Source of the DNA: Mycobacterium saskatchewanense
GTDB lineage: Bacteria; Actinomycetota; Actinomycetes; Mycobacteriales; Mycobacteriaceae
Assembly (NCBI RefSeq): GCF_010729105.1
Contig: NZ_AP022573.1
Location: forward strand, 2,418,001-2,482,000
Direction: 5' to 3'
DNA: 64,000 nucleotides
Part shown: piece after piece, positions 1 to 64,000 of the stretch
How the letters are laid out: each line of letters starts with the position of its first letter
How positions within the stretch are numbered: the first letter of the stretch is position 1
Translations under genes and position numbers: made by a program
The notes under the pieces: generated by a model
Seen by the model: the letters and a program-made list of their open reading frames with translations, nothing else
Told to the model about the DNA's origin: nothing
Database searches by the model: none

Positions 1-228
1 CTCGTTGCCGGCCACCCGCAGCGACACCAGCTCGCACTCGCGCTCCACGTCGTTGACCGCGGAGTAGAAGCCGTGGATGGCCCCGTGCCCGATGTGCACC
101 TCCCCGCCGACCGGGTCCTCGACCGTGGCGTCGTCGGCGTACAGCTCGACCAGGTCGTCGGCGCTGCCCTTGGCAACCAGCGCGATGTAGCGGTTGACAG
201 TGTCGGTGATGTGTTCGGCGCTCGGCAT
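1..228 (-). CDS. SnoaL-like / ketosteroid isomerase family protein (3' end outside window)
   Basis: The first 76 residues are visible, starting at the ATG at 228 and running off the left edge. The sequence starts MPSAEHITDTVNRY and continues with a helix-rich stretch and the phrase LYADDATVEDPVGG, typical of the NTF2/SnoaL fold where an acidic residue in a cone-shaped pocket acts on small ligands such as ketosteroids. The substrate cannot be told from this fragment. It lies only 11 bp downstream of the DUF255 gene on the same strand, so it may be the last gene of that operon. Family call fairly firm, function open. Confidence 0.7.
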   Translation of the reverse strand, partial: MPSAEHITDTVNRYIALVAKGSADDLVELYADDATVEDPVGGEVHIGHGAIHGFYSAVNDVERECELVSLRVAGNE

Positions 229-239
229 GAAATGTCACG

Positions 240-2226
<1,987 letters not shown>

Positions 2227-2240
<14 letters not shown>

Positions 2241-2517
2241 CGCCGGTCCCCGGTCCGCGCGCCGACCCGTCCGGCTGGTCGGGGGCCTGCTCGACCGTGT
2301 CGGTGCCCTCGTCGGCGGCCTGGTCGGCCTCGGGGTGCCTGGGATCGAACGACTCGGGGACCTTCTTCAGCTGCCGGTTCATCGACCGCAGCAGCAGCAG
2401 CGTGGCGATCAGCAGCAGCACCACGATGAGCAACCCGACCGGGCTGGCCTTCCCGAAGTCGGGCCCGGTGTTGCGCGGCGCGTTGTCGGCGAGGACCGCC
2501 AGAAGAAGGTGGGTCAC
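2227..2517 (-). CDS. Small single-pass membrane protein (Rv1083-like)
   Basis: A 96-residue protein starting at GTG 2517, whose GTGA overlaps the stop codon of mca. One hydrophobic helix at about residues 26-45 ([19 protein letters not shown]) is followed by a charged, acidic and proline-rich tail ([17 protein letters not shown]). That fits a bitopic membrane protein with a cytoplasmic or periplasmic tail. It sits between mca and the DUF255 gene, as Rv1083 does in M. tuberculosis. A longer reading frame runs upstream through mca but only as its antiphase, so I use the overlapping GTG. Function unknown. Confidence 0.8.
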
Positions 2518-3386
2518 CCGTCGCGCTCGATCCCGGCGAACAGGTCGTCCTCGGGCAGCCGAACGGGAACCCGCGACCGGGCCAACTCGAATTCCTCGGT
2601 GGGCCAGAGCCGTTGCTGCCACGAGATCGGCGCGGCAAAAAACTCGGCGTTCGGGTCGATCTGGGTGGCGTGCGCGCGCAGGGCGTCGTCGCGCTGGCTG
2701 AAGTACGCCGAGCACTCCACCCGCGTGGTCACCCGGGACTCGAACGGATCGTTCTCGGGATCCCAGTGCTTGAGCCACTTCTTGAACGGCCCCTCCTGGC
2801 CGCGCTTGACGAACTCGTCGTGCAGCAGCTGCATCCGCGCCCGCAGGAAGCCGTGGATGTAGTAGAGCTTGGACACCGCCCACGGTTCGCCGGCGTCCGG
2901 GAAGCGCCGGTAGTCGCCTGCGGCCTCGAACGCGCCGATCGACACCTGGTGGCACCGGATGTGGTCGGGGTGGGGGTAGCCACCGTTCTCGTCGTAGGTG
3001 GTCATCACATGGGGTCGGAACTCGCGCACCACCCGCACCAGCGCCTCGACCGACTCCTCCAGCGGCACCAGGGCGAAGCAGCCCTCGGGCAGCGGTGGGG
3101 GCGGGTCTCCCGCGGGCAGCCCGGAGTCGACGAAGCCCAGCCAGGTGTGCTCCACGCCGAGGATCTCGGCGGCCTTGGCCATCTCGTCGCGACGGATCTC
3201 GGCCATGTGCTCGAGCACGTCGGGGAAGTCCATCGCCGGATTGAGGATGTCGCCGCGCTCGCCCCCGGTGAGGGTCACCACCATCACCCGATGCCCCTCG
3301 TCGGCGTAGCGGGCCAAGGTGGCCGCACCCTTGCTGGACTCGTCGTCCGGGTGGGCGTGCACCGCCATCAACCGCAGTTCGCTCAC
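2514..3386 (-). CDS. mca: Mycothiol S-conjugate amidase
   Basis: Mca cleaves mycothiol S-conjugates of electrophiles and drugs into a mercapturic acid, which is exported, and GlcN-Ins, which is recycled. The 290-residue protein has the zinc-binding LmbE/PIG-L signature HAHPDDE at residues 10-16 and a second metal motif HPDH near residue 145, with [12 protein letters not shown] around it. The GTG start at 3386 follows a G-rich ribosome binding site. It begins an operon with the Rv1083-like and DUF255 genes, joined by stop/start overlaps. It is divergent from the DUF4307 gene. Presence of Mca implies mycothiol, and so an actinobacterium. Confidence 0.95.
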
Positions 3387-3499
3387 GTGCCCCCTTGTCG
3401 GTCCGCTGGTCGCCCGGTCTGCACCCTATAATTCCAGTTCCGGATCCCTGCGCGCGCCGGCGGCGGTCCGGCCGGTCCTCAATTCCCAGATACCCAGGC

Positions 3500-3934
3500 A
3501 TGACCGAAACTCCCATCTCGCGTCCCGAGTCCCGCTACGGGCGTTCCCGACTGACGCCCAGGTCCCGGCGCAGCGCGGTTATCGCCCTCGCCGTGCTGGT
3601 CGTCGCGGCCGGCGTCGCCGTCGCCGTCATCGGCTATCAGCGGCTCGCCACGAGCAGCGTGTCGGGCTCGCTGGCCGGTTACCGCGTCATCGACGACGAG
3701 ACCGCGTCGGTAACGATCAGCGTGACGCGATCCGACCCGTCGCGCCCGGTGGACTGCATCGTCCGGGTGAAGGCGAAGGACGGCAGTGAGACCGGCCGGC
3801 GCGAGGTGCTCGTCCCGCCGGCCAGCCAGGCGACGGTACAAGTGACGACGACAGTGAAGTCGTCGCAGCCGCCGGTGATGGCCGACATCTACGGTTGCGG
3901 CACCGAAGTGCCCGCTTACCTGCGCCCCGCCTGA
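3500..3934 (+). CDS. DUF4307 membrane protein (Rv1081c-like)
   Basis: A 144-residue protein with a basic N-terminus, one transmembrane helix at about 28-47 ([19 protein letters not shown]) and an extracytoplasmic domain of about 95 residues. That domain has a beta-sandwich look, with alternating [12 protein letters not shown] and [12 protein letters not shown] strands and two cysteines (DCIVRV, IYGCGT) that could form a disulfide. Length and position divergent from mca match Rv1081c. The family is widespread next to mca in actinobacteria but has no established function. ATG at 3500 is chosen because it puts the membrane helix near the N-terminus. Confidence 0.8.
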
Positions 3935-4148
3935 CCGCGCCGGCGAAGTCGAACCGCTCGACCGGGTCATCTTTTGTTTGCGCGGTGGTAACATGGGTGA
4001 ATGCACGGTTCCTGCTGGGACCGTGTATTGCTGCATTAATGGCCGTCGGGACGACGGGCCGGCAGCACACGGGGAGGACCCGGCGACCCCGGTGGCGGGG
4101 CTGACAGGCTTACGCGAATACGCGAACGACAATGAGGAGCACGACGAG

Positions 4149-4643
4149 ATGACGGACACTTCCGTGACTTGGCTGACCCAGGAGTCACATGACCGACTGA
4201 AGGCCGAGCTCGACCAGTTGATCGCCAACCGTCCAGTCATCGCCGCGGAGATCAACGATCGGCGCGAGGAGGGTGACCTGCGCGAGAACGGCGGATACCA
4301 CGCCGCCCGCGAGGAGCAGGGCCAGCAGGAGGCCCGCATCCGCCAGCTGCAGGACCTGCTCAACAACGCCAAGGTCGGCGAGGCCCCCAAGCAGTCCGGC
4401 GTCGCGCTGCCCGGTTCGGTGGTGAAGGTCTACTACAACGGCGACAAGTCCGACACCGAGACGTTCCTGATCGCCACCCGCCAGGAGGGCGTCAACGACG
4501 GCAAGCTCGAGGTGTACTCACCCAACTCCCCGCTGGGTGGCGCCCTGATCGACGCCAAAGTGGGCGAGACGCGCAGCTACGTGGTGCCCAACGGCAACAC
4601 CGTCGAGGTCACGCTGGTCAGCGCGGAGCCCTACCACTCCTAA
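4149..4643 (+). CDS. greA: Transcription elongation factor GreA
   Basis: GreA enters the RNA polymerase secondary channel and stimulates cleavage of backtracked transcripts. The 164-residue protein has the N-terminal coiled coil (residues 13-75) with the acidic tip [18 protein letters not shown], whose Asp and Glu coordinate the catalytic metal. The C-terminal FKBP-like domain ends [14 protein letters not shown]. The ATG at 4149 follows GAGG in a purine-rich leader. A leader of about 210 bp (3935-4148) separates it from the DUF4307 gene and probably holds the promoter. It ends just before a palindrome shared with convergent metB. Confidence 0.96.
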
Positions 4644-4658
4644 GTCGCATCCGTTGCG

Positions 4659-4716
4659 CGAGCAGTCGCAGACGCCGCCGCACGCCCGGCGTGTCGCGGG
4701 CTTTTGCGACTGCTCG
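4659..4716. repeat. Palindromic intergenic repeat, copy 1 (probable bidirectional terminator)
   Basis: Perfect 12-bp inverted arms CGAGCAGTCGCA (4659-4670) and TGCGACTGCTCG (4705-4716), with a GC-rich middle that can itself fold (CACGCCCGGCGTG) and TTTT before the right arm. It occupies the gap between convergent greA and metB. Related arms occur at 11840-11899 and 22580-22639. A terminator role is inferred from position. Confidence 0.75.
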
Positions 4717-4721
4717 GCGTA

Positions 4722-5888
4722 CTAACCCAGGGCTTGTTCGAGGTCGCCCAGCAGGTCGGCGATGTCCTCGATGCCCACCGACAGCCGCACCAGGTCGTCG
4801 GGCACCTCCAATTGCGAACCGGCCGTCGACGCGTGCGTCATCGCACTGGGGAGCTCGACCAGCGACTCGACCCCGCCGAGCGATTCGGCCAGGATGAACA
4901 CCTTGGTGCGGCCGCAGAGGGTTTCGGCGGCCGGGCGGCCGCCCCGCATGCGCACCGACACCATGCCGCCGAAGTCCCGCATCTGTCGCGCGGCGACGTC
5001 ATGCCCGGGGTGGCCGGGCAGGCCCGGGTACAGTACGGCACTCACCGCTGGGTGCCCGGCGAGGTACTGCGCGACCGCCATGCCGTTCTCGCTGTGCCGC
5101 TGCATCCGCAGCGCCAGGGTCTTCAGGCCGCGCAGCGTCAGGTAGGCGTCGAACGGGCCCGGCACCGCGCCGGCCCCGTTCTGCAGGAAGCCGAAGGCGT
5201 CGTCGAGCTCTTCGTCGTTGGTGATCAACGCGCCGCCCACCACGTCGGAGTGCCCGCCGATGTACTTGGTGGTCGAGTGCAACACGACGTCGGCCCCCAG
5301 CGTCAACGGCTGCTGCAGCGCCGGCGAGGCAAACGTGTTGTCCACCAACAGCTTCGCCGAGCTTTGCGCGGCAAGCTGGGCGATGGCCGGGATGTCGGCG
5401 ATGGTCAGCAGCGGGTTGGTGGGCGTCTCCACCCAGATGAGCCGGGTGCGGGGGGTGATGGCGGCGCGGACGGCGTCCAGGTCCGGCAGCGCCACCGGCG
5501 TGTACTCGACATTCCAGCGGGTGAAGACCTTGTCGATGAGCCGGAACGTCCCGCCGTAGGCGTCGTTCGGGATGACCACGTGCTCCCCGGGCCGCAGCAT
5601 GGCCCGCAGGGCGCAGTCGGTGGCGGCCATCCCGGAACTGAACGCCCGTCCGAACGCGCCCTCCTCGACCGCCGCCAGCGACGCCTCGAGCGCGGCCCGG
5701 GTCGGGTTGCCGGTGCGCGCGTACTCGAACCCGCCGCGCAACCCCCCGACGCCGTCCTGGGCGAACGTGCTGCTGGCGTAGATCGGGGCGTTGACCGCCC
5801 CGGTGGCCGGGTCCGGGCGGTAACCGGCGTGGATGGCTTTGGTCGCGAATCCGATGAACGGGTGGTGCCCGTCGCTGTCGTGGCTCAT
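4722..5888 (-). CDS. metB: Cystathionine gamma-synthase
   Basis: A 388-residue PLP-dependent enzyme of the Cys/Met metabolism family. It joins an activated homoserine ester to cysteine, giving cystathionine for methionine synthesis. The PLP lysine is K208 in HSTTKYIGGHSD. The phosphate-binding SSGMAATDCAL region is near residue 85, and the Tyr-rich YARTGNPTR motif near 57-64 belongs to the neighbouring subunit's active site. Same strand and spacing as pra and cbs further upstream, so transsulfuration genes cluster here: cbs makes cystathionine in the reverse direction. A cystathionine gamma-lyase activity cannot be excluded. Confidence 0.92.
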   Translation of the reverse strand: MSHDSDGHHPFIGFATKAIHAGYRPDPATGAVNAPIYASSTFAQDGVGGLRGGFEYARTGNPTRAALEASLAAVEEGAFGRAFSSGMAATDCALRAMLRPGEHVVIPNDAYGGTFRLIDKVFTRWNVEYTPVALPDLDAVRAAITPRTRLIWVETPTNPLLTIADIPAIAQLAAQSSAKLLVDNTFASPALQQPLTLGADVVLHSTTKYIGGHSDVVGGALITNDEELDDAFGFLQNGAGAVPGPFDAYLTLRGLKTLALRMQRHSENGMAVAQYLAGHPAVSAVLYPGLPGHPGHDVAARQMRDFGGMVSVRMRGGRPAAETLCGRTKVFILAESLGGVESLVELPSAMTHASTAGSQLEVPDDLVRLSVGIEDIADLLGDLEQALG

Positions 5889-5926
5889 CGGGCTTCAGCC
5901 TAGTGACGGGCGCGGCCGCGTCCCCT

Positions 5927-6661
5927 TCACGCCTCCCGGATCGGAAGTACCACCGTGGTCATGATCTTGTCCGCGAGCGTCTGCCGCTTCGAATCCCACA
6001 GCGGGAAAAGGAAGCCGATGAAGCAGATGACCGCGTCGACGAAGTGCGCGATCTGGCGGACGACCGACATCCCGAAGCCGATGGGTTGCCCGGTGACCTC
6101 GCTGACCACCTTGATCTTCATCACCGACTTGCCGAGGCTCGAGCCGGTGGTGCCCTGTCGGTAGCCGTAGTTCCAGACCAGGTAGGCCAGGCCGAGCAGG
6201 CTGGCCAGCCACTGGGACAGCTGGCCGATCATCGAGGGCTGGGTGGCGCAGAACTGGCTGACGTCGTACTGGGTGATGTCGGTGACGCACGACGACTGCT
6301 GGGTGCTGAAGTAGATCGCCGAGCCGATGCCCACCACGACGGCGTAGGGAATGTAGTCGATGATGAACGCCAGCACCCGGGTGAGCCAGGGCGCGTAGGA
6401 CTCGGTCGGCAGCGTGCGGATCGCCGGCCCCGGGGGCGGCGGCGCGTACCCGCCGGACGACGGCGGCGGCGGCGGGTAGGAGCCTCCGGGCGGCGGCGGG
6501 GGCGGCGGGTAGGAGCCTCCACCGGGCACCGGCGGCCCAGACGGCGAGGGCGCCGCCGCGTGCGCACCGGATGACGGCTCATGACCTCCGGGTGACCCAG
6601 GAGAACCCGGCGACGAGGGGGGTGGCGGGTAGGCGCCGCCGGGCGGCGGTTGATCGGTCAT
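5927..6661 (-). CDS. pra: Proline-rich antigen homologue, RDD-family membrane protein
   Basis: A 244-residue protein. Residues 1-110 are Pro/Gly/Ser-rich with repeated YPPPPPPPGGS-type units (low complexity, probably surface exposed). The rest is an RDD domain with transmembrane helices: WLTRVLAFIIDYIPYAVVV carries the Arg/Asp signature, followed by LASLLGLAYLVWNYGY, GSSLGKSVMKIKVV and a C-terminal helix. The length is close to the 36-kDa proline-rich antigen (Rv1078). It lies between metB and cbs on the same strand, 38 bp from metB. RDD function is unsettled; some members affect ion or solute movement. Confidence 0.9.
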   Translation of the reverse strand: MTDQPPPGGAYPPPPSSPGSPGSPGGHEPSSGAHAAAPSPSGPPVPGGGSYPPPPPPPGGSYPPPPPSSGGYAPPPPGPAIRTLPTESYAPWLTRVLAFIIDYIPYAVVVGIGSAIYFSTQQSSCVTDITQYDVSQFCATQPSMIGQLSQWLASLLGLAYLVWNYGYRQGTTGSSLGKSVMKIKVVSEVTGQPIGFGMSVVRQIAHFVDAVICFIGFLFPLWDSKRQTLADKIMTTVVLPIREA

Positions 6662-6773
6662 GGGCAACCCTTCCACTGCGGATCGGCTCGACTGGGCGGC
6701 CTTACAGTACCTGAGGGCCGAGCGGCCGGGCGAGAGCCGAATCACACCTCGGTAGGCGCCCGGCGGGGCCCCG

Positions 6774-8180
<1,407 letters not shown>

Positions 8181-8229
8181 GCGTTCATCGTCTCAAGCCC
8201 GTTCGCCGGGCGCACAGCCGCGCCGTCGG

Positions 8230-9297
8230 TCAGCCGGTGGCCTCGCGGATGTAGTCGCCGATCTGGCGCAGCGAACGAACCGCCTCCGGCAGGATCGGGG
8301 CGGCCAGCTGGAAGTCGTGGACTTGCCCCGGCCACACCCGCACCTCGGCGGGCACCCCGGCGGCCGCGAGCCGGGTGGCCGCCAGCTGCGCGTCGTGCAG
8401 CAACACCTCCGACCCCGAGACGTGGATGAGCGTCCGTGGCAGGCCCGGCTTGATGTGCTCCAAGGGCTCGTAGATCTCCTCGGGTCTGCCGTCGGTCTTG
8501 TTCTTGGCGGCCGCGCCAGCAACGAGCTCGATGAGGGCGTCGAAGGCCTTCGGGGGGAACATCGCGTCGCTCCTGATGTTCGGGTGGGCCTGTTTGAATT
8601 CCTTTGCCAGCTGCAGCAGGGGCGAGATCGCGACCAGCGCGGCCGGACCTTCCCCCTCGTCCTGCAGGCGTTGCGCCAGCGCCAGCGCGAGGTAGCCGCC
8701 GGCGGAGTCGCCGGCCAGCACGATCTGGTCCGGTGGGTAGCCGCGCTCGCGCAGCCATTGGTAGGCGTCGTGACAGTCGTTGAGGGCCATTCCCACCGAA
8801 TGCTTGGGAAGCAGCCGGTAATTGACCACCAGGATGGGCGAGTCGGCAAACTTCGACAGGGCCTCGACCAGCCGGCCGTGCGAGTTGGCTCCGCACGTCA
8901 GGAACGCGCCGCCGTGCAAGTAGAGGACCACCCGACGGGTGCCGTCGGCGGGCAGCACACCGGGCGCGCGCACGAGTTGCGCCGAGGCGTTTGGCAAGTT
9001 CACCGTTTCGCGGACGGTGGCCGACACCGGCAAGACGACGCGGGCGGCGAGATCGATGAGGCCCCACGGCCACGGCAGGTTGGGGACGTGGCTGCCGACG
9101 GCGAGGACGGGCCGGATGGTTAGCCGTGACGCGAGGGTCGCCACCCGCGCAGCAACGCTCGGCCCGGACTCGAGGACCTCGACCGGCGCACCGTCGCTGA
9201 TGGCGAATCGTCGGGCCTCGAGTTTACGAGCCTTGAGGACGTCGTGTGGGCGAACGGAATACCGGGGTGAGCCGGATACCTTGCTCGGTGCGGTCAT
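8230..9297 (-). CDS. lipU: Alpha/beta hydrolase, HSL-family lipase/esterase LipU
   Basis: A 355-residue carboxylester hydrolase of the hormone-sensitive lipase group. HGG at 128-130 forms the oxyanion hole and GDSAGG at 196-201 holds the nucleophile Ser198. The acid is probably in SGSEVLLHD and the histidine in VWPGQVHDFQ. The ATG at 9297 has AGGAG eight bases upstream, so I prefer it to the in-frame ATG ten codons further up. No signal peptide is evident. It matches Rv1076 in position. It is divergent from the SGNH hydrolase gene over a 240-bp intergenic region. Confidence 0.92.
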   Translation of the reverse strand: MTAPSKVSGSPRYSVRPHDVLKARKLEARRFAISDGAPVEVLESGPSVAARVATLASRLTIRPVLAVGSHVPNLPWPWGLIDLAARVVLPVSATVRETVNLPNASAQLVRAPGVLPADGTRRVVLYLHGGAFLTCGANSHGRLVEALSKFADSPILVVNYRLLPKHSVGMALNDCHDAYQWLRERGYPPDQIVLAGDSAGGYLALALAQRLQDEGEGPAALVAISPLLQLAKEFKQAHPNIRSDAMFPPKAFDALIELVAGAAAKNKTDGRPEEIYEPLEHIKPGLPRTLIHVSGSEVLLHDAQLAATRLAAAGVPAEVRVWPGQVHDFQLAAPILPEAVRSLRQIGDYIREATG

Positions 9298-9444
9298 GCT
9301 CGACACTCCTACGCCTTTGTAGTGCATACAGCATGTAACGAGGCTGCCGAGCGTCTGGTTTAACCCGAGTTTCCAGCCGTTCAGCGGCAGTTAAGCCAAG
9401 GCCTCGAACTTAGCTTGGCAGGCGTTCCTGAGAAGCGCGTTTGA

Positions 9445-9457
9445 CGAATCTGATTCG
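9445..9457. promoter_or_regulatory. Odd-centred palindrome between lipU and the SGNH hydrolase gene
   Basis: CGAATC-T-GATTCG is a perfect 6+1+6 inverted repeat in the 240-bp AT-richer gap between the two divergent genes. It is about 80 bp upstream of the + strand GTG and 150 bp upstream of lipU. Size and position fit a dimeric repressor or activator site, but no regulator gene is adjacent. Confidence 0.35.
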
Positions 9458-9537
9458 ATACCACATTTGATTCGCACCGTGATCACATTGTTCGTTAGCC
9501 GCCCGCGCAAACCCTCAAGCCGAACTAAAATGACGCC

Positions 9538-10494
9538 GTGATCATCCGGGTGCGGCGGCGTTCGACGATCGCCCTGGCCACGGCAGGCGCACTCGCTTCG
9601 ACGGGCACGGCCTATCTGGGCGCACGCAATCTGCTGGTCGGCCAGGCGACGCACGCACGCACCATAATCCCCAAGTCCTGGGACATCCCGCCGCGCGCGG
9701 ACGGTGTGTACACCCGCGGCGACGGGCCGGTGGAGCGGTGGCACCGCGGCATGGCCGTCGACCTGCACCTGATGATCTTCGGCGACTCGACGGCCGCCGG
9801 GTACGGCTGCATGAGCGCCGAGGAAGTCCCGGGCGTCCTGATCGCGCGCGGGCTCGCCAACCAGACCGGAAAGCGAATCCGGCTGAGTACCAAGGCCATC
9901 GTCGGCGCCACGTCCAAGGGCGTATCCAGTCAGGTCGACGCGATGTTCGTGGCCGGTCCCCCGCCGGACGTGGCGGTGATGATGCTGGGCGCCAACGACG
10001 TCACGGCCCTCAACGGCATCAGCCAGTCCGCGCAGCGGCTGTCGCTGACCGTCCGCAAGCTGCGGGCCCGCGGCGCGGTCGTGATCGTCGGGACCTGCCC
10101 CGATCTCGGCGTGATCGGTGCGATCCCGCAGCCGCTTCGTTCCCTGGCGCACGAGCGGTGCGTTCAACTCGCCCGCGCCCAGGCCGCCGTCGTCCGGGCG
10201 GCCGGCGGCGTGCCGGTCCCGCTGGCGCAGCGGCTCGCCCCCCACTTCCGGAAGAAGCCGGAGGTGATGTTCTCCGCCGACGGTTATCACCCCTCGGCGA
10301 CCGCCTACGCGCTGGCGGCGGACGCGCTGCTGGTCGCGCTGTGCGAGGCGCTCGGCGAGGACGTCGAGGAGCCCATGGTCGCGCTGCCGGCACGGCCGGC
10401 CGCGCCGATGCTCGACGCGCGCCACACCCGGCTGAGCATGCTGTCGCGGCTGTGGCGGCGCCCGCCGTCCGGGCCGAGTGCCCCGTCGTCATGA
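9538..10494 (+). CDS. SGNH/GDSL-type esterase (Rv1075c-like)
   Basis: A 318-residue protein with a basic N-terminus and hydrophobic stretch (RRRSTIALATAGALASTGTA) that may be a signal or anchor. The SGNH blocks are visible: GDS in IFGDSTAAGYG (about 80-90, nucleophile Ser), a Gly in the second block, Asn in LGANDVT (near 165) and the Asp-His pair in SADGYHPSATAY. This is a GDSL esterase, probably at or outside the membrane. GTG at 9538 starts an otherwise unsupported but length-matching frame (Rv1075c is similar in size). fadA3 follows after a 95-bp gap. Confidence 0.88.
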   Translation: MIIRVRRRSTIALATAGALASTGTAYLGARNLLVGQATHARTIIPKSWDIPPRADGVYTRGDGPVERWHRGMAVDLHLMIFGDSTAAGYGCMSAEEVPGVLIARGLANQTGKRIRLSTKAIVGATSKGVSSQVDAMFVAGPPPDVAVMMLGANDVTALNGISQSAQRLSLTVRKLRARGAVVIVGTCPDLGVIGAIPQPLRSLAHERCVQLARAQAAVVRAAGGVPVPLAQRLAPHFRKKPEVMFSADGYHPSATAYALAADALLVALCEALGEDVEEPMVALPARPAAPMLDARHTRLSMLSRLWRRPPSGPSAPSS

Positions 10495-10589
10495 CCGCCC
10501 GTCGTCGGCGACTAGATTTGTGCTAGCCCGTTTGGGTGCCATGCCAGCCGCTTTTGTAGCGAGCCCACATCCCATTGGAGGGAATCCCC

Positions 10590-11807
10590 ATGCCCGAAGC
10601 CGTCATCGTCTCCGCCGCTCGCTCGCCGATCGGCCGCGCCATGAAGGGGTCGCTGGTGAGCATGCGGCCCGACGATCTGGCCACGCAGATGGTGCGGGCG
10701 GCGCTCGACAAGGTGCCCGCCCTGAACCCGCATCAGATCGACGACCTGATGCTTGGCTGCGGCCTGCCGGGCGGTGAGTCCGGCTTCAACATGGCGCGCG
10801 TGGTCGCCGTCGAGCTCGGCTTCGACTTCCTGCCGGGCACCACGGTGAACCGCTACTGTTCGTCGTCGCTGCAGACCACCCGGATGGCCTTCCACGCGAT
10901 CAAGGCGGGCGAGGGTGACGCGTTCATCTCGGCCGGTGTCGAGACCGTGTCGCGGTTCGGTAAGGGCAACTCCGACTCGTGGCCGGATACCAAGAATCCG
11001 CTGTTCGACGAGGCCCAGGAGCGGACCGCCGCCGCGGCGTCGGGCGCCGACGAATGGCACGATCCCCGCAGCGACGGCAACGTGCCGGACGTCTACATCG
11101 CGATGGGGCAGACCGCCGAGAACGTCGCCCTGATGACCGGCATCAGCCGCGAGGACCAGGACCGCTGGGGGGTACGCAGTCAGAACCGCGCCGAGGAGGC
11201 CATCAACAGCGGGTTCTTCGAGCGCGAGATCACCCCGGTGACGCTTCCCGACGGCACGACGGTCAGCAGGGACGACGGCCCGCGCGCCGGCACGACCTAT
11301 GAGAAGGTCTCCGAGCTGAAGCCGGTTTTCCGGCCCAACGGCACTGTGACAGCGGGTAACGCCTGCCCGCTGAACGACGGCGCCGCGGCGCTGATCATCA
11401 CCAGCGACACCAAGGCCAAGGAGCTCGGGCTGACGCCGCTGGCGCGCATCGTGTCCACCGGGGTCAGCGGCCTGTCGCCGGAGATCATGGGGCTCGGCCC
11501 GATCGAGGCGTGCAAGAAGGCGCTGGCGCGCGCCGGCATGTCGATCAAAGACATCGACCTCTACGAGATCAACGAGGCGTTCGCGGTACAGGTGCTGGGC
11601 TCGGCCCGGGAGCTGGGCATGGACGAGGACAAGCTGAACGTGTCCGGCGGTGCCATCGCGCTGGGTCACCCGTTCGGCATGACCGGCGCGCGCATCGCCA
11701 CCACGCTGATCAACAACCTGCAGACGCACGACAAGACGTTCGGCCTGGAGACCATGTGCGTCGGCGGCGGCCAGGGCATGGCGATGGTGATCGAGCGGCT
11801 GAGCTGA
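10590..11807 (+). CDS. fadA3: Acetyl-CoA acyltransferase (thiolase) FadA3
   Basis: A 405-residue thiolase performing the last step of beta-oxidation, thiolytic cleavage of 3-ketoacyl-CoA. The nucleophilic Cys90 lies in NRYCSSSLQT. The C-terminal catalytic set is ALGHPFGMTGAR (His) and MCVGGGQGMA (Cys), and NEAFAVQ matches the thiolase NEAF motif. ATG at 10590 has GGAGGG nine bases upstream. The length equals Rv1074c. Degradative rather than biosynthetic use is inferred from the nearby echA9 and echA8. It ends in a palindromic repeat convergent with the BI-1 gene. Confidence 0.93.
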   Translation: MPEAVIVSAARSPIGRAMKGSLVSMRPDDLATQMVRAALDKVPALNPHQIDDLMLGCGLPGGESGFNMARVVAVELGFDFLPGTTVNRYCSSSLQTTRMAFHAIKAGEGDAFISAGVETVSRFGKGNSDSWPDTKNPLFDEAQERTAAAASGADEWHDPRSDGNVPDVYIAMGQTAENVALMTGISREDQDRWGVRSQNRAEEAINSGFFEREITPVTLPDGTTVSRDDGPRAGTTYEKVSELKPVFRPNGTVTAGNACPLNDGAAALIITSDTKAKELGLTPLARIVSTGVSGLSPEIMGLGPIEACKKALARAGMSIKDIDLYEINEAFAVQVLGSARELGMDEDKLNVSGGAIALGHPFGMTGARIATTLINNLQTHDKTFGLETMCVGGGQGMAMVIERLS

Positions 11808-11839
11808 CGCCGGGCAGCTGACCCCGCGCGCCAGTTCCC

Positions 11840-11899
11840 GCGAGCAGACGCAAGAGCCTTACGACACGCCGCGCGGCATGCGCTTTTGCGTCTGCTCGC
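11840..11899. repeat. Palindromic intergenic repeat, copy 2
   Basis: Perfect 14-bp arms GCGAGCAGACGCAA (11840-11853) and TTGCGTCTGCTCGC (11886-11899), again with TTTT on the inner side of the right arm and a GC-rich centre. It lies between convergent fadA3 and the BI-1 gene, next to a separate strong terminator. It is near-identical in its arms to the copies at 4659 and 22580. Confidence 0.8.
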
Positions 11900-11960
11900 C
11901 CGAGGAGCCGAGGCCCCGGAGCCGAGGCCCCGCGAGCGCCGGGAAACGCACGCCGCACCG

Positions 11961-11994
11961 AAAAAACCGGCACGCCGATCGGCGTGCCGGTTTT
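11961..11994 (-). terminator. Rho-independent terminator of the BI-1 family gene
   Basis: Perfect 14-bp arms AAAACCGGCACGCC (11963-11976) and GGCGTGCCGGTTTT (11981-11994) flank a GATC loop. Read on the minus strand the stem is followed by six T residues, so it best serves the minus-strand gene ending at 12010, only 16 bp away. It also ends in TTTT in the plus direction and could serve fadA3 too. Confidence 0.88.
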
Positions 11995-12009
11995 CTGCAT
12001 CGGGCCTTG

Positions 12010-12855
12010 CTAGTCGTTCTGCAGATAACTCAGCAGACGCAGGATCTCGATGTACAGCCACACCAGCGTCACGGTCAGGCCCAGGGCGATGCCCCACGCC
12101 GCCTTCTCCGGCGCGCCGGCGCGGATCATCTGGTCGGCCGCGTCGAAGTCGATGAGGAAGCTGAACGCCGCCAGCCCGATGCAGACCAGCGAGAAGATGA
12201 TGCCCAGGGGTCCGGGACTGCGCAGCCCGAGGCCCTCGCCGCCACCGACGTTGAACATCGCCAGCACGAAGTTGCCGAGCATCAGGGCCAGCACGCCGAA
12301 CAGCGCCGCGACCAGCATGCGGGTGAACTTGGGCGTCACCCGGATGGCGCCGGTCTTGTAGACCACCAGCATCCCGACGAAGACGCCGATCGTGCCCATG
12401 ATGGCCTCGCCGATCAGCACGCCGGCGTTGGCGGACGACACGGTGAAGTGGGCCAGCACGAACGAGACGGCGCCGAGGAAGAGACCCTCGAGCACCGCGT
12501 AGCTCAGCACGATCGCCGGGCTGTCCTGCTTGCGGCCGAAGGTCGCGACCAGCACCAGCCCCAGGCCGCCGAGCGCGCCAATCAGGGTCAGCGGCATGGC
12601 CAGCGCCAGGTTGGACGCCACCAGGAAGTAGGAGACAACCGCCGTCGCCGACAGGACGGCCAGCGTCAGCCCCGTCTTGGTGACGACATCGTCGATGGTC
12701 AGCGGACGCGACGCCCTGGTCTCCTGGTAGGGGGCGTAGGGGTTGTAGGGGTTGCTCTGATAGCCCTGCACCGGGGCCGCGCCAGTGCCGAATTGCGCGT
12801 ATCCGCCCCGCTGCTTGGGCAGCGAACGAAATACCGGGTTGCTTGTCTCCCGCAC
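12010..12855 (-). CDS. Bax inhibitor-1/YccA-like membrane protein (Rv1072-like)
   Basis: A 281-residue protein. A cytoplasmic N-terminus of about 60 residues is rich in Tyr, Pro and Asn (GYQSNPYNPYAPYQ). It is followed by seven predicted transmembrane helices and an acidic loop SFLIDFDAADQMI, a hallmark of the BI-1/YccA/TMBIM group linked to calcium leak or membrane-protein quality control in other bacteria. GTG at 12855 follows GAGGAA at a good distance. It stands alone: upstream lies the divergent echA9 promoter region (12856-13082), downstream its own terminator. Confidence 0.88.
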   Translation of the reverse strand: MRETSNPVFRSLPKQRGGYAQFGTGAAPVQGYQSNPYNPYAPYQETRASRPLTIDDVVTKTGLTLAVLSATAVVSYFLVASNLALAMPLTLIGALGGLGLVLVATFGRKQDSPAIVLSYAVLEGLFLGAVSFVLAHFTVSSANAGVLIGEAIMGTIGVFVGMLVVYKTGAIRVTPKFTRMLVAALFGVLALMLGNFVLAMFNVGGGEGLGLRSPGPLGIIFSLVCIGLAAFSFLIDFDAADQMIRAGAPEKAAWGIALGLTVTLVWLYIEILRLLSYLQND

Positions 12856-13082
12856 CGTCGGTTCCTCTCTCGATGGACTGTGGTTCGAGCTGTGCGAACA
12901 CCTACCCAACGATCGGCGCTCCGGCCGGGTTCCCCAACGAACCTGCTGTTCGTGGGTGCTGCCCGCCTACGACTGACACCGCCGCTCTCGTCGGGACCAA
13001 CATAACCCTTACCCGCGGGCACCGCCTCCCCCTTGACGATCTAGATTGCTGGTCGAGACCCGGCGGCGATGGGAGGGCACGC

Positions 13083-14120
13083 GTGACCGAGGGGTCCGAC
13101 GAGGTTTTGACCCGAGTCGATGGCAACGTCGGCTTGATCACGCTCAACCGACCCAAGGCGATCAACTCGCTCAACCAGGCGATGGTGGATGCGCTGAGCG
13201 ACGTGCTGACGCGGTGGGCGGACGACGACGACATCCAGACCGTGGTGCTGACCGGCGCCGGGGACCGCGGACTGTGCGCGGGCGGCGACGTGGTCGCGAT
13301 CTACCACAGCGCCCGCAAGGACGGGGTCGAGGCGAGGCGGTTCTGGCGCGACGAGTACCTGCTCGACGGCCAGATCGGCCGGTTCGCCAAACCGTATGTC
13401 GCGGTGATGGACGGCATCGTGATGGGCGGTGGCGTGGGCGTCAGCGCCCACGCCAGCGTTCGGGTGGTGACCGATACCTCCAAGGTGGGGATGCCCGAGG
13501 TGGGCATCGGCTTCATTCCCGATGTCGGCGGGGGTTTCCTGCTGTCGCGCGCGCCCGGCGCGCTGGGCCTGCACGCGGCCCTGACCGGCGCGCCGTTCTC
13601 CGGGGCCGACGCCATCGCGATGGGTTTTGCCGACCACTATGTTCCGCACGAGCGGCTCGAGGCGTTCACGCGGTCGATCGTCGACGACGGCGTCGAGGCC
13701 GCGGTTGCCGGTCATGCCGTCGAGCCACCGCCGAGCGAGCTTGTCGCGCAACGGGACTGGATCGACGAGTGCTACGCCGGTGAAACCGTCGCCGACATCG
13801 TCGCCGGCTTGCGGGAGCGCGACGCAGGCCCGGCCCACGACGCGGCGAACCTGATCGGCACCCGCTCCCCAATCGCGGTGTCGGTGGCGCTGGAGGTGGT
13901 GCGACGCGCCGCCAAGCTGGACACTCTGGAAGACGTACTCGTGCAGGACTATCGGGTTTCGTCGGCGTCGGTGCACTCCCACGATCTCGTTGAGGGCATC
14001 CGCGCGCAGCTCATCGACAAAGATCGCCAGCCGAAGTGGTCGCCGGCGACTCTCAACCAAATCACCCCGGCCGACGTCGAGGCGTATTTCGCTCCGGTCG
14101 ACGACGACCTGAGCTTCTAG
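13083..14120 (+). CDS. echA9: Enoyl-CoA hydratase/isomerase family protein EchA9 (HIBYL-CoA hydrolase-like)
   Basis: A 345-residue crotonase-fold protein. The oxyanion-hole segments are GLCAGGDVVAI (about 63-73) and GIVMGGGVGVS (about 105-115), and EVGIGFIPDVGGGFLLSR follows. The length, C-terminal helical extension and GFIPDVGG motif fit the 3-hydroxyisobutyryl-CoA hydrolase subgroup rather than a plain hydratase, so a valine-degradation role is possible. GTG at 13083 follows GGAGGG. It is 12 bp from echA8 in the same direction. Length equals Rv1071c. Confidence 0.9.
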   Translation: MTEGSDEVLTRVDGNVGLITLNRPKAINSLNQAMVDALSDVLTRWADDDDIQTVVLTGAGDRGLCAGGDVVAIYHSARKDGVEARRFWRDEYLLDGQIGRFAKPYVAVMDGIVMGGGVGVSAHASVRVVTDTSKVGMPEVGIGFIPDVGGGFLLSRAPGALGLHAALTGAPFSGADAIAMGFADHYVPHERLEAFTRSIVDDGVEAAVAGHAVEPPPSELVAQRDWIDECYAGETVADIVAGLRERDAGPAHDAANLIGTRSPIAVSVALEVVRRAAKLDTLEDVLVQDYRVSSASVHSHDLVEGIRAQLIDKDRQPKWSPATLNQITPADVEAYFAPVDDDLSF

Positions 14121-14132
14121 AAAGGCGGTTCG

Positions 14133-14924
14133 GTGACCGACAGCACCCCCAGGAATTACGAGACCATCCTCGTCGAGCGCGACGAGCGCGTCGGGATCAT
14201 CACCCTGAACCGGCCGCAGGCGCTCAACGCGCTCAACACCCAGGTGATGAACGAAGTAACTACAGCCGCAACCGATTTCGACGATGACCCCGGCATCGGG
14301 GCGATCGTGATCACCGGCTCGGCCAAGGCGTTCGCCGCCGGGGCGGACATCAAGGAGATGGCGGGCCTGACCTTCGCCGACGCGTTCGGCGCCGACTTCT
14401 TCGCCCCCTGGGCCAAGTTGGCCGCGGTGCGGACCCCGACGATCGCCGCGGTGGCCGGACACGCTTTGGGTGGCGGCTGCGAACTGGCGATGATGTGTGA
14501 CCTGCTGATCGCGGCCGACACGGCAAAGTTCGGCCAACCCGAGATCAAACTCGGCGTGCTGCCGGGCATGGGCGGCTCGCAGCGCCTGACCCGGGCCATC
14601 GGCAAGGCCAAGGCCATGGACCTCATCCTGACGGGGCGCACCATCGGCGCCGCGGAAGCCGAACGGAGCGGGCTGGTTTCGCGGGTGGTCCCAGCCGACG
14701 ACCTCCTGACCGAGGCCAAGGCGGCCGCCACGACCATCTCGCAGATGTCCCGCTCGGCGGCCAGGATGGCCAAAGAGGCGGTCAACCGGGCCTTCGAATC
14801 CACGTTGGCCGAAGGGCTTCTCTACGAGCGGCGCCTCTTCCATTCGACCTTCGCGACCGACGACCAGTCCGAGGGCATGGCGGCCTTCATCGAGAAGCGA
14901 CCCGCGAACTTCACCCACCGGTAG
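14133..14924 (+). CDS. echA8: Enoyl-CoA hydratase EchA8
   Basis: A 263-residue crotonase that hydrates 2-enoyl-CoA in beta-oxidation. [12 protein letters not shown] (about 67-78) and [15 protein letters not shown] (about 110-124) form the oxyanion hole and supply one catalytic glutamate. [14 protein letters not shown] supplies the second region. GTG at 14133 sits 12 bp after echA9 with an AAAGG leader. The next gene begins 10 bp downstream, so echA9-echA8-hydrolase look like one transcript. The standard short length supports a true hydratase, unlike echA9. Confidence 0.92.
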
Positions 14925-14934
14925 GACCCGCGCG

Positions 14935-16680
14935 ATGAGCGAAGCGCCCGCCACGAAAACCGCCACCGCCGACGAACGGGCCGGCACCGAGCGCGCCGAC
15001 ACGAAAACTGAAGGCGCGCAAGCGGAGGCGGCCGGGCCGCGGCGAGAGGGCAACCCCTGGTGGGTTCGCCACTACACGTTCACCGGCACGGCCGTCGGCC
15101 TGGTCTTCGTCTGGTGCTCGATGACGCCGTCGCTGCTGCCCCGCGGCGGTCTGTTCCAGGGGCTGGTGAGCGGCCTCTCGGGCGCCAGCGGGTACGGGCT
15201 GGGCGTCTTCGCCGTGTGGCTCTATCGGTACCTCTGGGCCCGGGAGTCCAGCCCGCCCGCGCCGCGCTGGGCGTGGATGATGCTGATCCCGTCCGGCGCG
15301 GTCGGCATGGTCGTGATGGCGATCGGCTTCCACGACTGGCAGGACGACGTGCGGGACCTGATGGGCGTCGGTCATCTGAAGTGGTACGACTACCCGATCG
15401 CCGCCGGCACGTCGCTGGTGGTGCTGTTCACTCTGGTCGAGATCGGGCAGTTCGTCCGCTGGCTGGTCATCTTCCTGGTCGGGCAGGTCGACCGGTTTGC
15501 GCCGTTTCGGCTCTCCGCGGCCATCGTGGTGGTGCTGCTGGTGACGCTGACGATCACGCTGCTGAACGGCGTCGTCCTCAAGGCGGCGATGCGCACCATG
15601 AACGACACGTTCGCCTCGGCGAACAACGAGATGAGTCCCGACACCGCAGCCCCGAAGACGCCGTTGCGATCGGGTGGGCCCCAGTCGCTGGTGTCCTGGG
15701 ACTCGCTGGGCCGCGAGGGCCGCATCTTCGTCGAGAGCGGTCCGACCACCGACGAGCTGACCAAGTTCAACGGCGCGCCGGCCACCGAGCCGATCCGCGC
15801 CTACGCCGGCCTGAACTCGGCGGACGGCATCACGGCGACCGCAGAGGTGGCGGCCGAGGAGCTGGAGCGCGAAGGTGGCCTGCAGCGCGCCGTCGTCGCG
15901 GTCGGGACGACCACCGGCACCGGCTGGATCAACGAGGCCGAGGCCGACGCTCTGGAGTACATGTACAACGGCAACACCGCGATCGTCAGCATGCAGTACT
16001 CGTTCCTGCCGAGTTGGTTGTCGTTCCTGGTGGACAAGGAGAACGCCCGACACGCCGGCCAGGCGCTGTTCGAGGCCGTCGACAGGCTCATCCGGCGGCT
16101 GCCCGAGGGGCAGCGCCCCAAGCTCGTGGTGTTCGGCGAGAGCCTGGGCTCGTTCGGCGGCGAGGCGCCGTTCATGAGCCTCAACAACGTGCTGGCCCGC
16201 ACCGACGGCGCCCTGTTCAGCGGACCGACCTTCAACAACACCATCTGGACCGACCTCACCTCCACCCGCGATGCCGGTTCGCCGCAGTGGCTGCCGATCT
16301 ACAACGGCGGCCAGAACGTCCGGTTTGTCGCGCGCGCAAGCGATTTGAATCGCCCCTCACCCGAGTGGGACCACCCGCGGGTGGTCTATCTGCAGCACGC
16401 CTCGGACCCGATCGCCTGGTGGACGCCCGACCTGCTTTTCGCCCGCCCGGACTGGCTGCGGGAGAAGCGGGGATACGACGTGCTACCCCAGACGGAGTGG
16501 ATTCCGGTGGTGACCTTCCTGCAGGTCACCGCCGACATGGCGGTCGCCCAGAAGGTTCCGCCCGGGCACGGTCACGACTACGTGGCAGACGTCGCCGACG
16601 CCTGGGCGGCGGTCTTGTCCCCGCCGGGCTGGACGCCGGACAAGACCGAACGGCTGCGCCCGCTGCTGCACGCCAGCTAG
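14935..16680 (+). CDS. Alpha/beta-hydrolase-fold membrane protein (Rv1069c-like)
   Basis: A 581-residue protein with an Ala/Glu-rich start. About four or five membrane helices lie between residues 45 and 220 (YTFTGTAVGLVFVW, IVVVLLVTLTITLLNG). A cytoplasmic or outer domain follows, with the nucleophile elbow GESLGSFGGEAP near residue 402. Length and build match the large mycobacterial hydrolase family of Rv1069c, with an N-terminal membrane domain plus alpha/beta hydrolase. The natural substrate is unknown. It ends with zero spacing before the convergent rhodanese gene. Confidence 0.85.
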   Translation: MSEAPATKTATADERAGTERADTKTEGAQAEAAGPRREGNPWWVRHYTFTGTAVGLVFVWCSMTPSLLPRGGLFQGLVSGLSGASGYGLGVFAVWLYRYLWARESSPPAPRWAWMMLIPSGAVGMVVMAIGFHDWQDDVRDLMGVGHLKWYDYPIAAGTSLVVLFTLVEIGQFVRWLVIFLVGQVDRFAPFRLSAAIVVVLLVTLTITLLNGVVLKAAMRTMNDTFASANNEMSPDTAAPKTPLRSGGPQSLVSWDSLGREGRIFVESGPTTDELTKFNGAPATEPIRAYAGLNSADGITATAEVAAEELEREGGLQRAVVAVGTTTGTGWINEAEADALEYMYNGNTAIVSMQYSFLPSWLSFLVDKENARHAGQALFEAVDRLIRRLPEGQRPKLVVFGESLGSFGGEAPFMSLNNVLARTDGALFSGPTFNNTIWTDLTSTRDAGSPQWLPIYNGGQNVRFVARASDLNRPSPEWDHPRVVYLQHASDPIAWWTPDLLFARPDWLREKRGYDVLPQTEWIPVVTFLQVTADMAVAQKVPPGHGHDYVADVADAWAAVLSPPGWTPDKTERLRPLLHAS

Positions 16681-17124
16681 TCAGAGCCAGCGGTGACCGG
16701 GGTTGCCGGCGTCGGCCAGCCCCGTCCGGCGGGGGTCGGCCGGCCCGAGCAGCTGGTCCACCACACCGGTGGCGGCCAGCTCCCGGTAGCCGCCGATGAC
16801 GTCGGTGGCATTGTGCAGGCCGATGTCGAGCAGCGCGGCGGCCGCCAGGCTGGAGGTGTAGCCCTCCGAGCAGACGATCACCCATTCGACGTCGTCGCCG
16901 CTGGCCTCGGGCAGCCTGGCCTCGCTGGTGGGGTCGCAGCGCCACTCCAGCACGTTGCGCTCGATGACCAAGGCCCCGGGCAGCTCGCCCTCGCGGAAGC
17001 GCTGCGCCTGAGGCCGGATGTCGACCAGCAGCGCGCCGCGCCGCACGGCGTCGGGCACTTCGGCCGCGGGCAGGCGACGAAACCGGCGCCGGGCGGATCT
17101 CAAAACAACATCGATGCGGCTCAT
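16681..17124 (-). CDS. Rhodanese-like sulfurtransferase (Rv1066-like)
   Basis: A 147-residue single-domain rhodanese with LLVDIRPQAQRFREG (substrate-side Asp-Ile-Arg) and an active-site loop CSEGYTSSLAA whose Cys would carry persulfide. The ATG at 17124 overlaps the cysteine dioxygenase stop by one base (TGATG), so the two are translationally coupled. Pairing with cysteine dioxygenase suggests a shared role in cysteine sulfur oxidation or persulfide handling. The domain is slightly longer than Rv1066 at its C-terminus. Natural acceptor unknown. Confidence 0.87.
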   Translation of the reverse strand: MSRIDVVLRSARRRFRRLPAAEVPDAVRRGALLVDIRPQAQRFREGELPGALVIERNVLEWRCDPTSEARLPEASGDDVEWVIVCSEGYTSSLAAAALLDIGLHNATDVIGGYRELAATGVVDQLLGPADPRRTGLADAGNPGHRWL

Positions 17125-17705
17125 CAAGCTCCCTCCGGGTGGTCGGTCAGTTCGGTGCGCTTGCGGCGCAACCGGTTTCGATCGATGACCTCGTAGTAGG
17201 ACATCGCGGTCAGCGGTGGCGAGTACGCATGCACGCTCAGCGTGGGTGATGCCTCGAGGGCGGGCGCCGGGACCGGCCTCGGCGCCCACACCACGTCGTG
17301 CACCCAGCCGAGCGGGAAGCCGGCCTGATCGCCGGGATCGAGCCGCCGGCGCCGCAAGCTTTGCCCGTCCCAGCGGAATTCGTTGAGCGACCCGGACAGC
17401 ACGGTCAGCGCGCCGAGGGACCCGCCGTGGTCGTGCAGTTCGGTGGCGTGGCCGGGCACCCAGCTGATCAGCCAAACGTCCAGCTCGTCGTCGCCGTAGA
17501 TGCGGGTGAACCAGCGCCGTGAGTCCGGCAGGCCACCCGCGGGCAGCAGGTGGTCGCAGCGCCCGCTGAGCACGTCGTCGGCGGCCTGGTCGGTGGCGTT
17601 CAGCAGGTCGGGTACCCGCAGCCGCGTCGGCCCCGCCGACGGGGCCGACGGGCGCAGCGCGGGGAAGGTGTCGACAGGCAGGGGCCTGGTCAAGGACAAA
17701 GACAT
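17124..17705 (-). CDS. Cysteine dioxygenase (Rv1065-like)
   Basis: A 193-residue cupin. The first metal motif is HDHGGSLGALTVLSGSLNEF, with two His in the HxH arrangement near residue 92. The third His is in GWVHDVVW near 138. These three histidines would bind the ferrous iron that oxidises cysteine to cysteine sulfinate. The ATG at 17705 has no downstream competitor. It forms a two-gene operon with the rhodanese and is divergent from lpqV across 113 bp. Another 3-His thiol dioxygenase substrate such as mercaptopropionate is possible. Confidence 0.87.
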   Translation of the reverse strand: MSLSLTRPLPVDTFPALRPSAPSAGPTRLRVPDLLNATDQAADDVLSGRCDHLLPAGGLPDSRRWFTRIYGDDELDVWLISWVPGHATELHDHGGSLGALTVLSGSLNEFRWDGQSLRRRRLDPGDQAGFPLGWVHDVVWAPRPVPAPALEASPTLSVHAYSPPLTAMSYYEVIDRNRLRRKRTELTDHPEGA

Positions 17706-17818
17706 GGGGAGGGGCTCCAGGGAAAACGAACGGACGAGCGGCGGCGCGTTAGGGCCGACAACACTCGCAAAATCCGAAGCGCTCCATCACGGCCGCCAGT
17801 GTTGCATAGATTGACTAC

Positions 17819-18271
17819 GTGCGTTGGTGCGGTCATGGGTCCCCGCGGTGGGTCGGGGCGGTTTTCGTCGCCGGTGTGTTGGCGGTCGCGGGGTGCTCCC
17901 ACGAGGGCCGCGACGCCCAGCCCGGCCATCCGGCGTCGCCGTCACCGCGGCCCTCGAGCATCCCGACCGGGCCCGGCTCGGCGCCGCCGGGCGCCATTGG
18001 TCTTTCCCCCGCCGGTACCACGACCAGGGTCGATGTCCCCGCGGAGTCGACCGAGGAGGAGTACTACCAGGCCTGCCACGCCGCAAAGGTGTGGATGGAG
18101 GGCCAGCCCAAGACCGGTCAACCGCAGTTCGAGCCGTATCTGGCGATGGTGCAGGCGTCGCCGGCGGGCACCCCGGGCACGTGGAACGCCCGGTGGGCGG
18201 ATCTGACCCTGGCGCGGCAGGCCGCCGTGATCACCGCCGCGCGCGCCGCCGCCAACGACGAGTGCGGGTAG
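17819..18271 (+). CDS. lpqV: Lipoprotein LpqV
   Basis: A 150-residue lipoprotein. Residues 1-26 form a signal peptide ending with the lipobox LAVAGC, with Cys26 as the lipidated residue. A Pro/Ser-rich linker (PSPRPSSIPTGPGSAPPG) leads to a small domain with two cysteines (YYQACHAAKVW and the C-terminal NDECG) that may be disulfide-linked. The GTG at 17819 is divergent from cysteine dioxygenase. Position and type match Rv1064c. Function unknown. The patatin gene begins about 100 bp downstream. Confidence 0.9.
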   Translation: MRWCGHGSPRWVGAVFVAGVLAVAGCSHEGRDAQPGHPASPSPRPSSIPTGPGSAPPGAIGLSPAGTTTRVDVPAESTEEEYYQACHAAKVWMEGQPKTGQPQFEPYLAMVQASPAGTPGTWNARWADLTLARQAAVITAARAAANDECG

Positions 18272-18368
18272 CGCGGACCGGCGCCGGGCGCCCGCGCAGT
18301 TGAAATCACGGGTACCCGAAGTGCCGGCCCAGCCGGTACGGCCCCGCCACGCCGCGCAGAATGTGGGG

Positions 18369-19457
18369 ATGGCCGGCACACCTGAACCTGCGCGCCCACG
18401 CGGGGCGTCCCGGGTGGCGTTGGCGCTGGGCAGCGGTGGCGCCCGCGGGTACGCCCACATCGGGGTGATCGAGGCGCTGGCCGCCCGCGGGTACGAGGTC
18501 GTGGGCGTCGCTGGCTCGTCCATGGGCGCGGTGGTCGGCGGTCTGCAGGCCGCGGGGCGTCTCGACGAGTTCGCGGACTGGGCGAAATCGTTGACGCAGC
18601 GGACCATCCTGCGGCTGCTGGACCCTTCCATCACCGCGGCCGGGGTGATGCGCGCGGAGAAAATCCTCGATGCCGTGCGCGACATCGTCGGCCCGGTCGC
18701 CATCGAGGAGCTGCCCGTCCCCTACACCGCCGTCGCGACCGATCTGCTGACCGGCAAATCGGTGTGGTTCCAGCGCGGCCCGCTGGACCAGGCGATCCGG
18801 GCGTCAATCGCGATACCGGGCGTGATCGCCCCCCACGAGGTCGACGGCCGCCTGCTGGCCGACGGCGGCATCCTGGACCCGCTGCCGATGGCGCCGCTGG
18901 CCGCGGTCAGCGCCGACCTGACCATCGCGGTAAGCCTCAGCGGCAGCGAGGCTATCCCCAACCGCGCCCCCGAACCCGGCGCCACCGCCGAGTGGTTGAA
19001 CCGCATGGTGCGCAGCACCACCGCCCTGCTGGACACGGCGGCGGCGCGATCGCTGCTGGACCGTCCGACCGCGCGCGCGGTGTTGAGCAGGTTCGGCGGG
19101 TCGGAGAGCTGGGCCGGGGCCGCGGAAGACTTCGAGGACTCCGGGAACACCGAGGACCTCGACGCCCAGCACGCGTCCGACGACGCGGAGCCGGCCATCG
19201 CGCCCGGGGTGCCGAAGCTCGGCAGCTTCGAGGTGATGAACCGGACCATCGACATCGCGCAGGCGGCGCTGGCACGCCACACGCTGGCGACCTACCCGCC
19301 CGACCTGCTGATCGAGGTGCCCCGCTCGACGTGCCGGAGCCTGGAATTTCACCGGGCCGTCGAGGTGATCGGCGTGGGCCGGGCGCTGGCCGACCGGGCG
19401 CTGGACGCCCTTGAGGCCGGGGACGACGGCGGCACGCCGCCCGCGATCGAGGCCTGA
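18369..19457 (+). CDS. Patatin-like phospholipase / NTE family protein (Rv1063c-like)
   Basis: A 362-residue patatin-fold hydrolase. GSGGARGYAHIG (about 20-31) is the glycine-rich oxyanion hole, GSSMG (about 54-58) the nucleophile elbow, and DGGILDPLP (near 165) the catalytic Asp. These three define a Ser-Asp dyad lipase acting on membrane lipids. ATG at 18369 is preferred over upstream starts because it matches family length and the motif spacing. It is convergent with a second patatin-like gene only 3 bp away, an arrangement also seen at Rv1063c/Rv1062. Confidence 0.9.
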   Translation: MAGTPEPARPRGASRVALALGSGGARGYAHIGVIEALAARGYEVVGVAGSSMGAVVGGLQAAGRLDEFADWAKSLTQRTILRLLDPSITAAGVMRAEKILDAVRDIVGPVAIEELPVPYTAVATDLLTGKSVWFQRGPLDQAIRASIAIPGVIAPHEVDGRLLADGGILDPLPMAPLAAVSADLTIAVSLSGSEAIPNRAPEPGATAEWLNRMVRSTTALLDTAAARSLLDRPTARAVLSRFGGSESWAGAAEDFEDSGNTEDLDAQHASDDAEPAIAPGVPKLGSFEVMNRTIDIAQAALARHTLATYPPDLLIEVPRSTCRSLEFHRAVEVIGVGRALADRALDALEAGDDGGTPPAIEA

Positions 19458-19460
19458 CCG

Positions 19461-20330
19461 CTAGGCGCCCACGAAGCGGGCGACGGCCGCGGCCTCACGG
19501 CGCCCCTGCGCTCGGCCCGCCCGGGCCGAGTGGACGCGGCACCGCGGATCAAGCGGATTGGGGCCGAAGGCGGCCAGCGACTCTTGGTCGGCGAACACGC
19601 CGAGCGTGTCGCCGGGGAAGGCGGATATCTCCGCGGCGGGCCCGTCGCCGAACGGCGAGGGTGAGTCCGCGCCGGAGGGCACCAGCACCACCGCGGCGTC
19701 GCAGTCGCCGGCCACCCCGAGGTTGACCGGACTGGCCACCCCGCCGTCCATGTAGCGCCGGCCCCCGATGGTCACCGGCGGCCATGCCCCCGGGACCGCG
19801 CAACTGGCCGCCACCGCGTCGACGAGGTCCACCCCGGAGTCCCGATCGAAGACGACCAGCTCGCCGGTGCCGACGTCGATCGCGGTGACGCGCAGCACCC
19901 GGTCGGGCCAGTCGTGGGAGGGCAGGCGCTGGGCGATCACGGCGCGGCGGACGGGTTCGGCGACGGTCTCGGTCGCGACGGCCACGGCTCCGATCCGCCG
20001 CATCTGCTGGCGGGTGATGTCCCGCGGGTCGTCGTAGGGTTCGCGCAGGGCCGCCAGGAACATGCCGGTGATGGCGTCCACATCGACACCGGAGTCGATC
20101 TCGGCCGACGCCTCGGCCACCTGACGGTCATACAGCTCCGCGAGCGCAGTGCCGCTGCCGATCTGGGCGGCGACCGCCGAGCCCGCCGAGGTCCCCACCA
20201 GCACGTCCGACTCCAGCAGCAGCCGGGCCGCCTCCGGTGACTCGTCGCCGATACCACGCAAAAGTCCGGTCTCCCAAGCGATCCCGGCGATGCCCCCACC
20301 GCCCAGCACAAGGGCTCGTCTGGCTGTCAC
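19461..20330 (-). CDS. Patatin-like phospholipase (Rv1062-like)
   Basis: A 289-residue patatin-fold protein starting at GTG 20330. GGGGIAGIAWETG (about 10-22) forms the oxyanion hole, GTSAGSA near 47 the nucleophile elbow, and DGGVASPVN near 190 the catalytic Asp, so the dyad is intact. It is not closely similar to its convergent neighbour in sequence beyond these motifs. It sits 28 bp downstream of the amidotransferase gene on the same strand, and both may be read from the inserted IS110 element upstream. Substrate unknown. Confidence 0.88.
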   Translation of the reverse strand: MTARRALVLGGGGIAGIAWETGLLRGIGDESPEAARLLLESDVLVGTSAGSAVAAQIGSGTALAELYDRQVAEASAEIDSGVDVDAITGMFLAALREPYDDPRDITRQQMRRIGAVAVATETVAEPVRRAVIAQRLPSHDWPDRVLRVTAIDVGTGELVVFDRDSGVDLVDAVAASCAVPGAWPPVTIGGRRYMDGGVASPVNLGVAGDCDAAVVLVPSGADSPSPFGDGPAAEISAFPGDTLGVFADQESLAAFGPNPLDPRCRVHSARAGRAQGRREAAAVARFVGA

Positions 20331-20358
20331 GTCGATCCACTATGCCAGTGCCGCAAGG

Positions 20359-21228
20359 TCAGGCCATGACGTGCTGCGCCTGCTCGACGTCCGGGCTCAG
20401 CTCCGATCGGCGGATCAGCTGCGCGGGCGGGTCGGGCAGCGCCACACCCCGGCTGATCCGCAGGGCGGAGTCGACGTGCACCAACTCCCCCGGTTCCAGC
20501 AGCCGCCAGCGCTCGTCGTCGTCCATCGGTTCGCTGGCGAACACGACCGACGACCGGGTGCACAGGTGCCGGGAATACGCACGGATCCGGTCGGTGCGCA
20601 TGTGGAAGTCGCGCGTGGCGGGGGTGTCGTGGCGCCGGTCGAGTAGGTACAGCTCGTGGGTGTCCGGGTAGCGCAGCGCCCACATGTCGGTGGCCGTGCA
20701 CAGCAGCACGTTGACCGCGTAGATCGGCACGTTGGCGCCGAGCCAGCGCATGGCGTCGAGCAGGCCGCCGGGGACGTCGCCGGCGCGGGCGCGGATCGAC
20801 GCGGTGATGAGCGCGAACACCCGCTCGGAGTCGGTGTCGCCCAGCACGAGGCCCTCGGCGCCGAGTTCGCGCAGCCGATGGTCGACGACATCGAGCCCTT
20901 CGACGACGCCGTTGTGCGCGAAGATGCGGTCGTCCTGCAGGAACGGGTGGGTGTTGCGGACCTGATGCGACCCGGTCGTCGCGTACCGCACGTGGGCGAG
21001 GAACGTCGTGCCGCTCAGCTCGTGCGCTTCGGTGGCGAAGGCGGCGTCCTCCCAGGCCGCCATCGGCCGCTTGTACACCCGCGGCCGACCGTGTTCGTCG
21101 AAGACGCCGAGACCCGTGCCGTCCGGGTTCCTCCTGCTCTGGTCGGCCAGGCTGTCCGGGGCGTCGAGCAGCCAGAACGTTGCGGTGCACACATCGGTTC
21201 CGGCGTGCAGGCCGAAGAGTCGACACAT
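20359..21228 (-). CDS. Class II glutamine amidotransferase-like protein (Rv1061-like)
   Basis: A 289-residue Ntn-hydrolase-fold protein. Cys2 directly after the initiator Met (MCRLFGLHAG) would be the nucleophile after Met removal. RNPDGTGLGVF, LAHVRYATTG and HPFLQDDRIFAHNGVVEG are the standard class II amidotransferase substrate-binding blocks. No synthase domain follows, so this is a stand-alone hydrolase of the YafJ type. The ribosome binding site AGGAG lies six bases before the ATG at 21228 and almost touches the IS110 element, which ends about 14 bp upstream. Protein appears intact. Confidence 0.86.
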   Translation of the reverse strand: MCRLFGLHAGTDVCTATFWLLDAPDSLADQSRRNPDGTGLGVFDEHGRPRVYKRPMAAWEDAAFATEAHELSGTTFLAHVRYATTGSHQVRNTHPFLQDDRIFAHNGVVEGLDVVDHRLRELGAEGLVLGDTDSERVFALITASIRARAGDVPGGLLDAMRWLGANVPIYAVNVLLCTATDMWALRYPDTHELYLLDRRHDTPATRDFHMRTDRIRAYSRHLCTRSSVVFASEPMDDDERWRLLEPGELVHVDSALRISRGVALPDPPAQLIRRSELSPDVEQAQHVMA

Positions 21229-21242
21229 GAGTTTCTCCTATG

Positions 21243-22310
21243 TCAAGCCGCTGCCAGTTGGCAAGGCTTTTGGCGGTTGTTGTGGTCGGTGTGAAGGTGG
21301 CGAAAGACGACGCGGGCGAGGCGGCGCTTGAGGCAACGAAGAGCTTCGGGGGCGGAGTCGCCTTGAGCGAGGCGGTGCCGGTAGTAGCTCTGGCCTAGGC
21401 CGTCGAGGCGAATCTGGGTGACCGCGATGCGGTGCAGCGCAGCGTTGAGCTGGCGGTTGCCCGAACGCGTCATCCGGACCCGGCCGTGGGTGTTGCCCGA
21501 CCACACCGGCACCGGCGCCACACCGCTATGGCGGGCGAAAGCTGCCTCACTCTTGAATCGGGTGACGCCAGCGGTCTCGCCGACAAGCTTGGTCGCGGTC
21601 AGCTCCCCGCATCCGGGCATCGCCAGCAGCACCGGGGCGACGGCACGCACATGCTCACCGATGCGTTTAGCCAAGGCGTTGATCTGTTCGGTGAGTCGAG
21701 TGATGTCGGCCAACTCGTCGCTGGCCAGCTCGGCGAGCAGACCGTCGAGGGTGTTCAGCCAGTCACCGAGGATGACCCGGTGTTTGGCCAGGTCCAATGA
21801 CCGAGCCACCGGGGCGCGCTCGGGATCGAGCTCGTGAATACGCCAGCGCAGCCGGTTGATCATCGCAGTCCGTTGTGCGACAAGGACTTCGCGGCGATCG
21901 ACCAACAACTTCAACTCACGTGACACCTCGTCGTGAGAGGCGACGGGCAGATCTGGCTCGCGCAGAAATGCCCGCGCGACCGCCAACGCATCGATGGGAT
22001 CGGACTTGCCGCGCGTGCGCGCCGAAGCCCGCACCTGAGCCATCATCTTCGGGGGAACCCGCACCACGTTCTGACCAAATCCGAACAGGTCGCGTTCCAG
22101 ACGCGCCGACAAGTGCCGGCAGTCCTCGATGGCCCAGACGACGTCGTCGCCGAAATGTTCGCGGGCCCACATCACCGCCTCGGCATGCCCAGCGGTGACC
22201 GCCGTAACGGTCTTCTCACCAACCTTGCGGCCCACCTCGTCGACGGCGACAAAGGTATGCGTGCGCTTGTGTACATCGGCTCCAACAACAACCATGGTGG
22301 TTGCCTCCAT
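21243..22310 (-). CDS. IS110-family transposase
   Basis: A 355-residue transposase. The N-terminal RuvC-like DEDD domain shows GADVHKRTH (first Asp, near 12), VVWAIEDCRHL (Glu/Asp) and GKSDPIDALAVARA (last Asp pair). The C-terminal Tnp_20 domain has MPGCGELTATKLVGE and FARHSGVAPVPVWSG with the catalytic Ser. Both domains are complete and no stop interrupts them, so the enzyme looks active. Start at ATG 22310, or at ATG 22295 five codons in, which gives the common MVVVGADVHK beginning. It replaces the region where Rv1059 and Rv1060 would be expected. Confidence 0.93.
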   Translation of the reverse strand: MEATTMVVVGADVHKRTHTFVAVDEVGRKVGEKTVTAVTAGHAEAVMWAREHFGDDVVWAIEDCRHLSARLERDLFGFGQNVVRVPPKMMAQVRASARTRGKSDPIDALAVARAFLREPDLPVASHDEVSRELKLLVDRREVLVAQRTAMINRLRWRIHELDPERAPVARSLDLAKHRVILGDWLNTLDGLLAELASDELADITRLTEQINALAKRIGEHVRAVAPVLLAMPGCGELTATKLVGETAGVTRFKSEAAFARHSGVAPVPVWSGNTHGRVRMTRSGNRQLNAALHRIAVTQIRLDGLGQSYYRHRLAQGDSAPEALRCLKRRLARVVFRHLHTDHNNRQKPCQLAAA

Positions 22311-22311
22311 T

Positions 22312-22356
22312 CACTGAGAGGTGACGGTTGGGCCGGTCGGCGGACAAACCTCAGTG
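22312..22356 (-). other. Stem-loop in the 5' non-coding end of the IS110 element
   Basis: CACTGAG (22312-22318) pairs with CTCAGTG (22350-22356), extendable by GG/CC past a one-base bulge, directly upstream of the transposase ATG. IS110-group elements carry a guide (bridge) RNA in the non-coding end before the transposase, so this structured stretch is the natural place for it. The stretch inside the tentative IS edge is short (about 60 bases), shorter than described bridge RNAs, which weakens the call. Confidence 0.35.
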
Positions 22357-22579
22357 GGGGCGGTGCCACGCTCCTATCAAGTCACGCCGGCCGGTCCTTC
22401 ACACCTGGTGCCGACAAAACGCATGCACGCCAACCCGAAGGCGGCACCGACGCTACGAGCCAAGCACCAGATGATCAGGATCCCACCACCGCGATCAGCG
22501 GCACCTCACCCTGACACTGACGCCGACGCTACCCACCTCAGTCCGCGCCGGCGTGCTCCGACGGGCTCGGCCACGCACC

Positions 22580-22639
22580 GCGAGCAGACACAAAATCCGG
22601 CTCTCGGGCGCAAAAATGGCCGATTTTGCGTCTGCTCGC
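22580..22639. repeat. Palindromic intergenic repeat, copy 3
   Basis: Arms GCGAGCAGACACAAAATC (22580-22597) and GATTTTGCGTCTGCTCGC (22622-22639) pair over 18 bp with one G-T type mismatch. The centre includes CAAAAATGGC. It lies 22 bp downstream of the fadD14 stop. Arms are nearly the same as in copies 1 and 2. Between the IS edge (about 22381) and this repeat I see no gene. Confidence 0.8.
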
Positions 22640-22660
22640 GAGGGAACGGGGTAGCGGCAA

Positions 22661-24286
<1,626 letters not shown>

Positions 24287-24433
24287 CGATGTACCGCCTC
24301 TTGTGGTCCGGCGCAGCGCCGCCTGCTGCGCAATCGGGCGAATGCTATCGCCGTGCGCAGCTGCGCGTAACGGGTTACCCCGACTTGCCCCATTGTCAAC
24401 CGGTGTCAACCGGCGTCAACCGGTCAAGCGCAA

Positions 24434-24500
24434 GCCGCCGAGATCGCCGTGCGGGTCGCGCTTGGCCGCGGATCACGACCACGGCGGCGATCTCGGCGGC
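24434..24500. terminator. Inverted repeat downstream of the beta-propeller gene
   Basis: GCCGCCGAGATCGCCGTG (24434-24451) pairs with CACGGCGGCGATCTCGGCGGC (24480-24500) except for three extra bases in the right arm. The stem is very stable and sits 18 bp past the stop of the gene ending at 24518, before fadD14 on the same strand. No T-run follows, so termination is inferred from position alone. Confidence 0.5.
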
Positions 24501-24517
24501 AAATGAGCAGAGCCCGC

Positions 24518-25573
24518 CTAGACGAGCGCCGGTTCGCGCGGGGTGAGATCGGGCAGCAGGAGACCCCCGGGTGAGGCCTCGTCGTCATCAACCAGCGCGG
24601 GGGCCGAGCCGACGGGGACGACGGTGACCGCCCCGGAGTAGTCCGCTACGTAGAGGCGCCTGGCGTCCGGGCTTTCGATGACGCGCGACGGCCGGTCGGT
24701 CGCGGTGACGGTGCCGACGACGTCGTGCGTGAGTGTGCAGAGCACCGTGATCCCCGTGTCGCTGACGACGTAGGCGCGGTCGCCGTCGCCGCTGACGGTG
24801 AGCCCGGTGAGGATGCCCCCGAGGTCGCCGACCTTCCGCGTGCGGGTGATCTTGTGGGCGCGGGTGTCGACGACATCGACCACCGCGCCGGCATCCGGGG
24901 CGCAACTGGCGACGTAGGCGACGGCACCGTCGGGGCTCAGCGCCACGTCGCGGATGGGCAGCCCGATGCCGATCGCGTTCATCACGCGCGGGCCGGCGCC
25001 GCGGGCCCGCAGCACGACGAGCTGGCCGCCGGCCGGGCCGTTGGTGGCCACGTAGACGCGCGCGCCGTCCGCGCTGACGCGCACGCACTCGGTGGTGTGC
25101 GCCGGGCCGGGCAGGCGGACTTCCTCGACGCGGCCCGTGGCGGTCTCGACGATCGCCACGTCGGCTCCGTCCGCCCCGCTCCGGCCGGCGTACACGTAGC
25201 CGCCGTCGGGGCTGACCGCCAGGTCGCTGATGCGGGAGGCCAGCGGATGGGTGGCGACAACCTCGCCGGCGCCCGGGTCGATGACCGCGATCGCGTCGTA
25301 CGCCGGCGTCGCGACGCTGACGTACGCCCGGCCGCCGCCCATGGCGATCGCGAACGGCTCGCTCAGGCCGGCGATCGTGTCGATGACCTGGAAGGCGTAG
25401 GGGTCGACCACGGAGACACTGTCGCCGCCGTAGTTCGTGACCAACAGCCGGCCGCCGTCCGCGTCGGCGACGACGTCGCTGATCGGGCCGTTCTCGACCG
25501 CAATGCGGACCGCGCCGTCGGGAACGCAAGCGTTTCGATCGTGGGCAGCCTTCCGGCCGTTCACCTTGCTCAT
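24518..25573 (-). CDS. Seven-bladed beta-propeller protein (Rv1057-like)
   Basis: A 351-residue YVTN-type propeller. Repeated blades follow the pattern GG(R)LLVTNYGGDSVSVVD, RAYVSVATPAYDAIAVID, GYVYAGRSG.ADVAIVET and AVAYVASCAPDAGAVVDVVD. There is no signal peptide, so it is probably cytoplasmic. In M. tuberculosis Rv1057 is strongly controlled by envelope-stress regulators, and the long upstream non-coding region here is compatible with that. ATG at 25573 is used; a GTG three codons earlier is possible. This is the last backbone gene before the autotrophy island. Ligand or partner unknown. Confidence 0.85.
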   Translation of the reverse strand: MSKVNGRKAAHDRNACVPDGAVRIAVENGPISDVVADADGGRLLVTNYGGDSVSVVDPYAFQVIDTIAGLSEPFAIAMGGGRAYVSVATPAYDAIAVIDPGAGEVVATHPLASRISDLAVSPDGGYVYAGRSGADGADVAIVETATGRVEEVRLPGPAHTTECVRVSADGARVYVATNGPAGGQLVVLRARGAGPRVMNAIGIGLPIRDVALSPDGAVAYVASCAPDAGAVVDVVDTRAHKITRTRKVGDLGGILTGLTVSGDGDRAYVVSDTGITVLCTLTHDVVGTVTATDRPSRVIESPDARRLYVADYSGAVTVVPVGSAPALVDDDEASPGGLLLPDLTPREPALV

Positions 25574-25582
25574 ACCGAGCAC

Positions 25583-26288
25583 CGCCTATCTAGGTCGAAG
25601 TCACTGGTGCATATCCACGGCCCGGACTTCATTGATTTCCGCGCCCATAGGCGCCGTTTCTGCGAGTTTAGTGGCGGAATTTCGGCCCGCTCGCATGAAA
25701 AGATTCCCTGCCGGGCATGTTCCGAGCGCGGCCTTACGCGTTTCTTAATAAGCCGATGCACGAATGCGTTTCATGCCCATTGCAGCGAAGATCGGCACCC
25801 GTCCTGCCAGCGGGTCCAGCCCGCTAGCTAACGATCGGAGCGAAGTTCCCGAAACGGCGCAATTGACAAGGATTTCTCAGGTGGAGGCCGTGAGGGAGTC
25901 GCAGATCACAGCCCGTTGGGGCCGGCGTCGCGCGACTGCAGGGCGTTACCCGATGGATCCGGCCGCGTCGCGCAATCCAGTTCGATCTGAGCATCGATAA
26001 CCGCCGGCGCCCACGCGGTCTTTCGAATTCGTCCCGCGGTCGCGCCCAAATGCCCTCCCGTCGCGGGACACCGCCGGGCCGCGATGGACATGGTCAGCAT
26101 TCGTTGTCATCGCGCGGGGGGCTTGTCGGGGCGCGGTGCGGTGTGAGCACACAACGGGAATCGAAAGGACGGAATCGCTGCGCCGCAGCGGCTTTCACGC
26201 ATACACCGGACCGGGCTTCGCCGCGGGGCCCGTCCCCCGCGCGGCCACCCATGCGGGGGATGGATAGCGCCCGCCCGGATCGGACGAT
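25583..26288. other. Intergenic region at the left edge of the autotrophy island
   Basis: About 700 bp without a credible gene between the beta-propeller gene and fbp. The first 300 bp are less GC-rich than the surroundings (runs such as TTTCTTAATAAGCC and TTCATTGATTTCC). They probably hold the propeller gene promoter and possibly the island junction. Open frames here lack codon bias, ribosome sites and family resemblance. No integrase remnant, tRNA or direct repeat was found. Confidence 0.6.
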
Positions 26289-26302
26289 GAAGACCGGTCT
26301 TC
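26289..26302. promoter_or_regulatory. 14-bp palindrome upstream of fbp
   Basis: GAAGACCGGTCTTC is a perfect 14-bp inverted repeat ending 45 bp before the fbp ATG, where a repressor or activator dimer could act on the fbp-prk operon. It does not resemble the palindromes upstream of cbbL. Role inferred only from position and symmetry. Confidence 0.4.
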
Positions 26303-26347
26303 CGAACGCCCGTCGGCCTCGTGCCGCCCCGCCAAAGGTATCTGCGC

Positions 26348-27421
26348 ATGCTCACCAACCGCACCACGCTGGTCAAATTCCTGATCGAGGAACGCCGGCG
26401 CCACCCCGACGCGAGCGGCGAACTCAACTCGCTGATCCTCGATGTCGCCCTTGCCTGCAAGGCCATTTCGACCCGGGTGGCGCAGGGAGAACTGGGCGGT
26501 GTTCTGGGCGCAGCCGACGCGGTGAACGTGCAAGGCGAAGTGCAGCAGAAACTGGACGTGCTGGCCAACGATTACTTCCTGCGCGCAACCGAGTGGGGCG
26601 GCCAGGTATCGGGAATGGCCTCGGAAGAACTCGCCGAGCCCTACCTGCTGCCGACGCAGTATCCCCGCGGCAAATACCTGCTCGTCTTCGATCCGCTCGA
26701 CGGATCGTCGAACATTGACGTCAACGTCTCTGTGGGGAGCATCTTTTCGATCCTGCGCGCATCCGATCCCGGCGGCGACCCGGCGCCCGGGGACTTTTTG
26801 CAGCCCGGCTCGCGGCAGGTGTGCGCCGGGTACGCGATCTACGGCCCGTCGACCATGCTCGTGCTCACGGTCGGCACGGGCGTGCACGCCTTCACGTTGG
26901 ATCCCACACTCGGGGAGTTCGTTCTGACCCGACAGGCGATCCAAATCCCCGTCTCCACCACCGAATTCGCCATCAACGCCTCGAACAGGCGGTTCTGGGA
27001 GCCCGCGGTTCAGCGCTACATCGACGAGTGCCTGGCGGGCCGGACCGGGCCGCGGGGCAAGGACTTCAACATGCGGTGGGTCGCGTCACTGGTCGCCGAG
27101 ACGCACCGAATTCTCAGCCGCGGCGGTGTGTTCCTGTATCCGCGGGATGACAAGGACCCCGACAAGCCGGGGCGCCTTCGGCTGCTGTATGAAGCCAGCC
27201 CGATCGGGTTCCTCGTCGAACAGGCAGGCGGCGCGGCCAGCACCGGCCGCGGCCGCCTGCTGGATGTCGTCCCGACGAGCCTGCATCAACGTGTGCCCCT
27301 GATCTTCGGGGCGGCCGACGAGGTCGAGCTGATCGAGGATTACCACCGCAAGGACTATGTAAGGCCCTCCACGTCACCGCTGTACGGCGTCCGCGGCCTG
27401 TACCGCAGTGGAGTCGGCTGA
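26348..27421 (+). CDS. Class I fructose-1,6-bisphosphatase
   Basis: A 357-residue class I FBPase that removes the C1 phosphate from fructose 1,6-bisphosphate and may also act on sedoheptulose 1,7-bisphosphate in the Calvin cycle. The metal-binding signature [11 protein letters not shown] is at 114-124, with SEEL upstream as the other metal site; the sugar-phosphate end is [14 protein letters not shown]. Mycobacteria normally use the unrelated class II GlpX enzyme, so a class I copy is a mark of the autotrophic set. ATG at 26348 has AAAGG nearby; a GTG nine codons upstream is an alternative. prk follows after 32 bp. Confidence 0.93.
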
Positions 27422-27453
27422 CCCGATCACCCGATCGTATTTGGAGGGAACAC

Positions 27454-28341
27454 ATGTCGCGCCTGCACCCCATCATTTCGGTCACCGGCTCCTCCGGGGC
27501 GGGAACGACCTCCGTCATGCGGACCTTCGACCAGATATTCCGCCGCGAGGGCATCGACGTCGCGTTCGTCGAAGGGGACAGCTTTCACCGATACGACCGC
27601 GTCGCCATGAAGGCGGCGATCGCTGACGCCCGTGCGCGCGGCGACCACTCCTTCAGCCACTTCGGTCCGGAGGCCAATCTTTTCGACGAGCTACAGCAGC
27701 TCTTTCAGACCTACGGCGAGACCGGCACCGGCAAGGTCCGGCGTTACCTGCACGACGAGAAGGAGGCCGAGCCCTTCGGCCAGGAGCCGGGTACCTTCAC
27801 GCCGTGGGAGGAGATTCCGGAGGACACCGACATGCTGTTCTATGAGGGACTACACGGCGCCATCGTCACCGATGAGGTCGACGTCGCGGCGCATGCCGAC
27901 CTGCGGATCGGCGTGGTCCCGGTGATCAACCTCGAATGGATTCAGAAGTTGCACCGCGACAAGGTGTCGCGCGGGTACTCCTCCGAGGCAGTCACCGACA
28001 CCATTCTGCGCCGCATGCCCGACTACGTGAATTACATGTGCACTCAGTTCTCGCATACCGACGTCAATTTCCAGCGAGTGCCTGTAGTCGACACCTCCAA
28101 CCCGTTCATCGCCCGGTCCATACCCACCGCCGACGAGTCGATGCTGATCATCCGGTTCCGCGACCCGCACGGCATCGATTTCCCGTATCTGCTTGCGATG
28201 CTTCATGACTCGTTCATGTCTCGTGCGAACACAATCGTGTGCCCGGGCGGCAAGATGGATCTGGCCATGCAGCTGATCTTCACGCCGATGGTACTGCGCC
28301 TGCTGGAGCTGCGCAAAGCACAGCTGGCCGCGGCGCGTTAG
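27454..28341 (+). CDS. Phosphoribulokinase
   Basis: A 295-residue class I (proteobacterial-type) phosphoribulokinase, which makes ribulose 1,5-bisphosphate, the CO2 acceptor. The ATP-binding loop is GSSGAGTT (12-19). VEGDSFHRYDR supplies the catalytic Asp and the sugar-binding His/Arg, and FYEGLHGAIV the Walker B-like strand. It lacks the long redox-regulated form of plants and cyanobacteria. ATG 27454 follows GGAGGG. Its stop overlaps by 4 bp the stop of the convergent nuoM-like gene. With RuBisCO this is a diagnostic Calvin-cycle enzyme. Confidence 0.95.
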   Translation: MSRLHPIISVTGSSGAGTTSVMRTFDQIFRREGIDVAFVEGDSFHRYDRVAMKAAIADARARGDHSFSHFGPEANLFDELQQLFQTYGETGTGKVRRYLHDEKEAEPFGQEPGTFTPWEEIPEDTDMLFYEGLHGAIVTDEVDVAAHADLRIGVVPVINLEWIQKLHRDKVSRGYSSEAVTDTILRRMPDYVNYMCTQFSHTDVNFQRVPVVDTSNPFIARSIPTADESMLIIRFRDPHGIDFPYLLAMLHDSFMSRANTIVCPGGKMDLAMQLIFTPMVLRLLELRKAQLAAAR

Positions 28342-29837
28342 CCGCGCCTGGGTGGCGGCACCGGCTCGGCCAGCGCGGTGTGCCCGATCGCCGGATTGAT
28401 CACGTCCAGTGCGGGTTGGGGATAGCAGCCCAGGACGACGAGCAACGCCAGCAGCGGTGCGACCGCGGCCAGTTCACGGGGCCGCAGGTCGCCGACCGGT
28501 GCGTCGCCCTCGCTCCGGGGCCCGGTCATCAACCGCTGGTAGAGCCACAGGATGCAGATGGCCGAGAGGACGAGCGCGGATCCGGCGAAGATCGCGAACA
28601 CCGGATACCTGCCGAACGTGCCGACCAGCACGAGGAATTCGCTGACGAAGGGCGCCAGTCCGGGGAGGGCCAGCGACGCCATGCCGGCGATCAGGAACGT
28701 TCCGGCAAGCACGGGAGCGACTTGCTGCACGCCGCCGTAGTCCGCGATGAGCCGGGTGCCCCTGCGCGAGACCAAAAAGCCGGCGATGAGCAACAGCGCG
28801 GCGGTCGCCACGCCGTGGTTGACCATGTACAGCGTCGCACCGGACTGGCCCTGCTCGGTCATCGCGAAAATGCCGAGGACGATGAACCCGAAATGGCTGA
28901 TCGATGTGTAGGCGATCACGCGCATGATGTCGCTCTGCCCGATCGCCACCAGGGCTCCGTAGCCGATCGCTACGACCGACAGGGCGATGACGAACGGCCG
29001 GAACAGGATTGCGCTCCCGGGGAAGAGTTGTAGGCAGTATCGCAGCATGCCAAACGTGCCGATCTTGTCGACGACGGCCATCATCAGCACCGCCGTCACC
29101 GGTGTGGCCTCGACGGCCAGCCCCGGTAACCACGTGTGCAGCGGCCACAGCGGTGCCTTGACGGCGAAGGCAAACATGAAGCCAAGGAACAGCAGGTGCA
29201 TGACCGCGGGAGTCGGGGCTATCGCACCCGAGGACACCGCGGCCACGATGGCGCGGAAATCGAAAGTCCCCGCGGCTGCCCGGTTGAGGAAGATCAACGC
29301 GGCCAGCATCAGCAGGCCGCCAAACAGGCTGTACAGCAAGAACTTCAGTGCGGCCCGAGGCGCGCCGGCCCCCCCGTACCGGCCGACGAGGAAGAACATG
29401 GGGATCAGCATCGCTTCGAAGGACACAAAGAAGAGCAGGAGGTCCAGCGCAACCAGCGAGACGAGCATCGTCGACTCGGCGACCAGCATCAGCGCCACAT
29501 AGCCGTGCGGCCGCTCGGCGTCGTTCCACCCGGCCGTCAGCAGCAGCGGCATCAACCCCGAGGTCAGCACCACGAGCACCATCGCGACACCATCGACACC
29601 GACGACATACCCTGCACCGAAAGTCGGTAACCATGAGTGGCTTTCCACGAACTGGTAACCCGGTCGATTCGGTTCGAAGCGCACGACGAGCACCCCGGCG
29701 ATCACCACGCCGGCCAACGAGACACCGACGGCCGTGTATTTCGCTGCGACCGGCCTGCCCCCCGGCACCGCCAGGACCACGAAGGCTCCCACCAGGGGCG
29801 CCAGCCACAACACGCTCAACAACGGCAACTGGGTCAT
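28338..29837 (-). CDS. NADH dehydrogenase subunit M-like proton pump subunit
   Basis: A 499-residue polytopic protein of the complex I/Mrp antiporter family with about 14 helices. The conserved VSFEAMLIPMFFLVGRYG (Glu of helix 5) and VKAPLWPLHTWLPG (Lys of helix 7) are intact, as is the DIMRVIAYTSISHFGFI region. It starts at ATG 29837, one base overlapping the stop of the nuoL-like gene (TGATG). A full complex I is absent here: there are no hydrophilic subunits and no nuoN. A partner in reverse electron flow, or ion coupling linked to hydrogenase, is speculative. Confidence 0.9.
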   Translation of the reverse strand: MTQLPLLSVLWLAPLVGAFVVLAVPGGRPVAAKYTAVGVSLAGVVIAGVLVVRFEPNRPGYQFVESHSWLPTFGAGYVVGVDGVAMVLVVLTSGLMPLLLTAGWNDAERPHGYVALMLVAESTMLVSLVALDLLLFFVSFEAMLIPMFFLVGRYGGAGAPRAALKFLLYSLFGGLLMLAALIFLNRAAAGTFDFRAIVAAVSSGAIAPTPAVMHLLFLGFMFAFAVKAPLWPLHTWLPGLAVEATPVTAVLMMAVVDKIGTFGMLRYCLQLFPGSAILFRPFVIALSVVAIGYGALVAIGQSDIMRVIAYTSISHFGFIVLGIFAMTEQGQSGATLYMVNHGVATAALLLIAGFLVSRRGTRLIADYGGVQQVAPVLAGTFLIAGMASLALPGLAPFVSEFLVLVGTFGRYPVFAIFAGSALVLSAICILWLYQRLMTGPRSEGDAPVGDLRPRELAAVAPLLALLVVLGCYPQPALDVINPAIGHTALAEPVPPPRRG

Positions 29838-31723
29838 CAGAGCCTTCCCACGACAAGACTGCACAACAAACCGGTGGCACCGAAGAGGATCGCCAGCGCG
29901 TACGAGCGCGCGAAGCCGGTCTGGATCCTGCTGATCTTCGCCGAGCCGGCGCCGACCAACCGGGCGATGCCTTCGACCGCGGCATCGATCAGCCGGCGAT
30001 CCACGTCGGCGAGCCTCCGCGACAGGCGCCGGCCAGGACGCATGAACACCGCCTCGTTCAGGCTGTCCCCGAACAGGTCCCGACGGGCGGCGATCACCCA
30101 TACCGACACCCATTCCGAGGCAACGGTTTTCACCGGTCGAGTCCCATGGCTGCGATAGCCGATCGCGGCTCCGAACACGACCACGGCCAAGGTGGCGGCA
30201 ATGAGCGCCCAGGCGGGCCCGGCGGGGTGCTGCTCGGCCGACCGTGGATCGGTCACCGGCTGCAGCCAACGCTGCAGGGTGCCGCCGATCGCGAGGGCGG
30301 CTCCGCCGCCCACCGACCCGCACGCCAGCACGATCATGGGCACCGTCATGACGAGGGGCGATTCGTGGGGGTGAAGACCCGGGTTCCAGCGCGGTTTGCC
30401 GAAGAATGTCATGACCATGACGCGGGTCATGTAAAACGCCGTGATCCCGGCCCCGAGGATTGCCACGCCGCCCAGGACCGCGCCGCCGACGCGGCCGGCG
30501 GCGAAGGCGGTCTCGATGATCGCGTCCTTGGAGAAGAACCCGGCCAGGGGCGGCATGCCGATGATGGCCAGATAGCCCAGCCCGAAGGTGGCAAAGGTCA
30601 CCGGCATCGCCCTGCGCAGCCCGCCATAGCGGCGCATGTCGGTCTCGTCGTCCATGCCGTGCATCACCGACCCGGCGCCCAGAAAAAGTCCGGCTTTGAA
30701 GAAGCCGTGGGTGAGCAGGTGCATGATCGCCACCGCGTAGCCTGCCGGTCCCAGACCCGCCGCCAGCACCATATAGCCGATCTGCGACATGGTCGAGGCT
30801 GCCAGGGCCTTCTTGATGTCGTCCTTGGCGCAGCCGATAATCGCCCCGAACAACAGGGTTACCGCGCCGACGACCGCCACCGCCGTCCGCGCGACGGGCG
30901 CCGCGTCGAACACGGGACCCGAGCGCACGATCAAGTACACGCCGGCGGTGACCATCGTGGCGGCGTGGATCAACGCACTGACCGGTGTCGGCCCCTCCAT
31001 CGCGTCGCCGAGCCATGACTGCAGGGGAACCTGTGCGGATTTGCCGCAGGCCGCCAGCAGCAGCATCAGCCCGATGACGGTGAGCGCAGGCTGTGCCGCC
31101 GGTGACGCCTTGGCGAATACGCCTGCGTAGGAAAGGGTCCCGAGGTGGGCGAACATCATCATCAGGGCTAGCGCCAGCCCCACATCACCGACTCGGTTGA
31201 CGACGAACGCTTTCTTGGCCGCCGTCGCCGCGGCCGGTTTGTGCGACCAGAACCCGATGAGTAGATAGGACGCCAAACCTACGCCCTCCCAACCGAAGTA
31301 CAGCCCGAGGTAATTGTCGGCCAGCACCAGCAGCAGCATCGCCGCGACGAACAGGTTCAGGTAGCCGAAGAAGCGTCGCCGCGCCGGGTCGCCGCGCAGG
31401 TAGCCGATCGAATACAGGTGGATCAACGCCCCGACGCCGGTGATCAGCAGCACGAAGCACACGCTCAGTGCATCCAGTTGCAGCCCGAACTCGACGTCCA
31501 GCGCGGCAACCTTCACCCAGGAGAACCATGTCTCGTGCAGCACCCGATCGGGCGCCGCCCGATGCAGCAGGCCGGTGAAAAGCGCCAGCCCGCAACCGAA
31601 TGACATCAGCACACTCGCACACCCGAGCACATGGCCCCACGAGTCAGCGCGCCTGCCGCCGAGCAGTAAGATCGCCGCCCCGGTCAAGGGCAGCGCAATG
31701 AGCGGCCACAGCACCGGTGCCAT
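29837..31723 (-). CDS. NADH dehydrogenase subunit L-like proton pump subunit
   Basis: A 628-residue polytopic protein. [18 protein letters not shown] has the Glu of helix 5, and [39 protein letters not shown] is the typical NuoL core (given here as landmarks). The distal lateral helix region at 560-628 is present, unlike in many short Mrp relatives, so it looks like a true NuoL rather than DabB. ATG at 31723 lies 3 bp after the decayed nuoK frame. The gene is intact and coupled to the nuoM-like gene. Chromosomal complex I probably exists elsewhere, so this pair may be a second set. Confidence 0.9.
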
Positions 31724-31726
31724 CCC

Positions 31727-31948
31727 TCAGTGCCTCGACAGTCGGGCGTCATCCACGTCGGCGCCGGGCTGGGAGCGGGCGACGAACACGGTGATGGCCA
31801 ACTCGACCATCACCTCACACGCGACCGCCAGAGCGACGGCCGCCACGACCATGACGAGGAGACAGAGGTCCACACCCCGTAGCTTGGGCGTTCGAACCGT
31901 GTCACCAAACCCCGAATCGGGGGATACGCCAGGTGATCCCGCGGGCGC
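31727..31948 (-). pseudogene. Fragment of a nuoK-like gene (C-terminal part only)
   Basis: The frame read from 31876 down to the TGA at 31727 encodes VDLCLLVMVVAAVALAVACE followed by VMVELAITVFVAR and an acidic tail DVDDARL. This resembles the last transmembrane helix and tail of NuoK, where an Ala-rich helix contains AAAE and is followed by VGLA. The N-terminal two thirds are missing: the frame has no good start, and the upstream gene ends at 31949, directly against it. It lies 3 bp before nuoL, as nuoK does in complex I operons. Identification rests on about 45 residues and position. Confidence 0.6.
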
Positions 31949-32794
31949 TCAGCGTCGCCGCGTGCCCACGCCCCTCAGACCCGGGTCGAAGGTCGCCCGG
32001 GCCGACACCGACGTGGCGGCCGCCGCCACCACGACGGCGGCACCCTCCTCGTGTCCTTTGGGAAAGACGATTTCGGCGCTGTCGGGCCCGTCGCGATGGG
32101 CCATCAGCCAGTCGTAGAGCAACCAGTCGACGGCACAGGCGACGGCAAGTGGGTCGGCATCGGGGCTGCGGGACGCGGCGATCACCGAACCGAGCGCATC
32201 CAGGTGTTCCCGGCGCGCGCCGTCCTTGTTCACCCCCGAGCTGTCGAACATCAACATCGACAGGGTGAGTGGGAATCGTTGTCCCGCTTCGGTGCGAACA
32301 ACCCACCGGCCGCCCAGCCAGGGTCGTGCCGGATCCACCTGCCGCATCTCCCCGAAGCCGCCCACCACCCCGATCCCGGGTTCGTCGAGTTGGCCGTCGA
32401 ACGGTGCCGGCCCCAGCAGGCCGAGCGGCTGCCGGGCCCGGATCGAGAACAAGGCGGCCGTCCCGATGATCTTGCCGGCGCGCAGGTCCGGTTCTACCCC
32501 AGCAGATTCGGACGCCTGCGCGTACTCGAGGCACAACCGATCCAGGGTGCGGTGCAGCTCGAGCAGATCGTCGCGTTCGGTCGCGTCCGCGGGTCCCCTT
32601 CCCCCGCCGAGCATTTCGCCAAAACGCTCGGCGGCGATGATCAACGCGTCATCGAGCGCCTCCAGGTGGGTGGCCACCAGCCGATCGGGCTCGTCGTCCG
32701 CCGCCGCCAATTGCGCAAGCGAGGTCGGTGCGCCGGCCGCTGTGGTCCAATAAAACCCGACCTGGCCGTCGACCTGGACGATGCGCGGCCTCAC
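31949..32794 (-). CDS. Hydrogenase-operon protein of unknown function
   Basis: A 281-residue protein with no family I recognise. It is rich in helices, and contains two features: residues about 70-100 (FGEMLGGGRGPADATERDDL), and a segment FDSSGVNKDGARREHLDALG. GTG at 32794 overlaps the stop of the NHL gene (GTGA), so it is the ninth and last gene of the hydrogenase operon. No signal peptide, metal motif or membrane helix is seen. Its C-terminal stop abuts the nuoK remnant, and a deletion may have removed sequence just downstream. A role in Huc assembly or electron transfer is guessed from context. Confidence 0.75.
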   Translation of the reverse strand: MRPRIVQVDGQVGFYWTTAAGAPTSLAQLAAADDEPDRLVATHLEALDDALIIAAERFGEMLGGGRGPADATERDDLLELHRTLDRLCLEYAQASESAGVEPDLRAGKIIGTAALFSIRARQPLGLLGPAPFDGQLDEPGIGVVGGFGEMRQVDPARPWLGGRWVVRTEAGQRFPLTLSMLMFDSSGVNKDGARREHLDALGSVIAASRSPDADPLAVACAVDWLLYDWLMAHRDGPDSAEIVFPKGHEEGAAVVVAAAATSVSARATFDPGLRGVGTRRR

Positions 32795-33969
32795 CGGCGC
32801 CGCCAGATCACGACCCGGTTGTTCCCCGAGTCCGCAACCGCCAAGCGGTCCCCGCACAGCGAAAGCCCGTACGGCCAGCACAGGGTGTCGCGCTGCACCG
32901 ACGACCAGCGGTTTTCGCCGTTGGCCCCGAAGTGCGGCTGCGCCAGCACGTAGTCGGCAGGGCGGCCATCGGTGGGAACTCCGTCCCACAACAGAATTCG
33001 GTTGTTGGCGGTGTCCGCCACCGCCAGTCGTTCTCCGGCGAGACCGACCGCATAGGGGAACCGAAACCGGTCACCCGTGTGCGGACCGTACGGCCATTCC
33101 TGCGCACTGGCGAAATCCGGCTGTCCCGCCAGCACGTCGGCCGGAGCGTCGGAGCCGGGCGGGGGCGACCACCCCAGGATCCGGTGGTTGCCCGCGTCGG
33201 CAACCAGCAACAGATCTTCCCGTCCGGCGATGTCGTGCGGCCAGCGGAAGCTGGCCGGGCCGGGTTCCCCCGCCCGGTTTTCCTCCCGGTGAGAGGCGTC
33301 GGGTTGGCCGAGCACGACGTCAGCGGGCCGGCCCGGATCGGGAATCCCGCCCCGCCAGCCGAGAACGCGACGATTGCCGGTGTCGGCGACCCAAAAAATG
33401 CCGCCGACAATCGCGATCCCGAAGGGCCAGTAAAAGGACGCCGCGCAGCATTCGCCGCCCCCGTTGGGCTCCACCGAGGACGCGTCGGGTTGCCCCAACA
33501 CGACATCCGGGGCGACGTCGGTGCACGCGGGAAACTCGTCCCAGACCAGGATGCGGTGATGCCACGCGTCGGCGACGACGAGCCGGCCGTCGTGCACGAG
33601 GACGCCGGTGGGCAGGTTCATGCCGCGTTCGGGCCCGCGGCCGCCGGCCGCGCGGCCCTCGGTCGACCCGTCCGGCTGGCCCAGCACGACGTCGGCCGGC
33701 TGCTCGTCGACCTGGGGGACGCCGTGCCACAACAACACTCGATGGTTCCCAGAGTCGGCGACCACCAGATGCTGATCGTCGAGGTATACCCCGCGCGGCG
33801 AATACATCCACGCCATGGTGGGTTCCGCCGCGGGAAGAGCCAGTCCGCCGGGGGCGGGTGCGCCCAGCCACACGTCGGGCGACCAGCCACCGGTGAGATC
33901 GAGATCGGGCACGGCCTCGACCCGCCGGGGTGGCGCAGTGACGTTGTGCCGGACCGTGTAGCGGCTCAT
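32791..33969 (-). CDS. NHL-repeat beta-propeller protein of the hydrogenase operon
   Basis: A 392-residue protein made of about six NHL repeats, each with a core like LVVADSGNHRVLLW or RLAVADTANNRILLWDGVP, preceded by PADVVLGQPD-type linkers. This forms a propeller used for protein or ligand binding. No signal peptide is evident. The ATG at 33969 overlaps the stop of the NifU-Rieske gene (ATGA). Proteins of this kind are found with group 2a hydrogenases. It may scaffold the Rieske partner or the hydrogenase. Function not shown. Confidence 0.85.
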   Translation of the reverse strand: MSRYTVRHNVTAPPRRVEAVPDLDLTGGWSPDVWLGAPAPGGLALPAAEPTMAWMYSPRGVYLDDQHLVVADSGNHRVLLWHGVPQVDEQPADVVLGQPDGSTEGRAAGGRGPERGMNLPTGVLVHDGRLVVADAWHHRILVWDEFPACTDVAPDVVLGQPDASSVEPNGGGECCAASFYWPFGIAIVGGIFWVADTGNRRVLGWRGGIPDPGRPADVVLGQPDASHREENRAGEPGPASFRWPHDIAGREDLLLVADAGNHRILGWSPPPGSDAPADVLAGQPDFASAQEWPYGPHTGDRFRFPYAVGLAGERLAVADTANNRILLWDGVPTDGRPADYVLAQPHFGANGENRWSSVQRDTLCWPYGLSLCGDRLAVADSGNNRVVIWRRR

Positions 33970-34841
33970 CCGCGCACTCGGACCCAAACGTCTCCGTCGT
34001 CCACGCGCAGTGGCAATTGCTCGAGTTGCGCGCCGGGTGCGCTCAGGCATTCACCCGAGGACGCGTCGTAGCAGAAACCGTGCCAGGGGCAGGTGAGCGT
34101 CCCGCTGTCGGCGTCGAGGACGGCGTTGTCCAATGGCATTGCCTCGTGGGCGCATTCGTTGCGGTAGGCGGACAGCCGATGGTCGACACTCACAAGGATC
34201 ACGTCGGCATGCTCGCCCGAATCTGCCGTCAGGCTGCGCACCGTCACGTCGCCGTCGGCCAGCCCGGAGGCCGGCCCGACCATGGCCCACCCGTCGCGCG
34301 CCGTGGCCGACCCGATGCGCAGGGCCTCGATCGGAATCAGCGTCGGCGACGGCTCGTTCGGCAGCACTTCGACCGCGCCGATCGCCGGCACGCCCTCGAC
34401 CAGCGCCTGCTCGACAAGGTTCCGCAGAGTCGCCGAGGACATCGAACATCCGTTGCAAGCTCCTTCGAGCCGCACGTACGCGGTGCCGTCCTCGACCCGG
34501 ACGAGGGTGACATCGCCCCCATGACTTTGCAACTGGGGCCGCACGGAGGCCAGCACCCGGTTGGCGTGGGTGACGGGGTCGGGCCGGATGATCTCGTGCA
34601 GGGAAAGCAACAGGTGCACCACCGGGTCGTCCACCAGCTCGAACAAGACCGCACGGGCGGCGTCGTCCGCGCGCATGCGGCGCACCATGGTCACCAGCCC
34701 GGCACGATGCACGGCCTCGAGTGCCGCCTTGAGCTCCTCGGCCACGGCCCGGGCCTTCGGGTCGAGGTCGGCCAGCGCCGCGACGGCGTCGTCAACCCGC
34801 TTGGCCAGTTCTTCGAGCCCGGGCTCGGATATCACGGTCAT
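33966..34841 (-). CDS. NifU C-terminal domain fused to Rieske [2Fe-2S] domain
   Basis: A 291-residue protein with three parts. Residues 1-90 are a helical lead with a Glu/Ala-rich coil. Residues about 95-165 are a NifU-type scaffold domain with the cluster motif GACNGCSMSSATL (CxxC). Residues about 190-290 are a Rieske domain with CAHEAMPL (CxH) and CPWHGFCYD (CxxH). So it can hold one transferable Fe-S cluster and one [2Fe-2S] redox cluster. ATG at 34841 overlaps the TPR gene stop. It could insert clusters into HucS or pass electrons from it; which is open. Confidence 0.9.
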   Translation of the reverse strand: MTVISEPGLEELAKRVDDAVAALADLDPKARAVAEELKAALEAVHRAGLVTMVRRMRADDAARAVLFELVDDPVVHLLLSLHEIIRPDPVTHANRVLASVRPQLQSHGGDVTLVRVEDGTAYVRLEGACNGCSMSSATLRNLVEQALVEGVPAIGAVEVLPNEPSPTLIPIEALRIGSATARDGWAMVGPASGLADGDVTVRSLTADSGEHADVILVSVDHRLSAYRNECAHEAMPLDNAVLDADSGTLTCPWHGFCYDASSGECLSAPGAQLEQLPLRVDDGDVWVRVRG

Positions 34842-36097
34842 GCGAGTTCCCCGGAACGCGAAAGCGCCACCTGTCGGGCGATCTCGTCCAGCACGCCGCG
34901 CACCGCACGCACGGATTCGTTGTCCTGGTGCTCCTCGAACAAGAAACGCGCCTCGTACAACTTGGCCTTGGCCTGGTCGAAGATCCCGAGGTGGGCCAGC
35001 GCGTTGCCCTGGTTGGCCAGCACCCTGGCCCTGCCCAGTGGGTCGCTTTCGCGAGAGCGGGTCGCGAGCACGCCCTCGTAGAGTTCCACCGCTTCCACGA
35101 GGTTGTCGGCCTGGTGCTTGGACGGCGTGTACACCAGCGAGTTCGCGAGATTCAGCTGGACGCTCGCCCACTGCTCGGGGTAACGCTCGGGGGTGTAGAC
35201 CTTCAGCGCCGAGCGCAGCGATTGCGCGGCAACCCCGAGACGCAACTGGCCGGACGCCTCCACCATCGGCATGGTCAGGTATGCCGTCGCCAGGTTGGCA
35301 TGCGCCGACGCCCACAGCAGCGGCGCCTCCTCCCGCAACACCAGCTGGAGCGCGGAGTGATAGTGCGGTATCGCCTGCGCCAAGACTCCCGGATTGTCTT
35401 GGGCGCGTTCGTGTATCAGCCCCGCAATGGTGAGATGCAGCTCCGCCCGGGCGACGCGCAGACCGTCGGCGCCGTCGAGCAGACGCAGCGCTCGTTCCAG
35501 GCGCGGCTGGGCCGACGCGTCATCGGTGTCGCGGCCGATCGATCCGGCCGCCCCGATCAGCACACCTTCAAGGCATGACGACACTTCGGCGGCAGCTTCG
35601 GCGGCACGCATCAGCAGGGCGACCGCGGTCGCTGGGTTCCCCTGCGCCACAGCGTGACTGGCTTGCGCGGATAGCGCGACGGCGGCAAGCTCCCCGGTGG
35701 CGTCGTCGGCCTCGGGCGGCATGTCGCGTGCGCCGATGGTGAACAACACGAGGTCTACCAGCACACCGAATTCGCCGAGATCGGCGCGCAGCCGGTCCGT
35801 GTCGACGCCGTCGGGCTGCAGCACGAACCGGTTGTATCGGGTGACGGGGTCGTCGGCGCTCAGCTGAGCCAACGCCGCGTCGACGTCGCCGGAAAGGGCG
35901 AGCTCGTGCGCACGCAGCCCTTCCGGCCAGGCGGCGGGTTCGTTCCCCTCCAGCAGCGTCGAACGCACCGCGTCGTTCTCCTCGCCGGCGGGGATCAGCA
36001 GATACCCCAGCGGCAGGGGGAACGCGCCGAGCGGCTGCGGTCTGGCGGCCACCGCGGCGATGGGGTTGACCTCAGCGGCGGTGGTCATGGGTCTCAT
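34838..36097 (-). CDS. Tetratricopeptide-repeat protein of the hydrogenase operon
   Basis: A 419-residue mostly helical protein with TPR-like pairs. Examples are AVALLMRAAEAAAEVSSCLEG, AQAIPHYHSALQLVLREEAPLLWASAHANLATAYL, YPEQWASVQLNLANSLVY and LGRARVLANQGNALAHLGIFDQAKAKLYEA, given as landmarks in order from about 160 to 400. The N-terminal 140 residues form a different domain. No signal peptide. ATG at 36097 overlaps the stop of the preceding small gene (ATGA). TPR proteins usually bind other proteins, so an assembly or docking factor for Huc is likely. Confidence 0.85.
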   Translation of the reverse strand: MRPMTTAAEVNPIAAVAARPQPLGAFPLPLGYLLIPAGEENDAVRSTLLEGNEPAAWPEGLRAHELALSGDVDAALAQLSADDPVTRYNRFVLQPDGVDTDRLRADLGEFGVLVDLVLFTIGARDMPPEADDATGELAAVALSAQASHAVAQGNPATAVALLMRAAEAAAEVSSCLEGVLIGAAGSIGRDTDDASAQPRLERALRLLDGADGLRVARAELHLTIAGLIHERAQDNPGVLAQAIPHYHSALQLVLREEAPLLWASAHANLATAYLTMPMVEASGQLRLGVAAQSLRSALKVYTPERYPEQWASVQLNLANSLVYTPSKHQADNLVEAVELYEGVLATRSRESDPLGRARVLANQGNALAHLGIFDQAKAKLYEARFLFEEHQDNESVRAVRGVLDEIARQVALSRSGELA

Positions 36098-36369
36098 CCA
36101 TTGAGTGGTCCTCGGATATTGCGTTCGGCGGCGCGCTTGATCAGGCCAGCCGAAAGCTCGGCACGGCGTTTGGTGGGGTGACCGTCGATCCGCTTGCGCA
36201 CCACGCCGTCGGCGAACACCACGACGATCTCGACGAACCAACGGCCGCGTTCCTCGACCACGACGGTCTGAACGTCCAGCGCCTCGTCGGCCGAGCTGTC
36301 GGCGCGTACGACCGTCGGGGGCCGCTCCGGTCGCCCGCCGTCCGTCGGCCGCTCAGCCATCAGTATCAC
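36094..36369 (-). CDS. Small hydrogenase-operon protein
   Basis: A 91-residue protein. After a charged N-terminus it has a beta-hairpin-like stretch VVVEERGRWFVEIVVVFADG and a basic C-terminus RKRIDGHPTKRRAELSAGLIKRAAER. Its GTG at 36369 overlaps the protease stop (GTGA); an ATG three codons later would also do. Nothing marks a cofactor site. Its position between the maturation protease and TPR genes, with overlaps on both sides, argues that it is real and made in step with them. Function unknown. Confidence 0.75.
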   Translation of the reverse strand: MILMAERPTDGGRPERPPTVVRADSSADEALDVQTVVVEERGRWFVEIVVVFADGVVRKRIDGHPTKRRAELSAGLIKRAAERNIRGPLNG

Positions 36370-37193
36370 CCCGGCGGCTCCCGCCGGCCACGCAACGAAA
36401 TCCGTAGCGACTTGGTTGCATCGTCCCAGGATGCACCAGCGACGCCCGAAATTGCGCGGTCGGCGATCACCTCGCGGATCAGCAGCGAACGGTCACCCGC
36501 CGGGTTGCGCTGTTTCAGCAGCAGTCCGCCGCTGCGCGGGCCTCGCAGCGGGATCAGCCACAGGTCGCCGTCGCGGACGACGGCGGCCACCGCGTCGGAA
36601 GGGAATCGACTGGCCGCCAACGCGGCATCCAGCCGCAGGTAGCCGTCGGCGGTGAATTCGACGGTGGTCTCCGAAGCGGCGGCCGGCCTCAACGCGGCCA
36701 GGTGGTCAGCCTCGATCCGGTCGATGACCAGCTCCAGAGCGGCCAGTACCGGCGCGGACAGGTCGGCACCCAACTCCACGCCCTCGACCTCGATCAGGTA
36801 GACGGTGATATCGGTCGGGCAGTCGTCGCCGAGCGCCCAGCGGGCGAACGCGATGGCGTGGTCCCAGCGAAATGAATGGGTATGCAGGCCCTGCAACGGC
36901 GGCAGGTCCGCCAATTCCGCGCCCGGCACCTTGAAAATGGTGCCCGGCGCGGAGCTGGTGGCCGCCGCGTCGACGATGACCACCCGCTGCGCGCCGCGCA
37001 TCTGGAACGCCACGTCCATGCCCGCGGTTCCGCCGTCGACCAGCCGGGCCCCCTCGGGCACGCCGCGTTCCCAGAGGTGGCGGACCAGGACGGGCCCCAC
37101 TCCGTCGTCGCCGCGCAGAAGGTTGCCGCAGCCGACTACCAGGACCGCGCACCCGCGGGGTTCGAGGTCGTCGGGGGCTTTGGCGGATCCCAA
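36366..37193 (-). CDS. Hydrogenase maturation endopeptidase with C-terminal extension
   Basis: The N-terminal 165 residues are a HupD/HyaD-type protease: VVGCGNLLRGDDGVGP with the nickel-sensing Asp, VDGGTAGMDV, and LHTHSFRWDHA with the conserved His. It should trim the C-terminal tail of HucL after nickel insertion. Residues about 165-275 form an added domain (TVEFTADGYLRLDAAL to LRISLRGRREPPG) not found in the classic 160-200 residue enzymes. The only start I can find is a TTG at 37193, 23 bp after hucL, so the start is uncertain. It overlaps the next gene. Confidence 0.88.
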   Translation of the reverse strand: MGSAKAPDDLEPRGCAVLVVGCGNLLRGDDGVGPVLVRHLWERGVPEGARLVDGGTAGMDVAFQMRGAQRVVIVDAAATSSAPGTIFKVPGAELADLPPLQGLHTHSFRWDHAIAFARWALGDDCPTDITVYLIEVEGVELGADLSAPVLAALELVIDRIEADHLAALRPAAASETTVEFTADGYLRLDAALAASRFPSDAVAAVVRDGDLWLIPLRGPRSGGLLLKQRNPAGDRSLLIREVIADRAISGVAGASWDDATKSLRISLRGRREPPG

Positions 37194-37216
37194 GCCGCAA
37201 TCGTACGCGGTCAGGG

Positions 37217-38824
37217 TCAGACCATCCCGTTGATGACGAACTGGGACAACTCTTTACCCGTCTTGCCGTCGTACGCGTGCACGGTGCACACCAGACAGGA
37301 ATCGAAACTGCGCGCCACGTGACCGAGCTCCACCGGGTCTTCGGGGTCGACAATCGGAGAACCGACCAGGGCGCTCTCGATCGGGCCGAGCACCTGCCCG
37401 CTGTCGCGTGGGCCGATGTTCCAGGCGGTGGGAGTCACCACCTGGTAGTTCTTGATCTTGTTGTCCTCGATCACAATCCAGTCCGAGAGCGCACCACGGG
37501 CGGCCTCGGTCGAACCGAAGCCCATGCCCTCGGCGTGTTCGATCGGCTTGGAGTAGAAGCTTTCCTTGAGGTTGAGCTGGTCGAGCCAGTCCCGGGTCCA
37601 CTTGTAGTACTTGGGGGCCTCGTGCATGCGGGCAAGCTGGCGGACCATGACACTGGGCCCGATCTTGTTCATGACGTCTACGAACAGCGGGTCGTTGTCC
37701 TGGTGTGGGGCGGCGTTGGGGCCGGCGGCCGCCATGCGGCGGGCCAGGGGGCCGGCTTCCAGCGGGATGTTGCCCAGGTCGCCCACGGCGTACCGGGGCG
37801 ACTTGGCCCAGCTGTACTTGCCCTGCTTGCGGCCCTGCTCGGGGTCGATCGGAATGGTTTCGCCGTCGAAGGGATGCAGCGGACGGCTGCCCTCGTAGAA
37901 CGAGTGCGTGACGTCCTCGCGGACGTTGGCCTGATCGAACTCGTACCACTGGCCCTTGGCGTACACGCCGGAACGGCCGATGAGCGCGGCATTGCGCCCG
38001 GCGATGGTCGGGTTCTCATACAGCGACGGGTCGAAGTAGGTGCCGGTGGAGATGTAGTTGCCCACGCCGGCGCCGTACTTGTCCAGGCCGACGTCCAGGC
38101 AGTAGCGGATGAAGAAGCCGCAGTCGCTGTTGTATTGGGATTCGTTCTCGTCCACCCAGGCGAGCACGTCCTCCCAGGTCTTGTTCTCCAGCCAGCGGTC
38201 GATGGTGCAGCCGAGCCAGCGGGCCTCCAGCCAGTTGTCCTTCCAGTGCTCCAGAATCGCGATCGAGCGGGTGACGTCGGACAGCGTCGGCGCGCACATC
38301 ACTCCGCCGGGCACCATGAAACTCGAGTGCGGCCACTGGCCACCGAAGATGGCATACACCTCGACGGGCTTGTTCGAAAGGACCACGCCCGGTTGGTAAC
38401 TCGTGCCGACATAGGGAGCGAACCGGCGCACCGCCTCGTCGTAGAGCGTGGACTTGGCGTAGTTCTTGTTGGTCAGGTCGATCGCGAACAGCGCGTAGAA
38501 GTAGCGCGGGATGGATTGCAACGTCTCGCACGCCTGGCAGATGTTGCGCACCAATGTGGCGTTGGGCGGCATGTGTGTTCGCCACGCGGTGTCGAGCGCA
38601 TACGCCGACTTGTACAGGTGGCTGCCCCCGCAGATGCCGCAAATGCGCGGACACACGATCAGGCCGGCCTGCGGATCCTTGCCACGCAGGATGATTTCGA
38701 AGCCACGGAACATCGCGGCCTCGGTCCAGGCCGACGTGACGACGCCGTCCTCGACGGTGACGCGAACGTCGAGGTCTCCCTCGACGCGGCCCAATGGGCT
38801 GACATAGAGGTCGAGCGCTGTCAT
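37217..38824 (-). CDS. hucL: Group 2a [NiFe] hydrogenase large subunit
   Basis: A 535-residue catalytic subunit. The two nickel-binding CxxC motifs are RICGICGGSH (Cys62, Cys65) and DSCLVCTVH (Cys510, Cys513). A 19-residue tail follows His516 and would be cut off by the maturation protease. The sequence features AMFRGFEIILRGKDP, and NICQACETLQSIPRYFYALF as in Huc-type high-affinity uptake hydrogenases. It oxidises H2 at the NiFe(CN)2CO site built by the Hyp proteins encoded at 51.6-57.7 kb. ATG at 38824, 75 bp after hucS. Intact. Group assignment is by recalled similarity. Confidence 0.95.
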   Translation of the reverse strand: MTALDLYVSPLGRVEGDLDVRVTVEDGVVTSAWTEAAMFRGFEIILRGKDPQAGLIVCPRICGICGGSHLYKSAYALDTAWRTHMPPNATLVRNICQACETLQSIPRYFYALFAIDLTNKNYAKSTLYDEAVRRFAPYVGTSYQPGVVLSNKPVEVYAIFGGQWPHSSFMVPGGVMCAPTLSDVTRSIAILEHWKDNWLEARWLGCTIDRWLENKTWEDVLAWVDENESQYNSDCGFFIRYCLDVGLDKYGAGVGNYISTGTYFDPSLYENPTIAGRNAALIGRSGVYAKGQWYEFDQANVREDVTHSFYEGSRPLHPFDGETIPIDPEQGRKQGKYSWAKSPRYAVGDLGNIPLEAGPLARRMAAAGPNAAPHQDNDPLFVDVMNKIGPSVMVRQLARMHEAPKYYKWTRDWLDQLNLKESFYSKPIEHAEGMGFGSTEAARGALSDWIVIEDNKIKNYQVVTPTAWNIGPRDSGQVLGPIESALVGSPIVDPEDPVELGHVARSFDSCLVCTVHAYDGKTGKELSQFVINGMV

Positions 38825-38899
38825 GAATGGTCCTTCCTGGGGCTTGCCGAAACTTGTTGCATTACCGGGGCTATGGCTGTCTAGTGGGTGCCGTCGTCG

Positions 38900-39871
38900 T
38901 CAGACGACGAACATGTCTTCCTTGGACCACTGCGGCGCGGCGATGCGCGCGGCCGCGGCGTGCGCCATGTAAGTGAGGTGGTCCGAGCCCTCCGGGACCT
39001 CCCTGGGGATCATGCCGCTGACCTTCTGCGTCTTGAACACGGTCCCGGGCGCGAGATCGAAGTGCGGGAATTCCGGTTCGGTGCAGCCCAGGCACGGCAT
39101 GCCGGCGCGGGTCTTCGACGACTGGCGATTCCACAGGATCCGGTTGCACGGCGAATGGGTCATGGGTCCGCGGCACCCGAACTCGTAGAACAGGCAGCCG
39201 GTGCGAGTGCCCTCGCCGAACGACATCGTCGATTGCTTGTACTCGAAGAACTGCACGCGGGTGCAACCGGTTTGGGTGAACGTCTTGAAGAAGGTCTCGG
39301 GCCGGTGCAGTTCGTCCAGCGTGATGTCGCCGGCGCGACCGGTGGCCAACGCGACGATGATCTGGGTGATCCAGTCCGGGTGGGCCGGGCAGCCCGGGAT
39401 GTTGATCACCGGCAGCCCCATCTTGGAGCGGAAGTCGGGACCCAGGAAGCCGCCCCTGTCCCGCTTGTGAAACTGCAGGCCCGTCGATGCCGACGGGTTG
39501 GGCTCCATGGCCGGGATCCCCCCGAAGCACGCGCAGTCACCGATGGCCACCACGATCTGCGCGGCGGCCGCCAGGTCGGTGACCCAGTCCTTCATCGGAC
39601 GGTCGGCAAACATGTCCATCCGGCCCGTGCCGTTGGGCGCCTCGATGACCGTGCCCTCGAACACGAAGATGTCCAGGGCCCGGTCACCGTTGGCGCAATC
39701 CCAGAAAACCTTCTGCGCATTCTTTCCGAGCTCGAGGCCTAATGACGGGTGCCAGAGCAGATCAAGTCCGAAATCGACAATCAAGTCGACAACATTAGGC
39801 TCTTCAGCATTGAGAAAAGACATCGTATTTCCACTACATGCGCCACCCTGAAACCATAAGACCGAAGCCAT
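38900..39871 (-). CDS. hucS: Group 2a [NiFe] hydrogenase small subunit
   Basis: A 323-residue iron-sulfur subunit that carries electrons from the NiFe site toward quinone. Cluster-binding stretches are GACSGNT (Cys12), GDCACFGGIPA, IPGCPAHPDW and a distal Cys cluster CLFYEFGCRG...MPCLGC. The usual CxGC of the proximal site reads CSGN here, with Asn15 in place of the second Cys. There is no Tat signal peptide, so the enzyme should stay cytoplasmic, as in Huc. ATG at 39871 follows GAGGAG. Coupled to the DUF1641 gene upstream by a 36-bp gap. Confidence 0.94.
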   Translation of the reverse strand: MASVLWFQGGACSGNTMSFLNAEEPNVVDLIVDFGLDLLWHPSLGLELGKNAQKVFWDCANGDRALDIFVFEGTVIEAPNGTGRMDMFADRPMKDWVTDLAAAAQIVVAIGDCACFGGIPAMEPNPSASTGLQFHKRDRGGFLGPDFRSKMGLPVINIPGCPAHPDWITQIIVALATGRAGDITLDELHRPETFFKTFTQTGCTRVQFFEYKQSTMSFGEGTRTGCLFYEFGCRGPMTHSPCNRILWNRQSSKTRAGMPCLGCTEPEFPHFDLAPGTVFKTQKVSGMIPREVPEGSDHLTYMAHAAAARIAAPQWSKEDMFVV

Positions 39872-39907
39872 TCGAACTCCTCTCGAAATTGGGCTGAAGA
39901 TCGTTGC

Positions 39908-40465
39908 TTATTGCGGGAGGTGTTTCCCGAATGCCCGCGCGACCTGGATCAGGAAGCCGAGACCCCGGCTGACGTCCTTGTCCTTGGTGACTCGCCACAG
40001 CCCGAACAGTCCCTTCGGACCACCGGGGTCCGCCGCCGCGGCGGCCTTTCCTTCGATCAACGCCTGACCCAGTCCCGACACGACGTCGACCGACTCGGGG
40101 TCGAGCAGCGGTGATCTCAGGACGTTGTTCAACGCCGGTGTCGCCGCCACCAGCACCGATGCCAGCGATGCCACGCTCGCGGCGAGTGCCTGCACATCGA
40201 TGGACCCCAGCTCGGACTTGACCTGGTCGAACAGGGGCGCGTTGGCAGCCAGGGACGCGCCGCGGAGCTCGTTCACGGCCGATGCCAGCGATTCGGTGAT
40301 CTCGTCACCGCGGCGCGTGAAGCCGTCAAGGCCGGTGAGCAGGATCGCCAGCAGATCGGCGTGGTCGAGCAGGCTGTTGAGCGACGCGGCGACCGCCGGA
40401 TCGTCGAGCCGCTCGCGGAGTCGGTCGGCCGGCGACAGTTCGACGACGTGACCGTTTGCCGACAT
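39908..40465 (-). CDS. DUF1641-type protein, HucM-like membrane-attachment subunit
   Basis: A 185-residue helical protein. It has a long amphipathic middle (about 35-120, NSLLDHADLLAILLTGLDGF, then ASVASLASVLVAATPALNNVL) and the C-terminal signature KDVSRGLGFLIQVARAFGKHL, typical of DUF1641. In M. smegmatis the gene just upstream of hucS encodes HucM, a stalk that ties the hydrogenase oligomer to the membrane and delivers quinone. This gene is in the same place, so the same role is likely. ATG at 40465 has AGGAGG upstream. First gene of the operon. Confidence 0.75.
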   Translation of the reverse strand: MSANGHVVELSPADRLRERLDDPAVAASLNSLLDHADLLAILLTGLDGFTRRGDEITESLASAVNELRGASLAANAPLFDQVKSELGSIDVQALAASVASLASVLVAATPALNNVLRSPLLDPESVDVVSGLGQALIEGKAAAAADPGGPKGLFGLWRVTKDKDVSRGLGFLIQVARAFGKHLPQ

Positions 40466-40720
40466 GGGACCTCCTATGCCATCGGGGGGCTGTCCCGACG
40501 GGAGCGGGCCACGCTGTGGGCCCGCTCACAAGCTATCGGCAAGTTTGAACTGTGCCTATCGCTTTCGCGCACCAGCTGTCACGATTGCGAAGAGTTAGGC
40601 GCGTTGGCGCGCGCTCGGTCAGTGGGAGACTTGCATGATCGCCGCGGATTCTTTAGCAGGCACCTCATCATTCTCATCGTTCGGGGCGCCCCACGCGCGG
40701 CCGGGAGCAGGGCATCCGCT
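40466..40720. promoter_or_regulatory. Divergent promoter region between hucM-like gene and AraC-type regulator
   Basis: The 255-bp gap must hold the promoter of the hydrogenase operon and that of the regulator gene. It contains an inverted repeat GAGCGGGCC (40502-40510) with GGCCCGCTC (40519-40527), 8-bp loop, 37 bp upstream of the hucM-like ATG. That spot could be an operator or an attenuating hairpin in the leader. The remainder (40530-40640) is relatively AT-rich. No clear -10/-35 pair could be picked with confidence. Confidence 0.5.
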
Positions 40721-41782
40721 GTGTCGCGACTGACTCGGTTGGGCTACATCGACATCCGCCGGACGGCGAATCCGGTGCGGCGCAAGGTGCGCTCGCGTGG
40801 CGTCCCGCCGGCGTTGGCGGACAACGAGATTTTCTATACCGAGAACCCGACCGAGGCCATGCGACTGCTCGCCAAGGCCCTGGCACCGTTGTCGTTACAG
40901 ATCGGGCACGACGACGTCGCGGGGTTTGCTGCCACCATGCACGGCGTCCGGCTGCGGAACGTCAGCATGCTGTACCTCGACCTGCACGTCGCAGCCACCG
41001 TCGACGTGCCCATGCTCGGGCAGTACTTCGGCGTGCACATGCCGATGAACGGCCGCGCGTTCGTCAATCACCGTGGCCGCGCCTTCGAAGCCAACACGAT
41101 CCGGGCGTTGGTGACCAGCCCCGGCGAGGCGTTGCGGGTGGCGTTCGACCACGACTCCCCACACCTACTGATCCGGATCGAACAGCGGGCGATGGCCGCC
41201 CACCTGACGCGGTTGCTGGGTCGCAGCCTCAACAAGCCACTGGAGTTCGAGCCCGATTTCGACCTGGCGAGCGAGGCCGCGATGCGGTGGCACACCGCCG
41301 TTCAACTGATCCACAGCGAGGTGTTCCACCCCGGATCGCTGATCCAGCGGGGCCAGGGCATCGGCGCGATCGAGGAACTGGTGATGAGCACCCTGTTGCA
41401 GCTACAACCGTCCAACTATCACGAGGAGATCCTGCAACCGGCCCAACCCGATCCGCGGCGGGCTGTTGTGCACGACGCCATGGACTACATCGACGACCAT
41501 CTGGCCGAGCGCATCACGATGGAACGCCTCGCCAAGGCGGTGCACATGAGCGTTCGGTCCATCCAGCAGGGTTTCCGCGAGGAGCTGAACATGACGCCCA
41601 TGACGTACGTTCGCGAGCGCCGGCTGGAGCGGGTGCACGAGGAACTCATGGACGCGATGCCCGCCGACGGGGTCACCGTCACCGCCGTCGCCGAGCGATG
41701 GGGTTTCAACCACCTCGGCAGCTTCGCGGTGGAATACCGAAAACGGTGGGGCGAGTCGCCGTCGGACACGTTGCGGCGTTGA
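40721..41782 (+). CDS. AraC-family transcriptional regulator
   Basis: A 353-residue regulator. Residues about 60-220 look like the AraC-binding-like (cupin_6) domain, with VDVPMLGQYFGVHMPMNGRAF. Residues 250-353 hold two HTH motifs: MERLAKAVHMSVRSIQQGF and VTVTAVAERWGFNHLGSFAVEYRKRWGESPS. The GTG at 40721 is the best upstream start; ATG 40858 would lose much of the first domain. It is divergent from the hydrogenase operon and convergent with cbbR, so it most likely controls the hydrogenase genes. The inducer is unknown. Confidence 0.87.
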   Translation: MSRLTRLGYIDIRRTANPVRRKVRSRGVPPALADNEIFYTENPTEAMRLLAKALAPLSLQIGHDDVAGFAATMHGVRLRNVSMLYLDLHVAATVDVPMLGQYFGVHMPMNGRAFVNHRGRAFEANTIRALVTSPGEALRVAFDHDSPHLLIRIEQRAMAAHLTRLLGRSLNKPLEFEPDFDLASEAAMRWHTAVQLIHSEVFHPGSLIQRGQGIGAIEELVMSTLLQLQPSNYHEEILQPAQPDPRRAVVHDAMDYIDDHLAERITMERLAKAVHMSVRSIQQGFREELNMTPMTYVRERRLERVHEELMDAMPADGVTVTAVAERWGFNHLGSFAVEYRKRWGESPSDTLRR

Positions 41783-41789
41783 CGCCGGC

Positions 41790-42692
41790 CTACGAGGCGC
41801 GGCGCACCGCGCTCACCTGGCGCCAGCCGAGCTCCCGATGCGACACCAGATGCCGGATCAGCAGCTCGGTGGCCATGGGCGGGGTGGGCTGGCTCACCAC
41901 GTGCCACGGGCGCTTGATCGGCGTCCCCGGCACGGGGAGCGCCACCAGGGTCCCCGTCTCCAGCTCGCGCCGCACCGCCTGCCGCGACACCAGCGTGACG
42001 CCCAGGCCCGCCACCGCCGCGGCCACGACCGCGCCATGGGATCCCAGCACCAGTTGCGGCGGTACGACGTCCAGGTCGTCGAGCAGCGTCATCAACGTCG
42101 ACCGAGTCCCCGAACCAGGTTCCCGCTGCAGCCAGGTCGCCGACGCCGGAATGAAGCCGTCGGCGAGGTCGGGCCGCCCGACCACGATCAGGGTGTTCGG
42201 GCTGACCGCGCGGACCCGGACCTTCGTGCGCAAGTCCTCGGGCGGCCGACCCGCGAACACCAGGTCGACCTCGTGTCGCGACAACATCGGCCAGACCGCA
42301 TTGCGGGCGGCCACCTCAACGTGCAGCACCACCCCGGGATGCTCCTCGCGAAACGACGCCAGCGCCGCCGGGATCAGCAATTCTCCGGCCGAGGTCACCG
42401 CCGCGAGCCGGATCGAGCCGTTCTCGGGATCCGCCTCGCCGCGCGCGGCCACGATGGCCTCGTCGTGCAAGCCGAGGATTCGGCGGGCGTACTCGACATA
42501 CCGCAACCCCGCGGGCGTCAACCGCACTCCCCTGCCGTGCCGGTCCACCAGCGTGATGCCGATGTCGTTGCTGAGCGCCCGCAGCGCCGAGGAGATCGAC
42601 GATTCACTGACGACCAGGCGTTCCGCGGCGCCGCGCACGGAACCGGTATCGGCCACCTCGACCAGCGCGCGCAGGCGGGCGTTCGTTGTCAT
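41790..42692 (-). CDS. LysR-type regulator, CbbR-like
   Basis: A 300-residue LTTR. Residues 1-60 are the winged HTH (VADTGSVRGAAERLVVSESSISSALRAL), and 88-295 the periplasmic-binding-like effector domain. Most CbbR genes are transcribed away from cbb operons; here the ATG at 42692 overlaps the cbbX stop (ATGA), making it the last gene of cbbL-cbbS-cbbX. The regulator level would then follow operon expression. CbbR proteins sense Calvin-cycle metabolites; the ligand is not visible from sequence. Identity as CbbR is by position, so other LTTR roles remain possible. Confidence 0.8.
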   Translation of the reverse strand: MTTNARLRALVEVADTGSVRGAAERLVVSESSISSALRALSNDIGITLVDRHGRGVRLTPAGLRYVEYARRILGLHDEAIVAARGEADPENGSIRLAAVTSAGELLIPAALASFREEHPGVVLHVEVAARNAVWPMLSRHEVDLVFAGRPPEDLRTKVRVRAVSPNTLIVVGRPDLADGFIPASATWLQREPGSGTRSTLMTLLDDLDVVPPQLVLGSHGAVVAAAVAGLGVTLVSRQAVRRELETGTLVALPVPGTPIKRPWHVVSQPTPPMATELLIRHLVSHRELGWRQVSAVRRAS

Positions 42693-43642
42693 GCGCTCTC
42701 CCGTGTGTCGAACACCCGACTCGCCAACAGGTCTACCGCCTCGATAGTGGTCAGGGCCGACAGCCCGACGGGCGTGTCGGCCTGCTCCAGCAGTCGCCGC
42801 GCGTGCCGAAGGCGCGCACGCTCCAGGGCGTTGCGCACGCTGCGCGCGTTGGCGAACCACGGCTGGTCGCGCCGCCGGTGCAGGTACTGGCGCAGCGCGC
42901 CGCGGGCTTCATCGGAAAATCGGTAGCCCAGGGCGGCGATCATCAGCCCGGCGATGTCCTCGAGTTCGCGGGTCGTGTAGTCCGGGAACGAGATGTGGTG
43001 GGCGATGCGGCTCTGCATCCCGGGGTTGGCCGAGAAGAACTGGTCCATCTTGTCGGCGTAGCCGGCCAGGATCACCACCAGGTCGTCGCGGTTGTTCTCC
43101 ATGACCTGCAGCAGGATCTCGATGGCCTCGCCGCCGTAGTCCCGCTCGTTCTCGGCCTTGTAGAGGTAATACGCCTCGTCGATGAAGAGCACGCCCCCCA
43201 TCGCCCGTTTGATGACGTCCTTGGTCTTGGGGGCGGTGTGGCCCACGTACTCGCCGACCAGGTCGTCGCGGGTGACCGAGACCAGATGGCCGCGCCGCAG
43301 GTAGCCAAGCCGGTGCAGCAGATCGGCCATCCGCATCGCGACGGTGGTCTTCCCGGTGCCGGGGTTGCCGGTAAAGCACATGTGCAGGGTGGGTTTCGGC
43401 GCCCGCAACCCGAAGCGCGCACGCGCGCGATCCACCAACAGCAGCGCCCCGATCTCGGCCACGCGGGTCTTAACGGGTGCCAAACCGACGAGGTCGTGGT
43501 CCAGCGCGGACAACACCTCGTCGACACCCGAATCGGCCCGCGCCGCCCCCAGGTCGACGACCGCTTCGTCGGGAAGGCGCTCACACTCCTTGGCAGTCCC
43601 CGACTCGGTTCCCGGGCGGTCGCCGAACGCGGTACGGGTCAC
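42689..43642 (-). CDS. cbbX: Red-type RuBisCO activase CbbX
   Basis: A 317-residue AAA+ protein. Walker A is GNPGTGKTT (92-100), Walker [11 protein letters not shown] (151-160), and sensor and arginine motifs follow. The aromatic pore loop, expected as a YVG-like motif, appears as [11 protein letters not shown] (131-141). CbbX pulls on the extended C-terminus of red-type RuBisCO large subunits to free inhibited sites. Its GTG at 43642 overlaps the cbbS stop (GTGA). The extra N-terminal 45 residues are variable. Co-occurrence with form IC RuBisCO is fully consistent. Confidence 0.94.
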
Positions 43643-44064
43643 GGCGACCCGTACCGCCGGCCGACGGGCCGCTCGGTGGCGTAGGCCGAGGTGGTGTAGC
43701 CGATCCGGCGGTCGGCCCGCTCGGCGCGGTCCAGCCGGAAGCCGGGCTCTTCGGCGGGCCGGTTCACGATGAACGACAACGCGGTGGTCTGCCGGCCCAG
43801 GCTGGCGTCATACGCGTTAAGCCGCACGTAGCTGTTGGGATTGGCCGCCCGGCAGGCGTTCACCTCCAGCAAGACCCCGGCCGCGTCCTTGAGGTCGAAC
43901 ATCGGCAGGCCCCACATCTCCCAATAGATGTTCCGCGGGTGCGGGTCGTCGGTGAACTCCACCGACAGCGGCCACCCGTGCCCGAGCGCGTAGTCGATCT
44001 GCGCGGTGATTTCCTCGTCGGTGAAGTCGGGCAGGTAGGAAAAGGTGCCCTGGGTGATTCGCAT
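43639..44064 (-). CDS. cbbS: RuBisCO small subunit, form IC/ID type
   Basis: A 141-residue small subunit. It starts [19 protein letters not shown], the conserved opening of red-type small subunits, and contains [11 protein letters not shown] and [10 protein letters not shown]. The length and the C-terminal extension after [12 protein letters not shown] (about 35 residues) are those of form IC/ID, which forms the beta-barrel hairpin in the central channel. ATG at 44064 follows AGAGGAG. It is 63 bp downstream of cbbL in the same operon and overlaps cbbX. Confidence 0.95.
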
Positions 44065-44126
44065 GGTGCTCCTCTTGAGAATGTGGCGAGCCGCATCGCC
44101 CGCGATCGCCACGCGGACGGCGCGGG

Positions 44127-45630
<1,504 letters not shown>

Positions 45631-45733
45631 GCATTGCGGTTACCCCGCGGATCCACCTTGCGGGTGAGGCCGACGCGTCCGCGCCGCCCATACCGTGTGC
45701 GCACTCGCAAACACGAACCGGAGGGACCCACAC

Positions 45734-46732
45734 GTGCACGCATGCAGAGAGATCGCCGCGGCCATGACCGCGCCCGGCAAAGGCATCTTGGCCGCCGACG
45801 AGAGCGTCGCGACCATGTCCGCCCGTCTGAAGAAAGCGGGCGTCACTCCGACCGCGGACGGGCGGCGCACCTACCGCGAAATCCTGGTGACCACGCCCAA
45901 GCTGGCCGACGGCGTCTCAGGGATCATCTTCTGCGAGGAGACCCTGGGGCAGGTCTTGAGCGATGGAAGACCGTTCGCCCAGGCCGTACGCGAGTTGGGC
46001 ATGCTGCCGGGCGTCAAGGTGGACATCGGCGCCAAGCCGTGCCCCGGCCTGCCGGGTGAGACCGTCACGGAGGGGCTGGACGGGCTGCCCTCCCGTTTGG
46101 CCCGGTACGTGGAGATGGGCGCGGCCTTCGCCAAGTGGCGGGCGGTGTTCACCGTCACCGGCTCCACGCCGAGCTGGGGTGCGATCGCGTGCAACGCCAA
46201 CTCGCTGGCCCGCTACGCGGCGGCCTGCCAGGAGGCGGGCATCGTGCCGATCGTCGAACCCGAGGTCCTCATGACCGGCGACCACAGCCTCGCCCGCTGC
46301 GCGGAAGTGACCGCCGACGTGCACGCCGCGGTGCGTCAGCAGCTGGGCTTGCTACATGTGGACCTGGCCGGCATCGTGCTCAAACCGAACATGGTGATCG
46401 AGGGCGAAGACCACCCGAGCCCGGCGACGGCCGAAGAGGTCGCCAAGGCCACGGTCTCGGTGCTGCGGGCGTGGCCGGCCAACCTCGCCGGCGTCGCCTT
46501 TCTCTCGGGCGGGCAATCGCCGGCACGTGCCACCACGAACCTCACGGCACTGCAGGCGCACCGCACACCGTGGCCGTTGACGTTCTCGTTCGGGAGGGCC
46601 CTGGTGTCACCCGCGCTGGCGGCGTGGCGCGGCGACGAGACGAACATCGGGGCGGCGCACGAAGCGCTGTCGAGCCACCTGTCGGCCAACGCCGCCGCCG
46701 TGCGCCTGCGGCACCAGCTTCAGCCGGCCTGA
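45734..46732 (+). CDS. Class I fructose-bisphosphate aldolase
   Basis: A 332-residue class I (Schiff-base) aldolase. GKGILAADES, near the N-terminus, and IVLKPNMVIEG, with the Schiff-base lysine near 215, are the family marks; AFLSGGQS is the phosphate site. It joins triose phosphates to fructose or sedoheptulose bisphosphate in the Calvin cycle. Mycobacteria mostly rely on class II aldolase. GTG at 45734 is chosen because GGAGGG lies eight bases upstream; a GTG 13 codons earlier also reads in frame. Divergent from cbbL; convergent with the histidine kinase, 13-bp overlap. Confidence 0.93.
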   Translation: MHACREIAAAMTAPGKGILAADESVATMSARLKKAGVTPTADGRRTYREILVTTPKLADGVSGIIFCEETLGQVLSDGRPFAQAVRELGMLPGVKVDIGAKPCPGLPGETVTEGLDGLPSRLARYVEMGAAFAKWRAVFTVTGSTPSWGAIACNANSLARYAAACQEAGIVPIVEPEVLMTGDHSLARCAEVTADVHAAVRQQLGLLHVDLAGIVLKPNMVIEGEDHPSPATAEEVAKATVSVLRAWPANLAGVAFLSGGQSPARATTNLTALQAHRTPWPLTFSFGRALVSPALAAWRGDETNIGAAHEALSSHLSANAAAVRLRHQLQPA

Positions 46733-47946
46733 CCCGCACAACCCGGGCCGCCCAACGGGATGGTCACCACGACCGTGGTTCCCGACGCGGGCCCCGACGT
46801 CGCCGACCGCACGGTCAGCCGACCGCCCACCAGCTCCGCGCGTTCCGTCATCGAGAGCATTCCGTAGCTGGTGGGCGCCGGGCTCGACGACGCATCGAAT
46901 CCACGGATGCCGATTCCGTCGTCGGCCACTTCGAGCCGGGCCGTCCCGGCATCGACGGCGAACCGCACGGTCGCCGTCATCGCGCGCGAATGCTTGACAA
47001 CGTTCTGCAGGCACTCCTGCGCGATGCGGTACAGGGCCACCTCGACGTGCTCGGACAACCGGTCGTCGGCCAACTCCAGGTGCAGGTCCACCTCGGGAAT
47101 CGTTGCCGCCAGGCTGGCCAGGCCGCCCGCCAGGCCAAGGTCGTCGAGCACGGGCGGCCGCAGGCCACCGATGGCCGAACGGGCCTCCGCCAGGGTGAGG
47201 TCGACCAAGTCGCGGGCCTTTTCGAGCTGTTGACCGGCCTCGGCGGAGTCGTCGATGTCAACCGCGCGGGCCGCGGCGTCGAGCCGATAGCTCAGGCTGA
47301 CCAGCCGCTGGGAGATGCCGTCGTGGATGTCGCCGGCCAGCCGCCTGCGCTCGGATTCCTGCGCGGCGATCACCTGTTCGGCGAAGTTTCCGTGCACCCG
47401 CTCCCGGGCCGCCAGTTGCCGGTGCACGCGGGCCTGATCCACCGCGCCCGCCGTCAGCCGCCCGATGGCCAACAACAGCTGAATGTCGCGCTCGGTGAAG
47501 TCGCGGCGGGCCACGGTGTGCACGTTGAGCACGCCCACGAGGCGGCCCGACCCGGCCTCCATGGGTACCGACGCCATTGACGTGAAGTCGGAGCCGCGCA
47601 ACGCCGCGATCGGCAGATAGCGCGGGTCCTCGTCTTTGCCGCTGGTGATGACGACGGGTTCGCGCTGCCGGGCCACCCAGCCCGACACGCCCTCACCAAG
47701 TCCCAGGTGCACCTGGCCGATGTATTGATCGAAGGGCGGCGTCGCGCCGGCCAGGGTCAGCGAGGCGCCGGAGTCGTCGAGCACGTGCACGAAACAGACG
47801 TCGGATGCCGTCGCCGCAGTGATCAGCCGGGCCACCGCGGCGGCCACCGGCTCGACGGCCGGTCCGCTGCCGGTGGCGGCGATGATGTCGAGCAGCAGCG
47901 CGACTTCGCGGTCGGCGTCCACCAGACCCCGCACCGACCCCGTCAC
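46720..47946 (-). CDS. GAF-domain sensor histidine kinase (NarL/DevS class)
   Basis: A 408-residue cytoplasmic kinase. The GAF domain spans about 25-170 (GEGVSGWVARQREP, SVPMEAGSGRLVGVLNVHT). The HisKA_3 dimerisation helix has the phospho-accepting His208 in LAGDIHDGISQRL, and the HATPase domain ends SGTTVVVTIP. No membrane segment or PAS domain. GTG at 47946 overlaps the regulator stop (GTGA), so the two form one operon, regulator first. The GAF signal could be redox, gas or a metabolite. Its place between aldolase and epimerase genes suggests control of the autotrophic genes. Confidence 0.9.
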   Translation of the reverse strand: MTGSVRGLVDADREVALLLDIIAATGSGPAVEPVAAAVARLITAATASDVCFVHVLDDSGASLTLAGATPPFDQYIGQVHLGLGEGVSGWVARQREPVVITSGKDEDPRYLPIAALRGSDFTSMASVPMEAGSGRLVGVLNVHTVARRDFTERDIQLLLAIGRLTAGAVDQARVHRQLAARERVHGNFAEQVIAAQESERRRLAGDIHDGISQRLVSLSYRLDAAARAVDIDDSAEAGQQLEKARDLVDLTLAEARSAIGGLRPPVLDDLGLAGGLASLAATIPEVDLHLELADDRLSEHVEVALYRIAQECLQNVVKHSRAMTATVRFAVDAGTARLEVADDGIGIRGFDASSSPAPTSYGMLSMTERAELVGGRLTVRSATSGPASGTTVVVTIPLGGPGCAGQAG

Positions 47947-48623
47947 CGATAGATTCCCTCGCGCAGCGCCACGGCCACCGCGGCGGTGCGGTCGCTCACG
48001 CCCAGTTTGCGGTAAATGGAACGCAAGTGACTCTTGACCGTTTCGTCGCCGATGATGAGTTTGCTCGCGATGCCCCGGTTGGACAGTCCGGCGACCACGA
48101 ACGAGAGGATTTCGCTCTCGCGTTGGCTCAGCCCCTGCCTGGCGCCCGGCCAGAACTCGTCGCGCTGCAGCCGCGCGGCGGTGTCGACGGCCCGCGCCGC
48201 CAGGCCGGCATCGATGGCCGTCGACCCCCCGTGGACGTACTCGAGCTGCCGCACCAGCTCGTCGCTGCTGATGCCTTTCAGCAGATAGCCGGAGGCGCCG
48301 ACCCGCAGGGCCTGGAACAAGTACTGCTCGTCCTCGTACACCGAAAGCAGGATCACCTTGCTGGTCCGATTGCGTTCGCGGATGGTGCGGCAGAGGTCCA
48401 GTCCGCTCGCGCCCTGCATCCGCACGTCGCACAGGACGATGTCCGGCTGGAGGGCCCCGATCACCGTGAGGGCGTTTTCGGCGCCCACCGCCTCACCGAC
48501 AACCCGCACCCGGTTCTTGAACGACGCAAGCATGGCTTTGAGACCCTCGATGACCATTTCGTGGTCGTCGACCAATACCACTCGAACGGGTCCGGTAATC
48601 GGCGCTGCGGTGACCCCAATCAT
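47943..48623 (-). CDS. LuxR/NarL-family response regulator
   Basis: A 226-residue regulator. The receiver domain has the DD pair at 19-20 (VLVDDHE), the phospho-accepting Asp66 in VLCDVRM and Lys116 in SGYLLKG. The C-terminal LuxR HTH is LSQRESEILSFVVAGLSNRGIA and SVKSHLRSIYRKLG-like (here TVKSHLRSIYRKLG). ATG at 48623 is the best candidate, though the ribosome site is weak and an earlier in-frame start is possible. It is coupled to the GAF kinase and divergent from rpe-tkt. Targets unknown, but the adjacent palindrome is a likely one. Confidence 0.9.
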   Translation of the reverse strand: MIGVTAAPITGPVRVVLVDDHEMVIEGLKAMLASFKNRVRVVGEAVGAENALTVIGALQPDIVLCDVRMQGASGLDLCRTIRERNRTSKVILLSVYEDEQYLFQALRVGASGYLLKGISSDELVRQLEYVHGGSTAIDAGLAARAVDTAARLQRDEFWPGARQGLSQRESEILSFVVAGLSNRGIASKLIIGDETVKSHLRSIYRKLGVSDRTAAVAVALREGIYR

Positions 48624-48686
48624 GCGAACACGATAATGGCGATGCCGTACGCAGTCATCTCGTTTCATCGATCATGGGCGTCCCCC

Positions 48687-48718
48687 CGAATTTCCCCGCG
48701 TTGGGGGATCGAAATTCG
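48687..48718. promoter_or_regulatory. Inverted repeat between the two-component genes and rpe
   Basis: CGAATTTC (48687-48694) and GAAATTCG (48711-48718) are perfect 8-bp arms around a 16-bp centre that itself contains CCCC/GGGG pairing. The site is 64 bp upstream of the regulator start and 50 bp upstream of the rpe GTG, in the divergent promoter gap. It may be the binding site of the encoded response regulator. No sequence likeness to the cbbL palindromes. Confidence 0.45.
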
Positions 48719-48768
48719 CTTTAACGCCCCTAACCTGGCGGCCAGGTCCTGAAGGAAGGTGCTCAGCG

Positions 48769-49452
48769 GTGACCCCACTATTGGTCGCGTCGGTGCTGCC
48801 GGCCGACTTCGCCGAACTAGGTCGCGACGTCGCGGAGATCGAGCGGGCCGGCGTCGACCGCATCCAGTGGGATGTCATGGACGGCAAGTTCGTCCCCAAC
48901 CTCACCTTCGGTCCCGACGTGATCGCGGCCTGCCGCGACCGGGTCGCGATCGGCTTCGAGGCCCACCTGATGGTCGAAGATCCCGACGCCATGTTGCCGC
49001 GGTGGGTCGATGCGGGTTGTGAGGTGGTGATCGTGCACGCCGAGGCGTGTCGACACCTACACCGCACCCTGTCGAGCATCCGGGACCTCGGCGCCCGCGC
49101 CGGTGTGGCGCTCAACCCGGCTACCCCGCTGGCCGCGGTCCTCGACGTCCTGGACCTCACCGACCTGCTGCTCATCATGACGGTCAACCCGGGATTCGGC
49201 GGCCAGCGCTACCTGGCCGGCATGGAACCGAAGATAGCGGCGGCCCGAGCCGAAATCGACCGTCGCGCAATGCCTGTCGAGCTCGAGGTGGACGGCGGCA
49301 TCGGGCCCGAGACCATCACCGGTGCCGCGGCGGCCGGGGCCGACGTGTTCTGCGCCGGTTCGGCTCTGTTCGCCGGGCCGAGCATGACCGACCGCGCGAA
49401 CGCACTGCGCGCGGCCGCCCGCGAGACCAACGAAAGGCTGGTGCCACAGTGA
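48769..49452 (+). CDS. rpe: Ribulose-phosphate 3-epimerase
   Basis: A 227-residue TIM barrel interconverting ribulose and xylulose 5-phosphates. QWDVMDGKFVPNLTFGP holds the metal Asp and His-equivalent region, FEAHLMVEDP the second His, TVNPGFGGQ the phosphate loop and EVDGGIGPET the catalytic Asp. GTG at 48769 with GGAAGG upstream. Its stop overlaps the transketolase GTG (GTGA-type), so both are made together. Mycobacteria have a housekeeping rpe elsewhere; this copy sits with the cbb genes and presumably serves the cycle. Confidence 0.93.
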   Translation: MTPLLVASVLPADFAELGRDVAEIERAGVDRIQWDVMDGKFVPNLTFGPDVIAACRDRVAIGFEAHLMVEDPDAMLPRWVDAGCEVVIVHAEACRHLHRTLSSIRDLGARAGVALNPATPLAAVLDVLDLTDLLLIMTVNPGFGGQRYLAGMEPKIAAARAEIDRRAMPVELEVDGGIGPETITGAAAAGADVFCAGSALFAGPSMTDRANALRAAARETNERLVPQ

Positions 49453-51536
49453 GCGTCGCACCCAGAACGACGACCGGCCCCAACGCGGACCTGTCGTCCT
49501 CGGCAGGCCCGCCCGCCCGCACCGACGAACTGGACCGGCTCGCCATCAATACATTGCGGTTCCTTGCCGCCGACGGCGTCGAGGCCGCCAACAGCGGACA
49601 TCCCGGCCTGCCACTGGGCACCAGCGCGATCGCGTGGACGTTGTGGTCGCGCCACCTGCGCCACGACCCGGCGGACCCGCGCTGGCCGGACCGCGACCGC
49701 TTCGTGTTGTCCGCCGGCCACGGGTCGATGCTGCTGTATGGGCTGCTTCACCTCTTCGGCTACGACCTACCGCTCGGCCAACTGCGCAGATTCCGCCAAC
49801 TCGGTTCCCTGACCCCCGGGCACCCCGAGTACGGTCACACGCCGGGCGTCGAAACCACCACCGGCCCTCTGGGGCAAGGGATTGCGAACGCCGTCGGGAT
49901 GGCCCTGGCCGAGGAGCTGCTCGCCGCCAGGTGCAACACCGACGAACACACCGTGGTCGACCACCGCACCTGGGTGCTCGCCGGCGACGGCGACCTGATG
50001 GAGGGCATCAGCCACGAGGCCGCATCGCTCGCCGGGCGGCTGCGGCTGGGCAAGCTGATCGTCGTCTTCGACGACAACGACATCACCATCGACGGGCCCG
50101 CCTCACAAAGCTGCGCCGACGACGTCGAGGGCCGGTTCGCTGCCTACGGCTGGCGGGTGCTCAGTGTCGACGACGGCAACGATGTGCCTGCCCTGGACGG
50201 GGCGTTCACCGAGGCCGTCAGCGGGGACGGCAGGCCCACCTTCATCAGGGTGAAGACCACCATCGGCTTTGGCGCGCCCGGTGTCGAAGGAACCCCGCGC
50301 GCACACGGCAGCCCGCTGGGTGCCGAGGTGCTCGCTGCCATGCGCGCACGCCTGGACTGGCCCGACGAGCAGTTCCACGTGCCACTCGCCGTCCGGGCGA
50401 CGGCGGCAGTGGTGGCGGCGAGGGGCGCCGTGGCGCACACCCGATGGGCCCGGACGCACGCCGCGTGGCAGGTCGACCATCCGCAGCTGTCGGCTGACTT
50501 TCCGCTCGACACCATTCCCGAGTGCGACGACCCGTCGGTGCTGACGCCCCTGGCCGACGGCCTGGCTCCGGGCGGAAAGTCGGCTACCCGCAAGGCATCT
50601 GGGTCGGCTCTGACAGCGCTCGCCGCCGTCTATCCGGGGTTGGTGGGCGGGTCGGCCGACCTGGCGGCCTCGACCAACACCACGATTCCGGGCGGCGACG
50701 TCGGGCCGGGTGACTTCGGCGGACGGAATATTCACTTCGGAATCCGCGAGCACGCGATGGCGGCCGTCATGAACGGCATCGCCGTGCACGGAGGGTTAAG
50801 GCCGTTCGGTAGCACCTTCTTGGTGTTCGCCGATTACCTGCGGCCGGCCCTGCGTCTTTCGGCGCTGATGAGATTGCCCGTGGTGTATGTGTTCACGCAC
50901 GACTCGGTGCACGTCGGCGAGGATGGCCCCACGCATCAGCCGATCGAACAGCTGGAGTCGTTGCGCCTGATTCCGGGCCTCACCGTGTTGCGCCCGGCCG
51001 ACGCCGCGGAGACCGCGCTGGCCTGGCAACTGGCCGCCCTCAACACCGACGGGCCGACGGCCTTGGTGCTGAGCCGACAGGACCTGCCGACACTCGGCGG
51101 TGCCGGATTGGACGACACCCGCCACTACGGCATGCGGGTCGTGCGGCCGGTCACGGGCGCCGCTCAGGTGGTGCTGGCGGCCAGCGGCTCGGAGGTCGCG
51201 CTCGCCCTCGAAGCGGCCGATTTGCTTGAGCAGCATGGGATATCGTCGATCGTGATCTCCGTGATGTGGCGCGAACGCATCGCGGCCGCGCTCGACGCCG
51301 ACGACACCGAGCTGCCCGACCTGCCGGTCGTGTGGATCGAGGCGGGGGTGACCACCGGCTGGCGGGCAATCGCCAGGCCCTGGGACGCGGTGATCGGCGT
51401 CGAGCGTTTCGGTGAGAGCGGGCCGGGCCGCGAGGTGGCCGCGCACCTGGGTCTGACGGCGGCGGCGGTCGCCGCGGCGGCGTTGCGCAGTATCGCGCCG
51501 GCATCGAAGGTGATCGACGGCGCCGCGCGCAGTTGA
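49449..51536 (+). CDS. tkt: Transketolase
   Basis: A 695-residue thiamine diphosphate enzyme that moves two-carbon units in the regenerative part of the Calvin cycle. The ThDP motif GDGDLMEGISHEA and the later FDDNDITIDG are in the PP domain. SAGHGSMLLYGLLH is near 90. The Pyr domain has FGIREHAMAAVMNGIA with the catalytic Glu, and VFTHDSVHVGEDGPTHQP. GTG at 49449 overlaps the rpe stop; the long frame upstream is the antiphase of rpe. Complete length for the family. Convergent with hypE, 38 bp apart. Confidence 0.94.
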   Translation: MSVAPRTTTGPNADLSSSAGPPARTDELDRLAINTLRFLAADGVEAANSGHPGLPLGTSAIAWTLWSRHLRHDPADPRWPDRDRFVLSAGHGSMLLYGLLHLFGYDLPLGQLRRFRQLGSLTPGHPEYGHTPGVETTTGPLGQGIANAVGMALAEELLAARCNTDEHTVVDHRTWVLAGDGDLMEGISHEAASLAGRLRLGKLIVVFDDNDITIDGPASQSCADDVEGRFAAYGWRVLSVDDGNDVPALDGAFTEAVSGDGRPTFIRVKTTIGFGAPGVEGTPRAHGSPLGAEVLAAMRARLDWPDEQFHVPLAVRATAAVVAARGAVAHTRWARTHAAWQVDHPQLSADFPLDTIPECDDPSVLTPLADGLAPGGKSATRKASGSALTALAAVYPGLVGGSADLAASTNTTIPGGDVGPGDFGGRNIHFGIREHAMAAVMNGIAVHGGLRPFGSTFLVFADYLRPALRLSALMRLPVVYVFTHDSVHVGEDGPTHQPIEQLESLRLIPGLTVLRPADAAETALAWQLAALNTDGPTALVLSRQDLPTLGGAGLDDTRHYGMRVVRPVTGAAQVVLAASGSEVALALEAADLLEQHGISSIVISVMWRERIAAALDADDTELPDLPVVWIEAGVTTGWRAIARPWDAVIGVERFGESGPGREVAAHLGLTAAAVAAAALRSIAPASKVIDGAARS

Positions 51537-51574
51537 CAACCGGCCCGCCCGCCCGACCCGACATCAGCGACGGA

Positions 51575-52634
51575 TCAGCAGATGCGCGGAAGTTGTTCGC
51601 CGAGTTGACGTTCGATGACGTGCGCGGTTCCGAACGGTGTCTTTCCGACGACCATGCCGGGATGCTCGGCCACCACTCGACCGATGATCGCGGCATTCGT
51701 TCCCTCGGGCCGTGACCGCATCGCGTCGAGCACCGCCTCGCTGCGCCCGGGGTCGACGAATGCCACAATCTTGCCCTCGTTGGCCACCTGGAGCGGATCC
51801 AACCCCAGAAACGAGCATGCCGAGGAAACCGTCTCGGGGATAGGAATTCTCGCCTCCTCGAGCTCGACGCCGACCGAGGCGGCGCGCGCGATCTCGGCAA
51901 CGGATGCGACGAGCCCGCCCCGGGTGGGGTCCCGCAGCGCATGCACCGCGGGGCCGCCGGCGGCGAGCATGGCGCCGACCAGCCGGTGCAGCGGTGCGCT
52001 GTCACTGGTGACCACGGTGCCGAAGTCGATGCCCTCGCGCAGACTCATGACCGCCACGCCGTGTTCGCCGAGATTGCCCGACACGACGATGTGGTCGCCC
52101 GGCCGTGCGCGCTCCGGGCCGATGTGCACACCGGCGGGTACCACGCCGACCCCGGCGGTGTTGATGAAGAGCTGGTCCGCACCGCCTTTCGCCACGACTT
52201 TGGTGTCGCCGGTGACGACGGCGACGCCGGCGTTCGCGGCCGCCTTACCCATGGTCTCGGCGATCGCGCCGAGCACGTCTAATTCGAGCCCCTCTTCGAG
52301 GATGAACCCGGCCGTCAGCGCGAGCGGTTGGGCGCCACTGCATGCCAGGTCGTTGATGGTGCCGTTGACCGCCAGGTCGCCGATGTTGCCGCCGGGAAAG
52401 AACAACGGCTGCACCACGTAGGAATCGGTGGTCAGTGCGACACGCCCGCCGGTGATGTCGAGCAGTGCCGAATCGCGGGCGGGCCCGGCAGGCGCGCCGA
52501 GCGCGGGGAGGAAGAGGTTCTCGATGAGCTCTTCTGACAGGACGCCGCCGCCGCCATGGCCCAGCACGACCCGTTTCGTGTCGCGCAGCGGCAGCGGGCA
52601 CACCCAGTCGGCCGGGTCGATGCCGCTGGGTCGC

Positions 52635-52642
<8 letters not shown>
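51575..52642 (-). CDS. hypE: Hydrogenase maturation protein HypE
   Basis: A 355-residue PurM-like ATPase that dehydrates a C-terminal thiocarboxamide to thiocyanate, the source of the CN ligands. The C-terminal PRIC ends with the required Cys. [15 protein letters not shown] opens the fold, [17 protein letters not shown] is the ATP region and [17 protein letters not shown] the second. GTG at 52642 overlaps the hypD stop by eight bases; a TTG five codons upstream is an alternative. Operon order is hypF-hypC-hypD-hypE. The enzyme needs HypF, encoded upstream in the same operon. Confidence 0.94.
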
Positions 52643-53734
<1,092 letters not shown>

Positions 53735-53738
<4 letters not shown>

Positions 53739-54010
53739 GCCGGCTCCCTGCTGCCCTGGCCCTCGTCACCGGCCAGTTCCTCGTCCAGCACGCCCAGCTC
53801 GTGGAACATCCGCAGGGTTTCGTTCGCCGATGCTTCGTCGAGCCGAGTGATGGCGAATCCCGCGTGGACGATCGTGTACTCCCCGACTTGCATGTCCGGA
53901 AGGTAGGCGAGGCATACGGTCTTGGTGGTACCGCCGAAATCGGCGGTGCACATTCGTGTGCCCGCCTCATCCCACGTGTCGACTATCCTGCCGGGAATTC
54001 CGAGACACAT
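53735..54010 (-). CDS. hypC: Hydrogenase maturation chaperone HypC
   Basis: A 91-residue HypC/HupF chaperone. It starts [10 protein letters not shown]: Cys2 carries the Fe(CN)2CO unit to the large subunit and binds Hyp[24 protein letters not shown] and [11 protein letters not shown] follow as expected. ATG at 54010 is inside the last 28 bp of hypF, so the genes overlap. Slightly longer than the E. coli protein at the C-terminus ([16 protein letters not shown]), an acidic tail seen in some actinobacteria. Confidence 0.95.
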
Positions 54011-56301
54011 CCGGCGTCTCCTCTCTCGTGAAGCTTCTGGCGCATCCGCGCCGCGATGACGGCCTGACCGAGCGCCAGGCCGCCGTCGTTGCACGGCAAC
54101 ACTCCATGGGTCAGCACTTCGAAACCGTTGCCGGTCAACTCTTTGCGAAGACCGTCGAGCAGCAGCCGGTTGACGAAGACGCCCCCCGTCAGCCCGATGG
54201 TTCCGATGCCAACCGCCGCCTGACGGACCGCCCGCGCCGTGGCTCTCACGACGGCGTCGTGGAAGCCCGCCGCCAAATTCTCTTGCGCTGTGCCCGCCCG
54301 CAGGCCCCGCACCAGTTCGGTGATCAGCGGCGCCGGATCGAGCACCCCCTGGGCCACCTCGAAGTCCAGCGGCACGGCGCGACCGCGGCGCGCGAGGTGC
54401 TCGAGTTCCACGGCCGCCTGCCCCTCGTAGGTGACGGTGTGGCACACGTCGAGCAGGCTGGCGACCGCGTCGAAGAGGCGACCCATGCTGCTGGTGGTGA
54501 CGCATCCGATGCCGCGCGGTATCTGTTGGGCGAGGACCTGACGCGCCTGCTCGCCGAGGTGGCGGACCGCCGGAATGTCCCCCTCCCATTCGAGGCCGGC
54601 CCGGTGCAGCAGGTCGAGCGCGATCCGGCCGGGGTGGCGCACCGCACCCTCGCCGCCGGGCAGAGCGAACGGTTTCAGATGCCCGGCCCTGGTGAACGCC
54701 GCGGGGTCGGTCACCAGCAATAGCTCGCCGCCCCAGATGGTGCCGTCGGTGCCGTAGCCCGTGCCATCGAAGGCGACCGCAAGCATCGGGGTGCCGAGCC
54801 GTCCGTGTTCGGCCAGGAGCGACACCGCGTGCGCGTGATGGTGCTGCACCCGCATCACGGGCTGGCCGCGTCGGCGGGCCCAGCCGCTGGTGGCGTACGA
54901 AGGATGCAGGTCACACGCGACGGCGGCGGCATGGCGGTCGGTCATGAAAGCCAGGTGGTGCAGGGCGGATTCGAAGCTGGTCTGGGTGCGCGGGTCGGCC
55001 ATATCACCCAGGTGCGCGGACAGGTGGGCGTGGCCGTCGGTGCCCATCAGGCAAAACGTGGTCTTGAGGTCACCGCCGGTGGCCAGGATCACCTCACCGT
55101 CGCCGGTGTCGACCGATACCGGCAGGGGTGCGTAGCCCCGAGACCGTCGAATCGGCACCACGGCACCGTCGCGGTCGACGGTGACCACCGAATCTTCACA
55201 GGGCACATGGATGGGCCGGTCGTGGGTGAGCACCGCGTCAGCCAGGCCGTCGACCCAGGTCAGATCGGCATCGCGAAAGACGATGGGGGATCCGCCGCTG
55301 TTGGCGGAAGTCATGACCAGCGGCGTCGCGCCGAGTCTGTCGAACAGAAGATGGTGCGCGGGCGAATACGCCAGCATCACCCCGAACTCGGACAGACCGG
55401 GCGCCACGCCAGGCAGCGCCGCGTCGTCACGAGCGGGCACCAGGACGATCGGCGCAGCCGGTGACCGCAGTAGGTCTGCCGCAGCGGCATCGATGCGACC
55501 AATGCTCCGCGCCGCGGCAAGATCGGCAACCATCAACGCGAAAGGCTTGGCGGGGCGACACTTTCGGTCGCGAAGGGCTGCCACCGCCGTGGGGTTGTCG
55601 GCCCGGCAGGCCAGGTGGAACCCTCCGATGCCCTTCACCGCGACGATGAGACCGTCATCGAGGGCCCGAGCGGCGGCCGCGATCGGGTCGGCCCCGTCCC
55701 CGGGACCGTGCCAAGTCAACCTTGGCCCGCAGTCGGGGCAGGCGATGGTCTGCGCGTGGAACCGCCGATCGGTGGGATCGGCGTATTCGGCCGCGCACGA
55801 TGCGCACATCGGGAAGTGCGCCATGGTGGTCGATGGCCGGTCGTAGGGCAGGTCGGTGATCACCGTGTAGCGCGGGCCGCAGTTGGTGCAGGTGATGAAG
55901 GGATGGCCGTGCCGGCGATCGGCGGGATCACGGAGTTCGCGCAGACAGTCGGCGCAGACGGCGATGTCCGGCGGCACCAGGGTGCGACGGGCGTCGCCCG
56001 CCCGGCTGTCGACGATCCGGAACCCGGGCTCCCCGCTGGGCGGTAGCGGAATGGCCGCGATGGAGTCGATGCGGGCCATCGGCGGCCGGTCGGCGCTGAT
56101 CGCGGATATCGCGGCTTCGACCGCGTCCGGCGCACCCTCGAGTTCGCAATGCACCGACCCGGAGTCGTTGTAGACGCAGCCGGCCAGGCCGTGACGTGCG
56201 GCGATACGGGCGACTGCCGGACGAAATCCGACGCCTTGGACCACGCCCGCGATGTCGAGGCGCAGCCGCACGGTCGTCACCGCGTCATGCCGACTGCCCA
56301 C
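53983..56301 (-). CDS. hypF: Carbamoyltransferase HypF
   Basis: A 772-residue multi-domain enzyme that takes carbamoyl phosphate and loads HypE's Cys. The N-terminal acylphosphatase (VVQGVGFRPAVARIA) is followed by two zinc fingers, CADCLRELRDPADRRHGH..CTNCG and CASCAAEY..CPDCG. A YrdC domain (MTSANSGGSPIVF) and a Kae1-like carbamoyl transferase domain with VQHHHAHAVSLLAEHG and AFDGTGYGTDGTIWGGE complete the order. GTG at 56301 has AGGAGG six bases upstream. All domains present in the usual order. Confidence 0.95.
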   Translation of the reverse strand: MGSRHDAVTTVRLRLDIAGVVQGVGFRPAVARIAARHGLAGCVYNDSGSVHCELEGAPDAVEAAISAISADRPPMARIDSIAAIPLPPSGEPGFRIVDSRAGDARRTLVPPDIAVCADCLRELRDPADRRHGHPFITCTNCGPRYTVITDLPYDRPSTTMAHFPMCASCAAEYADPTDRRFHAQTIACPDCGPRLTWHGPGDGADPIAAAARALDDGLIVAVKGIGGFHLACRADNPTAVAALRDRKCRPAKPFALMVADLAAARSIGRIDAAAADLLRSPAAPIVLVPARDDAALPGVAPGLSEFGVMLAYSPAHHLLFDRLGATPLVMTSANSGGSPIVFRDADLTWVDGLADAVLTHDRPIHVPCEDSVVTVDRDGAVVPIRRSRGYAPLPVSVDTGDGEVILATGGDLKTTFCLMGTDGHAHLSAHLGDMADPRTQTSFESALHHLAFMTDRHAAAVACDLHPSYATSGWARRRGQPVMRVQHHHAHAVSLLAEHGRLGTPMLAVAFDGTGYGTDGTIWGGELLLVTDPAAFTRAGHLKPFALPGGEGAVRHPGRIALDLLHRAGLEWEGDIPAVRHLGEQARQVLAQQIPRGIGCVTTSSMGRLFDAVASLLDVCHTVTYEGQAAVELEHLARRGRAVPLDFEVAQGVLDPAPLITELVRGLRAGTAQENLAAGFHDAVVRATARAVRQAAVGIGTIGLTGGVFVNRLLLDGLRKELTGNGFEVLTHGVLPCNDGGLALGQAVIAARMRQKLHERGDAGCVSEFPAG

Positions 56302-56350
56302 CGCGAACCTCCTGAGCAGCGATCGACCCTCACGCCTATGGGCCGGGCGG

Positions 56351-56384
56351 CGCGGGCGGTCTCGCTCAGGCTAGACCGCCCGCG
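56351..56384. promoter_or_regulatory. Strong inverted repeat between divergent hypF and hypA
   Basis: CGCGGGCGGTCT (56351-56362) and AGACCGCCCGCG (56373-56384) are perfect 12-bp arms with a 10-bp loop, 50 bp upstream of hypF and about 95 bp upstream of hypA. Because the genes are divergent a terminator is not needed here. It could be an operator for both transcripts, or a leader hairpin for hypF. Confidence 0.45.
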
Positions 56385-56478
56385 ATGCGGCGACAATCAC
56401 AATTTCGCACACATATTCTGCGCTTTTCCACGCTCACGTTTCGTGACGCCGAAGTCGTTGGCGGTGCAGCATGGTGGG

Positions 56479-56820
56479 GTGCACGAGTTGTCGCTGTGCC
56501 ATGCCATTGCTGGTGTGGTGAAGCCCCATGCGGCCGGCCGTCACGTCGACGTCATCCATGTCCAGGTGGGCGCTCTGCGCCAGGTGGTGCCCGAGTCCCT
56601 GGAATTTTGCTGGGGGCTGGTCTGTCAGCACCTGGACGACAACATGACCGACACCAAGCTGGAACTCGATCTGGTACCCGCCGAGGTGATGTGCCGCGCC
56701 TGCGCCCGGCAGGCGCGGATCGAGTCCCGGTGGTCGGTGTGCTGCCCGGGATGCGACAGCGCGGACGTCCACGTGGTGCGCGGCAACGAGTTCCTAGTCA
56801 CCTCGGTCGAGGTGTCGTGA
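56479..56820 (+). CDS. hypA: Nickel insertion protein HypA
   Basis: A 113-residue nickel metallochaperone. It starts MHELSLCHAIAG with the Ni-binding His2 right after Met. The zinc motif is CRACARQARIE plus CCPGCDS, two CxxC pairs about 14 residues apart. GTG 56479 is fixed by the conserved MHELS beginning; a longer reading frame upstream is antisense to hypF and not used. hypB starts 31 bp later. HypA pairs with HypB to deliver nickel to HucL after HypCDEF have placed the iron unit. Confidence 0.94.
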   Translation: MHELSLCHAIAGVVKPHAAGRHVDVIHVQVGALRQVVPESLEFCWGLVCQHLDDNMTDTKLELDLVPAEVMCRACARQARIESRWSVCCPGCDSADVHVVRGNEFLVTSVEVS

Positions 56821-56851
56821 CTTCTCCGCAGTCCGCGAAAGGTCGAGTTTG

Positions 56852-57658
56852 ATGGGCAGATTCCACCGCCACGACGACGGCACGGTACACGAGCACGATC
56901 TCGACGACGAGGGCCACGGCCACGGGCACGGTGACCACAGCGGGTACACCACGGGTCCACAGCGCGTCGAGGTGCTGGAGTCGATTTTCGCCGAGAACGA
57001 CCTGCGCGCGGGCATCAACCGGCTTGCGTTCGAAAGCAACGGCATCCGCGCCCTGAACCTGATGAGCTCGCCGGGATCCGGCAAAACGACGATCCTGGCC
57101 GCCACCCTGGACGAGCTTGCGGGCGAACTGGCGATCGGAGTCGTCGAAGGCGACATCGCCACCGATCTCGATGCGGTCAAGCTGCACGGCCGGGGCGCGC
57201 AGGTGGCACTGTTGAACACCGGCAACGGGTTCGGCGGCGAGTGCCACCTGGACGCCCCGATGGTCAATCGGGCGCTACAGGACCTCGAGCTGCCGGAACT
57301 GGACATGGTGATCATCGAGAACGTCGGGAACCTGGTATGCCCCGCCGAGTTCGACGTCGGGGAGCACGCCAAGGTAATGGTGTATTCGGTCACCGAGGGT
57401 GAAGACAAACCGCTGAAATACCCGGTGATGTTCCGCTCGGTCGACCTCGTGCTGCTCAACAAGGTCGACCTGGTCCCCTACCTCGATGCCGACGTCGACC
57501 GATACATCGAGCAGGTCCGCAAGATCAATCCGGCCGCGACGGTGTTCCCCGTCAGCGCCCGCACCGGCGACGGCATGTCCGACTGGTTCGACTGGTTGCG
57601 ACAGTTCGCCGGTTCGGGCTCCGGCGCCGCGCCCCTCGTCCGCGACACCTCCGGGTAA
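56852..57658 (+). CDS. hypB: Nickel-binding GTPase HypB
   Basis: A 268-residue SIMIBI GTPase that drives nickel insertion. A His-rich stretch at 5-29 (HRHDDGTVHEHDLDDEGHGH with further His) may store nickel. The P-loop is MSSPGSGKTT (about 71-80), with VEGDIATDLDA and IENVGNLVCPAEFDVGEH as switch and metal-binding regions; Cys and His there bind zinc or nickel. NKVDLVPY is the guanine-specificity motif. ATG at 56852; a TTG one codon before is unlikely. It closes the island. Confidence 0.95.
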   Translation: MGRFHRHDDGTVHEHDLDDEGHGHGHGDHSGYTTGPQRVEVLESIFAENDLRAGINRLAFESNGIRALNLMSSPGSGKTTILAATLDELAGELAIGVVEGDIATDLDAVKLHGRGAQVALLNTGNGFGGECHLDAPMVNRALQDLELPELDMVIIENVGNLVCPAEFDVGEHAKVMVYSVTEGEDKPLKYPVMFRSVDLVLLNKVDLVPYLDADVDRYIEQVRKINPAATVFPVSARTGDGMSDWFDWLRQFAGSGSGAAPLVRDTSG

Positions 57659-57688
57659 ATCGGCCCCCGGAGACGAGCCCACGAGCCG

Positions 57689-58453
57689 CTAACCGAAATG
57701 CGTTTGCGGTCGCGGCAGTGCGACACCGTCGACGGTGATGTCGACCTTTTCGTTGTAAAACGCCACCAGGCCGGCGATCTGGCCGACCGCCGGCAGCGGA
57801 TAGTGATAGGTCCACGCCAGATCCGGCTGCACGGTCGCGCCCGTCCGCACCGACCAGTATCCCGACGTGACCCCCTTGTACGGGCACAGCGTCTGCGTCG
57901 GGCTGGGCTCCAGGTGCTCGAAAGCGACGTCGGTCGGGTCGATGTAATACCTTGTCGGCAAGCCCGTTTCGAATAGCAAAACGGGAGATCCGGTGTCGGC
58001 CAAGGTGACACCGTCGAGCTCTACCCGGATGTGCCGGTGCGAACGCAGGGCGTCGACCCGCGAATACGGGTTGCGCGGGTGGCCGTAGACCGGCTCGTCT
58101 TCCTCGAACCACCGCAACGGCTCCCAGTCGAACCGCACGGTGCCGGCCAGCGGGCCGCCGCCGTCGGCGTCGAACACCCGCGCCGCGGATTCGTAGGTTC
58201 CGGCCGCGCCCACCAGGGAGTGCAGCCGCGACGGACCGAATTGGACTTTCTGCGGGTGGTTCTCGTCGCGCAGAAACTCCCGCCGGACGTCGGCCAGCGG
58301 AACGTAGTACTGCGGGTAGTAGGGCACCTCCCACACGTAGCGGGCCGCGACGGTGTCGAAGACGAGCGCGTCACCGAGATAGCCGCGTACCCGCCGGGGC
58401 GCGGGCTCGATCCGGCCGCGGGCGGCGGCCGCCTGGGGGTAGTCGGCGGTCAT
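57689..58453 (-). CDS. DUF427 family protein (Rv1056-like)
   Basis: A 254-residue protein of two DUF427 domains: one around 20-110 (VRGYLGDALVFDT..YVWEVPYYPQYYVPLADV) and one around 135-245 (RVELDGVTLADTGSPVLLFETGLPTRYYIDPTDV, KGVTSGYWSVRTG). The YYP and YYI patterns with a following Asp-Pro are the family mark. The length equals what I recall for Rv1056. ATG at 58453 is the start that fits. This is the backbone gene that in M. tuberculosis adjoins Rv1057, now 32 kb away. Convergent with hypB by 30 bp. Function unknown. Confidence 0.85.
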   Translation of the reverse strand: MTADYPQAAAARGRIEPAPRRVRGYLGDALVFDTVAARYVWEVPYYPQYYVPLADVRREFLRDENHPQKVQFGPSRLHSLVGAAGTYESAARVFDADGGGPLAGTVRFDWEPLRWFEEDEPVYGHPRNPYSRVDALRSHRHIRVELDGVTLADTGSPVLLFETGLPTRYYIDPTDVAFEHLEPSPTQTLCPYKGVTSGYWSVRTGATVQPDLAWTYHYPLPAVGQIAGLVAFYNEKVDITVDGVALPRPQTHFG

Positions 58454-58463
58454 CGCGAACCCC

Positions 58464-58736
58464 CTACTGGTCCCTGGACGCCAGCCCGGCCGGCGCATGG
58501 CCGATGGCGTTGCGGATGGCGTCGGCCAGCGCGAGGGCGCTTTCCTCGGTGAGTTCGAGAGCCACCCGCGCCGACGGGCCGAGCTGCGGGTTGATCACGT
58601 CGATGTTCACGGTGTGGGCGTAGGGGGCGTGGACGGGATGGTCGACGTACACCGTCGCGCGGCTGGCCCCGAACCAGCCCGTCGCGCCTTTGCCGCTGCC
58701 CTCGATGTCGACGTGCTCGCTCAGATGGGTGCACAT
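58464..58736 (-). CDS. Small conserved protein (DUF6295-like)
   Basis: A 90-residue protein beginning MCTHLSEHVDIEGSGKGATG, with ATVYVDHPVHAPYAHTVNID and GPSARVALELTEESALALA following. I recall this MCT-start, GSGKGATGWF motif as a small family of unknown function, often next to dienelactone hydrolases, as here. It lies 9 bp from the hydrolase and 10 bp from the DUF427 gene on the same strand, so they may form one transcript. No membrane helix or metal site. Confidence 0.75.
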   Translation of the reverse strand: MCTHLSEHVDIEGSGKGATGWFGASRATVYVDHPVHAPYAHTVNIDVINPQLGPSARVALELTEESALALADAIRNAIGHAPAGLASRDQ

Positions 58737-58745
58737 GGGCGATGC

Positions 58746-59501
58746 CTAGCCTTTCAGGTGGGTGGCGAAGAACTCGTCGATGCGGCGCCAGCCGTCCACC
58801 GCCGCCTCGACGCGGTACACCGGCCGGTCGACGGAGAAGAACGCGTGGCCCGCGCCGTCGTACGAGTGGAACTCGTGCGGCTTGCCCAGCTTGGTCAATT
58901 CCGCGTCCAGCGTCGCCACCGCGTCGGGAGCGGGGAACTTGTCCTCGACGCCGAACAGGCCCAGCAGCGGGCAGCTGAGCTTGGGCGCGAGGTGCAGGAT
59001 CGGCTTGATGGCGCGAGGCACCTGCTCGGGCGGCTGCTCGACGACAAAGCCGCCGTAGCAGTCCACCGCGGCGTCCATCGGCAGCGAGCACGCCGCCAGG
59101 AACGCGTGCCGGCCGCCGGAGCAGTGGCCGATCACCCCGACCTTCCCGTTCGCCCCGGGCAGCGAACGCAGCTGCTCGACGGCGCCCGCGACGTCCCCGA
59201 CCAGCCGCTCGTCGGGCACCCCGCCGGCCGCGCGCGCCGCCGCGGCGGCGTCGTCGGGCGAGGCGCCCGGGGCCTCGCGGGAATACAGGTTCGGGGCGAC
59301 CACGTGGTAGCCGCTGTCGGCAAGCCGCCGGACGAACTCCTTGGTCTCGCGGTCGTAGCCGGGCATGTGGTGGATCCAGACGATCCCGCCGCGGGATCCG
59401 TTCGCCAGTGGTGTCGCCTGATATGCCTCGATGTCGTCGCCGCCGTAGCCGGTCATGCTGACCGTCTCGGCTCGGATGGCGTCCGGGCTGACTGCGTTCA
59501 C
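58746..59501 (-). CDS. Dienelactone hydrolase family protein
   Basis: A 251-residue alpha/beta hydrolase. The nucleophile motif is IGHCSGGRHA with Cys near 125, as in dienelactone hydrolases. The acid is probably in GVEDKFPAPD and the His in YDGAGHAFFS. WIHHMPGYDRETKE is near 45. The GTG at 59501 follows GGAGCAGGA. It may act on small lactones or esters; the natural substrate is not evident. Upstream is the unknown membrane-protein gene, 82 bp away. Confidence 0.88.
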   Translation of the reverse strand: MNAVSPDAIRAETVSMTGYGGDDIEAYQATPLANGSRGGIVWIHHMPGYDRETKEFVRRLADSGYHVVAPNLYSREAPGASPDDAAAAARAAGGVPDERLVGDVAGAVEQLRSLPGANGKVGVIGHCSGGRHAFLAACSLPMDAAVDCYGGFVVEQPPEQVPRAIKPILHLAPKLSCPLLGLFGVEDKFPAPDAVATLDAELTKLGKPHEFHSYDGAGHAFFSVDRPVYRVEAAVDGWRRIDEFFATHLKG

Positions 59502-59583
59502 TCCTGCTCCTTGATCTGGCCGCGACGGAGGCGGAGCGCGTGCGGCCCCTCCAGGACTCGCCCCCCCGAAACCAACGTATCCG

Positions 59584-60387
59584 TCAGCGCCGCTTATCGC
59601 GGACTTTGTAGGTGGAGGGCCAGGACTTGCGGGACTCGTCGCCGGTCAGGGGGGTCCCCATGCCCCCGACCTTGACGTTGTACGCCTCCTTGCCCGGGCC
59701 CACCTCGCGGTTGGCGTGTTCCTGCGCCAGGTAATACAGCTCGTCGATGGTGGCCTCGTCGTAGGCGACGAACGATGTTTCGCGCGCCACGTCGTCGATT
59801 CCGGCAAGCATCCGGTCGGGCAGCAATCGCGATGCGAGAGCCGCCAGCCCGAACAGGACGAACGGGATCACCCAGTAGCAGACGAACGACACCGGGGTCT
59901 TCGTGTCGAGCAGGCTGGCCTCCGTGAGACTCGAACGGAGTGCGATCGGCGGGATTACCGACGCCACCGTCATGCCGGCGAACGTCGCGACCCAGAGCCA
60001 GCCCAGCACCGTGACGAGCCGGCCGAAGAGTTCGGTCTTGAGGACGTCGGCGGGCTGCCCGGCGGCCGCGAACGCGCGCACGAACGGCCGCCCGGTGAGC
60101 GCGCCGGCGAGCGCCACCAGCAAAAGCCCGGCGTTGCCGAGCGGCAGGATCCACTGCCGAAGGAAGGACCCGCCGAGGCTGAAAGTCAGCACGGTTAGCA
60201 CGAAAAGAATTGCCAGCGAACCGAGTTCGAACGTTCGCTCCGGCTTCTCGCCGCCGCCCTTCGACGCGTCGTCGCCCATGGCGAGGGCGGCGACGGCGAT
60301 CGCCAGCGCGACCAGCGCGGCGACGCGGAGGGGAACGTTTCCGACCAGCACCCAATAGACGATCCACGGCGCGAGACCAGCCAGCAT
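59584..60387 (-). CDS. Uncharacterised polytopic membrane protein
   Basis: A 267-residue protein with about six membrane helices: APWIVYWVLVGNVPLRVAALVALAIAVAALAM, LAILFVLTVLTF, GNAGLLLVALAGALTG, VLGWLWVATFAGMTVASVI, and FVCYWVIPFVLFGLAALA, listed as landmarks. The C-terminal 80 residues are soluble (DEATIDELYYLAQEHANREVG). I do not recognise the family. Start ATG 60387, or GTG 60393 two codons up. It shares no operon with neighbours. Function unknown; no assignment is made. Confidence 0.65.
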   Translation of the reverse strand: MLAGLAPWIVYWVLVGNVPLRVAALVALAIAVAALAMGDDASKGGGEKPERTFELGSLAILFVLTVLTFSLGGSFLRQWILPLGNAGLLLVALAGALTGRPFVRAFAAAGQPADVLKTELFGRLVTVLGWLWVATFAGMTVASVIPPIALRSSLTEASLLDTKTPVSFVCYWVIPFVLFGLAALASRLLPDRMLAGIDDVARETSFVAYDEATIDELYYLAQEHANREVGPGKEAYNVKVGGMGTPLTGDESRKSWPSTYKVRDKRR

Positions 60388-60634
60388 GCCCACGATTGGC
60401 CAGTGTAGGAGTGCCGCCGCCGCGCGTCTGCGGCGGCAGGCCCGAGCGCGGAAACTTTGGTGTAATGCGCACGCGTTCAAGGGGTTTCGTAAGAGTCGGC
60501 CCGCGGGCCGCCCGGCGCGCGACGAAGGGCACCCGAGCCGGGGGCTTAAGGCCCTTGGCGTCGCGCCCCGGGCGAGGCGAGTGTTGAAGGCCATACACCC
60601 GGGATGAGCGGACGAGCGGGAGGCTGGGCAGGGC

Positions 60635-61639
60635 ATGGGTCCTACGGCAACGCCCGCTGACGGGGTCGTCGCGATCGGCGCATCCGCCGGCGGTATCGAG
60701 GCGCTGTCCGACCTGGCGGCGAGCATGCCGGCCGGGTTCCCGTTCGCGGTCATGGTCGTGACCCACATGGGCCGTAATGCGCCGTCCGTCTTGGCGCGGA
60801 TCATCGATCGCAGCGGCACGTTGCCGGCCACCACGGCGGTCGACGGGGCCGTCCTGGAGCGCGGCCGGATCTACGCCGCGGTGCCCGACCATCACCTGCT
60901 CGCGCGAGGCCACCGGGTGGTCCTGTCGGACGGGCCGTGGGAAAGCGGTCACAGGCCCTCGATCGATGTCCTCTTCCGTTCCGTCGCACTGGATTACGGG
61001 CCACGGGCGATCGGTGTCCTGATGTCGGGGATGCTGGACGACGGGGTGGCCGGGTTACAGGCGATCAAGTCCAAGGGAGGAGTGACCGTGGTCCAGGAAC
61101 CCACCGACGCGCTGTTCCCCGACCTGCCGCGAAACGCCCTGCGGGCCGGCGTGGCCGACCACGCCGTCGCCGCCAGGGAGATCGGCGGCCTCCTCGGGCA
61201 GCTGGTCGAGCGGGGTGTCGAAGCGCCCGAGGCCGACCCGGACGGCCGGCTCGAGTTGGAGAACCGGATCGCGATGGGCAGCCAGTTCGCAGCCTCCGTC
61301 GGCGCCGACGAGCTGGGCCGCCCGACGGGCTATACGTGCCCGAACTGCCACAGTCCGCTCATAGCCGTCTCCGACAACAGCTACCGCTGCCAGGTCGGTC
61401 ACGGCTGGACGGCCGAGGCGTTGTTGTCCGCGCTCGACGACGAGGTTGAAGACGCCGTCTGGATGGTGATCCGGATTCTCAAGGAGAAGGCGAGACTGTC
61501 CCTCCAGCTGGCCGAAAGGCCAGGCGCCGCAGGCGACAGTGAGCGCTACACGGCCTCGGCCCGGCAAGCCCGGCAGACAATTGTGGCGCTGGGCGAGGGC
61601 CTGACCGGCCGCGGTCGGCGGGCACCCGGAAGGAGTTGA
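60635..61639 (+). CDS. CheB-type methylesterase domain protein with Cys-rich motif
   Basis: A 334-residue protein. Residues 1-190 are a CheB catalytic domain without a receiver: IGASAGGIEAL (Ser), THMGRNAPSV (His) and LMSGMLDDGVAGL (Asp). A C-terminal module after 220 holds CPNCHSPLIAVSDNSYRCQVGH, a possible zinc ribbon, and a helical end. Stand-alone CheB domains occur in non-motile mycobacteria and are not linked to chemotaxis there. ATG at 60635. A tiny 47-residue gene follows directly. Substrate unknown. Confidence 0.82.
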   Translation: MGPTATPADGVVAIGASAGGIEALSDLAASMPAGFPFAVMVVTHMGRNAPSVLARIIDRSGTLPATTAVDGAVLERGRIYAAVPDHHLLARGHRVVLSDGPWESGHRPSIDVLFRSVALDYGPRAIGVLMSGMLDDGVAGLQAIKSKGGVTVVQEPTDALFPDLPRNALRAGVADHAVAAREIGGLLGQLVERGVEAPEADPDGRLELENRIAMGSQFAASVGADELGRPTGYTCPNCHSPLIAVSDNSYRCQVGHGWTAEALLSALDDEVEDAVWMVIRILKEKARLSLQLAERPGAAGDSERYTASARQARQTIVALGEGLTGRGRRAPGRS

Positions 61640-61641
61640 CG

Positions 61642-61785
61642 ATGGACACTGACCGCTACCTCGACGCCATCAAGCGGCTGCTCAGCGCCGAGACCTATTT
61701 CCGCAGGCACGAGCGCAGGCACGAGGAGGTCGAGGCGGAAGAAACGGAGCGACCGGGGCCCGAGGCGGCGCCGAACACGAAGTGA
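61642..61785 (+). CDS. Tiny protein coupled to the CheB-like gene
   Basis: A 47-residue product, MDTDRYLDAIKRLLSAETYF at its start and rich in Arg, His and Glu after that (FRRHERRHEEVEAEE). ATG 61642 follows AAGGAG at good spacing and only 2 bp past the CheB stop, which supports translation. It resembles a short helical or coiled-coil peptide. No family recognised. Too short for most automated finders. Confidence 0.65.
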   Translation: MDTDRYLDAIKRLLSAETYFRRHERRHEEVEAEETERPGPEAAPNTK

Positions 61786-61786
61786 G

Positions 61787-63560
<1,774 letters not shown>

Positions 63561-64000
63561 ATGTCATTTCTGACAGCCATCCCTGCAGAGTTGCTCGCCG
63601 CAGCGCAGCAACTGGAGGCAATCGGCACTTCGCTGACCGCGCAGAATGCGGGCATCGCCGCGCCGACAACGGGTGTTGCCCCCGCTGCCGCCGACTCGGT
63701 CTCGGCCCTGCAGGCGGCGCTCTTCTCGGGCTACGGCAGCATGTACCAGCAGATCGCCGCCGAAGCGCAGGCCATCCAGCAGCAGTTCGTCACCACCCTG
63801 GGATTGAGCTCCGGCACCTACACGGACACGGAGGCCGCCAACGTCGTCGCGGCCACCCCGGTCGACGTGATCAACCAGCTCGGCACGCTCTTCGGCGGCC
63901 CGCTCACCAGCACCAACGGCTTGGCGACCAGCCTGTCCAGCAACACGGCCAACCTGTTCAACATCGGCGGTGGCAACTGGACCTCGGCGGCCTCCGACCT
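63561..64000 (+). CDS. PE-family protein (3' end outside window)
   Basis: The first 146 residues start MSFLTAIPAELLAAAQQLEA, the PE domain signature, with a Pro-Glu pair at residues 8-9. The domain is helical to about residue 95 (LFSGYGSMYQQIAAEAQAIQQQ). Beyond it VAATPVDVINQLGTLFGGPLTS is a different C-terminal domain rather than PGRS Gly-Ala repeats. ATG at 63561 follows AGGAG. PE proteins are exported by type VII secretion and usually partner PPE proteins. The end is cut by the window. Confidence 0.9.
   Translation, partial: MSFLTAIPAELLAAAQQLEAIGTSLTAQNAGIAAPTTGVAPAAADSVSALQAALFSGYGSMYQQIAAEAQAIQQQFVTTLGLSSGTYTDTEAANVVAATPVDVINQLGTLFGGPLTSTNGLATSLSSNTANLFNIGGGNWTSAASD

Follow-up and report, generated by a model that had tools for sequence, protein, structure and literature searches.

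Gene content of the block

The window analysed here is a stretch of 64,000 nucleotides from Mycobacterium saskatchewanense (contig NZ_AP022573.1). It holds a 31 kb block of hydrogenase and Calvin-cycle genes, located between a beta-propeller gene that we take to be Rv1057-like and a DUF427 gene that is presumably Rv1056-like (Table 1). Protein families were assigned by Pfam and NCBIfam profiles, and additionally by PDB matches for HucL, HucS, HucM, and CbbL. All gene kinds named in the initial annotation were recovered in this way (a Huc operon, six hyp genes, RuBisCO, CbbX, phosphoribulokinase [PRK], and class I fructose-1,6-bisphosphatase [FBPase]), as was the position of the block between the two flank genes, whose ends are given in revised form in Table 1. 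The content exceeds that description and includes a class I aldolase, a transketolase, an epimerase, a CbbR-like LysR regulator, an AraC regulator, a GAF histidine kinase, a LuxR-type response regulator, HucM, HucE, and a NuoL-NuoM pair. DNA homology with the blocks of relatives begins at 26328-26348 and extends to 57607-57618, and the block proper was therefore set to 26,328-57,658. Approximately 55 bp of the junction stretch (26231-26289) weakly resemble the region before FBPase. Searches of Pfam and NCBIfam with the protein at 31949-32794 gave no match.

Table 1. Features of the block and its flanks (window coordinates; bits are profile or PDB match scores).
Feature	Position	Strand	Evidence and remarks
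Left flank, beta-propeller gene	24518..25582	-	PF10282 lactonase-type propeller; adjoins DUF427 gene in relatives
Junction stretch	25583..26320		No clear relative at empty sites or blocks compared, save ~55 bp
Class I fructose-1,6-bisphosphatase	26348..27421 (ORF from 26321)	+	PF00316/PF18913; NF006779 516 bits, cut-off 349
Phosphoribulokinase	27454..28341	+	NF011997 503.6 bits, cut-off 362
Second NuoM (complex I antiporter-like subunit M)	28338..29837	-	NF004500 691.8 bits, cut-off 550
Second NuoL (complex I subunit L)	29837..31723	-	NF005141 773.8 bits, cut-off 556; PDB 8e9g_L 913.9 bits
Huc-operon protein, function unassigned	31949..32794	-	Synteny; also beside Huc in RuBisCO-negative genomes
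NHL-repeat protein, Huc operon	32791..34050	-	PF01436
HucE, NifU-like and Rieske domains	33966..34841	-	PF01106, PF00355
TPR-like protein, Huc operon	34838..36241	-	Weak PF13424 below cut-off; synteny
Small conserved Huc-operon ORF, 91 aa	36094..36369	-	Present in most relatives; G227, G110 gave no match
Hydrogenase maturation protease	36366..37193	-	PF01750; TIGR00072 133 bits, cut-off 47
HucL, [NiFe] hydrogenase large subunit, group 2a	37217..38824	-	PDB 7uus_A 1101.5 bits; RICGIC and DSCLVC motifs
HucS, hydrogenase small subunit	38900..39871	-	PDB 7uur_D 731 bits
HucM, membrane-association subunit (DUF1641)	39908..40465	-	PDB 7uus_Q 146.6 bits; PF07849
AraC-type regulator, Huc module	40775..41782 (start uncertain)	+	PF14525, PF12833
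LysR regulator, CbbR-like	41790..42692	-	Best NCBIfam match CbbR NF045990 145 bits, below cut-off 450
CbbX, RuBisCO activase	42689..43642	-	TIGR02880 486 bits, cut-off 459
RuBisCO small subunit	43639..44064	-	PF00101 127 bits
RuBisCO large subunit, form IE clade	44127..45557	-	PF00016 455 bits; PDB match; tree
Class I fructose-bisphosphate aldolase	45695..46732	+	NF033379 440.7 bits, cut-off 250
GAF-domain histidine kinase	46720..47946	-	PF13185, PF07730, PF02518
LuxR-type response regulator	47943..48668	-	PF00072, PF00196
Ribulose-phosphate 3-epimerase	48769..49452	+	TIGR01163 239 bits, cut-off 213
Transketolase	about 49449..51536	+	TIGR00232 737.9 bits, cut-off 682
HypE	51575..52657	-	AIRS family PF00586, PF02769; named by family and place beside HypD
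HypD	52635..53738	-	PF01924 498 bits
HypC	53735..54010	-	PF01455 82 bits
HypF	53983..56301	-	PF22521, PF01300, PF07503, PF17788, PF00708
HypA	56479..56820	+	PF01155 83.8 bits
HypB	56852..57658	+	TIGR00073 263 bits, cut-off 121
Right flank, DUF427 gene	57689..58498	-	PF04248

HucL aligned over 515 residues to 7uus_A (we take structures 7uus and 7uur to be M. smegmatis Huc), and the N- and C-terminal cysteine motifs were both present. Judged by these large-subunit motifs, by HucM, and by a HucE with NifU-like and Rieske domains (HucE is described in the accessible part of PMC6883350), the hydrogenase is a group 2a Huc with predicted H2 uptake. The M. smegmatis Huc operon shares with the block HucL, HucS, and HucM matching 7uus/7uur, HucE, the maturation protease, and hyp genes. 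It differs in that the AraC and kinase genes of the block are separated by cbbR-X-S-L-fba and that FBPase, PRK, NuoM, NuoL, epimerase, and transketolase are added. Immediately flanking cbbR-X-S-L-fba are the AraC gene on one side and the kinase gene on the other, both belonging to a Huc module. A kinase was found near AraC in 8 of 14 RuBisCO-negative Huc clusters fetched, so the AraC-kinase arrangement is not universal; the cbb genes may have been put in at this place or taken out of such clusters. The AraC-type regulator also adjoins Huc in RuBisCO-negative genomes. Among 297 sampled genomes, all 37 whose CbbL is at least 90% identical carry HucL too, and cbbL was absent from 45 of the 83 HucL-positive ones.

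Phylogenetic analysis placed CbbL in an actinobacterial red-type clade, split with 100% SH-aLRT support from a mostly rhizobial clade that we take to be form IC. This separation rules out the form IC assignment made in the initial annotation. By clade membership the block RuBisCO is classified as form IE, a name taken from the literature on actinobacterial RbcL (available sections of PMC12999727 and PMC9561532), the tree itself holding no sequence so labelled. Both cycle-specific enzymes, RuBisCO and PRK, are encoded in the block, and CbbL is strongly constrained (dN/dS 0.025-0.040). GAPDH, PGK, TPI, and RPI gave no match among the block proteins scanned, a search confined to the block. Form IE clusters of Pseudonocardia, Actinomadura, Nocardia, and other mycobacteria have the same cbbL-cbbS-cbbX order, and the CbbL of two Pseudonocardia is 93% identical to that of the block. 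Over the 21 kb compared, and unlike in the block, Huc genes were absent from the two Pseudonocardia loci and from the one Actinomadura locus.

Insertion site and history of the block

The two flank genes were neighbours, 0.4-3.7 kb apart, in all 17 relatives where the site was fetched, in line with the adjacency that the initial annotation gave for M. tuberculosis. In nine relatives the block has the same gene order and lies between other flanks; none of these flanks matches those of the window, and eight of the nine relatives also have the Rv1057/Rv1056 site without the block. Gene order from FBPase to HypB was identical in G031, G006, G227, G202, G110, G234, and G173, and the same in the parts fetched from G047 and G265. 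Approximately 9 kb of right flank is common to G006, G227, G202, and G047, and outer left-flank pieces are common to G110, G234, and G173. G031 and G265 had only block-adjacent genes in common with others, so no site was assigned to them. The block order is also the same in the 21 kb compared from the slow grower M. gordonae CTRI 14-8773 (CbbL 97%). At the cbb locus, G006 is close to M. gordonae, and the sequence of G043 does not differ from that of M. vinylchloridicum. All nine relatives have a HAD phosphatase gene upstream of FBPase, four have a NicT nickel permease gene, and two (G110 and G031) have GAPDH, of which G173 and G234 show pieces of 81 and 39 aa, respectively; the window has none of these three genes at the block.

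Since the same ordered block occurs with other flanks in nine relatives, it has moved as a unit; in this lineage the whole block most likely relocated to the junction between the Rv1057- and Rv1056-like genes. The earlier description of a discrete unit holding genes for H2-driven CO2 fixation is supported. It had also been proposed that the block was gained here, or lost in relatives, as a unit: the unit stands, whereas a gain or loss at this site is too simple a picture, given the other flanks and the empty site in eight of nine relatives.

No integrase was found among the proteins scanned by profile search, no tRNA lies near the block (the sole tRNA of the window is at 63127), and direct or inverted repeats of at least 16 bp were absent inside 25500-26400 at the left junction. 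An evident integrative mobile element at the junctions was rejected, as these searches gave no integrase, terminal repeats, or tRNA target. A weak 20-nt family (D6, 85% fit), one of the 20 largest among 49 direct-repeat families in 24400-58600, recurs in each flank gene (at 25364 and 57767) and once within the block; these copies probably reflect chance in GC-rich coding DNA.

A recent arrival of the block by horizontal transfer, with another actinobacterium as donor, would fit its scattered distribution. By rpoB, 41 relatives rank above G173 (21 of the 297 genomes had no rpoB score), and one of the 41, G265, has cbbL; 12 trait changes are needed on the rpoB tree, 10 of them forced by well-supported branches, and the G265-G173 pair gave a transfer-like ratio of 0.68. 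The block-to-rpoB ratios of this genome were lowest with G110, G031, and G234 (1.33-1.37, against 1.46-1.62 for the other five relatives), and such relative closeness would suit some transfer. However, divergence at fourfold sites between the block and eight relatives was 0.87-1.01 times that of the backbone, represented by two genes, and recent import is therefore not supported. Composition and phylogeny, which the initial annotation had proposed to compare, also spoke against recent foreign gain: GC content is close to that of the surroundings, slightly below, and the cbb-locus tree places the block among slow growers (96% SH-aLRT); the absence of an integrase and of a nearby tRNA points the same way. 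Given the rpoB ratios and the two-gene backbone as caveats, we consider recent import unlikely, and it was dropped for want of support from the fourfold-site ratios. An old resident that was relocated, with losses elsewhere, fits better; an old transfer of the block may have occurred.

The NuoL-NuoM pair

Both proteins of the block pair (28338-31723) scored above NCBIfam equivalog cut-offs. In the 297 genomes, with four candidates scored per genome, two NuoL matches were found in 31, all 31 RuBisCO-positive, and in 0 of 248 RuBisCO-negative genomes having a match, a count in which second copies in negatives can be hidden by the four-candidate scoring. When all candidates were scored in hand-picked genomes, two NuoL were present in 16 of 16 RuBisCO-positives and one in 6 of 6 negatives. 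G083 has RuBisCO (93%) yet one NuoL match, and no match was obtained from G041, G043, G109, G144, and G176 (CbbL at least 90%), presumably because of the four candidates scored. The NuoL profile search of the present genome yielded two NuoL over the cut-off and five weaker antiporter-like stretches, one being the block NuoM.

L and M are the sole nuo genes in slow-grower blocks, whereas both fast growers examined have a larger set of nuo operon genes in linkage: the Huc cluster of G156 is accompanied by C, D, F, G, H, J, L, and M, and cbbL of G251 by G, L, M, and N. The linked NuoL copies of fast growers do not fall in one single clade, which counts against a single specialised subunit, since that predicts one clade. 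The dN/dS values were 0.16-0.21 for block NuoL and 0.16-0.19 for block NuoM, and 0.18-0.22 for housekeeping NuoL, for which the partner genomes were partly different; the block genes are under selection similar to that on housekeeping NuoL. Block NuoL retains the charged pump residues E146, R177, D180, K228, K399, and D400 (E. coli correspondence by motif mapping). Judged by titles and abstract openings, no publication describing a RuBisCO-linked NuoL-NuoM pair in mycobacteria was found, and this association is the newer part of the finding.

Cyanobacterial NDH-1 complexes have exchangeable NdhD/NdhF pairs, and they share with the block an extra M-L pair tied to CO2 fixation for which a second N was not found. 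Such exchange, and the close linkage of NuoL-NuoM to RuBisCO, could mean that the pair works in the uptake of inorganic carbon, as part of a device like DAB or the cyanobacterial NDH-1MS. The DAB pump likewise has a PF00361 membrane subunit near carbon-fixation genes, and its DabB2 is a relative of NuoL (as far as the accessible text of PMC13144422 goes; PDB 9rd0_B). We nevertheless regard carbon uptake as unlikely: no DabA-type (DUF2309) match was obtained among the block proteins scanned, and by our own mapping NuoL has charged residues matching ion pairs that are absent from DabB2 according to the same portion of PMC13144422. Unlike the cyanobacterial complexes, the block has no noted Cup protein and its NuoL scores as the respiratory type (ndhF3_CO2 TIGR01960 283.5, cut-off 588.7), and the linked genes in G156 extend beyond L-M to NuoC, D, F, and G. 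The most likely role of the block NuoL-NuoM is in reverse electron flow that yields NADH. A broader hypothesis, which we advance tentatively and would not call probable, is that CO2-fixing mycobacteria build a second, autotrophy-specific complex I, encoded by an operon in fast growers and reduced in slow growers to NuoL2 and NuoM2, which would join the housekeeping core, itself equipped with a NuoN, in the way of cyanobacterial NdhF/NdhD pairs; this reversible complex would pass H2 electrons from menaquinone to NAD.

Proposed physiology

We think it probable that the block is a lithoautotrophy supercluster for H2-driven CO2 fixation, moved as a unit, with NADH made by reverse complex I using the block NuoL-NuoM. 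Huc would oxidise H2 and deliver electrons via HucM/HucE to menaquinone, from which oxidases would generate proton-motive force and ATP. The Calvin cycle would be run by form IE RuBisCO with its CbbX activase, PRK, FBPase, aldolase, transketolase, and epimerase. As the electron acceptor of Huc is quinone and not NAD, NADH would be supplied by complex I in reverse, where the block NuoL-NuoM most likely replace L and M on the housekeeping complex. The block would have reached the Rv1057/Rv1056 junction in one piece, minus the phosphatase gene upstream of the relatives' FBPase.

Instead of autotrophic growth, the same genes could serve mixotrophic survival, in which H2 supplements the energy supply and CO2 fixation provides a redox outlet. 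In M. smegmatis, persistence is supported by Huc (PMC6883350, in the part available), more than half of HucL-positive genomes do without cbbL, and autotrophic growth is reported in species of 3 of the 21 Actinomycetota genera having the genes, according to the available text of PMC12999727. We consider mixotrophy alone rather unlikely, since most cycle genes are in the block, CbbL is strongly constrained, and putative hydrogen-oxidiser mycobacteria were isolated from H2/CO2/O2 enrichments (accessible part of PMC13413523). H2-driven CO2 fixation or hydrogen autotrophy in mycobacteria has already been published, as the available parts of PMC12999727 and PMC13413523 indicate; a literature search on autotrophy of M. 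gordonae found no paper.

As Huc feeds quinone, how an aerobic autotroph that depends on Huc for H2 oxidation obtains its NADH is a practical question, and a complex I pump pair that tracks RuBisCO points to two genes to remove and one complex to purify. The block further shows a whole lithoautotrophic capability, at the level of its genes, carried and moved as a unit in a genus whose best-known members are heterotrophs and pathogens.

Gene content of the block

The genome carrying the window (G000) is a single contig of 6.0 Mb. Profile scans of the window proteins yielded the genes tabulated below, and the gene list of the initial annotation was correct, though incomplete, in all but the RuBisCO, which had been called form IC. 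In our tree, CbbL falls in one group with Pseudonocardia and other actinobacteria, and a mostly rhizobial clade is separate with 100% SH-aLRT. Form IC is thus wrong, because actinobacterial RbcL is named form IE in PMC12999727 and PMC9561532. Two Pseudonocardia loci (L056 and L057) encode a CbbL 93% identical to that of the window. Their cbbLSX genes follow the window's relative order together with those for transketolase, regulator, kinase, and aldolase; an epimerase gave no match. HucL, HucS, and HucM matched the solved M. smegmatis complex of Huc, a group 2a [NiFe] hydrogenase. Elsewhere, the genome encodes a second large subunit (1085 bits to 5aa5, HofG), of the actinobacterial group 1h type, and a weakly matching stretch, L261, whose arrangement resembles hydrogenase-4-like clusters.

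Features of the block in gene order, with flanks, homology limits, and related loci
Feature	Position	Strand
Beta-propeller gene, left flank	24518-25582	minus
Block	26328-57658
Start of homology to relatives' blocks	26328-26348
FBPase, PRK		plus
NuoM, NuoL, unknown protein, NHL-repeat protein, HucE, TPR-like protein		minus
91-aa ORF, maturation protease, HucL, HucS, HucM		minus
AraC regulator		plus
CbbR-like regulator, CbbX, CbbS, CbbL		minus
Class I aldolase		plus
Histidine kinase, response regulator		minus
Epimerase, transketolase		plus
HypE, HypD, HypC, HypF		minus
HypA, HypB		plus
End of homology to relatives' blocks	57607-57618
Restart of homology to empty sites	57676-57726
DUF427 gene, right flank	57689-58498	minus
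Second [NiFe] hydrogenase large subunit	G000:C1:5752907-5754469 (L136 1432-3231)
Weak hydrogenase-large-subunit-like stretch adjoining two antiporter-like stretches	G000:C1:3117468-3123076 (L261)
Diverged aldolase of relative G262	L258 1026-1733

Insertion site and internal architecture

The flanking genes had been described as adjacent in M. tuberculosis, and they were neighbours in all 17 relatives whose site was retrieved (5 + 12 sites from the 297 sampled genomes; 8 of the 17 genomes hold the block elsewhere), with 0.4-3.7 kb between aligned ends against 32 kb in the window. Seven relatives (G031, G006, G227, G202, G110, G234, and G173) showed the identical order from FBPase to HypB, as did G047 and G265 over the parts covered; the G227 and G110 blocks gave no match to the 91-aa ORF. 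The window flanks gave no alignment to the flanks of any of these nine blocks. About 9 kb of right flank is common to G006, G227, G202, and G047, and outer left-flank pieces are common to G110, G234, and G173, the last two also sharing 1.1 kb of right flank. Neither G031 nor G265 was grouped with these sets, because they have only block-adjacent genes in common with the other blocks. A HAD-IIA phosphatase gene lies about 0.1-2.6 kb upstream of FBPase in all nine relatives' blocks, and none was found anywhere in the window. The same order within other flanks, together with the phosphatase difference, indicates that the block reached its place in the window in one piece, ending near FBPase on one side.

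The nearest NCBIfam models for the phosphatase were HAD-IIA (127 bits, cut-off 100) and a family of phosphoglycolate phosphatases (153.9 bits, well below its cut-off of 475). A NicT nickel permease accompanies the block in G031 (585 bits), G110, G234, and G265. GAPDH genes occur with the block in G031 and G110; the left flanks of G173 (L157) and G234 (L155) hold only the gene end, 81 and 39 residues respectively, before the phosphatase gene, which looks like stepwise loss. At the block's junctions in the window we found no tRNA, no clear repeat except one weak 20-nt repeat family, and no integrase among the proteins scanned. The Rv1057/Rv1056 junction seems tolerant of insertions, since some relatives hold about 1.5-3.7 kb of other sequence there (L147, L149, L150, L151, L156, L048, L049, L050, L051).

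In the window, the space from the AraC gene to the kinase gene is taken up exactly by cbbR-cbbX-cbbS-cbbL-fba. Among 14 RuBisCO-negative Huc clusters compared, eight had a kinase near the AraC gene (gap 9-91 bp in seven, 1033 bp in G262); it was not found there in the other six, in five of which hyp genes adjoin AraC. This fit points to one of two events: insertion of the Calvin operon into a Huc module of the AraC-kinase type, or its clean excision from such a module elsewhere. Five RuBisCO-positive genomes (G261, G277, G125, G039, and G251; L231, L233, L236, L237, and L241) carry another hyp set, made up of relatives of hypF, C, E, and D that mostly share about 40-60% identity with the window genes; it lies within the Huc operon, with the NHL gene on one side and the unknown gene on the other.

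Distribution, gain, and loss

CbbL matches were present in 42 of the 297 sampled genomes, 37 of them at 90% identity or more, and HucL matches in 83, including all 37. The four RuBisCO-positive genomes without a HucL match that carry CbbL of a 72-79% type are G139, G194, G252, and G293; this second, more distant mycobacterial type also occurs in M. aquaticum (L090). The matches in G281 were limited to a RuBisCO-like protein at 34% and a hydrogenase at 38%. By rpoB, 41 genomes scored above G173 and just one of them, G265, was RuBisCO-positive (21 of 297 genomes unscored). On an rpoB tree of 61 hand-picked rows (31 positive, 30 negative) the RuBisCO trait needed 12 changes, 10 forced by well-supported branches. 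The cbb-locus tree grouped the window with G110, G234, G031, G265, and G173 (96% SH-aLRT).

When the fourfold-site distances of 18 block genes were divided by those of two backbone genes (fadD14-like and DUF427), the window gave 0.87-1.01 with eight relatives; the G265-G173 pair stood at 0.68 and the G031-G234 pair at 1.53. Relative to rpoB, a slower gene than these two, the window's ratio was 1.33-1.37 with G110, G031, and G234; for the remaining five relatives it was 1.46-1.62. These ratios lend no support to a recent import into G000. An older transfer may have taken place, and certain other blocks appear to have passed between lineages. The earlier view of the block as a unit stands. Loss of Calvin genes also seems to happen, because G262, with no CbbL match, keeps a diverged aldolase in its AraC-kinase gap (49% identity versus 77% and 85% for neighbour genes), probably a remnant.

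A RuBisCO-linked NuoL-NuoM pair

Of the 297 genomes, 283 had a NuoL match. Two matches were found in 31 of them, all RuBisCO-positive, and no RuBisCO-negative genome (248 among the 283) had two (Fisher p = 2e-37, a test that ignores kinship). This search misses copies because just four candidates per genome were scored; it returned one match in the RuBisCO-positive G083, G194, G252, and G281, and zero in G041, G043, G109, G139, G144, G176, and G293. When every candidate was scored in 22 hand-picked genomes, 16/16 positives had two NuoL and 6/6 negatives one. The other NuoL of G000, at 5.36 Mb beside two more antiporter-like matches, is taken as housekeeping complex I.

In slow growers (growth classes were assigned from trees) L and M were the only nuo genes found in the block, and their block NuoL forms a single clade (100% SH-aLRT). 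In G156, a fast grower, the linked NuoL, so called by its distance to the cluster, belongs to a nuo operon in which C, D, F, G, H, J, L, and M were identified, and in G251 NuoG, L, M, and N adjoin cbbL. Several linked NuoL copies of fast growers instead pair in the tree with the other copy from the same genome, so that gene conversion, or duplication on several occasions, is likely. The slow-grower pair looks to be in use, since dN/dS of block NuoL (0.16-0.21) and NuoM (0.16-0.19) resembles that of housekeeping NuoL (0.18-0.22, with partly other partner genomes).

The main rival to a complex I function is that the pair serves carbon uptake; DabB2 of the inorganic-carbon pump DAB is itself a NuoL relative. 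Both block proteins scored above the NCBIfam cut-offs for complex I, NuoL reaching 913.9 bits against 8e9g_L. DabB2 is described in PMC13144422 as being without the ion pairs, whereas block NuoL keeps the charged residues E146, R177, D180, K228, K399, and D400, mapped by motif onto the ion pairs and channel residues of that paper.

No RuBisCO-linked NuoL-NuoM pair in mycobacteria was found among titles and abstract starts, a coverage that most subscription papers fall outside. M. gordonae was reportedly grown on hydrogen in older work. Published work already describes form IE RuBisCO together with hydrogenase in Mycobacteriales, as well as mycobacteria grown or enriched on H2/CO2 (PMC12999727, PMC9561532, PMC13413523).

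The Calvin cycle requires NAD(P)H. Huc electrons are established to enter the respiratory chain at quinone (PMC6883350, PMC7784904), so this supply would call for complex I working in reverse. We infer that the need for reverse electron flow may select for extra copies tied to the Calvin genes, either of complex I as a whole or of an L-M pair that sits on the common core.
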